NCBI GenBank assembly: GCA_004335835.1
Contig: RWJK01001180.1
Coordinates: forward strand, 8,229 to 72,228
Reading direction: 5' to 3'
Length of the DNA stretch: 64,000 nucleotides
Origin: Scenedesmus sp. ARA3
Lineage: Eukaryota; Chlorophyta; Chlorophyceae; Sphaeropleales; Scenedesmaceae
Every line of letters starts with the position of its first letter. The stretch's first letter is position 1. Positions 1 to 64,000 of this stretch are shown one piece after another. The notes below the pieces were generated by a model, which saw only the letters and a program-made list of their open reading frames with translations, was not told where the DNA came from and did not search any database. The translations under genes were made by a program, and so were the position numbers.

Positions 1-521
1 GTGGAATGCTCCAGCGATTCACACATTATCCTATCTGCATGCAACTTCTTGATCTGCCCTGAACTGTGACTCTTGCAGCAACTCGCACGCCCTGCCCTTT
101 GGGTGTCCAACGCATAAGCATACGCAGTAAACAACGTGATTCTGCGCAGTTGGCTCAATCAGTGTGCAGTATTTAATGCTTTAGCAGCAAGGTACGGATT
201 GCCTGATTCAAGGGATAAACATCAGCAGGCTGCTAGCGATCAAGGAGCATAACAATCCTGATGAAACATCGTGATTTGCATGTGTTGATCTCACAATGCA
301 CACTCTTGTAAGTGATGAAATCATGCTGACAGTATGACACTCGCGCACTTGACATGTACACATTCGCATTGTCTGCCATGAATGAGTATGTGCTTCAGTT
401 TATTCAACCCGACGCACCAACCTATGCGGCAGCTTCTGCAGGCATGGCTTCTTTGCTTTTCAAGCTTGCATGCGCCCTCCCAGCACCATACTCAAGTCCA
501 ATAATCATACCAAGTCAAAGT
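1..521. other. No gene seen; 3' flank of the minus-strand poly-Q gene
   Basis: No conserved coding segment is visible on either strand. The stretch lacks the CAG/CTG runs that mark exons here and is probably the 3' UTR and flank of the gene ending at 522. Confidence 0.5.
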
Positions 522-529
522 TCACACTG

Positions 530-562
<33 letters not shown>

Positions 563-1482
563 GCATCTCCTTCTTGCCCAGCAGGTGCCCCACCACCCCC
601 CTGATCAGCGGCAGGTAGGGGAAGCCCGCCACAATCATCGCCGCCATCTGCGCATTGTCCAGCGCCATCATCTGGCTCCAACCGAATGCCGTTATAACAG
701 CGCGGCCCTGCATCAGGCTGCGCTCCACTGCATCTGCCAGCGCCTCAAGCTCCTGCTGCACACAGCTGACGGAGCTGCTGCACAGCCGCTGCACTGCAAA
801 GCAGCCGGGCACGTTACCGCCACACCTCAGCACTGCGGATGCCATGCCAGCTGCCATGTGGCTAGCGCTGCTGCTGAGGTGGTTATTGCTGCTGCTGCTG
901 CTGCCATTTTGGCGAGTGGGCTGTGTAAGGCCCAATGCAGGATTGCTGCAGGCAGGCAAGCTGAGCCCCAGCCCGCCTACCCCCTCAAACTTTGGAACGC
1001 CAGCGTGGCTGCTGTCGCTGTAGGGTTGAGCGACGTGTGAGAGGCCTAGGCACTTGCTGCTGCTGCTGCTGCTGCTGCTGCTGTGCATTGGGGTGGACCC
1101 CAGCCCACCAACACCCGCAAACTTTGCAATGCGGGTGCTGGTGTGCACACCGGCACCTGCCTTCTGCTTCTGTTGCGACGGCGCCCCGGCAGCTGCTGCT
1201 GCTGCTGCTGCTGTTGCTGCTGCAGGGCTATCAATCGCGCGCTGCAGCTGCTGGCGCAGCTGCTGCCTGTGTGCGTTCAGCTTCTGCACTGCCCGTGCAT
1301 ACAGTGCCCAGCCAGCCTCTAGCTGCTGCCGCTGCTGCGGCTTCAACTGTATGCAGCCTGCAATCTCAGCCCACAACTCTGACCGCACCACGTCGTGCTG
1401 CAGTGTGACAAGGTTGATGGTGCGCATGTGCAGCGTTGATGTGGCTGCACTGCTGCTGCCGCCGCCACCTGCTGCTGCACTG

Positions 1483-1517
<35 letters not shown>

Positions 1518-1631
1518 TACATCCGTGCCTACTGCTCTGCTGAGCTTATAGAAGGCTAGGATCTCCAGGAGGTTTAGCGGGAAAGGCGGGAAGCCTGTTT
1601 CATCTTCTGACGCCATGGGGATGCCCGGTAC

Positions 1632-1670
<39 letters not shown>

Positions 1671-2235
1671 CTGGTCTGCAGGAATGGAGCCAGCGGATGC
1701 CAGCACCTCGATTGCTGCTGCAACCAGGCGCTGCCTTGCGTCCTGCTGCTGCTGCTGTGAGCCTGGCGAGTGGTCTGCTGAGTCAGCAGCAGCAGCAGCA
1801 GCAGCAGCGGGCTGTGCTGAGCTGGCCTTGATGATGTGTGCTGCACACTGCTGGGCATACAGCCTGTACTTGGTGTACAGTGCTGGCACATCCTGCAGCA
1901 GCAGCAGCAGTAGCAGGAGCAACTTCAGTTGGTGGGACAGCTGCATAAATGTTGGACCATCTTGTGTCTGCTAATTGCCCACCCACTGCCCAGTAGATAA
2001 CAGCAGTCCCAGATGTACACAAAGAGATATGCGACATAGCCAGGTGTGAACAGCATACCTGTACATGCTGTTGCAGCAGCTGGCGTGTCCTCATCAGTTG
2101 GGCGTGCTCCCTGCTGCTTCTTGCCACGTCATTGGATCCCGTACTGCTGCCGCTGCTGCTGCTGTAGCTGCTGGCATGTGCATTGTTCTTGCTGGATGAA
2201 CCGCCGGGGCCAGCAGCATCCGCGTCACCTGCCGG

Positions 2236-2271
<36 letters not shown>

Positions 2272-3096
2272 GCCAGGTGATGGAGCATCCACAGGTCCAA
2301 CAGACAGGTTGAGAGTCGCCAGTTGTGCTAGCATTGTCTCATGGGTCCCTACTGCATTCTCCAGCATGGCTAGCTTGCTGTGCAGTGCGGTGTTCTCTGT
2401 CCGCAGCTGCTGCAGCAGCTGCTGCTTTGCTGCCAACTGCAGCTGCAGTGCCTCCGCCTGCAGTTGTATCAGGAGCAGCAGCAGCAGCAGCAACAGAGTT
2501 CATGCATAGGTGTGATTGCCAGAGGGTGTTGGCACAGGGCGTTGAAGGCAGTGCAACAAACATGTGATGGTCTGAAGCAGTCTATTGTGGTTCTCAATTG
2601 CAAGTGCGCTGCTGGCGCGGCTGCTAATGCTGCTGCTGTTGCTGAGTATATACACCTGCCTTGGAGCTTTGCAGCGTATAAAAGAGCTCAGCAGCACGCC
2701 ACCTGCTGAGCGCACCTCTGCTTTCCTCCTCTCCTTTGTGCCCAGCTTTGCCCCGTGGCCTTGAGACAGTTGCCTGGGCTGCTTTGGGGGGTTGCCACGC
2801 CTTGGGGCCTCCTGCTGCTGCTGCTGCTGCTGCTGTGGCTGTTCCTGCCGCGCCTGCTGCTGCGCGATATGCTGATCATGCTGGTGCTGCTGCTGCTGTG
2901 TCAAGCCGCCGTATGGTGTATGCTGTGCGGCCTGCAGACATGGTGCAGCTGTGAGCTGCTGCTGCTGCAGCAGCTGCTGGTGCTGGGCCTGCAGCTGCAG
3001 GATTTGGGCAGACAGTGCTGCCGAGTGCTCAGCATCTGGCACCAGACATGGCAGCAGGAGCTGCCCAGCAGCTGCTGCTGCATTATGCCATGGGTG

Positions 3097-3151
<55 letters not shown>

Positions 3152-3330
3152 GGTTGTTGCGTTAGTGCACAGAAGAGGGCGCCCCCAAAAGGCGAGCTCA
3201 ATGGTTGGTGCGTAGGAGAAGGGTGTAAGCTCGGGAACAGAACGTTTGCGTTGTGCGGCGTTTCGTCGTCCGTCCATTGGAAAGCTTCCTGCAGGAAAGC
3301 CGCGAACTCATCGTCCTGAGCTGTGTCCAT
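522..3330 (-). CDS. Poly-Q/poly-A coiled-coil protein, bZIP-like transcription factor candidate
   Basis: Three exons join in phase 0: 3330-2716, 2457-2059 and 1892-522, giving about 794 aa. Exon 1 starts with an acidic MDTAQDDEFAAFLQEAF segment, then poly-Q, and ends with the basic patch KLGTKERRKAE. Exon 2 opens directly into a leucine-heptad coiled coil (QLLQQLRTENTALHSKLAMLE). The basic-patch-plus-zipper arrangement across the junction resembles a bZIP, but the canonical Asn-x7-Arg signature is not clear, so DNA binding is inferred. Exon 3 has a helical segment (ELWAEIAGCIQLKPQQRQQL) of a kind I associate with algal bZIP-type regulators, followed by long Ser/Gln tracts and a conserved-looking C-terminus (AFGWSQMMALDNAQMAAMI). 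A short exon hidden in the 258-bp first intron could supply a fuller basic region. The last intron ends in a CTG-repeat acceptor. Confidence 0.65.
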
Positions 3331-3774
3331 TGCTGACAGCGATCTTAAAACAATGCAGCTTGGTTATTCAACTTGTTTTTGAAGTCAGGATGATCGCGCA
3401 TCTGCGTTCGTTGCTGGCAGTGTCACCGAGGGTGTGTAACGTGCTGGTGACCCATTGGGTGTCACTTCAGTGTCACTTCTGACTAATCACCTGACAGGGT
3501 CCAGGGTGAGGGTGCTGCTGGAAGTCTGTATAAAGAATTGCAGGTAACACACCTTGCATTATCACAATGCAGTATATGCTGTCCCGAGCAGCCTATTCTG
3601 CAGCACTGCTTCAGCTACCTGTACACCTTGTAGAAGCATCCTAAATTTGTCATGTTACAATGCCATTCTGTTGGTTACGCACAAGCCTTGCCTGAAACGC
3701 TTGACATGTTTTTGAAGCAGCCACCCACGTGCAAGCCACACGCTTGTTTTCTGCAAGCCACACGCTTCACCACA
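3331..3774. other. Intergenic, upstream of the poly-Q gene and downstream of ATG18
   Basis: No coding segment is recognisable. It holds the 5' flank of the gene starting at 3330. A minus-strand TGTAA near 3654-3658 is a possible chlorophyte poly(A) signal for ATG18, lying beyond the echo array. Confidence 0.35.
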
Positions 3775-4378
3775 ATCATGCCCCTGCAGCCAGGCCAGTA
3801 CTGCCCAGCAGCGTCCACTCCCCGTCCAGGCTAGCTTTAGGACCCCCAGCACTCCTCAGCTGCTTGACACGGGCTGGCGCATTTGCTGCAAGCCAATCGT
3901 GATGCCGTGTCTCATCATGCTCCAGCAGCCAGGCCAGCACTGCCCAGCAGCGTCAACTCCCCGCCCAGGCTAGCCTTGGGCCTTTCCAGCACTGCAAGCT
4001 GCACAACCACATACTCGTACAGCAGCCCGCCAGCAGTGGCCAGTGCAACTGCTAGCAGGGCACAGCAAAACAGTAGCAAGCTGCATCACGCCCCTGCAGC
4101 CAGCCCAGTACTGCCCAGCAGCGTCCACTCTCCGCCCAGGCTGGCCTTGGGGCCAGCAGCGCTGCTCAGCTGCTCGATATGAACTGGCGCATTTGCTGCA
4201 CATTTGCATGCAAACCAAGTGTGATGCCGTGTGTTATCATGCCCCTGCAGCCAGCCCAGTGCTGCCCAGCAGCGTCCAATCCCCGCCCAGGCTAGCTTTG
4301 GGCCCCGCAACACTGCTCAGCTGCTCCATATGGGACAGCGCGATTACTGCAAGCCAAGTCAGGAGATGTCGTGCGTCA
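3775..4378 (-). repeat. Tandem echoes of the ATG18 terminal exon
   Basis: Four diverged copies of the last ATG18 coding exon lie directly downstream of it, near 3778-3850, 3910-4075, 4085-4185 and 4237-4335. Each reads on the minus strand as a variant of GPKASLGGEWTLLG followed by a stop at the same place as the real exon. The copy at about 3910-4075 also keeps a degenerate LATAGGLLYEY segment. The others keep mainly the 3' half. Spacing is about 130-175 bp. Confidence 0.85.
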
Positions 4379-4523
4379 TCATGCCCCCGCGGCCAGGCCA
4401 GTACTGCCCAGCAGCGTCCACTCCCCACCCAGGCTAGCCTTGGGCCCCGCAGCACTGCTCAGCTGCTCCACTGCATACTCGTACAGCAGCCCGCCAGCAG
4501 TGGCCACCACAAGCGTCACCTGT

Positions 4524-4554
<31 letters not shown>

Positions 4555-7500
4555 CAGAGGCAGCCAGGCGCAAAGGTTTGGCCAAGTGCCTGGTAAGCTA
4601 ACAGCCACAAGAGATCATGTTGTGCCACAGTCAGCGGCTGGCTTGAATGTCGCCAAATTCTACAGCACTGACAGCCTGCATGGCTGGTGCGGTCGCGCCG
4701 AGCAGGCGCAAGCAAACACATTACCACGTTGTCTCTCCATCAAGATGTAGTATGTTTGACTCAACAGCACGTGCTGCTTTCTCGATGCATTGCGAACACA
4801 CCTCGTCATATCCTCCGGCATTGTGGCCACGTCACTCTGGCCAGACAGCGAGGACGCACCTCCTCCACCAACAGCTTGCTTTGTGTGTGCAAACTACACC
4901 AACAACTAGCACGTCGCCTCACACCATCTGCCAAACAGCTCAGGCACGAAATCCTATGAGCAAGATCAACGATTCAGCAGTCGGCAGCGCAAATGGTGAT
5001 CAGTTTAACTGCAATCAAACACGCACCTCGTCAGCATCCTCAGGCAGTGTGGCCACATCACTCTGGCAAAACAGTGAGGAGGCGCCCCCACATCACCGAC
5101 AGCTTGCTCCGTGTGGGCAAACTACACCAAACATCCAGCATGCTGCCTCACACCATCAGCCAGACAGCTCAGGCACAAAACCCTTTGAGGAAGGTCAATC
5201 ATTCAGCAGTCGGCAGAGCAAGTGATGATGCGGTTCAACTGCAATCACGCACGCTCGCACCTCGTCGGCATCCTCTGGCAGTGTTGCCACATCACTCTGG
5301 CCAGACAGCGAGGAGGCGCCTCCTCCACCCTCAAAGGCGTTGCCGCTGCTGCCAGTAGGGTGCTGCAGCGCACAGATGGCTGGCAGCCCTGCACATGGCA
5401 GCCTGATGTTGGCGATGCTGCGCTGCGGCTCAACCTGGGGCAGCACAGCGATGCAGGGTTTGATGAGCACATCATGAGTGTCGACGGCAAGTAAAAAGCG
5501 CGTGGCTTGGGACGTTTGAAAACACCAAAGCACTGTCCAAGCTGTTTGATAAACCAAAGATAACAACAATGATGGATGCTGGCGGTTCGTTACATGAGCG
5601 ACGCTTGATTGCATATGGCCGGCAACCCCGCACATGGCAGCCTGATGTTGGCAATGTCTTGCTGCGGCTCAACCTGCGGAAGTGTGGGTTCAGAAAGTTT
5701 GGTGGTAAAAGCGTGAAAGGGTACGGACAACACTGGATGAGATGTCTGGTGCACGCAGCTGTTAGGAGCGCAACAGCAATAAACAAATGTTCAAGGGGGG
5801 TTGCACAAATAGGATATATTGCTCAGCAGATCAACGATGAGCGCAACGTGGGATGCTACCGGCGCAGAGGTGCCTCGCGATCGCGCTGCATCACATGCTG
5901 CGTTAGTTGCTGCTTATATTGCCGCGTCTCCCTCTCACCATGTCTGTGACAGCAAAGTTGATCACCGCTGAGAGCAGCCCTGCGGCAGCACTCGCAGCAG
6001 CCGCAGCTGCTGACCGGTGCGGCTGCTCCAGCCGGAACAGGTGGATTGTGCCGTGGCTGCTTGCTGCTGCCAGCAGCGGCGGCTGGTAGCCTTCTGGGCT
6101 GAAGGCTAGGCAGTGTACTGCTGCTGGGTAGGTGCCGCGCCTGAAGCTGTACGCTTTTGAGGCATGTGGCATGGAGTACACCCTGCAGGCAGTGCAAAGC
6201 AGTGACAGCAGTACATATCAGGTGGAGACAGCACAAGTCATAGACAGGCATACTACACCTCAGCGGCCGGCAGTACACAACAGGGGCTTTCAGTACAACA
6301 CATTACATGCAACCGCAGGGAGATTAATAATATTGAGACTCCCTGGATATAACATGAAACTCGACGTTCAAGGGTGTGCATTGTGTTTTACGGTGCTCAC
6401 TCTTATTTTCTGGTCTCAGACCATGTGTTCAACCTGTTGTGGCTAATACCATTGAACATTGAAGATGGTGCCAGGACCCACATGTAACTATCCTCTCTCA
6501 TTACATGAACCGCAGTGTTGCTGGGAAGGGTTCAGCCTAAAGCAGCCACATATATTGACACACAACAGCCATATTGCACAACCACAGCTGTGTGCATCAG
6601 TACATAGAAGCAGCCGTGTTTGTCATCTCACCGTATGACTGTGCCTGTGCTTGAGGCAGTGGCTAGGAAGGCTCCATCATGGCTCCACGCCATGGCTGCT
6701 AGCGGTGCCTTGTGAGCCTGTGCAGTTGAGTTGAGAGCACAGTTCAACAATCATCAGGCGGGCGGCAAGGTGAGCCTCAGCAGTGGCATCTGCAGTTGAG
6801 GACATGTGCAGGGTGCAGAGCTGCGGAGGAAACGTACTTCAGACAGAACAGCAGTCCACAGCATGCTGCACCTCAGTCACCTGCCCTGCGGCAGCCACTG
6901 ATTCGTCATAACTGGCGATGCAGGCACATGATGTAACTGGTGGTGCATGCATCCTTAGTTGTAAGTGGTGGTGCAGGCATTCAGCTCACATGCACTTCAC
7001 ACACCACAAGACCGCCATCCTACAGCAGGTCAGACACCCACAGCTCTCTCTGAACATCAAGCAGTTGCGGTTGTCGTTCCTACTGCTCACCTGCACTTCA
7101 CACACATAACCGCCATGCCACCTGTCCTGCCGCCAGCGCTACCAGCTGTCAAAGCATTTCAATCAGCTGTCCATTGTTGTTCCTACTGCTCACCTGCACT
7201 TCACACACCACATGGCCGCCATCTACCAGCAAGTCATACACCCGCAGCACACCAGCAGCTGCACTTGCAGGAAGCGCCAGGTAGCAGCAGGGCTCGCTGC
7301 AAGGTGTCAGCGCTGCTAAGCCCTTGGGGTTTGGCGGCGTCTCTATGATGCGTAGCTGCGCCAGGGTTTGCAGCGCATGCACATGCACGCGGCCATCCAG
7401 CACTGCTACAAGCCTGCAGACCAGCAGACAGTCAAGCAGAAAGTCAAACATGAGTCAAACATTGCCCAAGGCATGGTGTGGCTATGACAGTGGTGTGCAG

Positions 7501-9185
7501 CGCGTGCACGTGCACGCGGCCATCAAGCACCGCCACTAACCTGCAGACCAGCAGAAAGTCAAACATGAGTCAAACACTGCCCAAGCCATGGTGACATTAT
7601 GACAGTGGTCTGCAGCGCATGCACATGCACGGGCCATCCAGCACTGCCACAAGCCTGCAGACCAGCAGACAGTCAAGCAGAAAGTCAAACATGAATCAAA
7701 CATTGCCCAAGGCATGGTGTCACTGTGACAGTGGTCTGCAGCGCATGCACGTGCACGCGGCCATCCAGCACCGCTACAAGCCTGCAGACCAGCAGAAAGT
7801 CAAACATAAGTCAAGCAACTAGTCAAACACAAGTTGAAGCCCGTTCAGCAGTGTTGCTGTGCGAGGGTCTGCAGCGCGTGCACGTGCACGCGGCCATCCA
7901 GCACCGCCACTAGCCTGCAGGCCAGCAGAAAGTCAAACGTAAGTCAAACATGAGTCAAACACAAGTTGAAGCCCGTTCAGCAGTGTTGCTGCGCCGGGGT
8001 CTGCAGCGCGTGCACGTGCACGCGGCCATCCAGCACCGCCACTAGCCTGCAGACCAGTAGTAAGTTGAAGATGAGTCAAACATCAGTCAAACATACGGCA
8101 TGATTTCACGGCGTCATGACAATGGTGGCGCAGCACGTGCACGCAGCCAACCAGCACCAAATGACAGCAGCACCAGTAATACTCAAAGAGTGCCTCCTGC
8201 TCCTTTGATGATGCCGCCGCTGTCCAATTGCATGCGCAACATACTGCTGCAATCCAACAAGCCTCACTGCATTCCACCGTGCCTCACCGCTGCTTATTGA
8301 GCCGCACTGCCAGCACGCTGCTGCTGAATGACAGGTCCCGTATGACGCTGCTGCTGCTCGTGTTGATCACCGACAGCCGCCGTGGCGTCAGGGAAGGCTG
8401 GTCACCTGCAGCACTAGCAGCAGTGTCAGGTTGCAATTTGCCTTGCCGCCCAGCAGCTGCAGTTGCTGCTACGGACGTTGGCAGCCGCAGGGCCTGCCAT
8501 CATTGTAACCGTCAGCTCTTGCAGGAACGCTGCGCTGGTGCCCGATGAAAACTGTGCATGAACTGCCCCTCCAACAAGCACAGCAGGCATGTTGCAGTGT
8601 AGCCCGAAAGTCCCAAGGCACAATATAGGATTCTGCTGGTGGCAGCTGCTTTCAACGCTTCGGCACATGCTTGCACGTAAAGTAGTGCGTTTGTGTTATA
8701 GCTTATTGGACCCACCTGCTCCTACATACGCCAGCAAGCTGGTGCAGAACAGCATCTCTGCTATCCTGCAAGAGGCAAGCGGCATGGTGCATGCATACAT
8801 GCACGAAAGCGTCAAGGCCCTGTTGCTGCCACAACAGCTGGCTACAATCTTGTAACACCAGCGTGGGCTAGGCATACTTTACCCCATTACTGCATACGCA
8901 CAGCTGCAAGCAACATGCTCAGTCATGTCAACACGTTTGGCAGGATGCAGCAGAGCAGGCATGGGCGGGCGGACGGGATAGTGCTGGTGTTCTGCTGTTG
9001 TGCTGCCATGCACAGCTACCATCTCACCCTACAGCTCCTATATCTTCTCGGTAACATATTTGGTGCGTTTCTATGTGGTAGATCCTAATGCCCTCGGAGG
9101 TTCCAATGCATATGCAGCTGTTGTCCTGGTTGAAAGCAATATGGATCAGGCCAGGCTTGTGACTGCTGCTACAGGTCAGTGACAT
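4379..9185 (-). CDS. ATG18: Autophagy-related PROPPIN ATG18/WIPI (WD40 beta-propeller)
   Basis: Eight exons join in frame: 9185-9028, 8765-8716, 8405-8288, 7413-7194, 6717-6632, 6182-5966, 5434-5261 and 4519-4379, giving 387 aa, a usual length for the family. The start MSLTCSSSHKPGL leads into the classic first-blade motif FNQDNSCICIGTSEGIRIY. Later blades show LFCTSLLAYVGAG, LTPRRLSVINT, ETPPNPKGLAAL and WSHDGAFLATASSTGT. The phosphoinositide-binding FRRG motif is intact at residues 224-227 (FRRGTYP). By family, it binds PI3P/PI(3,5)P2 on phagophore or vacuolar membranes during autophagosome formation. A small Ala-rich insert follows blade 5. The gene is unusual in its introns: exons 4, 7 and 8 are each surrounded by tandem partial copies. 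It is divergent from TDP2 with about 530 bp between start codons. Confidence 0.93.
4797..5107 (-). repeat. Two echoes of the 3' end of ATG18 exon 7
   Basis: Segments 4797-4880 and 5020-5107 repeat the exon 7 end at 5251-5343, covering the coding stretch for SDVATLPEDADE and its donor site. They sit about 225 bp apart inside the last intron in the same orientation. Both have frame-breaking changes. Confidence 0.8.
5610..5682 (-). repeat. Echo of the 5' end of ATG18 exon 7
   Basis: This segment repeats the acceptor and first about 60 bases of exon 7 (real copy 5375-5440), including a CAG acceptor and the code for VEPQ..IANIRLPC. It lies in intron 6. Confidence 0.8.
6980..7117 (-). repeat. Short echoes of the 3' end of ATG18 exon 4
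   Basis: Two segments (about 6984-7019 and 7080-7117) repeat the donor region of exon 4 found at 7186-7222, with the shared core CTCACNTGCACTTCACACAC on the plus strand. They lie in intron 4. Confidence 0.65.
7485..8065 (-). repeat. Five tandem echoes of the 5' end of ATG18 exon 4
   Basis: Copies centred near 7510, 7630, 7755, 7890 and 8020 repeat the acceptor and first about 50 bases of exon 4 (real copy 7374-7420). The period is about 116-135 bp. Most encode a variant of LVAVLDGRVHVHALQTLA after a CTGCAG acceptor. The linkers share an AGAAAGTCAAACATGAGTCA-like segment. All lie in intron 3; only the 7413 copy continues into the rest of the exon. Confidence 0.88.
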
Positions 9186-9716
9186 GCGGATTTAACCTTG
9201 AAGCCGGTGCATCTGTAGGATCGAGGCAGTGATAGTCGAGCTCAGCATCCGGAAGCAGAGAGTGACTCAGCAACACACAAAGGTCACATAGCGGGTCTGG
9301 TGAGTACATAGGCACAGGATTGAGGCAAACAATTATGCATAGCAATAACCAAGCAATCTTAGCTTGTTGAGGCCGAGGTGACAAACCCCAGTCTGTTCAA
9401 ATTCTTGACAGATTACTATCGCAGCTGCTGCCTACAAGTTCAGCGGCGAAATGAAAGTTTCAGGGTTGTCATCACGTGATTTGCCAAGCGAAAGCGATGC
9501 TGAGTTAGTATACTGCCGCTACTCTGTGGTGTGTGCATGCTCAACGCAACTGCTCGCTTGCTGCCTAAGGCGTGCCTCAAAGCGCACCGCTTAACACGTA
9601 TCTGTAAGATCTCCTCAACTGTTAAGCCTCTTGCAGCGGCAGCACCTCGAGCCTGTACTGTCTGGCGAGATCCACAAAGCACCAAACACAAACAGCAGCA
9701 GTGGCACGCAGCAGCG
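9186..9716. promoter_or_regulatory. Shared intergenic region between divergent ATG18 and TDP2
   Basis: Both start codons face outward from these 531 bp, so it must hold both 5' UTRs and promoters unless an upstream non-coding exon exists. An in-frame ATG at 9531 could lengthen TDP2, but the sequence between has no family resemblance. No specific motif is claimed. Confidence 0.5.
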
Positions 9717-10091
9717 ATGGGTGATGTGGTGGATCTCACGCTGTCAGACTCGGACGATGACGCCCCTCACGTGCAACTGAGGATGCCAGCAGCGGCATCA
9801 TCAAGGGAGCAGGATGCAGCTACAGCAGCAGCACCAGCACCAGCATCACCACAAGAAGCAGCAGCAGCAGCAGCAGCAGAGGAAGAGGAGCAGCAAGCAC
9901 GCAGGCGCATCATGGACTTTGCACGGGGCAAGGCAGCTGGCTCTGCAGCAGCCAGAGCAGCAGCAGCAGCAGCAGCTACTGGCGGAGGCACGAACATGAC
10001 AGATGAAGACGACGATGATGATGCTGCTGAGCGGGGGGCAGTCAAGCGAATGAAGCTCAACCCGCCAGACACGGCTGCGCCTGATGCAGAT

Positions 10092-10140
<49 letters not shown>

Positions 10141-13003
10141 GCGGGAGTGGCAGTGCTGCTGCTGCTGCTGCTGGTACTGGCTTCAACAACTCTGATCTGC
10201 GGGCACTACATGAGGCCCGCATGCGCAGACAGCAGCAGCAGCAGCAGCAGCAGCCGGATGAAGGAGCCAAGCAGCAGGAGGATGCAGCAGGGGGTGAGCC
10301 CATCTGCTGCTGGACTGTACCTGGGGGTGGTGCAAAAGCTTGTTGTCAATACTGCAGACACAGACTCTTTGCCGCGTCAAGCGCTGCTTGTGGTTCTTGT
10401 TCCCTTTTGCATGACCTCTGCCTTCAATACACCACAAAACAATCTGCTCCTGCCAGCACAAAGCCGGATGATGCCGCAAAGCCAAACATTCAGAAGTCTA
10501 CTGATGCTCTGCACAAGCTCTGTTTTCTTTCACGTATGTTTGTGCCTGCTTCCTTCAATCACTACCATGTTCTGCCTACAGGCAGCGAGCCTGCATCCAC
10601 ACCAGCAGCAGCAGCAGCAGCAGCAGGCAGCTCGCGCAGGCGGCGTTCCCGCAGCCCCCCTGCAAGGCCCGCTGCTGCCAAGCCAGCAGCAGGCAGCTCC
10701 GCAGCTGCAGCATCTGCTGGCGCTGGCAGCAGCAGCATCAGCATCAGCTTGCTCACCTACAATGTATGGTGCGTTGGGGTGCTGCTGTGCATGCATCACG
10801 AGCAGAACAGCCATAGATGGTATGGGACAAGCTGTTACTGCTGGCATCCAACTTCCGGCAGAATCTGCAGTGTACTGTGCAATGATCCAGCAACAGCAGT
10901 AGGGCTTATGCTCAGCAGCCCCCGTCTGCGTGCATGCAGGAACAGCTGGTTCTGCTGGAGCAAGCTGCTTTCTCATGCTTGCCTGCCAAATCCCTGGCCT
11001 GTAGTCTTACCGCATCTGCCCAAGCCCTGGCTGCCTGCCTATACCCTGCCTGCTGCTCAGGTTCAAGGAGGAGGTGGCTGTGCTGGAGCGCATGACAGGG
11101 CTGGCTGCTGGCCTGCCTGAGTGTCGGCTAGCATTCTGCCTCATCTGCCTAAATCCTGGTTGCTTGTCTGCCTGCTGCTCAGGTTTAAGGAGGAGGTGGC
11201 GGTGCTGGAGCGCATGACAGGGCTCGGGGACATCATCCGCAGGGCTGGCCTGCCCACCTTCATCTGCCTACAGGTGAGCTGTTTGTTGGTGAATCAATTC
11301 GTGTTGTCACTTTCCGCAATCAGAAAATCATGGTGACATTGTGCGCAGGGCTGGCTCGCCCACCTTGATCTGCCTGCAGGTGGCAGTTGCCGCTTTTTCG
11401 CCTCCTTTGCTTCAGTACTCGGAACATGGCAGTGCTGGTATGCGGCTGCAGCAACGCAAGGCATGTGCCTGGAGGAATGTTTATGGTCGGCAGTCGCCGC
11501 TCTATGTTGAGTCAGTTTGACCAGGAGGTACCGCCAGTGCTTCCAGCACTCCTCTGCAACATGGAGTGGTGCAGCAGTGCGTCCCCAGCCCCCACCCCCG
11601 CAGCATGACCTATTGTACTTGTGCTGTCCCGGAACGAACTGCTATTTGAAAGTGCTGAACTCTGCTGTACCTGCAGGAGGTGACGCCGCTCATCCTACAG
11701 ATACTCTGTAACATGGAGTGGTGGCAGCAGTGTGTCCCTAGGCCCCACCCCCGCGACGTGGCTTACTTCATTTGTGCCGAGATATGACTGCTTTCTTTTT
11801 CAACTGCTTTTCAACTTTCGAATTGAACGTGCTGTCTCGTGTTGCTTGTGCAGGAGATTACGCCACTTATTCTTGAGATCCTCTGTAACATGGAGTGGTG
11901 GCAGCACTACGTCCCCAGCCCCCACCCCCGCAGCGTGACCTATTGTACTTGTGCTGTCCTGTAACAAACTGCTATTTGAAAGTGCTGAACTCTGCTGTAC
12001 ATGCAGGAGGTGACGCCGCTGATCCTACAGATCATGTGCTACTGGAGTGGTGGCAGCAGTATGTCCCCAGCCCCCACCTCCGCCACCTACCTTACTGCAT
12101 TCCTGCTGTCCTCTGCTGCGGTTGCATAGCTCACTTCATCTGCACTGCCCTATGCTGTCTTTGTGTGCAGGAGGTGACGCCGCTGATCCTAGAAATACTG
12201 TGCAACATGGAGTGGTGGCAGCAGTACGTCCCCAGCCCCCACCCCCGAGACATGGCCTACTTTACACTGCTGCTGGTCAAGCGCAGCGCAGACCCCAGCC
12301 TGGGCCAGGCGGCGTTTTCACACCGTGAATTCGGCAACTCTGTCATGGGTGCGTGGGCTCTTACTGGGCACTGGCAGCACTTTCTTTTAATTTGTTTAAG
12401 TAGTAGTTTTGCATGTGTTATGCTGCTGGTCAAGCGCAGCGCAGATCCCAGCCTGGGCCAGGCGGCGTTTTCACATCGTGAATTTGACAACTTTGTCATG
12501 GGTGGGTGGGCACAACCTTCATACATGCGTGCTGCGCTGCTAGCACATGCGGAATGGATTGAAATGCGAGTGTGCTGTTAGTGGTGATGTGCTTATGCAA
12601 CCAGCAGTGGTGTGGAGCCGCCCAGCGTGCTCAGAAAGTGTTGCGAACTATTTTCAGCATCTGTCTCATGTCTACGTGGGATCTGTGTGGCACTTTCTGA
12701 TGACGAGTTGGTGTGCGATTGCGGAGTGTACGCACCCAGCTGATGTTTACAGCCACCCAGCTGCCTCTGTGCTTTGCAGCAAGCAGTTGCGCTACACAGC
12801 CGCTCTAGCTGGCTCTGGGCCATCTGGCCAGGGAGCAGATTGCCGCTCTTGCAACAATGTTGTGTTGCTATCTGCTGGTCCTGCACTGTCTGGCTTCGCA
12901 GGGCGTGGCATGCGCAGTGTCAGCGCAAGCATCGGAGGGCAGCAGGTGCTGGTGGCCACATCACACCTGGAGAGCCCCATCCCGCCACAGGTGGGCTGCA
13001 ACA

Positions 13004-13038
<35 letters not shown>

Positions 13039-14130
13039 GGATGCTGCTTTGAAGCCATGTGTGTGACGGCGAGGTTCTGCTGTTGCGTTTGTGCGTGAAT
13101 GCAGCGCAGTATATGTTGCAGTTGGGCCGCTGCTTTTTTCCTGAGGTTGCTCCAACCATCTCAGGTGGTTTACCAGAACTGTGCTGGTTGCTTTGTAGTT
13201 TCCATTTTTTTAACGTTGTTATAACGTGTTACTGTACTTTCCTGCAGGCGTGGTACAGCAAGGAGCGGCAGCAGCAGATGGCTGAGGCGCTGCGGTCGCT
13301 GGATGAGGCTGCTGCAGGCAACGTGCTGTTTGCAGGTGGGGCCCTATATATTATGGCATTGCTGCCAGTGGAGGACAGGGCGGATGCGGTTTAGACATGC
13401 TTATGTTTGAAAGAGATTAGTTAATAACAACAATGGCAAGGAGCAGTACATGGTCTTTGTGAGCCAGGTGGACTGCCGAGTTGGGCGGCACTGGGCAAGG
13501 CTGGGTGCTGTTGGGTGTTGGTGATCACCGCCGACACCTTTCGTTTGTGCCTGTGTGCATATTTGTGTCAGCAAAGTGCCTTCCACAATTGCTGCTGCTG
13601 TTCCCTGCAGGCGACATGAACTGGGACGACAAGCGGGATGGAGCGCCGCCACTGCCAAACAGGTGCGGCTGAGCCTGGCACGCGATGCATATGAGGGTGT
13701 GAGCTTTTTTCGCCTTGTCACATGCAGCCCCTGCATGTACGGACCTGTCTGTGCATGGCACGTCCCGAGAATGTGTGACAATGTGCGTGCCGTAGCGCCT
13801 GGAGCCCCTGCGTGTATGGGCTTGCCTGTGCATGTTGTTGGCACCAAGATGAAGCTGAAAAGGGTATGCTACGGCAGGCCTGTGTTTGCGCAGCTGCCTG
13901 CCACGTGCTCATTGTCATTGTTGTTGCAGCTGTGAGTGTGGTGCTGCAGCGTAGCATAACCCAACAACCACGCCGGTGATGTCGGATTAGCAAGCAAAGC
14001 CTGAGGAGAGTCGTAGCTAGCAGTGTTACCTGCAAGTCTCTACATGAACTCCCAGCTGGCGCCTAGTGTGCATGCCTGCTCTGCTTACGCTCTTCTGGCA
14101 CATCAACTGCGCTCACCAACCAGCATGGTG

Positions 14131-14175
<45 letters not shown>

Positions 14176-14992
14176 AGCTGGGTGGATGCGTGGGCCACGC
14201 TACAGCCTGGCAAGCCTGGCGCGACGTATGACGCTAAGAGCAACCCCATGCTGCCCTTCAAGGGCACACCAGCACTGCGCTTGGACAGGTGATGGGGGCA
14301 GCGGCACGAGGCTCGTTTATGTTGCTTGCTTGACTAGGCTGGCTGCTTGCGCGCTTGTAGTGTTGTGCGGTGATAAAGCGTGGGCACGCCGCCGCTGTGC
14401 CTGGACAGGTGGGAGGAGGCAGCAGCACACGGCTGCTTCATGTTGCTTGCTTGAGTAAGCTGGCTGCGTGCACGCTTGTGGTATTGCGAGGTGGTCAGCA
14501 TGTGCGCCCGAACAGGCGAGGGCGGCAGTGGACTTCAAGAGCATGCATGGCTAGAGAAGAAAAGTGTGTGCTGCTGCGTTCTTGCTGCTGCGTTCTTGCT
14601 GCTGCATGCTTGCTGCGTGCTATCTGTGGTGTTTGGCGATTGAACTGATTAATGTGCCGGGCCGGCTTCGCTGAAACAAGGAAGGCTGGCTGGAGGCAGG
14701 GCAGCATAGGGTCGCTGGGCTTGCAGCAGCAACAAAGCGCCTGATTATGCTGCGCAAATTGTCAGCGTCGTTTCGGCAATTCTCGCACTACTCCCATGTT
14801 TCGCTTTGCAACGCTGCTTGCAGGATCATGTGCAAGCTGCGTGACTGGCGGCTGGGCAGCATTGAGCTGGTGGGCAACCAGCCGCTGCCTGGCGTCACGT
14901 ACAGCCACAGGTTCAGGAATGGCGGCAGCAAGGAGTTGCCGGTGCTGCCCAGCGACCACTTCGGGCTGCTGCTGAAGCTGGAGCCGGTGTAG
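9717..14992 (+). CDS. TDP2: Tyrosyl-DNA phosphodiesterase 2 (TDP2), endonuclease/exonuclease/phosphatase fold
   Basis: Nine exons join in frame: 9717-10293, 10582-10768, 11183-11273, 12171-12348, 12902-12990, 13248-13335, 13611-13662, 14178-14288 and 14824-14992, giving 513 aa. By family, it removes 5'-phosphotyrosyl topoisomerase II adducts from DNA ends. All catalytic signatures are visible: TYNVW (251-255), ICLQEVTP with Glu286, TSHLES (366-368 region), GDMN (404-407) and SDHFGL (501-503). The chosen start gives VVDLTLSDSDDD at residues 4-15, a textbook SUMO-interacting motif followed by acidic residues. The N-terminal 190 residues are low complexity (poly-A, poly-Q). An upstream in-frame ATG at 9531 exists but is not favoured. 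Introns 2, 3, 4 and 8 contain echoes of the adjacent exons. The exon 8 acceptor is a CTG-repeat tract. Confidence 0.95.
11061..11104 (+). repeat. Echo of the 5' end of TDP2 exon 3
   Basis: These 44 bases repeat the start of exon 3 (11183 onward, coding for FKEEVAVLERMTG) directly after a CTGCTCAG acceptor, 122 bp upstream of the real exon. Confidence 0.9.
11340..11380 (+). repeat. Echo of the 3' end of TDP2 exon 3
   Basis: The segment repeats the code for RRAGLPTFICLQ and the donor site seen at 11238-11276, with substitutions. It lies in intron 3. Confidence 0.85.
11524..12090 (+). repeat. Four tandem echoes of the 5' half of TDP2 exon 4
   Basis: Copies start near 11524, 11678, 11853 and 12008, and the real exon starts at 12171, so the period is about 154-175 bp. 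Each carries a (C)AGGAG acceptor and about 80 bases coding for variants of EVTPLILEILCNMEWWQQYVP. The catalytic Glu codon is retained in all four. Copies differ by substitutions and small indels, and none continues into the second half of the exon. Confidence 0.93.
12420..12500 (+). repeat. Echo of the 3' half of TDP2 exon 4
   Basis: About 80 bases repeat 12271-12352 (code for LLLVKRSADPSLGQAAFSH) with its donor, about 150 bp downstream of the real exon end. Confidence 0.9.
14130..14177 (+). repeat. CTG-repeat tract forming the TDP2 exon 8 acceptor
   Basis: An almost pure (TGC)n run ends in CTGCAG, which is the predicted 3' splice site. The expected polypyrimidine tract is replaced by a trinucleotide repeat. 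Confidence 0.75.
14397..14465 (+). repeat. Echo of the TDP2 exon 8 donor and intron start
   Basis: The segment repeats 14278-14345: the last coding bases (TTGGACAG), the donor, and about 55 bases of intron. This shows that the duplicated unit includes intron sequence. Confidence 0.75.
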
Positions 14993-15532
14993 ACAGCAGG
15001 TGTCATGATATTTTGATTGGTGGTGGTGAAGTGTTATTGCTAGCAGTGCTAGCAGTGAGGTGGCTGCACTGCTGGTACACACGGCTTCTGCTTGATGGGA
15101 TCAAGCAGCGCCCTGCGCTGCCTTATGCTGTGCATTGGTCTGGCAAGATGGCGTGAAGGACCATACAGTTTTTTTGTCACTGACGAAGGTTGATTCTCGT
15201 ACTGTCGGCTTTGTGCCGCTCCTCCTGCTGTGTTGTGTTCAAGCCAAACCCTCGTCCAGGGTTGTCATCTGACATGCACGTCCTCAGCGCTTGCAGGCTG
15301 ACACGACAGTCTTGCCAGGTGAATTTGAGCTGTGACATGCGAAAAGTTCTTATACATCGCTCCACGGGTAGCGCAGGTTGCAAAACACAAGCACTGCGTG
15401 GTGTAACCTTGCCGTACAGATCGAGCTGCTGCCTTGGTTACCACCTAGTATGATGTGGAACCCACTGTATAGCTTGACGTGAGGTTCTTGGGATGTCTGA
15501 GCTGCAAGCAACAGGCAGTACAGCAGACACGC
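14993..15532. other. Intergenic between TDP2 and NRDE2
   Basis: TDP2 3' UTR and NRDE2 promoter/5' UTR. An in-frame ATG at 15479 precedes the preferred NRDE2 start but encodes nothing family-like. No other feature seen. Confidence 0.45.
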
Positions 15533-18500
15533 ATGTCCAACATCAATCGTGAGGCCCTGCTGCGGGCCGCTGAGGCCTTCTCGTCGTCAGAAAGCGACAG
15601 TGGAAACATCTCAGACCGTAAACGAAGTCGATCGCCATCAGCTAAGCGCCACAAGAAGGAGAAGAAAGCCAAGCACAGCAGCAGCAAGCAGAAGCACCAC
15701 AAGAAGCACAAACGCAGCCACAAGCGCAGCGAGCATGAGAAAATTCAGGAGTTCGAACGAAGAGCAGCAGCAATGGGTGCCGGCGGCATGCTGCCTCGCC
15801 TTCCTGCAAGCCTTGCTGGCTTATCTGCAGCCACAGCAGCAGGAGCAGGCGATGCTGCTGTTTTGGACACAGTGGGTGATGCCAACAACACCATGTTTGA
15901 GAGCTTGCATGCAGGCTCTGTGCCAAGGTACAGCAGGCTGGACCCACTGAACATCGTCAGCAGCAGGGCACGACTGACGTGGCAAGCGCAGCTGCAGCTG
16001 CCAGACACTGACGCAGGCAACAGCAGGACAGACAGGTAGGAGCCTGGTTTTAGTTGGTCTCTCTATCTGTTGGTTTGTGACATGGAGCGCCTGCAGCAGC
16101 AGCTGCTGCGACTGGCGCATCCCGCACCAACATCGCCTACTGTTCATGGCAACGCCTTGATGCATGGTCAGCTGCATTGCCTGCGGCAAGCACAAACACA
16201 CACTGCCTGCAACTTTTTGTAACCAGACGGTGTCCCTTGCTACTCCTTGCTACTGTGCAGGTTCTTCAAGGGCCGCCACGTCTTGCAGGAGCGCAGCAGG
16301 CAGGCGAAGCGCATCCACCTGGCAGACCTGAGACCTAAACCACACACAGCAACACAGCTGCAGCAGCAAATTGGCTCAGGCGCAAGCCTGCTCATGCCCA
16401 GCAGCAGCACCACACAGCAACAGCAGCAGCAGCAGTTTGGTGGGGCAGCGCCTTCAGCAGCAGCTGCTGGCAAGAAGCTGGTGATCCCTGCGCCTGCCTT
16501 CATCCCCCTAGAGCTGCCAGAGCAACTGGCAAAAGCAGCAGCAGAGGCGGCTGAGGGAGATGCAGCAGCAGCAGCAGCAGGAGGGGCCGGGCTAGGGTTT
16601 GGTCCTGGCTCAGGGTTTGGCGGTTCAGCAGCAGCAAAGAAGCTTGAGCCGGAGGTCCTTGTGGAACAGGTAGGCGGTGTTGGGTGTTGCTTTTGCAGCT
16701 ACAGCTGCTGCCACGCTCTCTATCATGCTTTGTGGCTGCACCCGATACGCACAGGCTGCACTAATGCAGTCATCTCAATCCCACATGTTCACATGTTCAC
16801 ATGTTCACATGTAATATAACACTATTTGTAACACTGCTGCCCTGCAGGCGGGCCTGTCAGCGGATGAGCTTGTCCTGCAAGCAACACGCGCCTGGAATGT
16901 TGCTGTGCGGGAGCGCCCTCAAGATGAGCAGCTGTGGCTGGACTTTGCTGCCTTCCAGCACGCGGCAGCAAAGCTGCTGCAGCAGCAGCGCGGCAGGTGA
17001 GCTTGACTTAGGTGTGTGGTGTGTTGAACTTTGCTGCCTTCCAGCATGCAGCAGTAAAGCTGCTGCAGCAGCAGCGTGGCAGGTGAGATGGACAGAGCTT
17101 GTGTGGCGTGGCTAGACTTTGCTGCATTCCAGCACGCGGCAGCGAAATTGCTGCAGCAGCAGCGCGGCAGGTGAGATGGATTCACGTGTGATAAGCATGT
17201 GCCTTCCAGCATGCGGCAGCAAAGCTGCTGCAGCAGCAGCGTGGCAGGCGAGTTTGCAAGCATGTGTTGTGTTTCAAGTTACGTTCTGCCTCTTTGTGTG
17301 TGGCAGCACAGCTGGTGCTGCAGCAGTGCAGCAGCTGGGGTGGGAACCACATTGATTACTTTCATGTACTGCATGCTGCTCTGCTTGCTGTGCTGCACTC
17401 ATGCAGGTCTGATGCCGCAGACGCCGCAACAGCAGAGAAGCAGATCTCGCTGCTCACACGCGGCCTCAGCCACTGCCCCTCTTCTCCAGCGCTGCTGCTG
17501 GCGCTGCTGCGGGCGTATGCTGCTGTGGCGCCTGATGCTGCGGCTCTTGCTGAGAAGTGGCGGGGCGTGCTGGCGAGGCAGGGTGGCAGCTGGCTACTGT
17601 GGCGGGAGTTTTTGGCCCAACAGTGAGTTGTCAGATTCTTGAATATCAATCTGTTTTGCAAATATCATAATAACATGTTGAGTTGGCGGCAGGGCGGCAG
17701 CTGGAGTGGAGTTGTCAGATTCTTGGATTTTATTCTGTTGTTTGCATGGAAGTCAGGTTAGTGTGGGAGGGCAACCTGTTGAGCGGATGCTGCCCCATGT
17801 ACTACATTGCTATGCAAAGGCTTTGCAATTTCCTCCTGCATGCTGATGGTAACAACTGCTCACAACGGCTTGCTGCCCTGACTGCCCCTGCAGGCAAGCC
17901 AGCTTTGCCAGTTACAGCATCAGCGCGGTGCAGCAGGCCTACCACCAGGCCCTGCATGCACTCTACATGGAGCTACTGCTCACTCGCAGGAAAGCAGCAG
18001 CAGCACACAAACAGCAGCAGCGCTACGCAGCACAGGAGATAACCCCGCAGCAGCTGCAGCAGCTGTCGCCGGCAGCTGCTGCAGCAGCAGAGGGAGGCGG
18101 CAGCGGCACTGCTGCAGCTGCGGCAGCTGCTGCTGTGCCATTGGCGGCAGGGGAGCAGGCGCTTGAGCTGCAGATGGTGCAGCTGCTGCTGGGGCTGCTG
18201 CACAGCGAGCTGCAAGCGGGGCACAACGAGCAGGCGATTGCCAAGACTCAGGTGTGTGAAGCGTGCATTAGAATGTTTGGTTAGGTGCTCAACACCCATA
18301 ATCCTTGGCCTCTGCAACTATTCACACACTACTCACGTCTTCAAATTGGTCGCAAATGCGACACAATTTTTGACCGCCTGTGCAATGGTTTGAACCTCTG
18401 GTTTGTGTGTTCGACCAGGTGCCACCTGATTCAGCCGCCCACACACTGTTTGGTGGTCTTTCGTTGTTTTACCACCCATATGTTTGACCGTTTGACCAGG

Positions 18501-21500
18501 CGCTGCTGGAATACCATATGCTCCAGCCGCCCGCACATTACTTGACCGCCCATCCCATCTGTGACCGCTCTTCCATCATCTTCCTGCCCATCTGCTTGAC
18601 CATTTTGAGCGTTTGACCAGGCATTGCTGGAGTACCACTGGTCCAGCCGCCCGCCGCGCCAGGTGGCTCTTCCTTTGTTTGACCACTCTTCCGTTTACTG
18701 CCCATCTGTTTGACCGTTTGACCGTTTGACCAGGCGCTGCTGGAGTACCACCTGTTCCAGCCGCCCACCCCTCCAGGCGGCGCTGCTGCGCTGCTGCGGC
18801 TGTGTGCTGCCTTCTGGGGCTCATCCAGCGCCCGCATTGGCGAGACTGGCGCCAGGGGTTGGGCCTACTGGTGCTGCTGGCACGCCATGGGCCTGGCGCC
18901 ACCGAAGCAGCAAGAGGAGCAGCAGGAGGAGCAGCAGGAAGAGGTGCAGCAGCAGGTAGGGACCAGGGATTGTTGAGCATGTTGTTCCTGTTGAGCATGT
19001 TGTTCCTGTGTGGGTGCAGCTTGTTGCTGGCAGTTATGAGAACAACAGCAGCAGCAGCGACAGTGGAAGCCAGTATAGAGTTCGTGCTGTGCGTGGTTGC
19101 TGGTGCTTTGGCTTTCTCATCAACGGCTGCAGCAACAGTGTAGGCACAGCTTTGCAATTTGTTTTTCTTGGCTGTTTGCTGCTCTGCACTGTTTGCCTGC
19201 AGGAGCCTTCAGGCTGGGGTGGCTGGTTTGAGGTGCCCCAACAGCAGCAGCAGCAGCAACCGCAGGAACAAGGACAGCAGGAGCAGCAGCAGCAGCAGCA
19301 GCAGCACAAGAAGCGCCGGCAAGACTCCGGCAGTGCGGCTGACAGCGGCGATTCTTCTGGTGACAATAAAGAAGAGGGTGCAGTTTCAGAGGAAGACCAG
19401 GAAGTTCAGGATGAAGATGTGCAGGAGGAGGAAGAGCTGGATGAAGTTGAGCTCATGCTGCAGCTGGGGGTGCAGATGGAGGAGCAGTTGCAAGCAGTAG
19501 AGCAGCAGGGCCTGCCGCCACACATATTGAAGAGGTGAGCGCAGTACTGCCCACCATGTGCTGTACGTAACGACTGCAAGCATTGCCGTGCAGTATCTGT
19601 GATGTGGCGGTGCTTCTGGCTGTGCAGACAAGGTGCCAAGGACAAATGTATTGTCAGTGGACACGTCACGAGCAGCCACTCTGAACACTGGCCTGGCTGA
19701 ACAGCAGGGCAGCTGCTGTGTGAATCCTGTGTTATGAATGGAGGAGCAGTTGCAGGCAGTAGAGCAGCGGGGCCTGCCACCGCACATAGTGAAGAGGTGA
19801 GCGCAGTACTGCACATTGTGAGCTGTTCAGCGACTGCAGAACCTCTTGTTTTTGGCAAAATGTATGTCAGTTGTGCAGCGTATGTGCTGGTTGTGCCAAA
19901 ACAACTGCTGAGTATCTGCCGACTTGACGACACAAGCGTGAGCACGAATGTCTCAGACTGGCCTCTCACTCAGCGGGCCAGCTGTTGTGTCGACGCATGC
20001 TTATGTGCTGTGCTCAACTTGCCATTTGCTGCTTGCTGCTGTAGGTGGGTTGCAGAGGAGGCCTTTCGCAGCAGCAGCCAGTGGCAGCCACTACACGCCA
20101 CCAGCAGCAGCAGCAGCGGCAGTGCACAGCCAGCAGCAGCAGCGGACCCTGCTGCTGCTGCTGATTCAGACCCTGCACGCATCATAGGGTTTGATGCAGT
20201 TGAGCCCTGCCTGTTTCCAATCCGAAGCATGGCAGCGTTGCGGCGGCTGGTATTGGGATGTGTGGAGCTTTTGGGGGCACCAGTAGGCAGCTGGTGCAGC
20301 AGCAACTGTCCCACTCCGCTGCAGCAGCTGTCACCGTGGCCAGTAGCAGGGGTGGCTGGATGCAGTGCAGTAGGTGCTGCAGCAGGCAATGCGGCAGCAA
20401 AGCAGCAATGGGCAGATGCGTCAGCAGGTGAGTTTGGAGATGGCGTTGCTCCTGCAGCAGCAGCAGCAGCAGCAGCGGTTGCCAGCAAGGCACCTGAATC
20501 AGGCCAGCAGCAGCAGCAGCAGCAGCAGCAGGTGCTGGCATGGTACCAAGGTAGTGACGAGCGCTGGCAGCTGCTGGTGTCTTTGATGGAGCGCCTGGCA
20601 GGAGGGCCCTGCAATAGCTGGCCAGAGCTGTGCAGTGCTCTGCTGCTGCTGCACAGCTGCAAGCCGTCAGACGCTGCTGCCAGCAGCAGCACTACAGCAG
20701 GTGCAGAGAGAGACCTTGGCGATCCAGCACTTGCAACTCTTATGCTTCTCACACTAGATGGAGCAGCAGAGGAAGCAGCAGTGGGTGAAGTTGCAGGCAG
20801 CAGCAGCAGCAGTAGTGTCTGGCCGTCGCAGCAGCAGCTGGCGGCAGCGCGTGCTGCTGCCAAGCGGTTGTTAAGTGAGCAGCAGGACAACTTCTGGCTG
20901 TATGATGCATATGGCTGCTGCGAAGCAGCAATGGGCCAAACGAAAACGGCTCGGAAGGTACTAGAGTCAGCTCTCACACTGGCCACAGCTGCAGCTGCTG
21001 GTAGCAGTGTTGCTGCTGTTGCTTCGCATACTGATGCCGCTGCAGCTGCAGCAGCGGCGCCGGTGCTTGCATTGCACTTGGCACAGCTGGAGTTAAGCAG
21101 CTTGAGCAGCAGCAGAGGAGCAGCAGAGCGGGCACATGCTGCCCTGCATGCATGCCTTGCTGCGCAGCAGTATCAGGTGCCAGGTCAGCAGCAGCAGCAG
21201 GGTTTGCTGGCAGACATAGCTTTGACTAAAGCGCGGCGGGGCTTTCAAGACCGCATTTCACAGCTGCTGGCATCAGCGGGTGGCAGCCTGACCCCTGCTG
21301 CTGCTGCTACTGTGGCAGCAGCAGCACTGTTCGAGCTCATAGTGGGGCTGCTGAATGGCAGAGTCAGCAAGGGGTTGGATGCAGCAGCAGCAGTGTATAA
21401 GCAGGTGCTGTCAGCAGTGCCTGAAAGCCTTAGGGCAGCTTCGCAGCAGCATGAAAGGCTGCAGGTGCTGCATTGCCATATGTTGGTGGCAGCAGCAGTA

Positions 21501-22366
21501 GGCGCAGTAGATCAGCTGGTGCCACCCCCAGCAGCAGCAGCAGCTGCTGCAGCAGGCGGCAGCAAGAAGGCCAGCACCAACAGCAGTGCAGCAGCAGCAG
21601 CAGCGGCAGCAGCAACAGCAGCAAGCCTAGTTGCTGCAGTAACTCGGGCGCGTGCACGGGCAGCACTTGCAGCAGCATTACAGCTATACCCGCACAGCCA
21701 GCCTCTGCTAAACCTGCAGGTCTGGCTAGACAGCAGCTGCCACACCCTAGCAGGGCTTAGGCGCCAGCTGGCGGCCCTCACAGACCTAAACCCCAGCCCA
21801 GGGCTGTGGGGTATAGTGTTACAAGCTGAGGGCGCAAGGCCTGGTGGCAGGGTGCGGCTGCGGGCCCTTTTTGAAAGGGCGCTGGCAGCACCTGCGCCGC
21901 TGACGTGGCACCAGCAGCAGCGGCTGCAGCGGCAGCAGCAGCAGCGCGCACTGGCGGCAGCATTCGCAGAGCTCCCGCTGCTACAACAGCAGCAGCAGCA
22001 GGAAGAAGAAAGTATGGAGGAGCAGCAGCGGCGGCGGCTGCTGGCGGCAGCGAGTGCTGCGAGTGAAGCAGCAGCACAGCTGCAGCTGCCCTTGCAGGAT
22101 GGCTACAGAGGCTGGGGCAGCTGCGGGCAGATCTGGATGTGTTACATTCAGTTTGAATTGAGCCTGGGCCGGCAGGAGGCTGCGCGGCGGCTGTTCCTGC
22201 GGGCGCTGCACGAGTGTCCAGGGTTCAAGGCGCTGTGGCTGGCAGGGTTTAGGGCTTTGGCTGAGGGGTTAAACCCTCGCGAGGCGAGTGGGCTGATGAG
22301 TGCCATGCAGGAGAGGGAGGTGCTGCTGAGAGCTGATGTGTATGAGGTGCTACTGGCTGACATGGC

Positions 22367-22409
<43 letters not shown>
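15533..22409 (+). CDS. NRDE2: NRDE2 homologue, nuclear RNA surveillance / RNAi factor
   Basis: Eight exons join in frame: 15533-16035, 16261-16669, 16848-16996, 17407-17622, 17894-18251, 18734-18955, 19203-19534 and 20045-22409, giving about 1517 aa (animal NRDE2 is nearer 1160; the excess is poly-A/poly-Q). The N-terminus has a Ser-rich and Lys/Arg-rich nuclear-type region. NRDE-2 family landmarks follow in order: SVPRYSRLDPLN, a basic FKGRHVLQERSRQAKR segment, AWNVAVRERPQDEQLWLDFAAFQ, LLTRGLSHCPSSPALLLALL, KWRGVLARQGGSWLLWREFL, SDPARIIGFDAVEPCLFPI, and C-terminal HAT-like RRLFLRALHECPGFKALWLAGF. In other eukaryotes NRDE2 works with the MTR4/exosome system or nuclear small-RNA silencing; here that role is inferred. 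Exon echoes sit in introns 3, 5 and 7. It ends in a poly-Q tail of CAG repeats. Confidence 0.9.
17028..17252 (+). repeat. Three echoes of the 3' end of NRDE2 exon 3
   Basis: Copies at about 17028-17083, 17116-17174 and 17205-17252 repeat 16939-16999, coding for DFAAFQHAAAKLLQQQRG plus a functional-looking AG|GTGAG donor (AG|GCGAG in the last). The period is about 87-90 bp. The coding frame is kept in most copies. Confidence 0.9.
18414..18660 (+). repeat. Three echoes of the 5' end of NRDE2 exon 6
   Basis: Copies at about 18414-18446, 18498-18538 and 18618-18660 repeat the acceptor GACCAG and the code for ALLEYHLFQPP of the real exon at 18734. The TTTGACC-rich intron linker between them is also repeated. 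Confidence 0.88.
19736..19815 (+). repeat. Echo of the 3' end of NRDE2 exon 7
   Basis: The segment repeats 19474-19555 (code for MEEQLQAVEQ.GLPPHI.KR, the donor and following intron bases) about 260 bp downstream, with few substitutions. Confidence 0.9.
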
Positions 22410-22880
22410 CGCTGACAACCTGTTACATTCAGCTGAGAGGCATACAAAGTTGTGTTGCTGCTGCTGAGTTTTGTCGGCTGGAGCTGCAGCTGGCAACGCT
22501 ACTGGCTCGGATTATGCTATGTTTGCTGCGGCCTCAGCAGACGTTGGTGTTTGGCGCTGGCCTCTTGGTCTGGCGTATGCGTGTGAACAGTACAACCTGC
22601 ACAGCCCAGCATACCTTGTGGTGCACTATCACGAGACTGTAAAACCAACAGTTACATTTTCTCCGCAGCCTGCTGTGTGTCTGGGTGAAGTTGGGAAGAG
22701 GCACAGTTGGGTTAGTCATGGGTTGACGTCATGACACCCTGTGTGGTGCACAGCGGGCCTGAAGCACACTCCATGTGTGGATGCGCAGGCATAGACGCAC
22801 AAACTTCACTTTCAAGACATTGTGGTTTGTTCTACTTCACTTGCAACGCAGTAGAACAAAGGAAACCGAGCAGAACAAAC
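22410..22880. other. Intergenic between NRDE2 and the aldo/keto reductase
   Basis: Holds the NRDE2 3' UTR (a TGTAA lies near 22638) and the promoter/5' UTR of the next gene. No coding segment recognised. Confidence 0.45.
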
Positions 22881-25592
22881 ATGCAGCTGTGTGGCTCCAG
22901 AGCTCCTGGCACTGCTGTGCAGGCCAGGGCGACCCGTGCCCCACGTAGGTCGATTGTTGTGAGATGTGACGCAGGAGCAACAACAAAGCCCGCAGTGGAC
23001 ACGATCGAGCTGGGAAAGTCGGGTGAGTTCTGCAGCAGCGTCAACCGACCAACGCATGCATCCACAGCAGTGATCCACGCTTGGCAGAGTGGAAAACGTG
23101 CTGGTATATGGCTTTGTGTCTTAGCCGTATACGAGGACGACCAAGTCGCTATCAGGCACTCGGCTTCACTGTAGTAGTAGTACCTGCAAGCACCACATCA
23201 CACAGCTGTGCAGGAGCAGCAGCAGCTGCTGCGTCCCACACATGTCTCGGTTGCAACAAGCTGTATCAAATCATGCGCAAATTTTCTTCCTGTTTGCAGG
23301 CCTGCAGGTGCCTGTGCTGGGCATTGGGGCCTGGTCGTGGGGTGACAGGTCAGGCTACTGGGGCTACGGTGGGTGGCGAGCCTGCTGCCTTGACCATGCC
23401 TGATGCCCTCAGCAGCGTTAAACAAGTATGACGAATATCAAATTGTGTTGCCAACACCATCGTAATGAGGCAATATGTGCTGCATTGTCAAAGCAGTGCT
23501 TGCGCAACAGATTGCGTGCGCAGTTGCAGCCGCAAGTTGGCACAAACTCCTGCCTGGCCCCGCATCTTTCAGGTACATGCACACACTGTCCAGCTTGCAG
23601 TTCCTTGCTGTCGTCGCTATGTTTCACCACATGTTTGACCAGGTTTAACCATTGCTGCTGCTGACTGTCCTGCAGGCAAGGAATACGGAAAGGATGCCAG
23701 CAGTGAGGCATACGCTGCTCTGATGGACTCAGGCCTCACTTTCATCGACACAGCAGAGGTGCGGCGTGTTCATGCACCCAACAGCACATTTGCTGCTGCT
23801 GGTCCCGCACATCATGCAGCAGCAGCAGCAGCAGCAGCAGCAGCCACTGCACGGCACTGCGCAGAGTGTTTTGCTGAATCTCTAGTTTTCCATGCTAGCA
23901 GCAGGGCAGTGGTAGGCGGACAATGGGGTTGTTGCAGTGCAGCGTTGAGAGGTGCTACACCAGGCGGATGGCTTTGGCAATGGCGATCATCATTGCTTCA
24001 GTTAGCAGCTTGTACTGCATCCTCCTTATGTGCTGTAGCACAATCTTGCGGTGCTCGCCCTCCACTGTGTCTTCAACAGGTGTATGGCTATGGCAAGAGT
24101 GAGGAGTTCCTAGGGGAGTTCATGAAGGCTGGCCTGTCAGAGGTGCCTCTATCCGCCTGCTCGCTTGCATTCTTGATATTCTGGATCTGATTGCTGTTTC
24201 TGATTGCTGTTGCATCAACAGGTGTATGGCTATGGCAAGAGTGAGGAGTTCCTGGGTGAATTCATGAAGGCAGGGCTGTCACCCGCGCAGCCCATCATAG
24301 CCACAAAGTTTGCGCCGCTGCCGTGGCGGCTGACCAGCAGCAGCGTCAGCGTGGCCTGCAAGGAGAGCCTGGGCAGGCTGCAGATGCAGCAGATGGGGCT
24401 GTACATCCAGCACTGGTGAGCGCAGGCAGGGGGGCAGGCAGGGCATTTGATTGTGCAGTGAGTTGTGTGGCATGCGCTGATGCATGATGTTTCATGTGTG
24501 TGGGGGAGAGCCTGGCACGGCTGCAGCTGCAGCAGATGGGGCTGTACACCCAGCACTGGTAAGGCTGCAGCTGCTGCTGCTTCAGTGGCTGTTGGTGTAC
24601 ATACGCAGCTGCTGTGGAGGTTCTACATCCCCCACCGAAGAAACTTGAACCAATGGAGCTTGCACATGCATGCTGTCTCATGCTGCTGTTGCAGCGCCTG
24701 GCCCGTTTTTATATCTAACGACTGTAAACACTGGCGCCTACCCGCTTGGTACTCAAACTAGATCTTGAAGATCTTGCCCATGCCCTGCTGTTGCTGCCAC
24801 CACAGGCCCGGGTTTGCGTTCAACGCCTTCAGCAATGACGCCTACCTGGAGGGGCTGGCGGACTGCGTGGAGCAGGGGCTGACACAGGTGAGTTAAAAAA
24901 GACCAGTGGGTGAATTAAGCCTTTATTTAGTGCAGATTGAACTGGTGAGCTTAACTGTCAGGGGCGCCTACCTTGAGGGGCTGGCAGACTGCGTGGAGCA
25001 GGGGCTGACGCAGGTGAGACACTGTGCACACGTACCTATGTTATTGCGGACAGGGGCATGATGCTTGCAGCCCTGGCTGCTAAGCTGCTGCATTGCTGCT
25101 TCCACTCAGCATGTTTCCGGCACATGCTGGCAGCTTGTAACATGCAACAAGGGGACTAGCAAGGTTGTACTTGCATGCTGTTTGATCTGTGTTGCCTTGA
25201 CCCATTCTCTTTTACTTTTTTGTGATGCCAGTCTGACATGTGATGTGCATTGTTGTGGCTGCCGCAGGCTGTTGGCGTGAGCAACTTCAATGCGAAGCGC
25301 GTGAGGAATGCAGCGCAGGCGCTCACCAGGCGTGGCACATGCCTGTCCAGCAACCAGGTATGCAGGCACATGTCTCAGCTTGCATGACTCCTAGTTCACC
25401 CAAATCATGTGTTGTGCATTGCAGCTTGCCTCAGGCTTGATCTGGCATGTGATGCTGCTTTCAGTGCTAGCAAGTCTTCTGAGCAGAGTGTTGTGGTATG
25501 CTGCTGATGGAGTGACTGAGGAAGTGTTTACAGTTGCAGACATGGTGCAGCTTGCGAAGTAATGTCTGTTTGCTGTTTGGCGGTGTGCATAA

Positions 25593-25630
<38 letters not shown>

Positions 25631-26792
25631 GTCAACTCAAACCACAGGTGCAGTACAGCTTGCTGTACCGCCGACCTGAGCAGAACGGCGTGCTGGAGGC
25701 ATGCAGGGAGGCTGGCGTCACCCTGGTGGCCTACAGCCCACTGTGCCAGGGCCTGCTGACAGGTACGTTATGACAGCTTGTTATAACATGGTGTTATAAC
25801 ATAATGACAAAACGTGAGCTGTCTGTGTTGAGGCCTGCAGGGAGGCTGGCGTCACCCTGGTGGCCTACAGCCCACTGTGCCAGGGCCTGCTGACAGGTGC
25901 GTTATGACAACTTGGTATAAAATTGTGTATTAACATGGTGACAAAATGTGAGCGGTCTGTATTGAGGCCTGCAGGGAGGCGGGCGTCACCCTGGTGGCAT
26001 ACAGCCCTGTGTGCCATGGCCTGCTAACAGGTGCAAATTCTGACAACATGCTATCACACGTGCTGTACGCGTGTATGTTTGCGTCTGGAGTTTGTTGTAC
26101 ATGGCACATGATATCGCAAGCAGCAGGATTCATGTAAAGTGGTGTGCATATCCTGTCGGCAGTTGCGTTTGCACGCTGTTGACGACATTGTGATTTCGGG
26201 CATTGCTCAATTGCTGCGAGCAGGCAAGTACACGCCTGATGGCCCCAAGCCCTCCGGCCCCCGCGGCAACATCTACGCAAACAAGATCCGGGAGATCCAG
26301 CCGCTGATCGAGACGATGCGCGCTGTGGGGCAGAGCAGGGGCAAGAGCCCGGCACAGGTGCGGACTGCCACTGTTGGGACAATAGCATAACTCTTAGTAG
26401 GGGTTGTGCCACATGTGTTGATGTGCGCGGGGGCTAGAGCATGGGCAAGAGCCCGGTGCAGGTGGGACATGGCTGTTCATAGTGAAGTGACAATATTACT
26501 ACACCGGCTGTGCTCAGTTGTTCAATTAAAAGCATGTGCCCCTGCTGCTGCTGCTGTTGCTGCTGTTGCTGCCGCAATAGTGCTCAACTGGGTCATCTGC
26601 AAAGGCGTGCAGCACTCACATGGTCACTTACACATGTGTGCTGCTGNNNNNNNNNNNNNNNNNNNNNNNNNNNNNNNNNNNNNNNNNNNNNNNNNNNNNN
26701 NNNNNNNNNNNNNNNNNNNNNNNNNNNNNNNNNNNNNNNNNNNNNNNNNNNNNNNNNNNNNNNNNGCACTCACATGGTCACTTACACATGTG

Positions 26793-26829
<37 letters not shown>

Positions 26830-27016
26830 GCAGGTGGCGCTCAACTGGATCATCTGCAAGGGTGCTGTGCCCATCCCAGGGGCCAAGAACAAGAAGCAGG
26901 TGGACGAGATTGCGGGCGCTGTGGGCTGGCGGCTGGAGGAGGGCGAGATTGCGGAGCTTGAAAGGGCGGCCGACAAGATTGTGACGCCGCTGGGCGCGCC
27001 GTTTGAGAACTGGTAG
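22881..27016 (+). CDS. Chloroplast-type aldo/keto reductase
   Basis: Nine exons join in frame: 22881-23022, 23300-23368, 23676-23758, 24222-24415, 24806-24887, 25268-25357, 25648-25762, 26224-26357 and 26834-27016, giving 363 aa. It resembles the plant plastid aldo/keto reductase group typified by Arabidopsis At1g06690. The N-terminal about 40 residues (rich in Arg, Ala, Ser, few acids) look like a plastid transit peptide. The AKR catalytic tetrad is complete: Asp95 (FIDTAE), Tyr100 (VYGYG), Lys127 (IATKFAP) and His162 (YIQHW). NADPH-binding features at the C-terminus are [25 protein letters not shown] and a terminal GAPFENW. The substrate is unknown. At least five introns and the 3' flank carry exon echoes, and intron 8 contains the assembly gap. 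An upstream in-frame ATG at 22731 is less likely. Confidence 0.93.
24080..24143 (+). repeat. Echo of the 5' end of AKR exon 4
   Basis: The segment repeats, almost base for base, 24222-24284 (acceptor plus code for [20 protein letters not shown]) 142 bp upstream, then diverges. It carries the catalytic Tyr codon and is an intact potential alternative acceptor. Confidence 0.92.
24505..24562 (+). repeat. Echo of the 3' end of AKR exon 4
   Basis: Repeats 24364-24420, coding for [18 protein letters not shown] with changes, including the catalytic His codon and a GTAAG donor. Confidence 0.9.
24963..25018 (+). repeat. Echo of the 3' end of AKR exon 5
   Basis: Repeats 24838-24892 (code for [16 protein letters not shown] and donor) 125 bp downstream with mostly third-position changes. 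Confidence 0.92.
25834..26034 (+). repeat. Two echoes of the 3' end of AKR exon 7
   Basis: Copies at 25834-25900 and 25966-26034 repeat 25697-25765 (code for [23 protein letters not shown] plus donor), period about 132-137 bp. The first is nearly identical to the real exon, the second more diverged. Confidence 0.93.
26578..26646 (+). repeat. Truncated echo of AKR exon 9 at the left edge of the gap
   Basis: 26578-26607 repeats the first about 30 bases of exon 9 (code for VLNWVICKG). It is followed by a 35-base segment at 26612-26646 that recurs exactly at 26766-26800 across the run of Ns. Confidence 0.85.
26647..26765. other. Assembly gap (119 Ns)
   Basis: Unresolved sequence inside AKR intron 8, flanked on both sides by the same 35 bases. 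The assembler probably failed on a tandem array of intron plus exon-9 echoes. Confidence 0.97.
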
Positions 27017-27053
27017 AGTTGGGACGTTGGGAACTGGCACAGCTGATGCTACT

Positions 27054-27058
27054 TGTAA
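27054..27058 (+). promoter_or_regulatory. Candidate UGUAA poly(A) signal
   Basis: TGTAA lies 38 nt after the AKR stop. UGUAA is the usual poly(A) signal of green algae, so the downstream exon echoes are probably outside the main transcript. Confidence 0.5.
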
Positions 27059-27121
27059 CATGCAGCAATTGAACTTTTTGGGCGTGTTGGGGCAGATTTT
27101 AGCTACCCACATCTGATCCCC

Positions 27122-27752
27122 CGGGGCCAAGAACAAGAAGCAGGTGGACGAGATTGCGGATGCTGTGGGCTGGCGGCTGGAGGAGGGCGAGGCCATGGAG
27201 CTTGAAAAGGCGGCTGACAAGATTGTAACGCCGCTGGGCGCGCCGTTTGAGAACTGGTAGAGTGGGGAAATGGTAGGGCTGATACCCCTTGTAACCCGAA
27301 CAACTGAAACCATTTGGCGTGTTTGGGGGGTTTTCCAGCTACCCCACATATCATTCCTAGGGCCAGATACAAGAAGCAGGCAGGTCGGCGAAGTTGCGGG
27401 CGCTGTGGGCTGGCGGCTCAAGGAGGGCGAGGTCATGGAGCTTGAAAGGGCGGCCGACAAGATTGTAACGCCGCTGGGCGCGCCTTTTGAGAACTGGTAG
27501 AGCTGAGAGCTGGCAGGGCGATACTGTACCGAACGGCGTGTAAACCGCAACACTGTTCAAGTTGAACATCTCTGGGCGTTTTGAGGCTTTCCAGCTACCC
27601 ACACCCCATGCCGGCGGCCAAGAACAGGAAGCAGGTTCGACGAGATTGCTGGGTGTGTGGGCTGGCGGCTGGAGGAGGGAGAAGTCATGGAGCTTGAAAG
27701 GGCGGCTGACGAGATAGTGACGCCGCTGGGCGCGCTGTTCGAGAACTGGTAA
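27122..27752 (+). repeat. Three echoes of the AKR terminal exon, each with its stop codon
   Basis: Copies at about 27122-27260, 27358-27500 and 27605-27752 repeat 26878-27016. Each ends in a variant of [10 protein letters not shown] and a stop. The first keeps a fully open frame with only a few amino-acid changes. The second and third have small indels near their 5' ends but regain the frame. All lack the first about 45 bases of exon 9. The period is about 240 bp. Confidence 0.93.
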
Positions 27753-28399
27753 ACCTGCCATCCTTGGTACCACATGTAACTTACAAGGATCGCCCACCGA
27801 CAACGAGGCCCTGTGCGTACACTGTGCCTAGGCAGTCGGGGCTCGTGGGGTGGAAGTTCGGGGGACCACTTCTTGCCATGTGAGTACGCATTATGTTGCA
27901 TCATGCTTATGCTTGTAATGGATGCAATCGGCAACTTTCTTTATATGGGGTCCAGCAACATACAACAGACAGAATGACATCAGCGGAGCGAAATAACTTT
28001 CAGCAAGCTCCTTCAGTATCAAGATCTAAGGCACACAAGTGACTAGATCATGTAAGCCATGAAGCGCCAACGGCACGCAACCAATGCAGCCCATCTGTAA
28101 TCAAGAGTGGCAAAGGACGAATAAGAATGTCCATATGCAGGAAATGCATGGCTGCGCGCCGTCACGCTGGACCAGGAGACCCCTGCCCAACGTCTCCTGA
28201 CGCTCTGATTGGGCTGCCATGCAAGCACAGAAGTCCGGCAGCATGCCATCAAGCAATATACACACCGATAGCGCCAGGGAAGTGTGCAGCTCAGCAGCTG
28301 CAGCGGTCTCAACAAGTGGCACACCCCGGACATTAGGCCACCTGCAACAGTGTGCTGCGTGGCCCAAACATGTTTATTTTGGTGAAGCACACTTGGTGA
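27753..28399. other. Gene-poor stretch after the AKR echoes
   Basis: Nothing coding is supported. Base composition is less CAG-rich than the genes. No tRNA or transposon signature recognised. Confidence 0.4.
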
Positions 28400-29850
28400 C
28401 ACAGCCATCAACCTCAGCAGGCCATATCAAGCACATCTGGGCAAATCAAGCAAATTTGGGCCAACTCAAGCGGATCCGGGCAGCATCGAGCGCCAGCCGC
28501 GCACACTGTGCTGAGCAGCATCCTCTGTAACCTTCAGCACCATTCACTGCTGAAGTGAGCGGCCAAGCTCCATACTCTACCAACAGCAGACACAACTAAT
28601 AGTTGGACAACAGGCCCACTGACAAGTGCTGCCGAACAAGGCTCATCTGGTCAAGCAAAGCTTGTGACAAAACCATCCACCAGCCGTCCATGATCAAGCA
28701 AAACCTGGGCCACATCACGCGCAAATTGGCACGGCGTGCTTTCTTTTTTGGCACGGCGTGCTCAGCAGCATCCTCTGCAACCACCACCATCACCCGCCCT
28801 CCGTGCAATTGTGACTCTGCCAAAGCACTGCATCCTCCACCAACAGCAAGTAGGTGGACAGAGACCCAATCACAAGTGCAGCCAAACCCATTTCATCTGG
28901 TCCAGCAGCAAATCTGGCGACAAACCAACCAACATCTGCAGCCCTTGATACAGCAAAGTCTGGACCAAATCAGGCGCAAACTGGCACGGAGTGCTGAGCA
29001 GCATCCTCTGTAACTTCAGTGGCACCAGCACTCAGTGCTACTGTGACAGTAATACGTTGCGTCCTGTGCCAACAGCAGATAGGTGGACAGAGGCCAACTC
29101 ACAAATGCACCCAAACACCGTTTATCTGGCCCAGATGGTGACAGAAACTGTCCTCAATGCAGCAGAATCTGCATGAAAATCAGGCGCCAATAGTACACGC
29201 TGTGCTGGGCTGCAGTTTCTGTAGCCAGCATCAGCGCTGGTGCTAGCATCAGCACTCAGTGCCGCTGTGACGGTGCCAAGTACATCCTCTACCAACAGCA
29301 GATAGGTGGACAGAGGCCCACTCACAAATGCACCCAAACACCGTTTATCTGGCCAAGCAAATCTGGCGACTAACCATCATCCAGCTGTCCGTAATCAAGC
29401 TTCCATAATCAAGCAAAACCTGGGCCACATCGAGTGCCGATACTGCACACTGTGCTGAGCAGCATGCTCTGTAGCCATCATCAGCACCAGCACTCAACCC
29501 AGCTGTCTTTTGTACCGCAGAATCTGCACCAGATTCCACGCGCCAACAGCGCACACTGTGCTCAGAAGCAACTTCTGCAGCCATCACCAGCACCAGCTCA
29601 GTGTCCCTGTGACTGTGATCAGCTGCATCCTCTGCCAACAGCAGGTAGGTGGACAGAGGCCCACTCACAAGTGCAGCCAAACACAGTTCATCTGGTCAAG
29701 CGAATCTGCCGACAAAATCATTAGCCTCAGCAGCCCTATACAGCGACAGCTGGACCAAATCGGGCGGCAACAGCGCACACTGTACAGTGTAGCACATGTG
29801 CTAAGCAGCAACTTATGTAGCCATCATCAGTACCACGGCCGGTCTGCGAT
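28400..29850. repeat. Intergenic tandem repeat, unit about 225 bp (one unit about 340 bp)
   Basis: Five to six diverged units share the core GTGGACAGAGGCCCACTCAC, seen at about 28604, 28853, 29078, 29302 and 29644. Each unit also has a GCTGAGCAGCATCCTCTGTA-like segment, CCAACAGCA and a TTCATCTGGTC-like segment. On the minus strand the core reads GPLSTYLLL in four units, but the surrounding frames do not agree between units, so I do not call a gene. Confidence 0.8.
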
Positions 29851-30260
29851 GCACGTTGTTCCCTGCTACGGCCCCAAATACTTTCGTGGCCACAGCATTG
29901 GCCCAACAGAACTTGCCCAGCGGCATGCCGTAAACTTGCTCTGTGGCAAGGTACTCTTCATCATCAAGTTGTGTGGAAATACCAATCAAGCAGATGCAAA
30001 ATTGCAACCTAGCCAATGCAATATTGCAACCTAGCCATCGCACCGCAGCCAAAGTAGTAGGCAGCATTGCCCCATCACATATAATGCAAATCACAGGTAT
30101 CCACCAGAGGTGATTGCTCGCCCGCCTGCTTGCATGCATGCAACTGAATGCAAACACTCAGATCCATACACCCGCCAGTATAGCAGCCCCGCCATTGCCA
30201 GCATGCAACCTTGCGCCTGCATCACGAGCAGCTACACCTGACCAGCGGCAGCGGCAGAAG
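29851..30260. other. 3' flank of the SET-domain gene
   Basis: No coding feature seen. Lies between the intergenic repeat and the stop codon at 30261 and presumably holds the 3' UTR of the minus-strand SET gene. Confidence 0.4.
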
Positions 30261-30392
30261 CTACGCCTGGCCACCAGCAGCCGCTGCAGCAGCAGCAGCA
30301 GCAGCAGCAGCAGCACCGCATGCATTGTACAGCGCCAGCATTCCCCTGCACAGCGTCTCTAGGCCACACAGGAAGCTGCTGTCATCTGCAGA

Positions 30393-30424
<32 letters not shown>

Positions 30425-30700
30425 CTGCTGCGTCACCATCACCCTGCTGCTGCTGCTGCTGCTGCTGCCGCAGCTCCTGCAGCTGCCTGAGCAAGCTGCA
30501 CTTCGCCAGACACGATTCATACGGCTGCTTCGCTGCAATCAGCAGCCCCTGCAGCCGCTGCTGCGCTGCTGCCTCATTTATGTCACTCACAGGCTGCCCG
30601 AGCAGTTCCTGCCACGCAGCAGCAGCTGCCCATGCTGCTTGCAGCTGCGCAGCGGTACTGATCTCGCCTTCAACGTTGCCGGCAGCCGCCGGAGCCGCCC

Positions 30701-30743
<43 letters not shown>

Positions 30744-32756
30744 ATAGGACATCTGTAGTTCTAGCAGCTGCTCAGATGAGGCACATGTTACTCTCAGGTA
30801 GGGCAGTAGGCCTGGCGGCAGGGGCTGCTGCACAGTTAGCGTGAAGCGCTGCTGCTGCTGCGACCATAGCCCCAGCTGCTTCAGCAGCGCCACTGCTTGT
30901 ATCTTGAACATCATACAATTTTGCTGCTGCTGCTGCTGCTGCTGCTGCAGCTCCTGCTGCTCGTTGGGCCAGGGCACAGCAAGCTCAGCCTCCTCAAAGG
31001 GATTCCCCTCGACTGCAAACCCGTAAAACAGCAGCAGCTGCGCATTTGGCAGCGGCCCGTATGACAGGAATGCTTGCTGGCCTTGCTGCAGTGGCCTGAA
31101 GGTTGTGAGGTCCAGGGTTTGGGTTGTAGGGTTTACCGTGCTGAAGTGCACGATGTGTGGCCAGGGGCTGTGGTTGATGAGGCTCACAAAGGGAGCCAGT
31201 GCTGGCTGGATGGAGCTGTCAGGGAACTTGACCTGCGTGCAAGCATACAAAGTTTCAAGAGATCATCAGTTTTTGATAGGCGGGGCAGGGACACTGAGGT
31301 TTGTGTGGGTGTTGGCAGATGATAGGGTTTTTGTGGGTTGACTTCCTAATAGACTAGCATGCTGAGTGCAGGCACAGCACAGACATCCTCGCTAGAGAAA
31401 ACAATGTAGACACGTCAGCTCGCAAGCAACGTGCCAAAGCGTTTGCTTATATACACGTAAGGCATGCACAGCAGCAGCTCACATGTATGGCGTATGCATA
31501 CCACAGCTCCACAGCCCACAGCCTCAACACATAACAGATCAGGCAGCACATAACGGTTCAGGCATGCAGAGCAGCTGCTCACCTGTATGGCATATGCATA
31601 CCACAGCTCCACAGCCCACAGGTAAGCAGCCTCACAGGTAACATGAGGCAGATAACAAATAACATAACACATAATATAACAGTTCAAGATGCAGAGCAGC
31701 TGCTCACCTGTATGGCATATGCATACCACAGCTCCACAGCCCACAGGTAAGCTGCCTCAGTGAACCACTGCGGCTGCAGCTGTGCAGCATACGCGGTCAG
31801 CAGCGCCCTGCACAGCATCAGCGCACAGCAGGAAGCACAGCTAATTGAGAAGGGTTGATGGCAACAGGAGGCTGAGTAAGGCGAGAAAACACAGCTGCTG
31901 CTGCTGCTGTTGCTGCTGTTGCTGTAGCTCATAGTGCAGTTCAAAAGCGGGTTGCAGCTGCCATGAACGCATAGGACAACCAAACCCAACAACTCCGCTG
32001 CAGCTGAGCCTGATTGCCCAAATGGTGCTTGCTCCATGTTGTGAAAGGCAAAATGTTGTGAACATCGCGGCACTTGCGGCAGTAGCAGAGCTGCAGCACT
32101 CAAGTGAAGGCCTGTTGCAGCTGCTGATGTGTAAAGGTACTTTCACAGCAAGCAAGTGATCTGAACTGTATTGCAAGCAGTGAGAACCGATTGGTCCAAT
32201 CATCGACCTTTCAACGCACTCACGTAAAGGCCTGCTGCAGCTGCTGGAACTGCCCCCGCACATGCTGCCTGGCCTCCGAGAACTTCCGCTGCTCCTGCAA
32301 GCCACTCATGAGGTCTAACAGCTGCTGAGGCACACTGAGCCCCGTGCTAAACCGCTGCGGCAAGGCCTGCCAGAGGGGTTTAGCGGGTGAGTCAGCATCC
32401 CAGCGGTCCACCATGGTCCAAACCACCGCCAGGGTTTCAGGGTCCAAACCCATGCGGTTTAGCACGGCGCCGAAATCGGACTCGGCTGCGGTTTTGTAGG
32501 TCATGAGCAGGTTTGAAGGCAGGGAGACAGCTGTGCTGCCAGCTGGCAAGTCTGCTACTGCTGCACAGCCTCGCAGGCCTCCACTGACGTTGAACATGGC
32601 TGGCGCGAGCTGTGTTGCTGCTCCTTGGGACAGAACCCACCTGCAGGGAAATGGCCATGGCAATGGCAATGGGGCAAGCAGCGTTGGAGCAGCAGTTGCA
32701 GAGTACGCCAAGCTGAACTGCTTCAGTGGCTTGGTTGCCATTTGCTGGCGCAGCAA
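30261..32756 (-). CDS. SET-domain protein methyltransferase (Rubisco LSMT / SETD3-4 type)
   Basis: Four exons join in frame: 32756-32707, 32640-32224, 31807-31708 and 31232-30261, giving 512 aa. SET motifs are in the order typical of the LSMT-like group: WVLSQGA then GGLRGCAAVADLPAG near the N-terminus, an inserted helical region, then INHSPWPH (Asn209-His210-Ser211) and SYGPLPNAQLLLFYGF (246-261), which form the cofactor and lysine channel. The C-terminal half corresponds to the Rubisco-LSMT substrate-binding domain but is swollen by poly-Q, poly-A and poly-S. The protein substrate is unknown. The first exon (start at 32756, alternative ATG at 32741) is short and is the weakest part of the model; no transit peptide is evident. 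Echoes of the ends of exons 2 and 3 lie in the introns. Confidence 0.85.
31464..31640 (-). repeat. Two echoes of the 3' end of SET-gene exon 3
   Basis: Copies at 31467-31528 and 31562-31635 repeat 31688-31762 (minus-strand code for AAYLWAVELWYAYAIQ plus GTGAGCAGC donor), period about 95-126 bp. A further short echo at 32101-32130 repeats the exon 2 end (32221-32250). Confidence 0.9.
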
Positions 32757-32904
32757 ATGCCTTGCATCTCTGACAGCTCATCGCAGGCGCTCAGCATGCT
32801 TGTTTAGAACAACAGGTGGCACTTGATTGCACACGTGCATTGCATTAGCGGGCTGTCAGCATTGCATGGTGTCCAACCTACTGCTTGCCAATGCATTGCC
32901 GCAC

Positions 32905-32953
32905 TCACTGATACAGCTGCTGCTCTGGTGACTCCTCACCATAGCCCATTGCA

Positions 32954-32984
<31 letters not shown>

Positions 32985-33007
32985 CTGCTTGCTGCGCTGC
33001 GCCCCTG

Positions 33008-33053
<46 letters not shown>

Positions 33054-33830
33054 GTGCCTCAGGGTAAGTTGACAGCAGCTGCTGCAGGTGCTGCTGCCGC
33101 TCGGCTGAGTTGCCACACACGCCTGCAGGAAGCAGCAACAAACACGGCTGATCAGCTTCAAGCATAGTATTTTATGCAGCTGGTGATGTACTGCTGCAGA
33201 CAGTACACGTGCAGGTGCAGGTGCGCGGCCAACCAGGCAACAGGCTGAATCACACCAATCCATCATGCCAAACACAGCTGCAACTTTTGAGTGCAATGCG
33301 AAGCAGGTTTTTTCATTGTATCAGCCGCAGACCTTGGTGGTTTGACACGAGCAGCGCCAGTGCTGCGGCCTCGTTGCGGGGGTTGATGCAGCGCTGCAGG
33401 TCTGCTGCACTGCGCAGCTGCTTCAGCTCAGCCTGCAGGAAACGTGCACACAACAATTTGTACATGGTGATAACATGTTTTGAAATCATGCTGCGAGTGT
33501 CTGTGGTGTTGCGGGCTGTCCACAGAGGCAGCAGCAGCAGCAGGCAGCAGCAGCAGCAGCAGGCAGCTTCACAGCAGGGAAGCAGCACCGATGCTGGTGT
33601 GGCTGCACCCAAATCGTCGCATTCGCTTCAAGCAGCACTTTCCTTCCATATCAACACAATGTGCATGTTATGATGCTGTGGATGCTTACCTGGCGCAAGC
33701 ACAGCACTCGGGCCCCTGCTGCACAAGCTTGCAAGCCCAAGGACTCCCATCTAGCGGGCGTGGCTATCCCAAGCTGTTGCATTAACAAACGTTTGACCTC
33801 ATACAAGCCATCATCGGCGTCCAGTTGCAT
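32905..33830 (-). CDS. Small protein with ubiquitin-like N-terminal segment, function unknown
   Basis: Three exons join in frame: 33830-33690, 33432-33333 and 33122-32905, giving about 152 aa. I do not recognise the family. The N-terminal stretch MQLDADDGLYEVKRLLMQQL, followed by GI, has the spacing of a ubiquitin-like beta-strand plus helix (compare the TLEVEPSDTIENVK pattern of ubiquitin). Codons upstream of the ATG also read ALT, so the true start may be further upstream in another exon. The middle exon codes for a charged helical segment (AELKQLRSAADLQRCI), and the C-terminus is poly-A with a final GYGEESPEQQLYQ. It could instead be the 3' part of a longer gene. Confidence 0.45.
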
Positions 33831-35201
33831 CGTGAGTGCGCGTGGACAAGTGTCCCGTGGAGTGCTGTATAGGTTGAATTTAAACGCAGCAAAGAGTAAA
33901 GCAAGTTATTTGCGAATTGATATGATTTTGCGGACCAAGTCCATCCACTGATGAAAGCGCAGTTGCTGCAGAGTCGAAAGGGCACACGTTCCTATCTCGA
34001 GATAGGTGAGAAGGCTCATCCAGTAGAAAACACGCTCGATAGCACCTGGCATATGAGGCTGCACTGCAGCGCAGCAGCAGCAGTACCAGTACTAGAACAC
34101 CTGACAACTCACTGAACCACTAGCAACAAGGCAACTGGCAGCCAGAGGCCGGTACCAGCCACTTCTGATGCGTCTTGTTCCTTTAGTTTTTCAAGTTGTT
34201 CCTCTTGCTGGTTTTGCTGCTGTTGCAAGCCAGGTGCAAAGAGCACGGGGCCTGAGCGTTGCCACAGCATCTGTCGTTACCACCAACATTAGATGACGAA
34301 GCGCAATTTTGGGGCATGGTGAGATGCCTTGCTCTTCACACCTCATAAAAGTTATATCTTATGTGGTATTGATTGAAATTTAAGCGCATGCAGCATGCGC
34401 GTGCTGCTGCAGGTCTGGTATTCCTGTCAAATTTGCAAAAGTGCCAGCATGTACAAGCGGCTGACTTCAGGTAGATTGTCACTGTGAAATGAGTCTTCTG
34501 GGTCAAAACAAATTCGAATTTGTCTGCGCTGATGGCGCATTAACTACTTGGTTAAGAGTATGTGTACATATTTAAGCAGTATTTCTCATTGTGCCCAGGA
34601 ATTGACGCATAAATAGACTCTACTGCTGGTTTGCAGCTGCAACTTCACTGCAGCTTCACTGCAGTGGTTCTACGGCAAGCAACGGGCGCAGACAGCATGT
34701 GATTGCTCATACACAACAGATCAATAACCGAAAGACCAAATGCTCCACTCAACACAGGAGTGTGATCCCCCGTCAGGAGCCAGCTGCAGCCGCTCCGGGT
34801 CCATCGAAGTGTCTGCCAGTTGCCATGGGGTGGCTGCAGCGGTGCAAGCTGCTGATAGTCTCCAATGCCGCTGGATGGGTAAAATAGTTCTCTGCGACGC
34901 TCTTCAAGTCACCGAGCTGCAGACTGACAACACTGCACGCATGTTACCTTGGATCATTTACGGGGAGCAGCAGGCTAACTGAGGTGGACAACAGTAGCTG
35001 GTGCACACCACGTTTTCTGCAACTTCTGTGCAATTTGTCTGTTTCCAGGCATCATGACGACGCCGGGTAGCCCACCTTAGGCAGCAGCTGAGGCTAATTG
35101 TTCGCGTCTTCGCTGCTGCTGGCTTTCTGGTCAGCCAAGGCGCGCATACACCTTGGATTAAGCTTTAATAATTGAAACAGCTTGCTTGTAAGCATCGGTG
35201 G
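33831..35201. other. Divergent intergenic region
   Basis: 1.37 kb between a minus-strand and a plus-strand gene. It is low in CAG runs, AT-richer around 34330-34640, and contains no supportable gene. A palindrome at 33991-34006 is listed separately. Confidence 0.45.
33991..34006. repeat. 16-bp perfect palindrome
   Basis: CCTATCTCGAGATAGG is a perfect inverted repeat with no spacer, about 160 bp upstream of the small minus-strand gene. It could be a dimeric transcription-factor site; chance is also possible. Confidence 0.5.
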
Positions 35202-38200
35202 ATGCGGAGCTACGGGACCAGCAACGGAGGCCAAGCTGTTGAAGCCCTTCGTCGCAACGCGCACAGCGTGAGCATTCGCCGTTGCTTCGCTTATGTTGCT
35301 TTTTCAGACCCACCTCACTTCAGACAAGGCCGCTGGCGGCAGATCCTGCACTGAAATGGCAGCCTGCGTAGTTCAACAGTCAGCTGCAGTAGCACATGTG
35401 CTGTACAGGCACATGTGCTACTGCAGCTGACTGTTGAACTACGCAGGCTGCCATTGGTGGTACAGGCCTGTACAGCACTGCAGGCACAGGCATCGTGTGC
35501 CAACAGCAGCACTGGCATTGCTTCAGCACGTGCGTGAATGCCCAAAACCGTCACATAACATCCTTCATTGCTGTTTTTCAAGTGTTATGCCTGCTGTGTG
35601 TTGCAGGTGGCTGGCACTGGTATCAGCAGCACGTCCCACAGGACTGCAGCGCTGCCAGGCGTAGCGGTCATAGGCTTTCAGGGCAGCGGTGAGTGACCTT
35701 TTCACAACATGCTGCTCAGGGGAGAGCAAGGAGCCCTTGCACACGGTGTATTGCTTCTCCACACATTACGCTAGCTGGCATGGCCTCTGCACTGTGTGCC
35801 TTGCATAGTTGCTGCGAACTGTGGGAGGGTGCAGTATGACACACAGCCGTGCCACATGCCGTGTCAGGACTGCTTGCACATGCGGCTGTGATGCACAGGC
35901 TGGTAGCGTGTCATGCCACATGCAACAGAGCTGCATGCGACAAGCCCTGTGGGCAATGGGCATGCATGCAGCCGCTTGCACACATGCGCTGCATTGTATG
36001 CAGCACAGCTTGCACCCAGGCCCCAGGCACAACAATTCCCTGCCAGGCTGCATACAGGAGAGCTACTAGTAGTACATATACTGCATTTTGCGCATGTGTG
36101 CTGGGGGGGATGCGACAAATCACAGGACCACAATGTGCTTTGCTGAACGAATGAGCTGCCGCTGCACTGCGCAATGCGCCCCGACTGCACCTGCACCGCC
36201 TGCCAGGCAAGTCATCCACCATCAATGCGCTGATACGCCACTGGAACCACACAGCCCGGGGCAACAATGAAGATGCCTACATGGAGCAAGAGGTAAAACA
36301 TTACGGAGTTGCTCCAGCCATTGCTGTGTGTGATGAGCGCAGGCATGGTTTGTTTGCAGCGCATGCACGAGATCGTGCTACGTACAGCAGTGCACAATCC
36401 AACACCTGCTATGAGGCAGGCAGCAAGGAGTGCTTGCGCAACCCGGATCTGTTGTCCAAGGTAATCGTGCAGCTCACAGCCTTGCTGCGCACGCTTTATA
36501 CCCAGGTGCCATCCCTTATCCCCTCAATTGCTGCTGCTGCTGCGGCTGCTGCTGCTGCTGCTGCTGCTGCGGCTGCTGCTGCTGCGGCTGCTGCTGCTGC
36601 TGCTGCTGCTGCAGCTGGCCCAGCTGGAGTCATCCGGCATCAACTGGCTGCAGCTGCTGCAGTGTGACAGGGCCTACAGGGATGCTGACCCAGACTGCAG
36701 CAAGCAGGCACTGGTGAGCTGCCGGAATAGAGCCGGGGATGATCCATGACATCTGCTTCGTTGGTCCAGCTTTGCTTGAAGGTGCGCAGCCTTGCCTTGA
36801 CTGTGTAAAGTTGTCTTCACACAGCACTGCCGCAGTGCTACCCAGTTAGCCAGAAGTGCAGCATTACTCAGCATGTGCATTCATGTGGGTTCCAATGGCA
36901 GAGCAAGTATGTTCCTTTCTCCTGTCACTGCCTGTAGGATGAGTGCAACCGTGTGGTGCAATGGAGCGATGATGCAGCAGCAGCTGCTGGTGGTGCGGAG
37001 CTGCTGGGCTTTGCACAACAAGACACAGCGCAGGTTGCGCAGTGGGATGCACAGGCAGGCCTTGAGGGCCCCCGCCACCTGGGCCTTGCCAGGCTTGACT
37101 TTGATCCTCTCAAGGCTGACTACCTGGCTGCTACTGGCAACGAAGGCCACACATCCATCACCTCAGCGGCGTACGGACCTGGTGAGATGGGCTGCAAAAG
37201 AGAGATGGGGGGTTACATGTGGGTCCTGGCACCATCTTGATGTGTGCATTTCTGGCTGCATGCTTGTGCTGTGTGTCTCATCAGGGACAGCTGACACCAA
37301 CAACCCAACAGCACAGTCGTCGCCTCTTACCCGCATGTTAACACTGCCACTTTGTCCTGCTTCAAGCAAGAACAAGTTGTTCACCGCTGGCGCATATCTT
37401 ACTGCCTGTGTGTGCGCCTGTCGCACAGCCCCAGAGGAGAGCATAACGCCACCTCACCTGCTGTGTTGTGTATGTGTACACTTGCTGCCGCATGCTTTCA
37501 TCCCCGCATTTTCAGGCCCAGAGGAGAGCGTCACACTACCGCACATCTCCCCTGCGGCTGTGATGCGTGCATACCAAGCCCTGCAAGACGCGGCATCAAA
37601 AGCCCGGGACATCTGCAGACGCATCAGCCAGCAGCAGGACGCGGCTGCTGCTGCTGCTGCTGCCGAAGGCGACAGCAGCGATGACGAAGACCAAGTCAGC
37701 ATGGCAGATGCAACAAACTGCCTTCACAAGGAGCCTGTGCGCTTGGCGCTTCGGCTTCTGGGTCACTTTCAACCTGCAGAGCAGCTGAGGGCTTTGACAC
37801 ATATGATGCAGTTGCCTGGCCCTGTAACTTTTCCAAGTGCCCTGCGGGATGTGATGGGCTGCACGTACACGTACAGGTGCGCTCCAGCTTTTGACTCTGT
37901 GCTACCGATATTGTGTGTGTGATGCACTTTGCGTGTATGATTGCACTTGCACACTGTATTTGATGGCACCAAGCCTGCATAAGGAGCCAGTGCGCTTGGT
38001 ACTGCGGCTTCTGGGGCACTTTCAGCCTGCAGAGCAGCTGCGGGCCTTCACAGATATGATGCAGTCGCCCGGCCCTGTCAACTTCCCAAGCCGCCTGCGG
38101 GATGTGATGGGCTGCACATACACCAACAGGTGTGGGCCACAGCTGCTGGGGAAGGTACTGTTGGCATGGTATGCTGTGTGTTGAGCATGCACCATGCATG

Positions 38201-41200
38201 GTATGCTGTGTGCTTGCACTGTTGGTGTGTAGAAGCTGGATGGGTGCACATGTGCATTCTGCAGCAGAGCTGCAATGGGTATACGGCTGCAAGGGACGGC
38301 GGCTACCTCAGGCGCTGCGTGCGTGGGTGTGTGGTGTACGCGCTCTGCATGTGCGCTTGCACCTGCTCTTGCACTCTGTATTCAGCAGGCAAGGCAGCAG
38401 CAGCAGTAGCCACTGCTGTCCCTCTCATGTGTCTTGCAAGTCCATCACGCACCACATGCTGCTGTGCACCTGTACCTTCCATACTGTGCAAACCCCATGC
38501 TTGCTTCGGCACCAAGCACCAAGCACAAGTCAGTCTTTCTCAAACATCTGCGCTGCTCCTGCTGCTGCTTGTCTCCTGTGCACTCGCAACTCCCATCACC
38601 CCACACAGGCCCGCACAGCAAGCCGCTCCCATGCCCCCGCAGCTCTGGCGCACAACAAACAAAACCTGCTGTGCACATTCATTATCCCGACTGCGCATAC
38701 ACCCCTGTTCTTGCATCACACCAAACATAAAGTGATCACCCTTCCACATGTACGCTGCCCTGCTACTGCACATGTCTGCTGTGCACGGCAGGCTAGCACA
38801 ACAGGCCGCCCCCATGCCCCCACAGCTCTGGCGTGTCATCGCCAAGCGCCTGGCCCTAGTAATCCTGCAGCAAGGTGCCAGCAGCAGCTCTCCACCGCTG
38901 AGTCACTCATCTGCCTCCAGCTGGAGGATTGCTAGGGCCAGGCGCTTATCGGGAACCACAATTTGTCGTGCACTCACCCCATCCATATTGTGAAACTACC
39001 ACGCTTGCTTCAGCACCAAGTACCCAGCACAAATCAGTCCCCCTTACACATACGCGCTGCTCCTGCTGCTGCATTTCTCCTGTGCACTCGCCACTCCCTC
39101 CACCCCACACAGGCCAGCACAACAGGCCGCTCCCATGCCCCCGCAGCTCTGGCGCGTCCTAGCCAAGTGCCTATCCCTATCATTCCTGCAGCCAGCCTAC
39201 AACCCGCTGTGTGCAGCACTGCAGGGCTGCCGAGTTAGCCTGGGCAGTCCTGAGCAGTGTGGCATGCAGTGGTCACTCATGGACACTCGCGGCACTTCTA
39301 CCACATCAGCAGCACAGCTGCGCCACTTGGAGGCCCAGGGGCTCATGCCTGTGAGTGCAGCGCTGTTTCTGGTGGCGTCTTCGCCTGAGGGGGAGGCCTC
39401 GGCTGGTGACATGCATCAGCTGGCTAAGAGCATGCTGCTGGCGCCAGTGCTTAGAAGCCTAGCCAGCAGACCTGCTGCTGCTGCTGCAGCTGATGCTGCC
39501 CCTAGTGCGCCTGTGCCTGCAGCAGCTGGTGCTGCAGGTGCAACAGTTGGGCAGATCAGCAGACCTGCAGCTGCTGCCGCCGCTGCTGCTGCTGCTGCTA
39601 GTGCGGCGGTGCCTGCAGCAGCCAGCAGCGCCCAGCTGCCAATTGCGCTGGTGCTGCTTGGTGATAAGGTGTTTGCTGATGCCTTGTCAGCAGTGCGCAG
39701 AGCATACGACGCAGCGCGCACGGCGGCTGCAGCTGCTTGCCTGGGGCAGCTCATCACTCAGGATGATGCAGAGCGGCAGCTGCTGCGCTGCAGCCGCGGT
39801 GAAAGCCCCGACATACCTGCAGCGGCTGCACCAGACTTCAGTGCTGCTTGCTTTGCCCTGCAGCAGGCATGCCGCGTCCTGCAAGACAGGCAGCAGCGGG
39901 GTGAGCGCAACTTGCTGGGTCAGCTAGTGCAGCGGCTGCGCTGGCAGCCACAGTGCATGGGTGCTACTGAGGCAGCTATTGAGGCATGCATCGAGAGCTG
40001 CGTGCAAGTTATCACGCTGTACCCTCGCTGTGTATCAGGCAGCCACCCAGGCTTTCCGAAACTGGATGAGCAGCAGGGCGGCTACACCAGCTTGCAGGAT
40101 TTCCTGCAGCAGGTGGCAGATAGTGTGCAGGGACAAGCTGCAGAGCTTCAGCAGCTGCAGCAGCTGCAGGATCTGGCAGCGGCAGCGACAGCTGTCTTCA
40201 GAAGAGTGCCAGAGCTGTGCAGCATGGCGGCAAGTGCATCAGCAGCAGCAGGGGGTGCGGCTGGTGATCCAGAGCAGCTGCTGCAGCTGTTGCAGACGCA
40301 GCTACAGCCGCGTTGGGTGGCAAGCATTGAGCAGCTGTCAAATGCCATAGCTCCTGGCGGCCACTGCCATCGCCTGCTGCAGGGCGAGCTGTTACAGCAG
40401 CTGCAGCCGCAGCTGCAGCGCTGCACGCCAGAAGGCGCGGTGGCTGCTACGGTGCTGGCGTTTGCACCGGAGCTAGCACAGCAGCCGGATGTGGCTGCTG
40501 CTTTGCGGGCCAAGGGCTTGCTTGGCTTGCTGGACCATCCTGCTGCTGCAATGGTACTTGTGAGGTCTGGCGGGCGCAAGGGCTTGATCAAGGAGCTGAG
40601 GGAGTTGCTCATCCAAGGCATCAGCCGCCCGCCTGGGCAAGTGAGTATCACGCTTGATTGACAGTAGCTGGTGTGCTGTGGTTTTGCCTATCGTTGCGCT
40701 GTTGGTTCTAGTCTGCGGCAGGTTGCGTCGCTGTGGTGTGCTGTGTGCTGTTATATGCTTTGCCGACGCACTGCGGCATTGCTGTGCTTGCAGCCATGCG
40801 CTGCCTTGCACTTGTCACTTTACTGTGACTTACTGACCAAGGAGCTGAGGGAGCTGCTGATCCAAGGCATCAGCCGCCCGCCTGGGCAAGTGAGCAACAC
40901 CTTTTGTTGATATTTGCTGATTTGCTGTGGTTTGCCTATCGTAAGACTGCCGCAGGTGGCATCGCTGCTGTGTGCTCTGTGTTGTCAAATGCTTTGCATT
41001 GGTTTGCCGACGTACTGGTGTGTTGCTGTGCTTGCAGCCATGCGCTGCCTTGCACTGCCACGTCACTGTTGCTTACTGATCAAGAGGCTGAGGGAGCTGA
41101 TGATCCAAGGCACTAGCCGCCCGCCTGAGCAAGTGAGTACCGAGCTTCATTGCCAGTTCCTAGCGTTGTGTCGTTGGTTCCAGACTGCTGCAGGTGTCAA

Positions 41201-44200
41201 ACAAACCTTTCAATCGCCCTGCCTGCTGCTGCTGCTTGCAGGTTGTGAGCAAGCTGCAGATATTCTGCCACAATAAACAACAACAGCAGCAGCACGTCAC
41301 TCGCTTTTGGCAAGTGACACAAAGATCCATGCTGCTGTTGCTGCTGCTGCTGCGTGCAGGATATGAGCCAGCAGCCCGTGACGCTGCACTCCTGCGTATT
41401 TGCTGCCCTGCTGTCTGAAGCATGGAGCGACTCACCCGGCCTGAATGTGGACAGCCAGCTGCAGCTAGTGAGGGCAGCCTTGCAGGACAGCAGCAGCAGC
41501 AGCAGCAGCAGCAAAAGCAACAACCTCACATGCAAGGCTGCTGCAGAGAGGCTCTGCAGGACTGCTGAGCTGCCTCCCTTTGTAGAGCTAGGTGTGCAGC
41601 TTGCCGACAGCTTGGCAGTGAGCAGCAGTGATCTGGCAGGCCTCTCAGAGCTTCAGGCACTCTGTGTGAACAAGATGGTTGCGGCGCTGCAGCAGGCGCT
41701 GCTGGCAGTGCTGCAGCAGCAGCTGCAGCCAGTCTCTGCACTCAGCAAGCTACAAGCCAGTGCACAGGGAGAGCTGGAGGCAAGATTAGAGCAGCTGGTA
41801 AAGAGTGAGGTGTGCTCCAAGCTGGAACGCAGCCGAGGCTTCAACACTGCAAAGCGCCTGGATGCAGCACTGCAGCAGCTGCTTGCACCGCAAGCTCCTA
41901 CTGCCTCAGGCGTGGCATCAGCAGCAGCAGCACCAGCAGCAGCATCAGCATCAACCACATCAACAGCAGCAGCAGCAGCAGCAGCTCCGAGTGCTGCTGC
42001 TGCCGTGTGTGCAGATGTGCTGGCCAGCTGGCAGCTTGGCTTTGTCAACACACGGCAGCTGCAGGAGAGGGTGGAGCTGTTCCATCAGGGCTCAGGGCAA
42101 AGTGCTGCTGAGTTGTTGACTCAGGCTGCCTCGCCACTGCTTGCGCCACACCTGCTGGACGCTGTCATGCACACTGCTGCTGTGGTGGCAGCACAGCTGC
42201 CTGCCATGCGTGCTGCAGCTGAGAGCGGCTGCTTTCCTGCAGCTGCAAGGGCGTTTGAGCAGCTCTGCAGCAACCAGCTGGTGTGTAAGTTTGACAGGGC
42301 GTTTGAGGTGAGTTGCCTGGTGCTGGGTGCCTGATGCCCCGGTTGCTGCGTTGCCACAACGCATCTTTGTCTGTGTAGCTGCTGCTGCAATGTTGTGTTC
42401 ACATGCTGAGGCACAGTGTTTTCAAAGGTCTGCACAGTGAGGTTGCGGCAGCTGGCCTGTCAGCCGGTCATGCAGGAGTGCTATCTTCAGGTGCCGCAGG
42501 CAAAACTTCACTGTCAACAAACAAGCAGACATGCAAGACATCTTGCTCAACCTCACCCTGTTTGTTGCTGCTTCCTGTGCAGAGCACCGCCACAAGCCTG
42601 TCCAACACAACAGCTGGGCCAGGCGCACAGCTAGGGGGCACGCATGGCGCCGCACCCCGCCCCACCTACGACCTGGCACTGCTGCCGCAGCTGATCAGCA
42701 GGCTGCAGCTGCCTGCAGATGTTGTGGGATCTTTTCAACATTACCTGCACTCCATTCACAGCAGCAGAGGCATCACCATCACAGATGCTGTCATTCAGGA
42801 GGGCTGGGAGGCTTGGCAGGACAGGGGCAGGTGCCCTAGCATTCAGCTTCCAGCCCGGATGCTGGCACTGGCAGCAGACAAGCCAGAAGCCAACCAGCAG
42901 CAGCAGCAGCAGCAGCAGCAGCTAGGTTTGGGAGCAGAGGTGGCCGGCAGGCATGTAGCAGTCATCAACCTGCTTGCCTGGAACGCTCTCTGCGCACCTA
43001 GCAGCTCCAGTGCAACAGCAGCAGCAGCAGCAGGGCAAGGGAGCGAGGCAAGCAGCCTAGTGGCTCTCCAGCAGCAGCTAGCAGCAGCCACCCAAAGGCG
43101 AGCAGCAAACAGCAGCGCTGCTGCCGACACGCAGCCATTGCAGCCGCTGCAACTGAGCGGGCTGCATTTGGACCTGCTGTGTGTGTTTGCCAGCGGTGAC
43201 AGCAGCTTTGCTGACATCAGCAGTCAAAGGTTGACCATGTTTGACCAGCGCTACAGCTACCTCTGGCAGGTGGCTGCTGGCCTGCCTGGGCCAGCTTTCA
43301 AAACACAACCCAAGCCAGTAAAGCCAGGACAGTGGCTGGTGCTGACAGGCAGTGACATCGCACCGGCAGCCGCCGCCACAGCACATGCCGCAAGCCAGGC
43401 AAGCAGTGCAGCCGGCAGCAGCAGCACCAGCAGCAGCAGCAGGGTGTATGCGCGCGTGGTCAATGAGCAAGGTCCTGAGTGGCTTGTGGAGTATGGCACA
43501 GCCTTTGAGCGAGGCAGCTTGGTGCCACTGGGCACACTGAAGCTGAGCAAGGAGAAGGTGGGCGGCGGGTGCAAGATGTGCTGTGTGGGCCTGCAATGCT
43601 CTGACCTTGCAGCGATCATTGATCAGGCAGTGATTGTTGTAGGCTGCACGGTGCATACGCGGACTGTTGCAGTGTGCATGTTTCGCGCTCTGGCAGGTTG
43701 GTGCATGGCGGGCTGATAGCTCTGCAGGTTTCCTGCTATGCTGGAATTGTGCCATGCCACCAAGACCACCTTTCTGATTGTGTGCTGGTCAGCTGTCACG
43801 CAGCTTCAGCATACACAATGCCCTTAGGATGATGTGGCGTCTCCGTGGCTGCCTGCCTGTCTGCCTCTCTGTCTGCCTGCCTGCCTGCCATGTATGCCCA
43901 TAGGTGCTGCTAGCTCAGATCCCTGGAGTATGCACGACCGCCAGCCGCTGCTTCCTGAACCCCCGGCAGCTGCAGAAGCTGCTCACAGTGCAGCCCCTCT
44001 CCGCCATTGAGGCTGCTCTGCGGGCATTCTGCCATGAGCTGCAGTGGCTGGAGCTGCCGCTGGATGACACGCGCCCGCTGCTGCAGCGTGTGTACGGGGG
44101 TGATGTGCTGGGGCCGGGCTGGCAGATGCACGTCGTGGCCAGGACATGCGGCATGGGGCAGGTGGGCAAATCTTTGATGCTGCTTACAGGAGACTGGATG

Positions 44201-46808
44201 ACACCTAATGTAGAAGCCAGGTTGAGGGTGCAGCGCACAGTAGCAGAATATGAATTGGCCTCTCTGTGGGCTGAGCAGCGCAGCTAGAGTGTACTGTAAG
44301 GCAGCAAGCAGCCCTGCGTGGTGCCTCTGCAGGATTGCCTTGCCAGTGGCCAAAGCTTTGAGAAGTGTGCGTCCCGCTGGCGGGCAGGTGTGCAAGTACG
44401 CCCTCTGCAAGTGCTGCAAAACCGCGTGTAATGGCTGCTGTGTGCAGGAGCGCATCTTTGTGTACACGCCTGCCGGTGCTGCCTGCGGCATCCCCTTCTC
44501 TGAGACAGGCTTCCTGGCATACGCAAGAAGCGCCAGCGATGCAAAAGCAGCCGACAGGCAGCCGCCAGATCCCAGCAGCTTGAAACTGCTGTCAAATGCA
44601 CAGAAGCGCTCTCTACTGCGCAGGGTGAGGGGTTACACCCAGTGTTGATTCTGGATGGTTCAGCAGTGCTGTGCATGGTGATTGACAGTGATCATGGGCT
44701 GAAGATTGAGTCACTGCTTCAGCCAGCATTGCATGTCAAACAACACTGTGGTGGCACATCAGGCAGCACAGGCTCCAGGACTGCACATGCAGGGAACCGC
44801 CACCAATAATGCATGTGTGAAACTTGCAGCAGCTCCTGAGACCTCAACCTGTGATGATATGCGTGTGCAATGTATGCGCAGGTCGAGAAACACAACGCAG
44901 CACGTTCTCGCACCCGGCAGGTGACAGCTTCAGCAGCAGCCTCAGCAGCAGCAGCAGCAGCTGCAGGAGCAGCAGCAGCTGATGGTGATGATGATGCTGC
45001 TGAAAACAGGCCAGTGCAGCGCAGGCGCGTAGAAGATGAAGCAGCAGCAGCAGCAGCAGCAGCAGCAACTCCAGCCAGCACAGGGTCAGTACAAGCTCCT
45101 TCCCCTACCAGTGCAGCAGCAGCGGCAGCGGCAGCAGCAGCAGCAGCTGCTGCAGCACAGGTGTCTCCTCTGGCCCCACCAGCCTCCAATGTGCCAAGGG
45201 GTGCCAGCGGCTTGGCGCGCAACCTCGCGGCTGCAATGGACTGGCAACCGCAAGATACGCACCCCACAGCACGGGTAAGCCAGCTGTGATTGAAGTAGGG
45301 TGTTCTGCTTTCAGATTTGCAGGGGTACAGATATCCACTCATCATGTTGCTGTTGTGCTGTGCTTGCATACTAGCTGCCACAGGCACCCATTTTTAACAG
45401 GCTGCCATGCTGTGTGTGTTTCTGCACAATGCACACACCGCACACCTGTGCTGCGTCAGAGCAAATGGTTGGATTACGGACTATTCATGGACATGGCATG
45501 CATGTGACGTCACTTGCAGCAACATTATTGCGGCGGGTTGTTGCGTGACTTCTGGGTCCTGCCTTCAAATGTGGTGGCATGCTCCTAGGCAACCTTTTAC
45601 CTCTCCATCTTGCTGCAGTGTCTGCACAACCTTGCATCTGCTGCAGTACCTACCCATGTTTATGACATGTCCTTGTGCCGTAATTTGCTTCTACAGGCAA
45701 CTTCTATTGGCGCTGCTACTCAAAACGCAGCAGCGCTGCCAGCAGCAGCAGCAGCAGCAACATCAGGGGCAGCAGCAGGAACAAGAGCAGCGCCGTCAAC
45801 AGAGGTACCGGATGCAGAGATGGATGAAGCACGGCCACCATCATCACCAGCAGTAGTAGCAGCAGCAGGAGCGGCAGCAGCAGCGATCATGCCCACCGAC
45901 ACGGTGCAGGATCCTGTCCCTGCGTCATTCTCAGATCGCAGCAGAAGGGAAGCAGCAAAGCTGTATGCAACCTACCTGAGCACTGATGGCCCGCAGCAGC
46001 CACGCAAGCTGCAGCCTGGCAAGCAGCGCTGGAGGCTTGGGGGTCCCGGGGTTGGGGCAGATGTTGAGGTGGAGGTGCACTGCAACGACAGCGAGAAGCT
46101 AGGTGAGTGATACTCATGTATTGTCAGTACTGGCCTGATCAGCAGAGGACCGCGCACTGCATGCCAACCAGAATGCCTTGGCAGAGCAAACCATGGTAGG
46201 AACCACAAGCTTCTAAAGATTTCGCTGCTCACAAGAGTGTGTTGAATTGCGACTTTGTGGTGTGCAGTAGTGATGGCCTGAGACAGGGTGATTGGCATCC
46301 CCCAGCCTTGTACTTGAAGCACGTGCAGGCAGTTGCTGCCTGCATACATGCAATCAGTGCTGCCGCTAAGCCCCTGCTGCGTGCCGCGTGCTGTGTGCTC
46401 TTCTTGCGGTGGCTGCCGATTTGCGCACTTGCAGCCTTAGTCACTTTCCAGAGTGAGGTCGGGCCCATGCAGTCACTCCATCACTTCTTTCGAGGTTTTC
46501 ATTCAGTTCTGCTGCCAACTGTGTGTCACACCTGCATGTTCTGCTTGCGCTGCCTGTCTGTTTGTATGCTTGCAGCCTGGGTCGCTTTCCAGGGTGAGCT
46601 CTTCACCAAGCCTGGAGTGCTGGGCAGAGAGGCATGGAATGCATGTGTACGCGCAGCAGCACAAGGCAGGCAGCTGCAGGAGGCTGATGTGATGAGTGAG
46701 GGCAGCGTGTGGCGCAAGCGCAAGGAGCGCAAGTCTTTTGAGCACACGAGGGAGCTGCATGTCACTGTCGGCGGCATCTGGAGGCTGCTGTGCACGCTGC
46801 TGGAGTAA
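35202..46808 (+). CDS. Very large P-loop GTPase, SLIP-GC/dynamin-superfamily-like
   Basis: Fourteen predicted exons join in frame: 35202-35267, 35607-35688, 36207-36460, 36615-36713, 36938-37181, 37516-37876, 39113-40640, 41360-42307, 42583-43557, 43904-44161, 44448-44624, 44882-45274, 45697-46102 and 46576-46808, giving about 2007 aa. Walker A is GFQGSGKS (45-52), split by intron 2. A possible switch I is HTSITSAAYGP (about 238-248). The DxxG switch II is LMDTRG (426-429), followed by MPVSAALFLVASSPEG. The order and the TS..YG segment recall the nuclear GTPase SLIP-GC, but the spacing is much larger and no clear NKxD is seen (IALVLLGDK is a candidate). The rest is long helical sequence with poly-A/poly-Q and no domain I can name. 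The first exon and the unity of the model are uncertain; the last exons might be a separate gene. Many introns carry exon echoes. Confidence 0.6.
35355..35455. repeat. Perfect 47-bp inverted repeat (hairpin) with 7-nt loop
   Basis: Left arm 35355-35401 and right arm 35409-35455 are exact reverse complements, with loop TGTACAG. It lies in the predicted first intron of the GTPase gene. A second small palindrome, GTACAGGCCTGTAC, follows at about 35460-35473. Transcribed RNA would form an uninterrupted 47-bp stem. Confidence 0.95.
37424..37470 (+). repeat. Echo of the 5' end of GTPase-gene exon 6
   Basis: Repeats 37516-37555 (code for GPEESVTLPHISP) with substitutions, about 90 bp upstream. Confidence 0.75.
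37972..38130 (+). repeat. Echo of the 3' half of GTPase-gene exon 6
   Basis: About 155 bases repeat 37720-37877 (code for LHKEPVRLALRLLGHFQPAE through the donor). The frame is fully open, with conservative changes such as QLP to QSP, so it could be an alternative or duplicated exon if an acceptor upstream of 37972 is used. Confidence 0.92.
38605..38874 (+). repeat. Two echoes of the 5' end of GTPase-gene exon 7
   Basis: Copies at about 38605-38650 and 38788-38874 repeat 39107-39195 (code for AQQAAPMPPQLWRV.AK). Intron sequence upstream of each (a TGCTCCTGCTGCTG run and CTGTGCACTCGC) is repeated too, so the unit is about 180-500 bp. Confidence 0.88.
40838..41132 (+). repeat. Two echoes of the 3' end of GTPase-gene exon 7
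   Basis: Copies at 40838-40895 and 41078-41136 repeat 40588-40644 (code for KELRELLIQGISRPPGQ plus a GTGAG donor), period about 240-250 bp. Flanking intron sequence (TTTGCCTATCGT, GCTTGCAGCCATGCGCTGCC) is shared between units. Confidence 0.93.
46432..46465 (+). repeat. Echo of the 5' end of the last GTPase-gene exon
   Basis: Repeats the acceptor CTTGCAG and about 25 bases of the exon at 46576 (code for AWVAFQGE, with changes). This is the rightmost echo I found. Confidence 0.7.
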
Positions 46809-47317
46809 TGAGTGACAGGCAGCTGCCCTGCAGCTGCAACAGCTGTGCCACAGCTGTCATGGCGGCCATGTGCAGCAACTTGATTGCCTGGCATGTGTTG
46901 CGCAGCACAACTCAACCATGTACACATATGCACATGTGGTTCAATAGCCAGTTCTTGGCAGATGCTACAGTTGAGCTAACACCAATTGTAGTACGCAGCC
47001 AGAACTGGAGGTAGTTACCGCCGGTAGCGGTTGACCTTCCTGCCTGGAAATGTGAGCCTGGCAGGCTGATGCAGGCTGTGCATTCTATTTGCTTGCCCCA
47101 ATTGCATGTAGTTTTGCAGATGCCTGATGTTTGTTGGTAGTGCATCGCAGATCAGGTGTACCTGTGCACCAGCTCTTCATTGAAGTTGAACGTGGCATGG
47201 TGCTCCTTTGCAGGACTGGCCAGCCAGGGTTTTTGGTTTGACGGAATGTTCACTGTCTTGGTGCAAAAAGCCGGTTCTACGGCACAACAACATTATTGAA
47301 CATATGTAGACGACCCT
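46809..47317. other. Intergenic between the GTPase gene and REV7
   Basis: No coding segment recognised; it must hold the upstream 3' UTR and the REV7 promoter. Confidence 0.45.
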
Positions 47318-48611
47318 ATGCAGCGGGATGACGCTGTAAAGAGCGCTCTCTGCGATGCCGTGCTGGAGTTCCTGTCTGCTGCTGTGCACACCGTGCTGAA
47401 AGCCAGAAGCACCTACAGTCCCGAGTTGTTCGAGAACAGGCGGCTTTACGGCATCAGCGTGAGCCAGTGCAGGCACCCGGACGTCTGCCTGTACGTGGGC
47501 ACTGTGCTGGGCAACCTCAAAGTGAGCAGCAGATCAACAGGCTCAGCGCCTGAACACCTCTAGCTGTGCAAGCAACCACAGAATGACATTATAATGCCAC
47601 GTTGGCAGCTGCTATGCGCACACACTACTGCCTGTCACCCATTGCAGTCGCCCTGCTTCCTTCTGCTGCTGCTGTGCAGCCGCTGCTCGCAAATGATACA
47701 CTGCAGGAGCTGGTGGTAGCTTTCTACGATAACCTGGGTCAGCTAGTATCTAAGGTGTCATTCATAATACAGGTGTGTAGTAAACACAGCGCCAGGGGCA
47801 GTGTCAGCACCAGCTGCAGCAGCAACCCCAGAAACTGTTCAATCAACATCCACTGCTTGCCCATGCGCCGCTAACCAGCCACAGCGCATGTGTTTCAGAC
47901 GTATATAGACAAATGCCACATCAGCGTCATGTCTGATGCATTACACAAGCCACAAAACCACAACCCCTGCAGATGCTCGCAGGCCTTGCCCTGCCCTACA
48001 CACCTTTCCTCTTTGTTGCTGCTGCCAGCAGCTGCTGCGGCAGCATGCCTTTCCGCTGCATAGCCGGCACAACCCAACACTACTGCAATTACTCCTGCAG
48101 GGCTTCAACGCTGCTGCTGCGCCTCCTGACTGGTCAGGCCTGGAGCCCGCCTTCCGCTCTGCGCTGCTGCGGCTGCACTTCAGCGACAACCTGCTACGCC
48201 CACTGCCTGAAGGTACGCATACAGCAGCAGCAGCAGCAGCCAAGTGCTGTCCGCTGCTGTTGCTACGTGCATGCAGCAGTACAAGCAGCAGCAGCAGCTG
48301 GAGCAGCAACTCAGCAGTGCTGTGGCAGAGCATGTACATGCAGGACTGCGCTGGTAGCGATGCTCTAGCAGTTCCTGTCTGTGCAGCCTCCAACCGCTGT
48401 GGCTGCCTGCTGTGTCGCTGCTGCTGCCCCTGCAGGCAGCACTTTTGAGCTGCTGGCAGTCGCCACCAGCAGGGCTGGCGTGAACCCGCAGGTGTTTTTA
48501 GAGGAGCCCAGCACACAGGTGGTGCTGCTGCAGCAGCCAGCAACCGGCCTGCCCCTCAACTCCTGCAGCCTGCCAGGCGTGCTCAGCATGCAAGTGGTGC
48601 TGGAGGAAGGC

Positions 48612-48646
<35 letters not shown>

Positions 48647-48812
48647 GCAGACAGGCTCTGAAGCGGCGGCAGCAGCAGCTGCTACTGGGACGAGTGCAGG
48701 AGCGGCAGCGTCTCAAGCAGGGCAGGGGGAGGAGGGGCTGCCGCAGCTGCAGCTACGGCTTCCGGGCTCAGGGCAGCTGCTGAGTCAATCGCAGGAACTG
48801 GAAGACGACTGA
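47318..48812 (+). CDS. REV7: REV7/MAD2L2, HORMA-domain subunit of DNA polymerase zeta / shieldin-type adaptor
   Basis: Four exons join in frame: 47318-47521, 47680-47772, 48101-48212 and 48436-48812, giving 261 aa. The HORMA domain is clear: an N-terminal VLEFLSAAVHTVLKARSTY helix, then PELFENRRLYGISVSQCRHP, matching the REV7 helix alphaA and following loop. The second exon supplies the central strand pair (LVVAFYDNLGQLVSKVSFII), the third the helix before LRPLPEG, and the fourth the closing safety-belt region (TFELLAVA...LEEPSTQVVLLQQP). It is followed by a poly-A insert and an unconserved acidic tail. In other eukaryotes it bridges REV3 and REV1 in translesion synthesis. The short start-to-HORMA distance supports the ATG chosen. 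No exon echoes were seen. Confidence 0.87.
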
Positions 48813-48969
48813 CCACCACATCCAGCAGCAACAGCAGGAGTGTGGCAGTACCTTCTTTTTCTACTGTGCAGCCTTGACAAGAAGTCAGCTGCACCACCCA
48901 GCAGCCTGTGTCCGTGTTTACAAGCAGCACAGTGCTGCAGGTGCCTAGCCCTTCGCGCAAGCTCCCAGC

Positions 48970-49635
48970 ATGGCTGCGCAGCAGCGCGCCATGAGCCCAG
49001 CCACTGCCCGCCGGCTTGCAGCGCTCATCGTTGCGGATGCAGAGCAGCTGCAGGAGCGAGCACAAGACCATGGAGTGACAGCGTTTGTGGGGCGCGCAGC
49101 GCAGCGGGAGCGGCCCAACGAGCGCTTCCTGCAGAGCACGATTCGAAACCTGGCGAGCGCGAACCGGCGCAAGGACGAGCAGGAGATGTGGGCGGCGTGG
49201 CAGGCCCAGCAGCAGCAGCAGCAGCAGCAGCGGCGGTGGCGGCACAGAGAGGATAGCAGGGGCAGAAGCCGGCATGGCAGAAGCAGAAGTCGCAGCAGAA
49301 GCAGGAGCAGCAGCAGGGACAGGGGTAGAGGCAGCAGGCGTGCAAATGGACGCAGCAGGAGTCCCGATGTGCCAAGCAGTAAGCCCAGGGGGCGTGGCAG
49401 CAGCAGGGAAAGGAGCAAGGGACAGCGCGATCACAGCAGAGGCCGCAGCAGCAGCAGAAGCTGGAGCGAAGTATCGCAGGATGAGCCAGCTGACCATGGC
49501 AGCCCTGCGGCTGCTGTTGTTGCTGCTGGACGCACCGGCGGTTCTGGCAGCCGCAGCAGTGGGGGTGCAACCAGTAGTCGTCACAGCAGCAGTGATGACG
49601 GGAATGATGCAGAACCTGGCCATGCAAGAACCGCA

Positions 49636-49691
<56 letters not shown>

Positions 49692-50190
49692 GGACGATGA
49701 TGATGCTTCAGATGCAGAGAAGGATAAGCAGCTTGTGCAGTGGCTGGCATCTAGCCGGGCAGTCAAAGGCAGGGGCAGCATAGGCCCTCGGGCAGACATG
49801 CCTGGCCCTTTCCTGCAAGCACCAGATGACCCGCAGCAGCTGCAGCAGCTGCAGCAGGGTGTAGCGAAAGGGCCGGTGAGGCCGGCGTGGCTGCCGCAGC
49901 AGCAGCCAGGTGCAAGGCTGGCGCCTGATGCTGGGTTTTTGCGTGGGGTTTTGATGGCGCAGGGTGTTGCGGGGGCAGCTGAGGAGAAGCAGGGCAGCAG
50001 GAAGGATGAGAAGCAGCGGCGAAAGCAGAAGCGGCGGCGGCGTAGCAGCAGCTCCAGCAGCGATGCCAGCAGCAGCAGCAGCGAAGGTGGCGGGCGGCAT
50101 AGAAGCAGCAAGCACAAAAAGGAGAAGAGGAAGAATGGGAAGCGCAGCAAGCACAAGAAGAAGCACAAGAGGAAGCGGCATAAGGAATAG
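48970..50190 (+). CDS. RS-rich nuclear protein, single exon
   Basis: One uninterrupted 406-aa frame, unlike the intron-rich neighbours. The N-terminus has a conserved-looking motif, RPNERFLQSTIRNLASANRR, then EQEMW, which I recall from uncharacterised eukaryotic RS-type proteins. It is followed by poly-Q, a long Arg-Ser domain (RGRSRHGRSRSRSRSRSS), a poly-A stretch, a GPRADMPGPFLQAPDD segment and a lysine-rich tail (KHKKEKRKNGKRSKHKKKHK) that looks like a nuclear/nucleolar signal. A role in splicing or RNA processing is inferred from composition only. The start lies 157 bp after the REV7 stop, so the REV7 3' UTR and this promoter are very compact. Confidence 0.72.
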
Positions 50191-53100
50191 CTGGTTTGAG
50201 CTCTGGCTGTTTGTGAGCCTCTTTCTTGTGGTTATGGTTTTGAGCTGTCAAGCCGCCATGCGCCTGAGGCGATTAGTGTGTTTGGGCAGCACAGTTGCTC
50301 CCGCCAGTACCTTATTTGTTTGTTGCCTCTTGCTTGCGCATGCTGTATAGCGTATCTTCTTTGTCTGTTCGCCCCCTTTCTCATTGCGCTGCATATGTTT
50401 GCAGGTCTCGTCGGTGTATGTGTTGCATGGATTGCCGCTGCTGTGTACATTTACATATTAAAGCCATGTATTTGGTGAGGGTTTTGACAGCGAAAACGGC
50501 ACAGCATGGTATGGGCTTCTGGCAAACTGCAGTAAGGTACCTTTGCTTTGCTTCCTACCTGCCCGGTTGTTTGTGGAGTGATTTGTCTGCCGCTTGGTGG
50601 GTGGGACTGCTGATGTGCTGCGCATTTTTCTGTGCCCATCCATACATCTAGGAGCCGTATAAGTTTCGCATTTTATCTGCTATGTGGTCACCCAGCGACT
50701 TTGCTTCGCATTCAGTTAATGCGCCAGAAAGGAATGTTAAAGCCATGTTCTGCAACTTGCAACATTGCCTCATTCAGGCCGACCATGATGCTTCACCACA
50801 ACTCGCTGATTTTGACACCCAGGCTGCTCTAGTGAATGATGCGTGTGCTTGCCTCACTTGCACCATAGGGCAGTGCAGCACACCAAGGTGTTGTGCCCAG
50901 GTATGCGGCACCCGGTGCAGCAGTTTGCAATCGCGGCAGCCCTTTCCCTCAGGAGAGCTGTGGCCACAGCACATGCTGCTTGCACCGCAGCACCAGCCGT
51001 GTGTTGCTATCATCTTTAAGCTGCAACTGTTGCTGTATGCTCATGCAAGCCGACACCCTGTGGCCTGTTCAACAAGTTCGTACTGCCTCGTCAGCAGCTG
51101 GTGGCAGCACTGCATGTACTGTAACAGCTCTCAGCTGTCCGCTTCGCAGTTGGTGCCTATCTAGAACGCACAGTGCAGCAGCTGTCCACCATGCTCAGCG
51201 AAAGATCAATGATGGCAGACCGAAAAAACCTTGGCAGACACTCGCGTGCAGTGTGCGCCGCGCTTTCCCCATGCCACATGCTGAACGTCATTCGTGACAG
51301 CGCTCTGTCCCGGACAGACGAGGCTCGTCTTTGTCAGGGTCTTGATTGCCGCGCCTGCTGACGTCACTGCTGCTGCAGGATGCGCTGCAGCCTTTGAGCT
51401 GCGTGGGCTGCCGTTGCCAGGTTGGGCTGCACCGCAGCCGCGGCTGCACCAAACAGGAATACAACGGTGTGCTTTGGCAGTACGCCCACTGCAACAGCAC
51501 ACACAGATGCTGTTGCCGCCCTGTTGCTCTCAGCTACCACTATGACAGTCCGCCAATCCCCTTACAGGAAAAACCTAACGACTGTACCTCTTAGAGAAGC
51601 TCTGGAGGCCGAAGTAGAGAGGTACAGAGAGCATGATGGAAATAAGCACTATTAGAAACATCTGAGACATCAATTGGGTAATTGATTGGATGGCCGGCTA
51701 CTCTCAGGACTCGCCTTAAGTAGCCACCCACATTCCTTCCGGGCAGGCCTCCTGTGGATTCCTTAGCCAACTGGTATTCTTACCGTGATCCTTGTTAATC
51801 CTTAACAAACGGTCGGCTGATGATGAACGGGCGCCGGTCACTACAAACCGTCGGCCCCGCCAAGATTTGTCGTTCCCGCCAAGACCAAGGTACTGCCACT
51901 GCTAATTCCACAGTGGTGTGCTACACTGTTGCTGCGGCTTCAGCGCGTGCTTGTGTCTTCTGCTTCACTCTCCTCAGCCTCCAGCTCGCAAGAATTGCAG
52001 CAGCAACAACACATGACGGAGTGCCATGCTTGCCGCTGCCTGCACTGTTGCGCTTCTTTGCAACGGCCTTTTCCGGCTGCAAAATCATGGCATGCTGCGA
52101 GCAGCTGTTCTTACCCCGCTGCCACCACAGCTGCTGCTGCAGCTTGTGTGCTGCCATCTGTGCATTCATAATGCAACTTGCTTTTGAAGTGGCTGTCGGT
52201 GTCGCCGCTGTGATGAGCGCGGGCTGCGAGGGACACACAACACGCATTTGATCAGACCACCAGACACAGCAATGAGTGCAGTGTTGAATTGCTATCATAT
52301 ATGCAGCCCACCTTGCAGCAACCCAGTGGGATAGGCCACCAAGGTGCATTCGCAGATCCATGTTGATGCACACATGTATGCCACACACGGCGTAGCACTG
52401 CTACGCCGTTGCAGTACATTGAGCAGCTGGCTGTTGAGCTAGCAGCCAGCCGTACCGGTGCAGAGCATGATCTGCCGCAAGCATCCCTTCACGTGACTGA
52501 TATGGTGCGGGTGGTGCTACTCACGCCAAGCAACGGTGGCTCTGATGCCCTGAGAGTTGTTTTGAAGGGCAGTCAGGGCTGGGTCCCACCCACCTGCCGT
52601 CGCTGACAATGACGCGCTGCTGCTATTTCAACCAGTGTCAAACAATAAATTGTCGTAACACCTTACATAGAAGCACATTTTACGTTTTTCCAGTCACCGG
52701 GATGCGCCCGTTAAGTTCAAGAAAAGTACGCGCGCTGACAGTTTGCGACGTCGGGCGCTGATCTGCCGTTGCACTGCGATTTCCGTCACACCACCCCCTT
52801 TCAAATGCAATATCCAAGCGATTGAGCGCTTGAGCCCAGCCTGGATGACGTCTTCACTTGCACTAAAGCTGAGCAGAAGCCAGCTGCTGCAGCAAGAGCA
52901 CACGTGAGTACAGCGTGCAACTTACAGTGGCCGCCGTACCAGCTGCAGCCGGCCATACATATGTTGTTTGGCTCTTCATATCACTGTCTCACCTGCAGGC
53001 ACTCTAGGTCAGTCGACACATGTACAAACGTCAGCACACGCTAGCGCTGTCAAGGCAGAGCGCTTGGTAAGCAATGCCAGCACAGGCCAATGGGCTTGGC

Positions 53101-53988
53101 AAGCAATGCAAGCATAGGCAGATGGGCTGAGCCCCTGAAGCAAGTGTTCCAGCGGCCCAACTCCAGGTCTGTTGCATTTTGAAGTCGCCTGTCACAGCAG
53201 CAAATTTGGGTCAGTAACTGCGTTGTGTGCACTGTGCAGCCTCCGCACCAATTTGGCCGTGTTGTAACACGGCTGGCCAGCATGCCACGTGCTGAAATGC
53301 ACCGATGCCTGAAATTGTGAAGGCAGGTTGCACTTGAAGCACTTGACCACCAAATTGCCCGAAAACAGCACGTCAGACGGGTGACAATTCAACGCCAACA
53401 TCCATGTACTGCAGTGCAGCTGCACTGCAATGCAGCTCGCTTCAAAGGCGAGAAAGACAGGACGTAACTGCGCTTCGTGGCAAATCAAATGGTCTCTTGC
53501 CTCAGTGCTTGTGCAGTGAGTCTGTTCATCTGTGGCAGCATGCTGTGCCTTGGGTGAGGGGAACACAATGTCTGTGCAGTTCATGGACTGGCCAGCTCAA
53601 CTGCCAGTGCCTCTGCCAGGCAGCCCTGATGCCGAGCGCCTGCTTCACCAGCATCAATCTGAAAGCAAACAAAAATTCTTCGCATCTGAATAAACTATGT
53701 GTAAAGTCAAGGCAATCCGGCAGTATCATCGTGCATCGTAATCTACGCAACCTTCAACACTTTCAAACCCTACGCGCACATCTCGTGCTCTGTGTCTATG
53801 GTCTCACTTAAACATCATTGTTTTTGATTTAAGCACGTGGCAGCTTTACTGTCTGCAGGATCACATGCCATCTTGCTTGACTGTCACCTATTTGACTGCT
53901 GCCTTCAGCTTTGTCACCGGCAGTGCTGTTTGGTTCGGCGACTAAATGAAGTTAAATAATAACGTATGATTGTGTTACAGCAGTCTGC
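50191..53988. other. 3.8 kb with no supportable gene
   Basis: Open frames here are short and show neither conserved motifs nor phase-compatible splice chains. Composition changes sharply around 51640-51910, where CAG/CTG runs vanish and the text is mixed and AT-richer, as in a relic mobile element, though no terminal repeats or protein domain could be found. A small hairpin (ACGGCGTAGC/GCTACGCCGT, loop ACT) lies at about 52387-52409. The right end is the DLEC1 promoter. Confidence 0.45.
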
Positions 53989-55002
53989 ATGGACGGCAGC
54001 AGCGCCATCAAGCGCACCCAGCCATTGAACACCTTTCAGGCAGCACTTGCCTCTGTCTTCTGTGATGTGCTTGGAACACCCGCTGCTCCTGCGCCCAGCA
54101 GCAACGAAAGCGCCCAAGCAGAAGACGTTTCAACTATTGCTTATGATCCTGTACACAACAATGAGCAGCAGCGTGATTCAGCTGATGCCAGTGCAGCTGC
54201 AAGCATCAGCGCAACCACAGCAGCGGCGTTTGCAGCTTCTGACGCCTATGCAGCAAGGATTGAAGGCATCAAACAGAAAGTGAGTTACAACAGCCACGCA
54301 GATATTGCTTTTGCTCAGCTTTCTTGCAACTTTGCAGCTGGCAAAATGTTGCAGTTTGAGCCATCTGTGGCTCACCTTCACTCTGTGCTGGCTCATCTGC
54401 ACCGCAGTTCGCAGCAGAAGCAGCTGCAGCATCGCAGGCGCAGCAGCAGCTGGAGCAGGCAGCGCATCAGGCGAAGCAGCGAGAGCAGGAGGCGCTAGCT
54501 GCAGCAGATGCAGCGTACACGCCAGCCTGGCGTCAAGCAGGCCTTCCTGCAAAGCCAGCGCAGTTTGCAGCAGATGCAGCACTCCTGGGTGGCTCCAAGC
54601 TGCTGGACCCTGCTGTGATTGTTCAGCATCAGCGCGCACAGCAGCAGAAAGAGGTGCTGCCTCCTGCAGTGTTTGAGTACCGTGATAAGGACGCGGACCC
54701 ACACTACTTGCAGGCAACCAACAACCTGAAGGTGTGCTGATGGCTCCGCCATCACTTCGACAGCTGTACCTGCCTGTGATGGCTGAGCAAAATGAGCGGT
54801 GTCAAGAACACAGCAGTAGTTGGCCAAGCATGCCCCCAGGCTGACAGCAGCAGCTGGTCTCCATGCATTCTGATGCTCTGCTTTACCATGTTTGATTTTC
54901 TCCAATTCACCACAGCAAACAACTGCACTTGACTTTGCTGCAGGTGCGTCAAACCATTGCAGCCGGCAGGATTGCAGCTGTCAGGACGCAGAAGCTCGCA
55001 AC

Positions 55003-55052
<50 letters not shown>

Positions 55053-55343
55053 CAACAAGCAGCACTAACGTTCCGGGAGCCAGCAGCAACAGCAAGCAAC
55101 ATGGAGTCCTGCAAGCATCAGGGCAGGGTGCTGCAGGCACAGCCCATGCTGGCTTTCGCCCAGCACCCAAAAGTGTTCCTTGGTCCCAGCTGCCGCAAGA
55201 GGAAGTGAACCAGAAGCTTGCAGCTGCAGCAGCACGGCACAAGGCGCTTGCAGGAATCATGACACCAGACCAGCGAGAAGCTGAGGAGAGGTGCGAAGCA
55301 CATGGTGCCCGGTCAAGGGATGGTCAAACAGAACGAGGCTGCA

Positions 55344-55382
<39 letters not shown>

Positions 55383-58300
55383 AGAGCAATGTAGCTTGCT
55401 GTTTTTGTATGATACCTGGAATAGTGAGCGTGCTCAAACCTATGGGCTTGCTGCTTGCTGCTTGCTGCTGCTGTGGCTCTGCTCCTGCAGGATCATCAAG
55501 AGCATGTACCACAAGCTCTCCTTCCTGCGCAACCCTCGCTACCCCATGCCAGCAGCAACAGCAGCAATGCTGGCTCAAGGCATGCGTGGTGGCAGTTCCC
55601 TGCGCATGCAGCAGCAGCACACAAGCAGCGGCAGCAGCGGCAGGGCCAGCAGCAGGGGCAAGAGCAGGAGCCGCAGCCCCACCCGCAGCGGCAGGAGCCC
55701 AGTGCCGCACACGACAGCAGCGGCAACAGCAGCGGGCTGCGTGCTTGCAGAGGATGCCGGCTTTCAGGTGTCGCCTGCTGCTGGCGTGCTGTTTGATGCG
55801 TACGAGCCTGGGGGCGTGTACTTTGCAACAGTACAGCTGCAGAATGTGGGCGGCGTGATGCGCGGGCTGCGGCTGCTGCCGCCTGCCTCGCGCTACTTCC
55901 AGGTGTCCCTGCCAAGGTGCGGGCAAGCAGTGTGCATAACTACAGTATACACTAGCAGTTGTTATGGCTGTTGTGAGCGTATGTTGTGCCTGCTTGTCAG
56001 ATCTGGTGCTTGGCATGCTGCATGCTGACAACACAGATGTGCGCACATCTTTGGCACCAGTGACGAAACTATGCTGCTGTTACTGCTGCTGCAGGTTCCC
56101 TGGAGCTGACCCTACTGGCGCTGGCGCGAACGAGCTGGCGCCCGGCATGTGTGCGGAGGTGTCTGTGTGCTTCACGCCAGACACTCTGGGCGACTATGCT
56201 GACGCGTTTGCTGTGCAGACGCAGCTGGGCCGCTTTGAGGTGGCACTGCGGGGCAGCCGGCCACACCCCAGGCTGTCACTGCCTGATGAGTTGCAGGTGA
56301 GAAGAAATACCAGGCCAGCATGCTTGCGATAGGCTGATATGCGCTAAGGGTTCGGCAGAAGATCTGTTGCTGCAGCGGCAAGTTGCATGCGCGGATGCAA
56401 GCATGGTGAAGCGACAGCTTCTGTAGGCCACCTGTGACCCAGGAACATAATTTGATGTGCAAGTCACGTGCATCTGTTGACGTGCTTTTTCCATCTGTGC
56501 GCTATCATTAAGCTGCACTGGCTGGCTGCTTGGCAGGCGGGGGATGTGCTGGTGGGCAACAGCCGCAGCCGGACCGTCAACTTCACCAACACTGGTGGGC
56601 ATGGCCGTTTCTTGCTGCTGCCTGCACATGAGTGGGAGTCCCTGCAAGCTGCTGAACAGCAGCAGCAGCAGCAGCAGGGCCAGCAGCAGGCCTCAACTTT
56701 CACATCAACGTCCGGTAGCTTCCCTGACAAAGCAGCAGCCGTCGCTGCAGCTGCTGCGGCTGAGCCAGAAACAGCCTTCTCAGCAGCAGCTGCAGCAGTG
56801 TGCGGGCCGTTTGCGGTGACGCCAACGTACCTGGAGCTTCCACCGGGAGCTTCAGGCCAGCTGGATGTAAAGTTCACACCTGACTGCCCAGGGCATCATG
56901 CGGCAAATTATGTGCTGATATGTGACAACTGCACAGTGCGGCAGCTGAGGGTGGTTGGGCGAGGCAGCGATGTGACTGTGCAGCTGGTGGAAATTGATGG
57001 CAGGCAGCTGCAGCAGGAGGATGCACAGGCACCTGTTTGGTTTGGCCAGGTGAGCAACGAGTGGTGATGAACAACCACTGTTGATAGAACTGGCATAGCA
57101 ATGCTTGTGAGCAGCATCAATGCTGCTGACATTGTTTGGGGGTGGGAATTGGTCCTGTGACATGCCAGGCGTGCTTTATGGTAAGACCAGCGCACCCCAT
57201 GTGAGTCTCATCCAGCACCTGTCTGGTCACTTGCAGATATGCATGTCTTCCTGTGAAGTCCGTGTCACTTTGGTCCTTACATCGCTGCTCAAACATGTGT
57301 CTGCCTGTGTCCATCGGCTCTCGCAGGTGAACCCAGGGTGCAGCTGCTTCCGCAGGGTGAAGGTGCACAACTCAACCAAGCTGCCTTTCCCTTTCAAGTG
57401 GCAGGTGGAGCCATTGCAGCCGCCAGCAGCCAGTGCACACACGGCAGCAGGCTTGGCTGCAGCGGCAATGCGGTTGCCAGCAGCATCACACAGCAGTGGT
57501 GCAGGAGCAGGGCACAACAAAGCAGTGCTGCAGCAGGAGCAGGAGCAGCAGCAGCAGCAGCAGCAGCATACAGGTGCTGACACTGAGCAGTCAGCTGCCT
57601 TCACAGTGCACCCCAGCGCTGGCGTGCTGCAGGCGGGTGAGGTGCGTGAGTTCATACTTGAGTTTGCACCGCCAGCTGTAGCGGAGCATGCAGCGTCAGC
57701 TATGCTGCTAGTTGAGCGGTCAGGTGATGCCTTGATGACATCATTGAGCCCAGCAGCAGCCAGGAAGAGCAGGACAAGCTGCAGCAGCAGCGGCAGTGGC
57801 AGCAGTGCTGGTGCAGCCGGTGACGCAGCAGCAGCAGTGGAGGCAGCAGTGGCAGCAGCAAGGCTTGCTGCAGGGGAAAGCGGTTGGGATTCTGTTGCGA
57901 CAGTTGGGCTGGAGGGGCTGGGGGTGCCAATCTGCTTGGCAGTGCAGCCATCTTCAGTGATAGCCTTGCCTGGTCAGCTGACAGTTGGAGAGGTCAGGCA
58001 GCAGCTGCTGGAACTGCAGAATGACTCGCCTGCACCTGCGCACTTCACCATTGAAGTGCTTGGCAGTGTGAAAGCAAGCAGGCACGGCAGCAACCGAACT
58101 GGCAGGAAAAGGGCCAGCCAGCAGCAGCAGGCTGTGGCTGTTGAGGTAGTGCCTTCATCAGGCACAGTTCCCAGCTGTGGGTCAATGCAGCTCACTGTGA
58201 ACTTCACAGGCCTGGCAGCGGGAAGTCACACGGAGAAGCTGCTGTGCAGAGTGACACACAGGCCTTCAATCACTCTGTCAGCAAGGGCAATTGTTGCCGA

Positions 58301-61300
58301 GGCAGCAGTCGTGCCGGCTCAGGCTGTGCTGGACTTTGGGATCATATGTGTGGGCAGCAGCAGCACGCAGCAGCTGCAGCTGTGCAATGCTGCTGCCAGC
58401 TGCAGCACTGACTGGCGCTTGGAGCAGCTAGATCCTGAGGTGAGGCGCAGAAGTTGCACACATATGCCTTATGGGATGGTTCACATTGTTGCCTGGTCGC
58501 TGGTGCTTCAGTGCATGAGGCAGTGCGCATAATAGTGAACTCTGCAGTATACTGTTAGATGTCTGAGCCACAGCAATATGCTGGTGTGGTTTGTGCCCTG
58601 TTGGAAGCATGCTTCTGTACGGCTGTGCTGTGCACCCAGCATGCTGCGCCCCACGCATACTTTTACACACAGCTGTGACACAAGCTGACTCTTCTCTGCT
58701 GGCATCGCCATGCTGCTACCCTCTGCAGTCCACTTGCCCAGCCATGCAGTTGCAGCTGGAGCCAGCAAGCGGCACCCTGGGGCATTCTGCATCATGCGCA
58801 ACAGCAGTGACGGTCTTCGGCAGCTGCAAAGGCAGCCACAGGCTGCTGCTGCAGGTCAGCAGCAGCAGCAGCGCACACAATTCCACGCAGCTGGATGGCT
58901 ATGAAGTTGCAGCTGATGGCTGTCAGCAGCAGCAGCAGCAGCAGCAGCACAGTGCGCTGAGCCAGCTGCACTATGTCCAGGTGCTAGTGACGGTGGCAGA
59001 GCCCTGTGTGGTGCTGGACACTTACAGGTGCGGCACTGATGGCTGTTCAAAGCAGATACAGTTGATGGTTTCCGTGGTTTGAGTACCGATGGCCAGAAGA
59101 TGCTTCACCTGTGCATGTGCTTTGTTATAATCTCCATGTATCCTGGTTTTGTCACCACATTGTGGCTGCATGCGCAGGGTGCACCTGCAGCGGGCCTACC
59201 TGGGGCTGCAGCAGCAGCGCAGCATCACCATCACAAACACGTCACGGTTGCCGCTGCAGTTCAGCTGGACGATGCAGCAGCTGCACGCGGGCGCTGCTCA
59301 ACACAGCAGCAGTGGCATGGTTGCAGCTGCAGCTGCACCAAAGCAGCTCACTGATGGCAGCAGCAGCAGCAGCAGTGACAGTGCAAATGCTGATGCTAAT
59401 TTTCAGGCAGGGCCAGAGCAGCCGCCAGGGGAAGCATCTGGACACCTTGCCCTGCACATATCACCTGCCAGTGGCTGGCTGCAGCCGCAGCAGAGCCTGC
59501 AGCTGCAGCTGCTGCTGGAGCCAACCCGGGTGGGCCCAGTGCAGCTGCTGTGCTGCTGTGAGGTGCCTGCCATGAGCCAGCTGGCTGGTTTGGTGGTTGA
59601 AGCGCTTGTTGAGGGCCTTCAAGTTGATTATGCAATTGTGCGGCAGCCACAGCAGACCTGCAGCAGCCACAGCAGCAGCAGCAGAGGTGGGATCCCGCAG
59701 TTGCTGGGTGATCGTGCAAGTGGAAGCGCTGCTGGTGACGACGGCAGTGCAGCAGCAGCAGAGGCACGGCATGAGCCACTGCTTGCGGACTTTGGCCTGA
59801 CAGCCATCCATCAGCTGAGTGAGCTGGTGCTGCGGGTTACGAACCTTACGTCCATCAGCACAACATACAGAGCCTGGGTGACTAGGTTCCCAGCAGCAGC
59901 TGCTGCAACCAGTCTGGCACAGCTGCAAAGCGATCCATGCGACAAAGCAGGTGTTGCAAGCAGCGCTGGCGCAGCAGCAGCAGCGCAGTGCACAAAGGGC
60001 AGCAGGATGAGCAGTGCTGCTGGGCTGCCGATCAGCACCTTGCCAGCTCTGCCAGCACCAGCACAGCAGCAGCAGCAACTATCAGCTTTGGGTGTGTCAG
60101 GGGCTCAAACAATGAATGTGAGCAGCAGTGGCAGCAGCCAAGGACGGCCGCGGCGCACAGGATCTGGAAACCAGCAGCAGCGCTCAAGCATTGCCGCACG
60201 CCTGGCAGCTGCAGTGTCAGCGGGAAATGCCGCAGCAGGATGCACACTGGGAACGTCGCTGGCTGCTTCAGCACTTCACACGGGGAGCTTCACAGCAGCC
60301 AACTTGGCAGTGTCAGTGCCCAGTGGACTTGCAGGCTCAACCCTACAGCAGCAGCAGCAGTTGATGCAAGGCATGGCTAACAGTGTCCCAGGGCCCTTCC
60401 GGTCATCTGCTGGAAACATTATGATGGCAGCACGCCAGGTGGCAGCAGCAGCAGCTGCCGCGCTGGGCCAGGGTACTGCCGGCTGTGCTGTGTGTGTGCA
60501 GCCGGCAGCTGGGCAGCTGCTGGGGTGGGGCTGTGTGGAACTGCAGCTGGTGGCGTACAGCAACCTGCCAGGCACATACGTGGATGAGCTGTGCATACAG
60601 GTGCCCACAACAGCGCTAGTGTCACCATAGCACAGTTATGTCATTTACCACAAAGATGGTGGCTAGGGTATGTTTCGCGAATCATCCACAGATGGCTTGT
60701 CGGCTATGCGTTGCAGAGAGTGCTGCACTGCATTGTTAGTAGTACGAGCTACTGACCACGTCACGCCTGGCGGTGATGCTGCTGCTGCTGTTGCTGCTGC
60801 AGGTGGGCGACTTGCCAGTGAAGCGCATTCCATTGCGCCTGGCTGTGGTGGGCTCCCCGCTGGTGCTCAGCAAGGAGCGGGTGCTGCTGCAGGGCCTGCA
60901 GGCACTGCTGTCTGCCCAGCATGCGCAGCGAGCAACAGCAGCTGGCAAGGATGCGGCTGGGTTGCTGGGAGCAGCTGCAGCTGCTGTTGGTAGGCAGCAT
61001 GTCAGTTTGACAGCTACTGCTGATGACGGCAGCAGCCACAGCAACAGTATGCAGTTGGCTGGCACATCAGCAGCAGCGGAAGCTGGCAGTACTGCCGCCA
61101 GCAGCAGCAGTGCTGCTGAGGTGGCTGGAGTGACTGCTGTGCAGCTGGCGCTGGGTGTGGTGCCTGTTGGGGTGCTGCATGAGCGCCAGTTCTACGTGGT
61201 CAACACTGGTGAGCAACGGCGCTGGCTGCTTGGTGAACCAAATCATTTGTGTAGCTGCTTGTGCTCGATGCATTAGGTGAAGCAGTGGCGCACGCGTACA

Positions 61301-61909
61301 TGTGGTTGTTGCACAGGACTCTGATATACACACCATCATGCGCTGCTGTGTGTGTGGTGCAGCAGGCCGCCGCAGCGCTCAGTAAGTTGTCTTGACGAGC
61401 CAGCCAACCCTGTGGTTTCCCAGTTGTTGAACTCTGTGTAACGCATCGTGCCATATGACATTTTTTACTTTACAGGTGCGCTGCCAATGCGGCTGACCTG
61501 GGACGATCCAAGCACAACACCTCTGCAGCTAACAGCAGCGGCAGCAGCAGCAGCAGGATGCGCCACTGATGCCGGCAGCAGCAGCACGCGGATCAGCTTC
61601 CTGCCTACAGATGCAGCAGATGAACAAGGTGCAGCTGCACTGCTTACCAATGCTGAGCAGCGACGAAGCAGCAGGCTGAGCTGTGCCAGTGTGGACACAA
61701 CAGCAGCAGCAGCAGCTGCTGCTGAGCCGCATGCAGCCAGCGGCAGGAGCAGTCCAGAGCTCACAAGTGCAGCAGGTGGCAAGGCCCACGGCAGCAAGCC
61801 AGGCGCTTCAGCAAGTGGGAGTGGGGCTGGAGGCAAGTCATCATCGTCTGCAGGTGCTGCAGCTGCGAAAGCAGGGCCTGGCGCTGCTGCCAGCGCTACT
61901 GGAGGCAAC

Positions 61910-61944
<35 letters not shown>

Positions 61945-62577
61945 TTCATCTGTGAGTGGTGGGGGGAAGAACACATCTGGCAGTGGTGCTGCATCTGGGC
62001 AGGGCAAGAAGCAGCAGCCACGAGACAGCAAGGCTGCTGCTGCTGCAGTGGCAGTGTCAGCGCAGGCAGAACCAGAGCAGCAGCTACCGGCACAGGACGC
62101 AGCAGCGGATGCTGCTGCTGGTGGCGCTGAACAAACAGCAGCATTGACTGAAGGGTCAAATGCTGAATCCGTAGAGGCGCCGCAGTTTGATGCAATGCTG
62201 CCTAGCGGTGGTCCGAGCAGCCTGATGACAAAGCTGCAGGCAATGGCGCAGCAGAGGAAGCAGCAGCAGCAAGCGCAGGCAAGCCTTAGCAGCACAGCAG
62301 CAGCAGCAGCAGGAGGCAATGTTGGCCTTTTGGAGGAGGCAGGCATCATGTCAGGTTCAGAATATGCAGGCTCTGGTGCATTCGTTGTGGAGCCTAGCGA
62401 GTGTGTGGTGCCTGCAGGGCAGCAGCAGAAGTTCACCGTCAGGTTCAGCAGCTGGCAGGTAGGAACGCACAGCGTGAACTTGGTGGGCAGGCAGTACTTT
62501 GTGCAGCAGCACGATGACGCTTCAAACAGTAGCAGTGGCAGCGGCAGCCTGACAGTCACGCTGTGGCCAAGGCAGCA

Positions 62578-62614
<37 letters not shown>

Positions 62615-64000
62615 GCTGCCGGGGCAGGAGGGCCGTTGGAGCTGATTGTGTCAGGTGGGTTGGCGGTACCAAGAGCCTGCAGGTGCCAACTCATTGTATC
62701 AACAGGCTGCAACATCCGCGCCAGAATCACCAGCTCAGCTTACGCATTTGCTGATATCTGCTGCTGCTGCTGTTTGTGTGTGTGCTGTTGCAGGTGGCTT
62801 CCACGCTGCTGCAGCACCCCCGCCTGCCCCCATGCCACCGCTGCAGCTGTCCCTGTCAGCCTCCACAGTGCCAGCACAGCTCACCACAGAGGACCCCAGC
62901 TGCCTGCAATGGACTTGCTGCAGCACACATGCACCTGGCAGCCATGCCAGCTTCAGGCACTGCATCACACTGGTCAATACAGCTGGCTGCCCGCTGGCAT
63001 TCCAGCTGGGAGTGGAGGGGCCGTTTGTGCTGGCGGCTGCAGTGCCGTCTGTGGTGCAGGACCCGGTGGCTTTCAGGTGAGATGCGCGAGTGTTTTACGC
63101 ACGCACACTTACTCAAGAGTGAACCTGCATAAGAACTAGGTGTGCTGCACTGTGGCTACTATAGGACATATGCACTCTGGAGCTTGTTGGTGCATCTCGT
63201 GCTGGCTGGTGCATAGCTGCATGGACGTGCAGTACAACTAATGTCGCCGTGGATGTGCTCTCTCCTCGTTGACGCAGAGGCATGAAGGGCACCAGCAGCC
63301 TGGCAGCCGGGAGCAGCAGCAGCACCGGCGGCGGCACAGACATGCTGCTGCTGCCTCCTGGGGAGTCTGCAGATGCCACAGTGCTGTTCACACCACCAGC
63401 ATCAGCCCTGGAACCAGCAGCTGCAGCAGCACCAGCAGCAGCTGCAGACGGCAGCGCTGCTGTGCTGCAGCGAGATGTGGAGCTCGCTGGTGCGCTGGTG
63501 GTGACCGCTGCAAATGGCCAGCAGCAGGTGAGCGATGTGCACCTTGTGCTCAGCGCAGGCTAGACCCGCGTGTACTGCACCTGCACTGCTGCACCTGCCA
63601 TGCACAGCTTCTTACTACTAGTAGTGCACGCTGCCCACGTGGGTGCGACAAAGGCGTCGTTTGGCTGCCTTCGACTGCAATAATATGTCTGCGTCACATC
63701 ACCATCGGAGACCAGCATGCCTCATATGCCTGTAGCAATGAACGCTGCTGCCTGCTCTGCTCATTCTGCTCCTCTTGCTTGCTTGCTTGCTTGCAGCGCC
63801 TGCCACTGGCGGCTACTGTGCTGCACCCGGCCCTGACAGCAGCACCAGCCAGCCTGGACTTTGGCCTGGTGCACCCCGCAGCACCCCGGCCACTTCAGTT
63901 GCTGCTCACCAACCCCAGCCGTGTAGACGCCGCATGGCAGGCACAGCTAGTCTCCCTGCCAGCAGCAGGAGCAGCAGCAGCAGGTGGCGCTGCCAGCCTC
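53989..64000 (+). CDS. DLEC1: DLEC1/FAP81-type ciliary ASH-domain protein (3' end beyond window)
   Basis: Fourteen exons join in frame within the window: 53989-54279, 54408-54731, 54944-55290, 55491-55916, 56095-56296, 56537-57049, 57327-58439, 58729-59027, 59178-60600, 60803-61208, 61476-62654, 62794-63076, 63278-63527 and 63797-64000+, at least 2420 codons. The order matches DLEC1 (Chlamydomonas FAP81): an N-terminal helical region, YHKLSFLRNPRYP, then repeated ASH/MSP-type immunoglobulin-like domains. These include ATVQLQNVGGVMRGLRLLPP, APGMCAEVSVCFTPDTLGDY, a YLELPPGASGQLDVKFTPD segment followed by ICDNCTVRQLRV, and DFGLVHPAAPRPLQLLLTNP at the right edge. The family is axonemal and basal-body associated. 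Length is inflated by poly-A/Q/S linkers, notably 61500-62300. No exon echoes were noticed. The gene continues past 64000. Confidence 0.88.

Follow-up and report, generated by a model that had tools for sequence, protein, structure and literature searches.

Introns of a 64,000-nucleotide stretch of DNA from Scenedesmus sp. ARA3 (the window) carry, next to many of their exons, diverged partial copies of the exon end, together with its splice site; we call these copies echoes. The reading we favour, with a probability of about 70%, is that segments reaching out of an exon have repeatedly been duplicated in tandem, each extra copy being hidden by splicing or by a stop codon.

We established exact exon models for six genes of the window (37 exons and 31 introns): ATG18, a TDP2-like gene, NRDE2, an AKR gene, a SET-like gene and a gene called GTPase by the preliminary description, 240 residues of which gave no Pfam match. 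All six models read through in frame. The AKR reading (323 aa) shares 100% identity with a protein of T. obliquus; hence the source genome is Tetradesmus obliquus or very close to it. ATG18 is listed as 100% identical to its database protein over 343 aa (by eye, one residue differs), TDP2 is identical at 253 of 258 positions to the protein of another strain, and none of the three database proteins carries inserted echo sequence where it aligns.

Exon ends were compared with the adjoining intron by Smith-Waterman alignment, the intron side being counted up to 40 bases. This gave 40 same-strand echoes in 19 of the 31 introns (on the donor side in 15, on the acceptor side in 7, on both in 3). Each echo holds 23-149 exon bases and, within the limit of 40, 3-40 intron bases, and the junction is crossed by at least 3 bases in all 40. 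A junction has one to six echoes, and the spacing between neighbours is 77-183 bp in 31 cases out of 40, 225-262 bp in 8 and 321 bp in one. The introns so compared amount to 26.5 kb, each counted once per side; their reverse complement gave no echo, the other introns of the same gene gave 4 in 95.6 kb and the introns of other genes 9 in 606 kb, that is, a target about 100-fold poorer than an exon's own introns. A self-BLASTN of the window returned 60 same-strand against 6 opposite-strand matches, and 57 of the 60 lie within 1 kb. The preliminary description had announced more than 35 local, same-strand exon-end copies with their splice site, spread over all six genes, and had asked whether they were more alike than random sequence; on each of these points our counts and controls bear it out.

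On the minus strand, the arrays of ATG18 lie at the donor of exon 6 (5261-5434; array 4796..5329, echoes 4994-5097 and 4799-4869), at its acceptor (5373..5682, echo 5612-5682), at the donor of exon 3 (7194-7413; array 6984..7248, echoes 7057-7146 and 6984-7044) and at its acceptor (7352..8186, six echoes within 7478-8186). TDP2, on the plus strand, has a copy upstream of the acceptor of its first modelled exon (11183-11273; array 11010..11224), a donor array (11226..11388, echo 11332-11388), four echoes upstream of the acceptor of exon 12171-12348 (11499..12265), one echo at the donor of that exon (12268..12511, echo 12421-12511) and one at the donor of exon 14178-14288 (14262..14493, echo 14382-14449). 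NRDE2 (plus strand) has four echoes with a period of about 86 at the donor of exon 3 (16934..17343), two at the acceptor of exon 6 (18482..18784, echoes 18482-18532 and 18581-18670) and one at the donor of exon 7 (19476..19838, echo 19738-19834). In AKR (plus strand) they accompany the acceptor of exon 4 (24065..24281, echo 24065-24139, with 5 of 5 exon differences synonymous), its donor (24362..24563, echo 24505-24563), the donor of exon 5 (24839..25018, echo 24965-25018, with 3 of 3 exon differences synonymous and no significant intron homology after GTGAG), the donor of exon 7 (25696..26066, echoes 25825-25936 and 25950-26066, in 134-bp units) and, together in 26315..26605, the donor of exon 8 (echo 26420-26468) and the acceptor of exon 9 (echo 26542-26605). 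The SET-like gene (minus strand) has donor echoes at exon 31708-31807 (31448..31759, echoes 31550-31634 and 31448-31521) and at exon 32224-32640 (32096..32246, echo 32096-32126). Finally, the gene called GTPase (plus strand) has them at the donor of exon 37516-37876 (37720..38139, echo 37981-38139) and at both ends of exon 39113-40640, the acceptor (38475..39195, echoes 38572-38651 and 38789-38874) and the donor (40585..41175, echoes 40756-40929 and 41077-41171).

Two further arrays are located at gene ends. In ATG18 (3775..4506, minus strand) the end of the last coding exon and the stop codon are copied in the 3' flank, the stop-containing motif occurring at 4 places; in AKR (26870..27757, plus strand) the same parts recur with a period of about 244, and the exact stop-containing motif occurs at 3 places. 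This means that splicing is not the sole condition for arrays. In total, the 27 arrays of the window comprise 22 on splice junctions, these 2 on stop codons, 2 outside the gene models (an array at 28466-29835 and a pair at 46396-46601) and one at an assembly gap (26612-26800). The statement that every echo spans a junction is thus right for 22 arrays but has to be withdrawn for the two at the stop codon and 3' flank, and the array list has to be amended for the pair at 26612-26800, which surrounds an N run and looks like an unmerged assembly overlap, and for the pair at 46396-46601.

This last overlap raises the question of whether all the echoes come from the assembly, two haplotypes or collapsed repeats having been strung in succession. 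One instance does seem present, the identical 35-bp pair around the N run at 26647-26765, and copies with dissimilar introns could be a second allele. However, this N run is the only one in the window and the pair around it the only one that fits a false duplication; the other near matches are about 68% to 94% identical, arrays hold up to seven graded copies, a 1.4-kb AKR stretch has no second copy in the assembly, and vegetative cells of T. obliquus are regarded as haploid in the part of PMC5966456 available. We therefore hold an artefact to be highly improbable as the source of the echoes. Introner-like or other dispersed elements were rejected too, no related copies being found at unlinked loci: 2.27 Mb of flanks from other loci gave no junction-spanning match, as the local, non-dispersed character claimed earlier implies, and a comparison of the AKR stretch 24000-25400 with the genome gave that stretch alone. 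Rfam gave no match on the window at gathering thresholds.

We then considered 250 kb elsewhere in the genome (25 loci, namely 20 loci totalling 200 kb and five added loci totalling 50 kb, with 788 predicted splice boundaries). The window served to train the gene finder, which recovers 31 of 37 exons exactly there and whose models elsewhere are predictions only. The echo scan used a score threshold of 56, stricter than 44, and demanded 25 bp of further exon past the copied stretch, whole-exon copies being outside its scope. It found 45 junction-spanning echoes at 34 of the 788 boundaries, in 10 of the 25 loci, and none in either of its two controls. Against these 45 stand 2 exon-interior and 4 edge matches; this excess, like the 40 out of 40 of the window, is what contiguous tandem copying would demand. 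Near repeats are mostly direct there (76 against 2 inverted in the 200 kb, 26 against 4 in the further 50 kb). They cover 12-31% of the bases in the first 40 kb of the window and elsewhere a mean of 5.4%, with none in 8 of the first 20 loci, which were drawn from long contigs where repeat density may be low, and 0-15% in the five added loci.

Could these be ordinary random tandem duplications without any preference for junctions, the boundary cases being conspicuous through exon conservation alone? Exon constraint does prolong the visibility of a copy, and noncoding arrays exist: the 2 outside the models in the window (28466-29835, 46396-46601) and 4 of 38 elsewhere, which are noncoding only. 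Yet intron-only copies of like age are detectable almost as well (91-100% in simulations under seven settings, against 97-100% for junction copies), and within the modelled genes of the window 21 arrays lie on junctions inside modelled introns, none is exon-only and one is intron-only, the pair at the N run. Detection bias through exon constraint is hence too small in simulation to produce the junction pattern. Plain geometry, which gives an expected junction-spanning share of 31-58% among silent placements, is ruled out by the scarcity of intron-only arrays. In the 200 kb elsewhere, predicted junctions hold 32 of 38 arrays where chance gives 19.3 +/- 2.8 (none of 2000 shifts reached as high), a result that is supportive rather than independent proof, the gene finder used being the one trained on the window, which calls echoes exons. 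A junction-likeness scan also favours enrichment, although its composite score was derived by training on the window: 38 arrays have a median of 22.7 against 15.2 for the null, and 8 of them exceed the null's 95th percentile. We consequently regard duplication without junction preference as improbable. Short tandem duplication recurring across exon-intron boundaries, as proposed by the preliminary description, is supported by the controls, by the junction enrichment and by its repetition in the 250 kb.

The divergence of the copies bears on what becomes of them. Among gaps in the exon part, 39 of 41 in the window and 28 of 29 in the 250-kb sample shift the frame, which rules out translated alternative exons as the general case; exon duplication and mutually exclusive exons are likewise rejected in the window, where, besides these gaps, no array covers two junctions. 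In the 250-kb sample, codon positions 1, 2 and 3 differ at 84/852, 61/857 and 142/848 sites and the intron part at 130/929, which fits a neutral echo facing a constrained exon. In the window, third positions differ at 176/840, above the neutral expectation, and mismatches between echoes are third-biased as well (95/653, 63/645 and 165/668). Echo pairs are not independent, and the chi-square values of these codon-position comparisons, in the window and in the 250-kb sample, overstate certainty. The third-position excess may arise if echoes are successive snapshots of the exon. Changes private to one echo number 16, 11 and 13 by codon position over the three arrays that hold at least four echoes (hand sum) and 22, 16 and 34 overall (P = 0.04 against uniform). 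Seventeen echoes of the window differ from their exon by no more than 5 mismatches; by position these are 9, 7 and 44 (hand sum), a bias which is less strong in the 250-kb sample (25 echoes: 21, 12, 31).

About a third of the echoes hold at most 10 intron bases (14 of 40 in the window, 14 of 45 in the 250-kb sample), their similarity ending around the splice signal. Where the intron part is longer, it is significantly homologous too in 20 cases out of 26 (P < 0.02); where it is short, 12 of 14 window echoes, among them a borderline case with P = 0.029, have no significant homology in the intron stretch that plain tandem duplication would be expected to copy. The short ones of the 250-kb sample are not older, yet they are rich in third-position differences (10/258, 9/259 and 36/261). 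Such an excess is not what a plain neutral tandem copy predicts.

Another explanation would have selection maintain the echoes because they function as alternative half-exons or as splicing decoys, hence their place on junctions and their kept splice signals. In its favour one can count the junction specificity in the window and in 200 kb elsewhere, the third-position differences of the short echoes (10, 9, 36), mostly without common intron sequence, and the bias among the 17 closest window echoes (9, 7, 44) and between echoes. Among donor echoes 20 of 23 keep GT, among acceptor echoes 15 of 17 keep AG, and donor echoes score, at the median, the same as true donors. But by hand estimate about 19 GT and 14 AG would survive neutral decay of about 8.5% per site, close to these counts; the frame is broken by nearly all gaps, divergence in the 250-kb sample is alike at positions 1 and 2, and no echo is inserted in the aligned parts of the database proteins for AKR, ATG18 and TDP2. 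We find this explanation unlikely for the echoes in general. The decoy or alternative splice sites of the preliminary description accordingly stand as motifs only.

Its claim that introns are lengthened is supported: introns with echoes measure 573 bp, 249 bp once the echo spans (from the true junction to the furthest echo) are removed, and echo-free introns 300 bp. Affected introns appear to have become about twice as long through local duplication. Gain of new introns was rejected, since echoes lie inside single modelled introns and the AKR, ATG18 and TDP2 proteins match, over the aligned parts, without extra exons. According to the part of PMC5966456 available, mean introns are 230-302 bp in four relatives and 462 bp in T. 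obliquus UTEX393, in another assembly; echo spans make up 42% of modelled intron bases, which is enough to explain introns 1.5 to 2 times as long as in these four relatives.

Under the reading we favour, short segments that start in a coding exon and reach into the intron next to it, or past the stop codon where the gene ends, would be duplicated in tandem repeatedly, at spacings mostly of 77-183 or 225-262 bp. The extra copy would be hidden, as the original mRNA and protein would still be made with a single set of splice sites or with the stop codon met first, while selection would probably purge duplications internal to exons. Hidden copies would decay largely neutrally and the true exon end would stay constrained. 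Each echo would then be a fossilised exon end, and the intron would grow by about one unit per event. The molecular step is presumably tandem duplication, by slippage or break fill-in, with an origin probably biased to exons; echoes without intron homology may come from gene conversion with the true exon. A stronger version, which we put forward tentatively, is that local copies preferentially arise or persist at splice junctions and stop codons, that a junction-directed cycle of duplication and conversion grows introns via exon-end copies, and that the subset sharing exon and splice signal without intron is kept as used half-exons or through conversion with the true exon.

Intron growth is usually credited to transposons or random insertion; tandem arrays were reportedly the subject of Zhuo et al. 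in 2007. No prior description of exon-end echoes in Scenedesmaceae was found among the matches listed (the best 20 of 1,195 and the best 15 of 8,738, subscription papers and preprints being mostly outside the scope), nor by the narrowest query, all terms combined. The remark that no named class is known to describe echoes at this density must nevertheless be softened, as boundary-crossing tandem duplication has been published. In the potato RdRp gene, going by the portion of PMC4974935 available, the 3' side of an intron and the 5' side of the next exon were copied in tandem and the copy is partly spliced out; but this is one event in one gene and it made a new intron, whereas in the alga dozens of events lengthen existing introns, on donor and acceptor sides, the modelled intron number being unchanged. 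In the AGGT model of Rogers and Hellsten (as told in the same portion) and the Drosophila cases of Lehmann et al. (in what is available of PMC2891723), splicing likewise silences a tandem duplication; in that model, however, an exonic AGGT is duplicated and the copy itself is the new intron, whereas in the alga the duplicated unit already comes with a splice site and, in most cases, with intron sequence. In human duplicated genes, variable internal tandem repeats likewise sit where exon meets intron, their units being either spliced out or retained, but they concern recent paralogues, with 27 intron modifications tabulated, and the available part of PMC2812944 describes no junction-specific genome-wide pattern. 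Fill-in by CST and polymerase-alpha at staggered breaks (PMC8355091) could be the molecular step that yields local direct duplications, although the available part of the paper deals with short (<100 bp) human duplications and with substrates having 50-bp overhangs in cultured cells, and describes no link with splice junctions.

Echoes form a series of fossil exon ends within introns, as well as a natural experiment on how the spliceosome chooses among near-identical sites. They also call for caution in gene prediction, since they can be called as exons: several were, by the gene finder trained on the window.

We worked through the six genes one exon at a time, placing 37 exons by anchor strings, and the reading frame is intact in all six joined models. 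Every exon end (150 exon and 40 intron bases) was aligned to the remainder of its adjoining intron, and we called an echo any match scoring at least 44 with at least 12 exon bases. This yielded 40 echoes across 19 of the 31 introns (an own-intron target of 26.5 kb), which bears out the preliminary description of more than 35 local same-strand exon-end copies. The identical search of reversed introns found 0 echoes, while other introns of the same gene gave 4 matches in 95.6 kb and introns of other genes 9 in 606 kb. As these controls are nearly empty, chance similarity of CAG-rich sequence, which had been named as the observation that would undo the claim, is ruled out as the cause: by alignment the copies are better than that.

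Echoes are also found elsewhere in the genome. In 20 stretches of 10 kb drawn from long contigs, there were 76 near direct matches against 2 near inverted ones, with no near direct match in 8 of the 20; near direct repeats take up on average 5.4% of these bases, compared with 12-31% over the window's first 40 kb. Five added stretches gave 26 near direct and 4 near inverted matches, with no direct ones in two. A window-trained gene finder predicted 788 splice boundaries in the resulting 250 kb, and 34 of them, in 10 of the 25 loci, carry 45 junction-spanning echoes, nearly evenly divided between donor (22) and acceptor (23) sides, against 2 exon-interior and 4 edge matches. Reversed flanks gave 0 matches, as did 2.27 Mb of flanks taken from other loci.

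The near-tandem arrays prefer junctions. Junctions inside modelled introns account for 21 of the 27 arrays in the window, and the acceptor of the first modelled TDP2 exon for another; two more sit at stop codons (AKR, 26870-27757; ATG18, 3775-4506), and two fall outside the gene models. The sole purely intronic array is a pair at 26612-26800, the same 35-bp sequence on either side of a 119-base run of N, which looks like an unmerged assembly overlap and no echo. When units of 90-250 bp were duplicated at each position along these models, the junction-placed share among silent duplications (those touching one junction or intron only) was 31-58%; at the highest share, 21 out of 21 has a hand-calculated P near 1e-5 if arrays are independent. 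Simulated intron-only pairs of similar age were detected almost as often. Among the 38 arrays of the 20 stretches, 32 fall on predicted junctions, against 19.3 +/- 2.8 under random shifts, none of 2,000 reaching 32; the others are noncoding only (4), exon only (1) and mixed (1). The two arrays at stop codons are built like those at junctions, in the absence of splicing. Both kinds therefore follow one rule: one end lies inside a coding exon, and the mRNA can still be read unaltered. A noncoding array at 28466-29835, past the 3' end of the minus-strand SET-like gene, has spacings of about 106 to about 250 bp and matches 68-85% alike.

An unconstrained echo compared with a constrained exon should show mismatch rates of about e, e and a bit below 2e at codon positions 1, 2 and 3, and 2e in the intron part. 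The 250-kb sample roughly follows this expectation (84/852, 61/857 and 142/848; intron part 130/929), with 28 of 29 gaps frame-shifting, while the window shows a third-position surplus (86/834, 56/833 and 176/840; intron part 138/912); there, 39 of 41 gaps in the exon part have lengths not divisible by three, and 4 stops occur in 800 codons. Comparisons between window echoes, whose pairs are not independent, are third-biased too (95/653, 63/645 and 165/668). Changes private to a single echo number 22, 16 and 34 (P = 0.04 against uniformity), and by hand sum 16, 11 and 13 in the three arrays that contain four or more echoes and 6, 5 and 21 in two-echo arrays, a pattern to be expected if each successive echo recorded the state of an exon that was itself changing synonymously. 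Some constraint may nonetheless act on the echoes.

Fourteen window echoes have an intron part of at most 10 bases, and in 12 of them no significant similarity continues beyond it. A tandem unit should include that intron sequence, and simulated copies of like age are still detectable. The 250-kb sample contains 14 such echoes among its 45, with few mismatches at positions 1 and 2 (10/258 and 9/259) and 36/261 at position 3. Either constraint or gene conversion with the true exon preserved the exon part, or copying stopped at the splice signal; gene conversion is the account that we would favour.

Introns with echoes average 573 bp and echo-free ones 300 bp (P = 8e-5); a longer intron also leaves more space for echoes. 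Without the junction-to-furthest-echo spans, which make up 42% of modelled intron bases, the former shrink to 249 bp, which does not differ significantly from the length of echo-free introns (P = 0.18), in line with the earlier view that echoes lengthen introns. One report (PMC5966456) gives mean intron lengths of 462 bp for T. obliquus UTEX393, a separate assembly of 108 Mb, and of 230, 302, 284 and 270 bp for four relatives. Judged by motif, echoes retain GT at 20 of 23 putative donors and AG at 15 of 17 putative acceptors; their median donor score equals that of true donors (9.7), and at acceptors the median lies below that of the true sites (8.9 against 10.8).

Boundary-crossing tandem duplication has been reported for one potato gene (PMC4974935) and for human duplicated genes (PMC2812944). 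Among the literature matches listed, the density, the junction preference, the stop-codon counterpart and the silent lengthening of existing introns from both sides seem to be new.

Neighbouring spacings in the window form two groups, 77-183 bp (31 of 40) and 225-262 bp (8 of 40), with one of 321; best-pair periods elsewhere (n = 38) are 63-161 (28), 189-205 (3), 243-261 (5), 462 and 869. It is as if unit length were quantised.

The assembly containing the window has 87.3 Mb in 1,567 contigs. The 323-aa AKR reading shares 100% identity with T. obliquus OEZ86_012580; for the ATG18 model a 100% match over 343 aa is listed to another T. obliquus protein (P0241), one residue differing by eye; and TDP2 agrees with OEZ85_002615 at 253 of 258 positions. 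TDP2 (10900-15200) is thus 5 residues off OEZ85 while AKR equals OEZ86 over its 323 residues, and divergence among named T. obliquus strains may be considerable. Pfam places an NRDE-2 domain in part of the NRDE2 model, a Rubisco-LSMT domain and a SET match slightly under the cut-off in the SET model, and PROPPIN, Exo_endo_phos and aldo/keto reductase in database proteins matching ATG18, TDP2 and AKR respectively; the 240 residues searched of the gene first named GTPase had no Pfam match. At 22150-23022, a database AKR protein, P0001, opens with about 70 residues from the C-terminus of NRDE2 and is probably a gene-prediction fusion of these two neighbours. CAG/CTG runs abound in exons and introns of the window, with dozens of period-3 rows.
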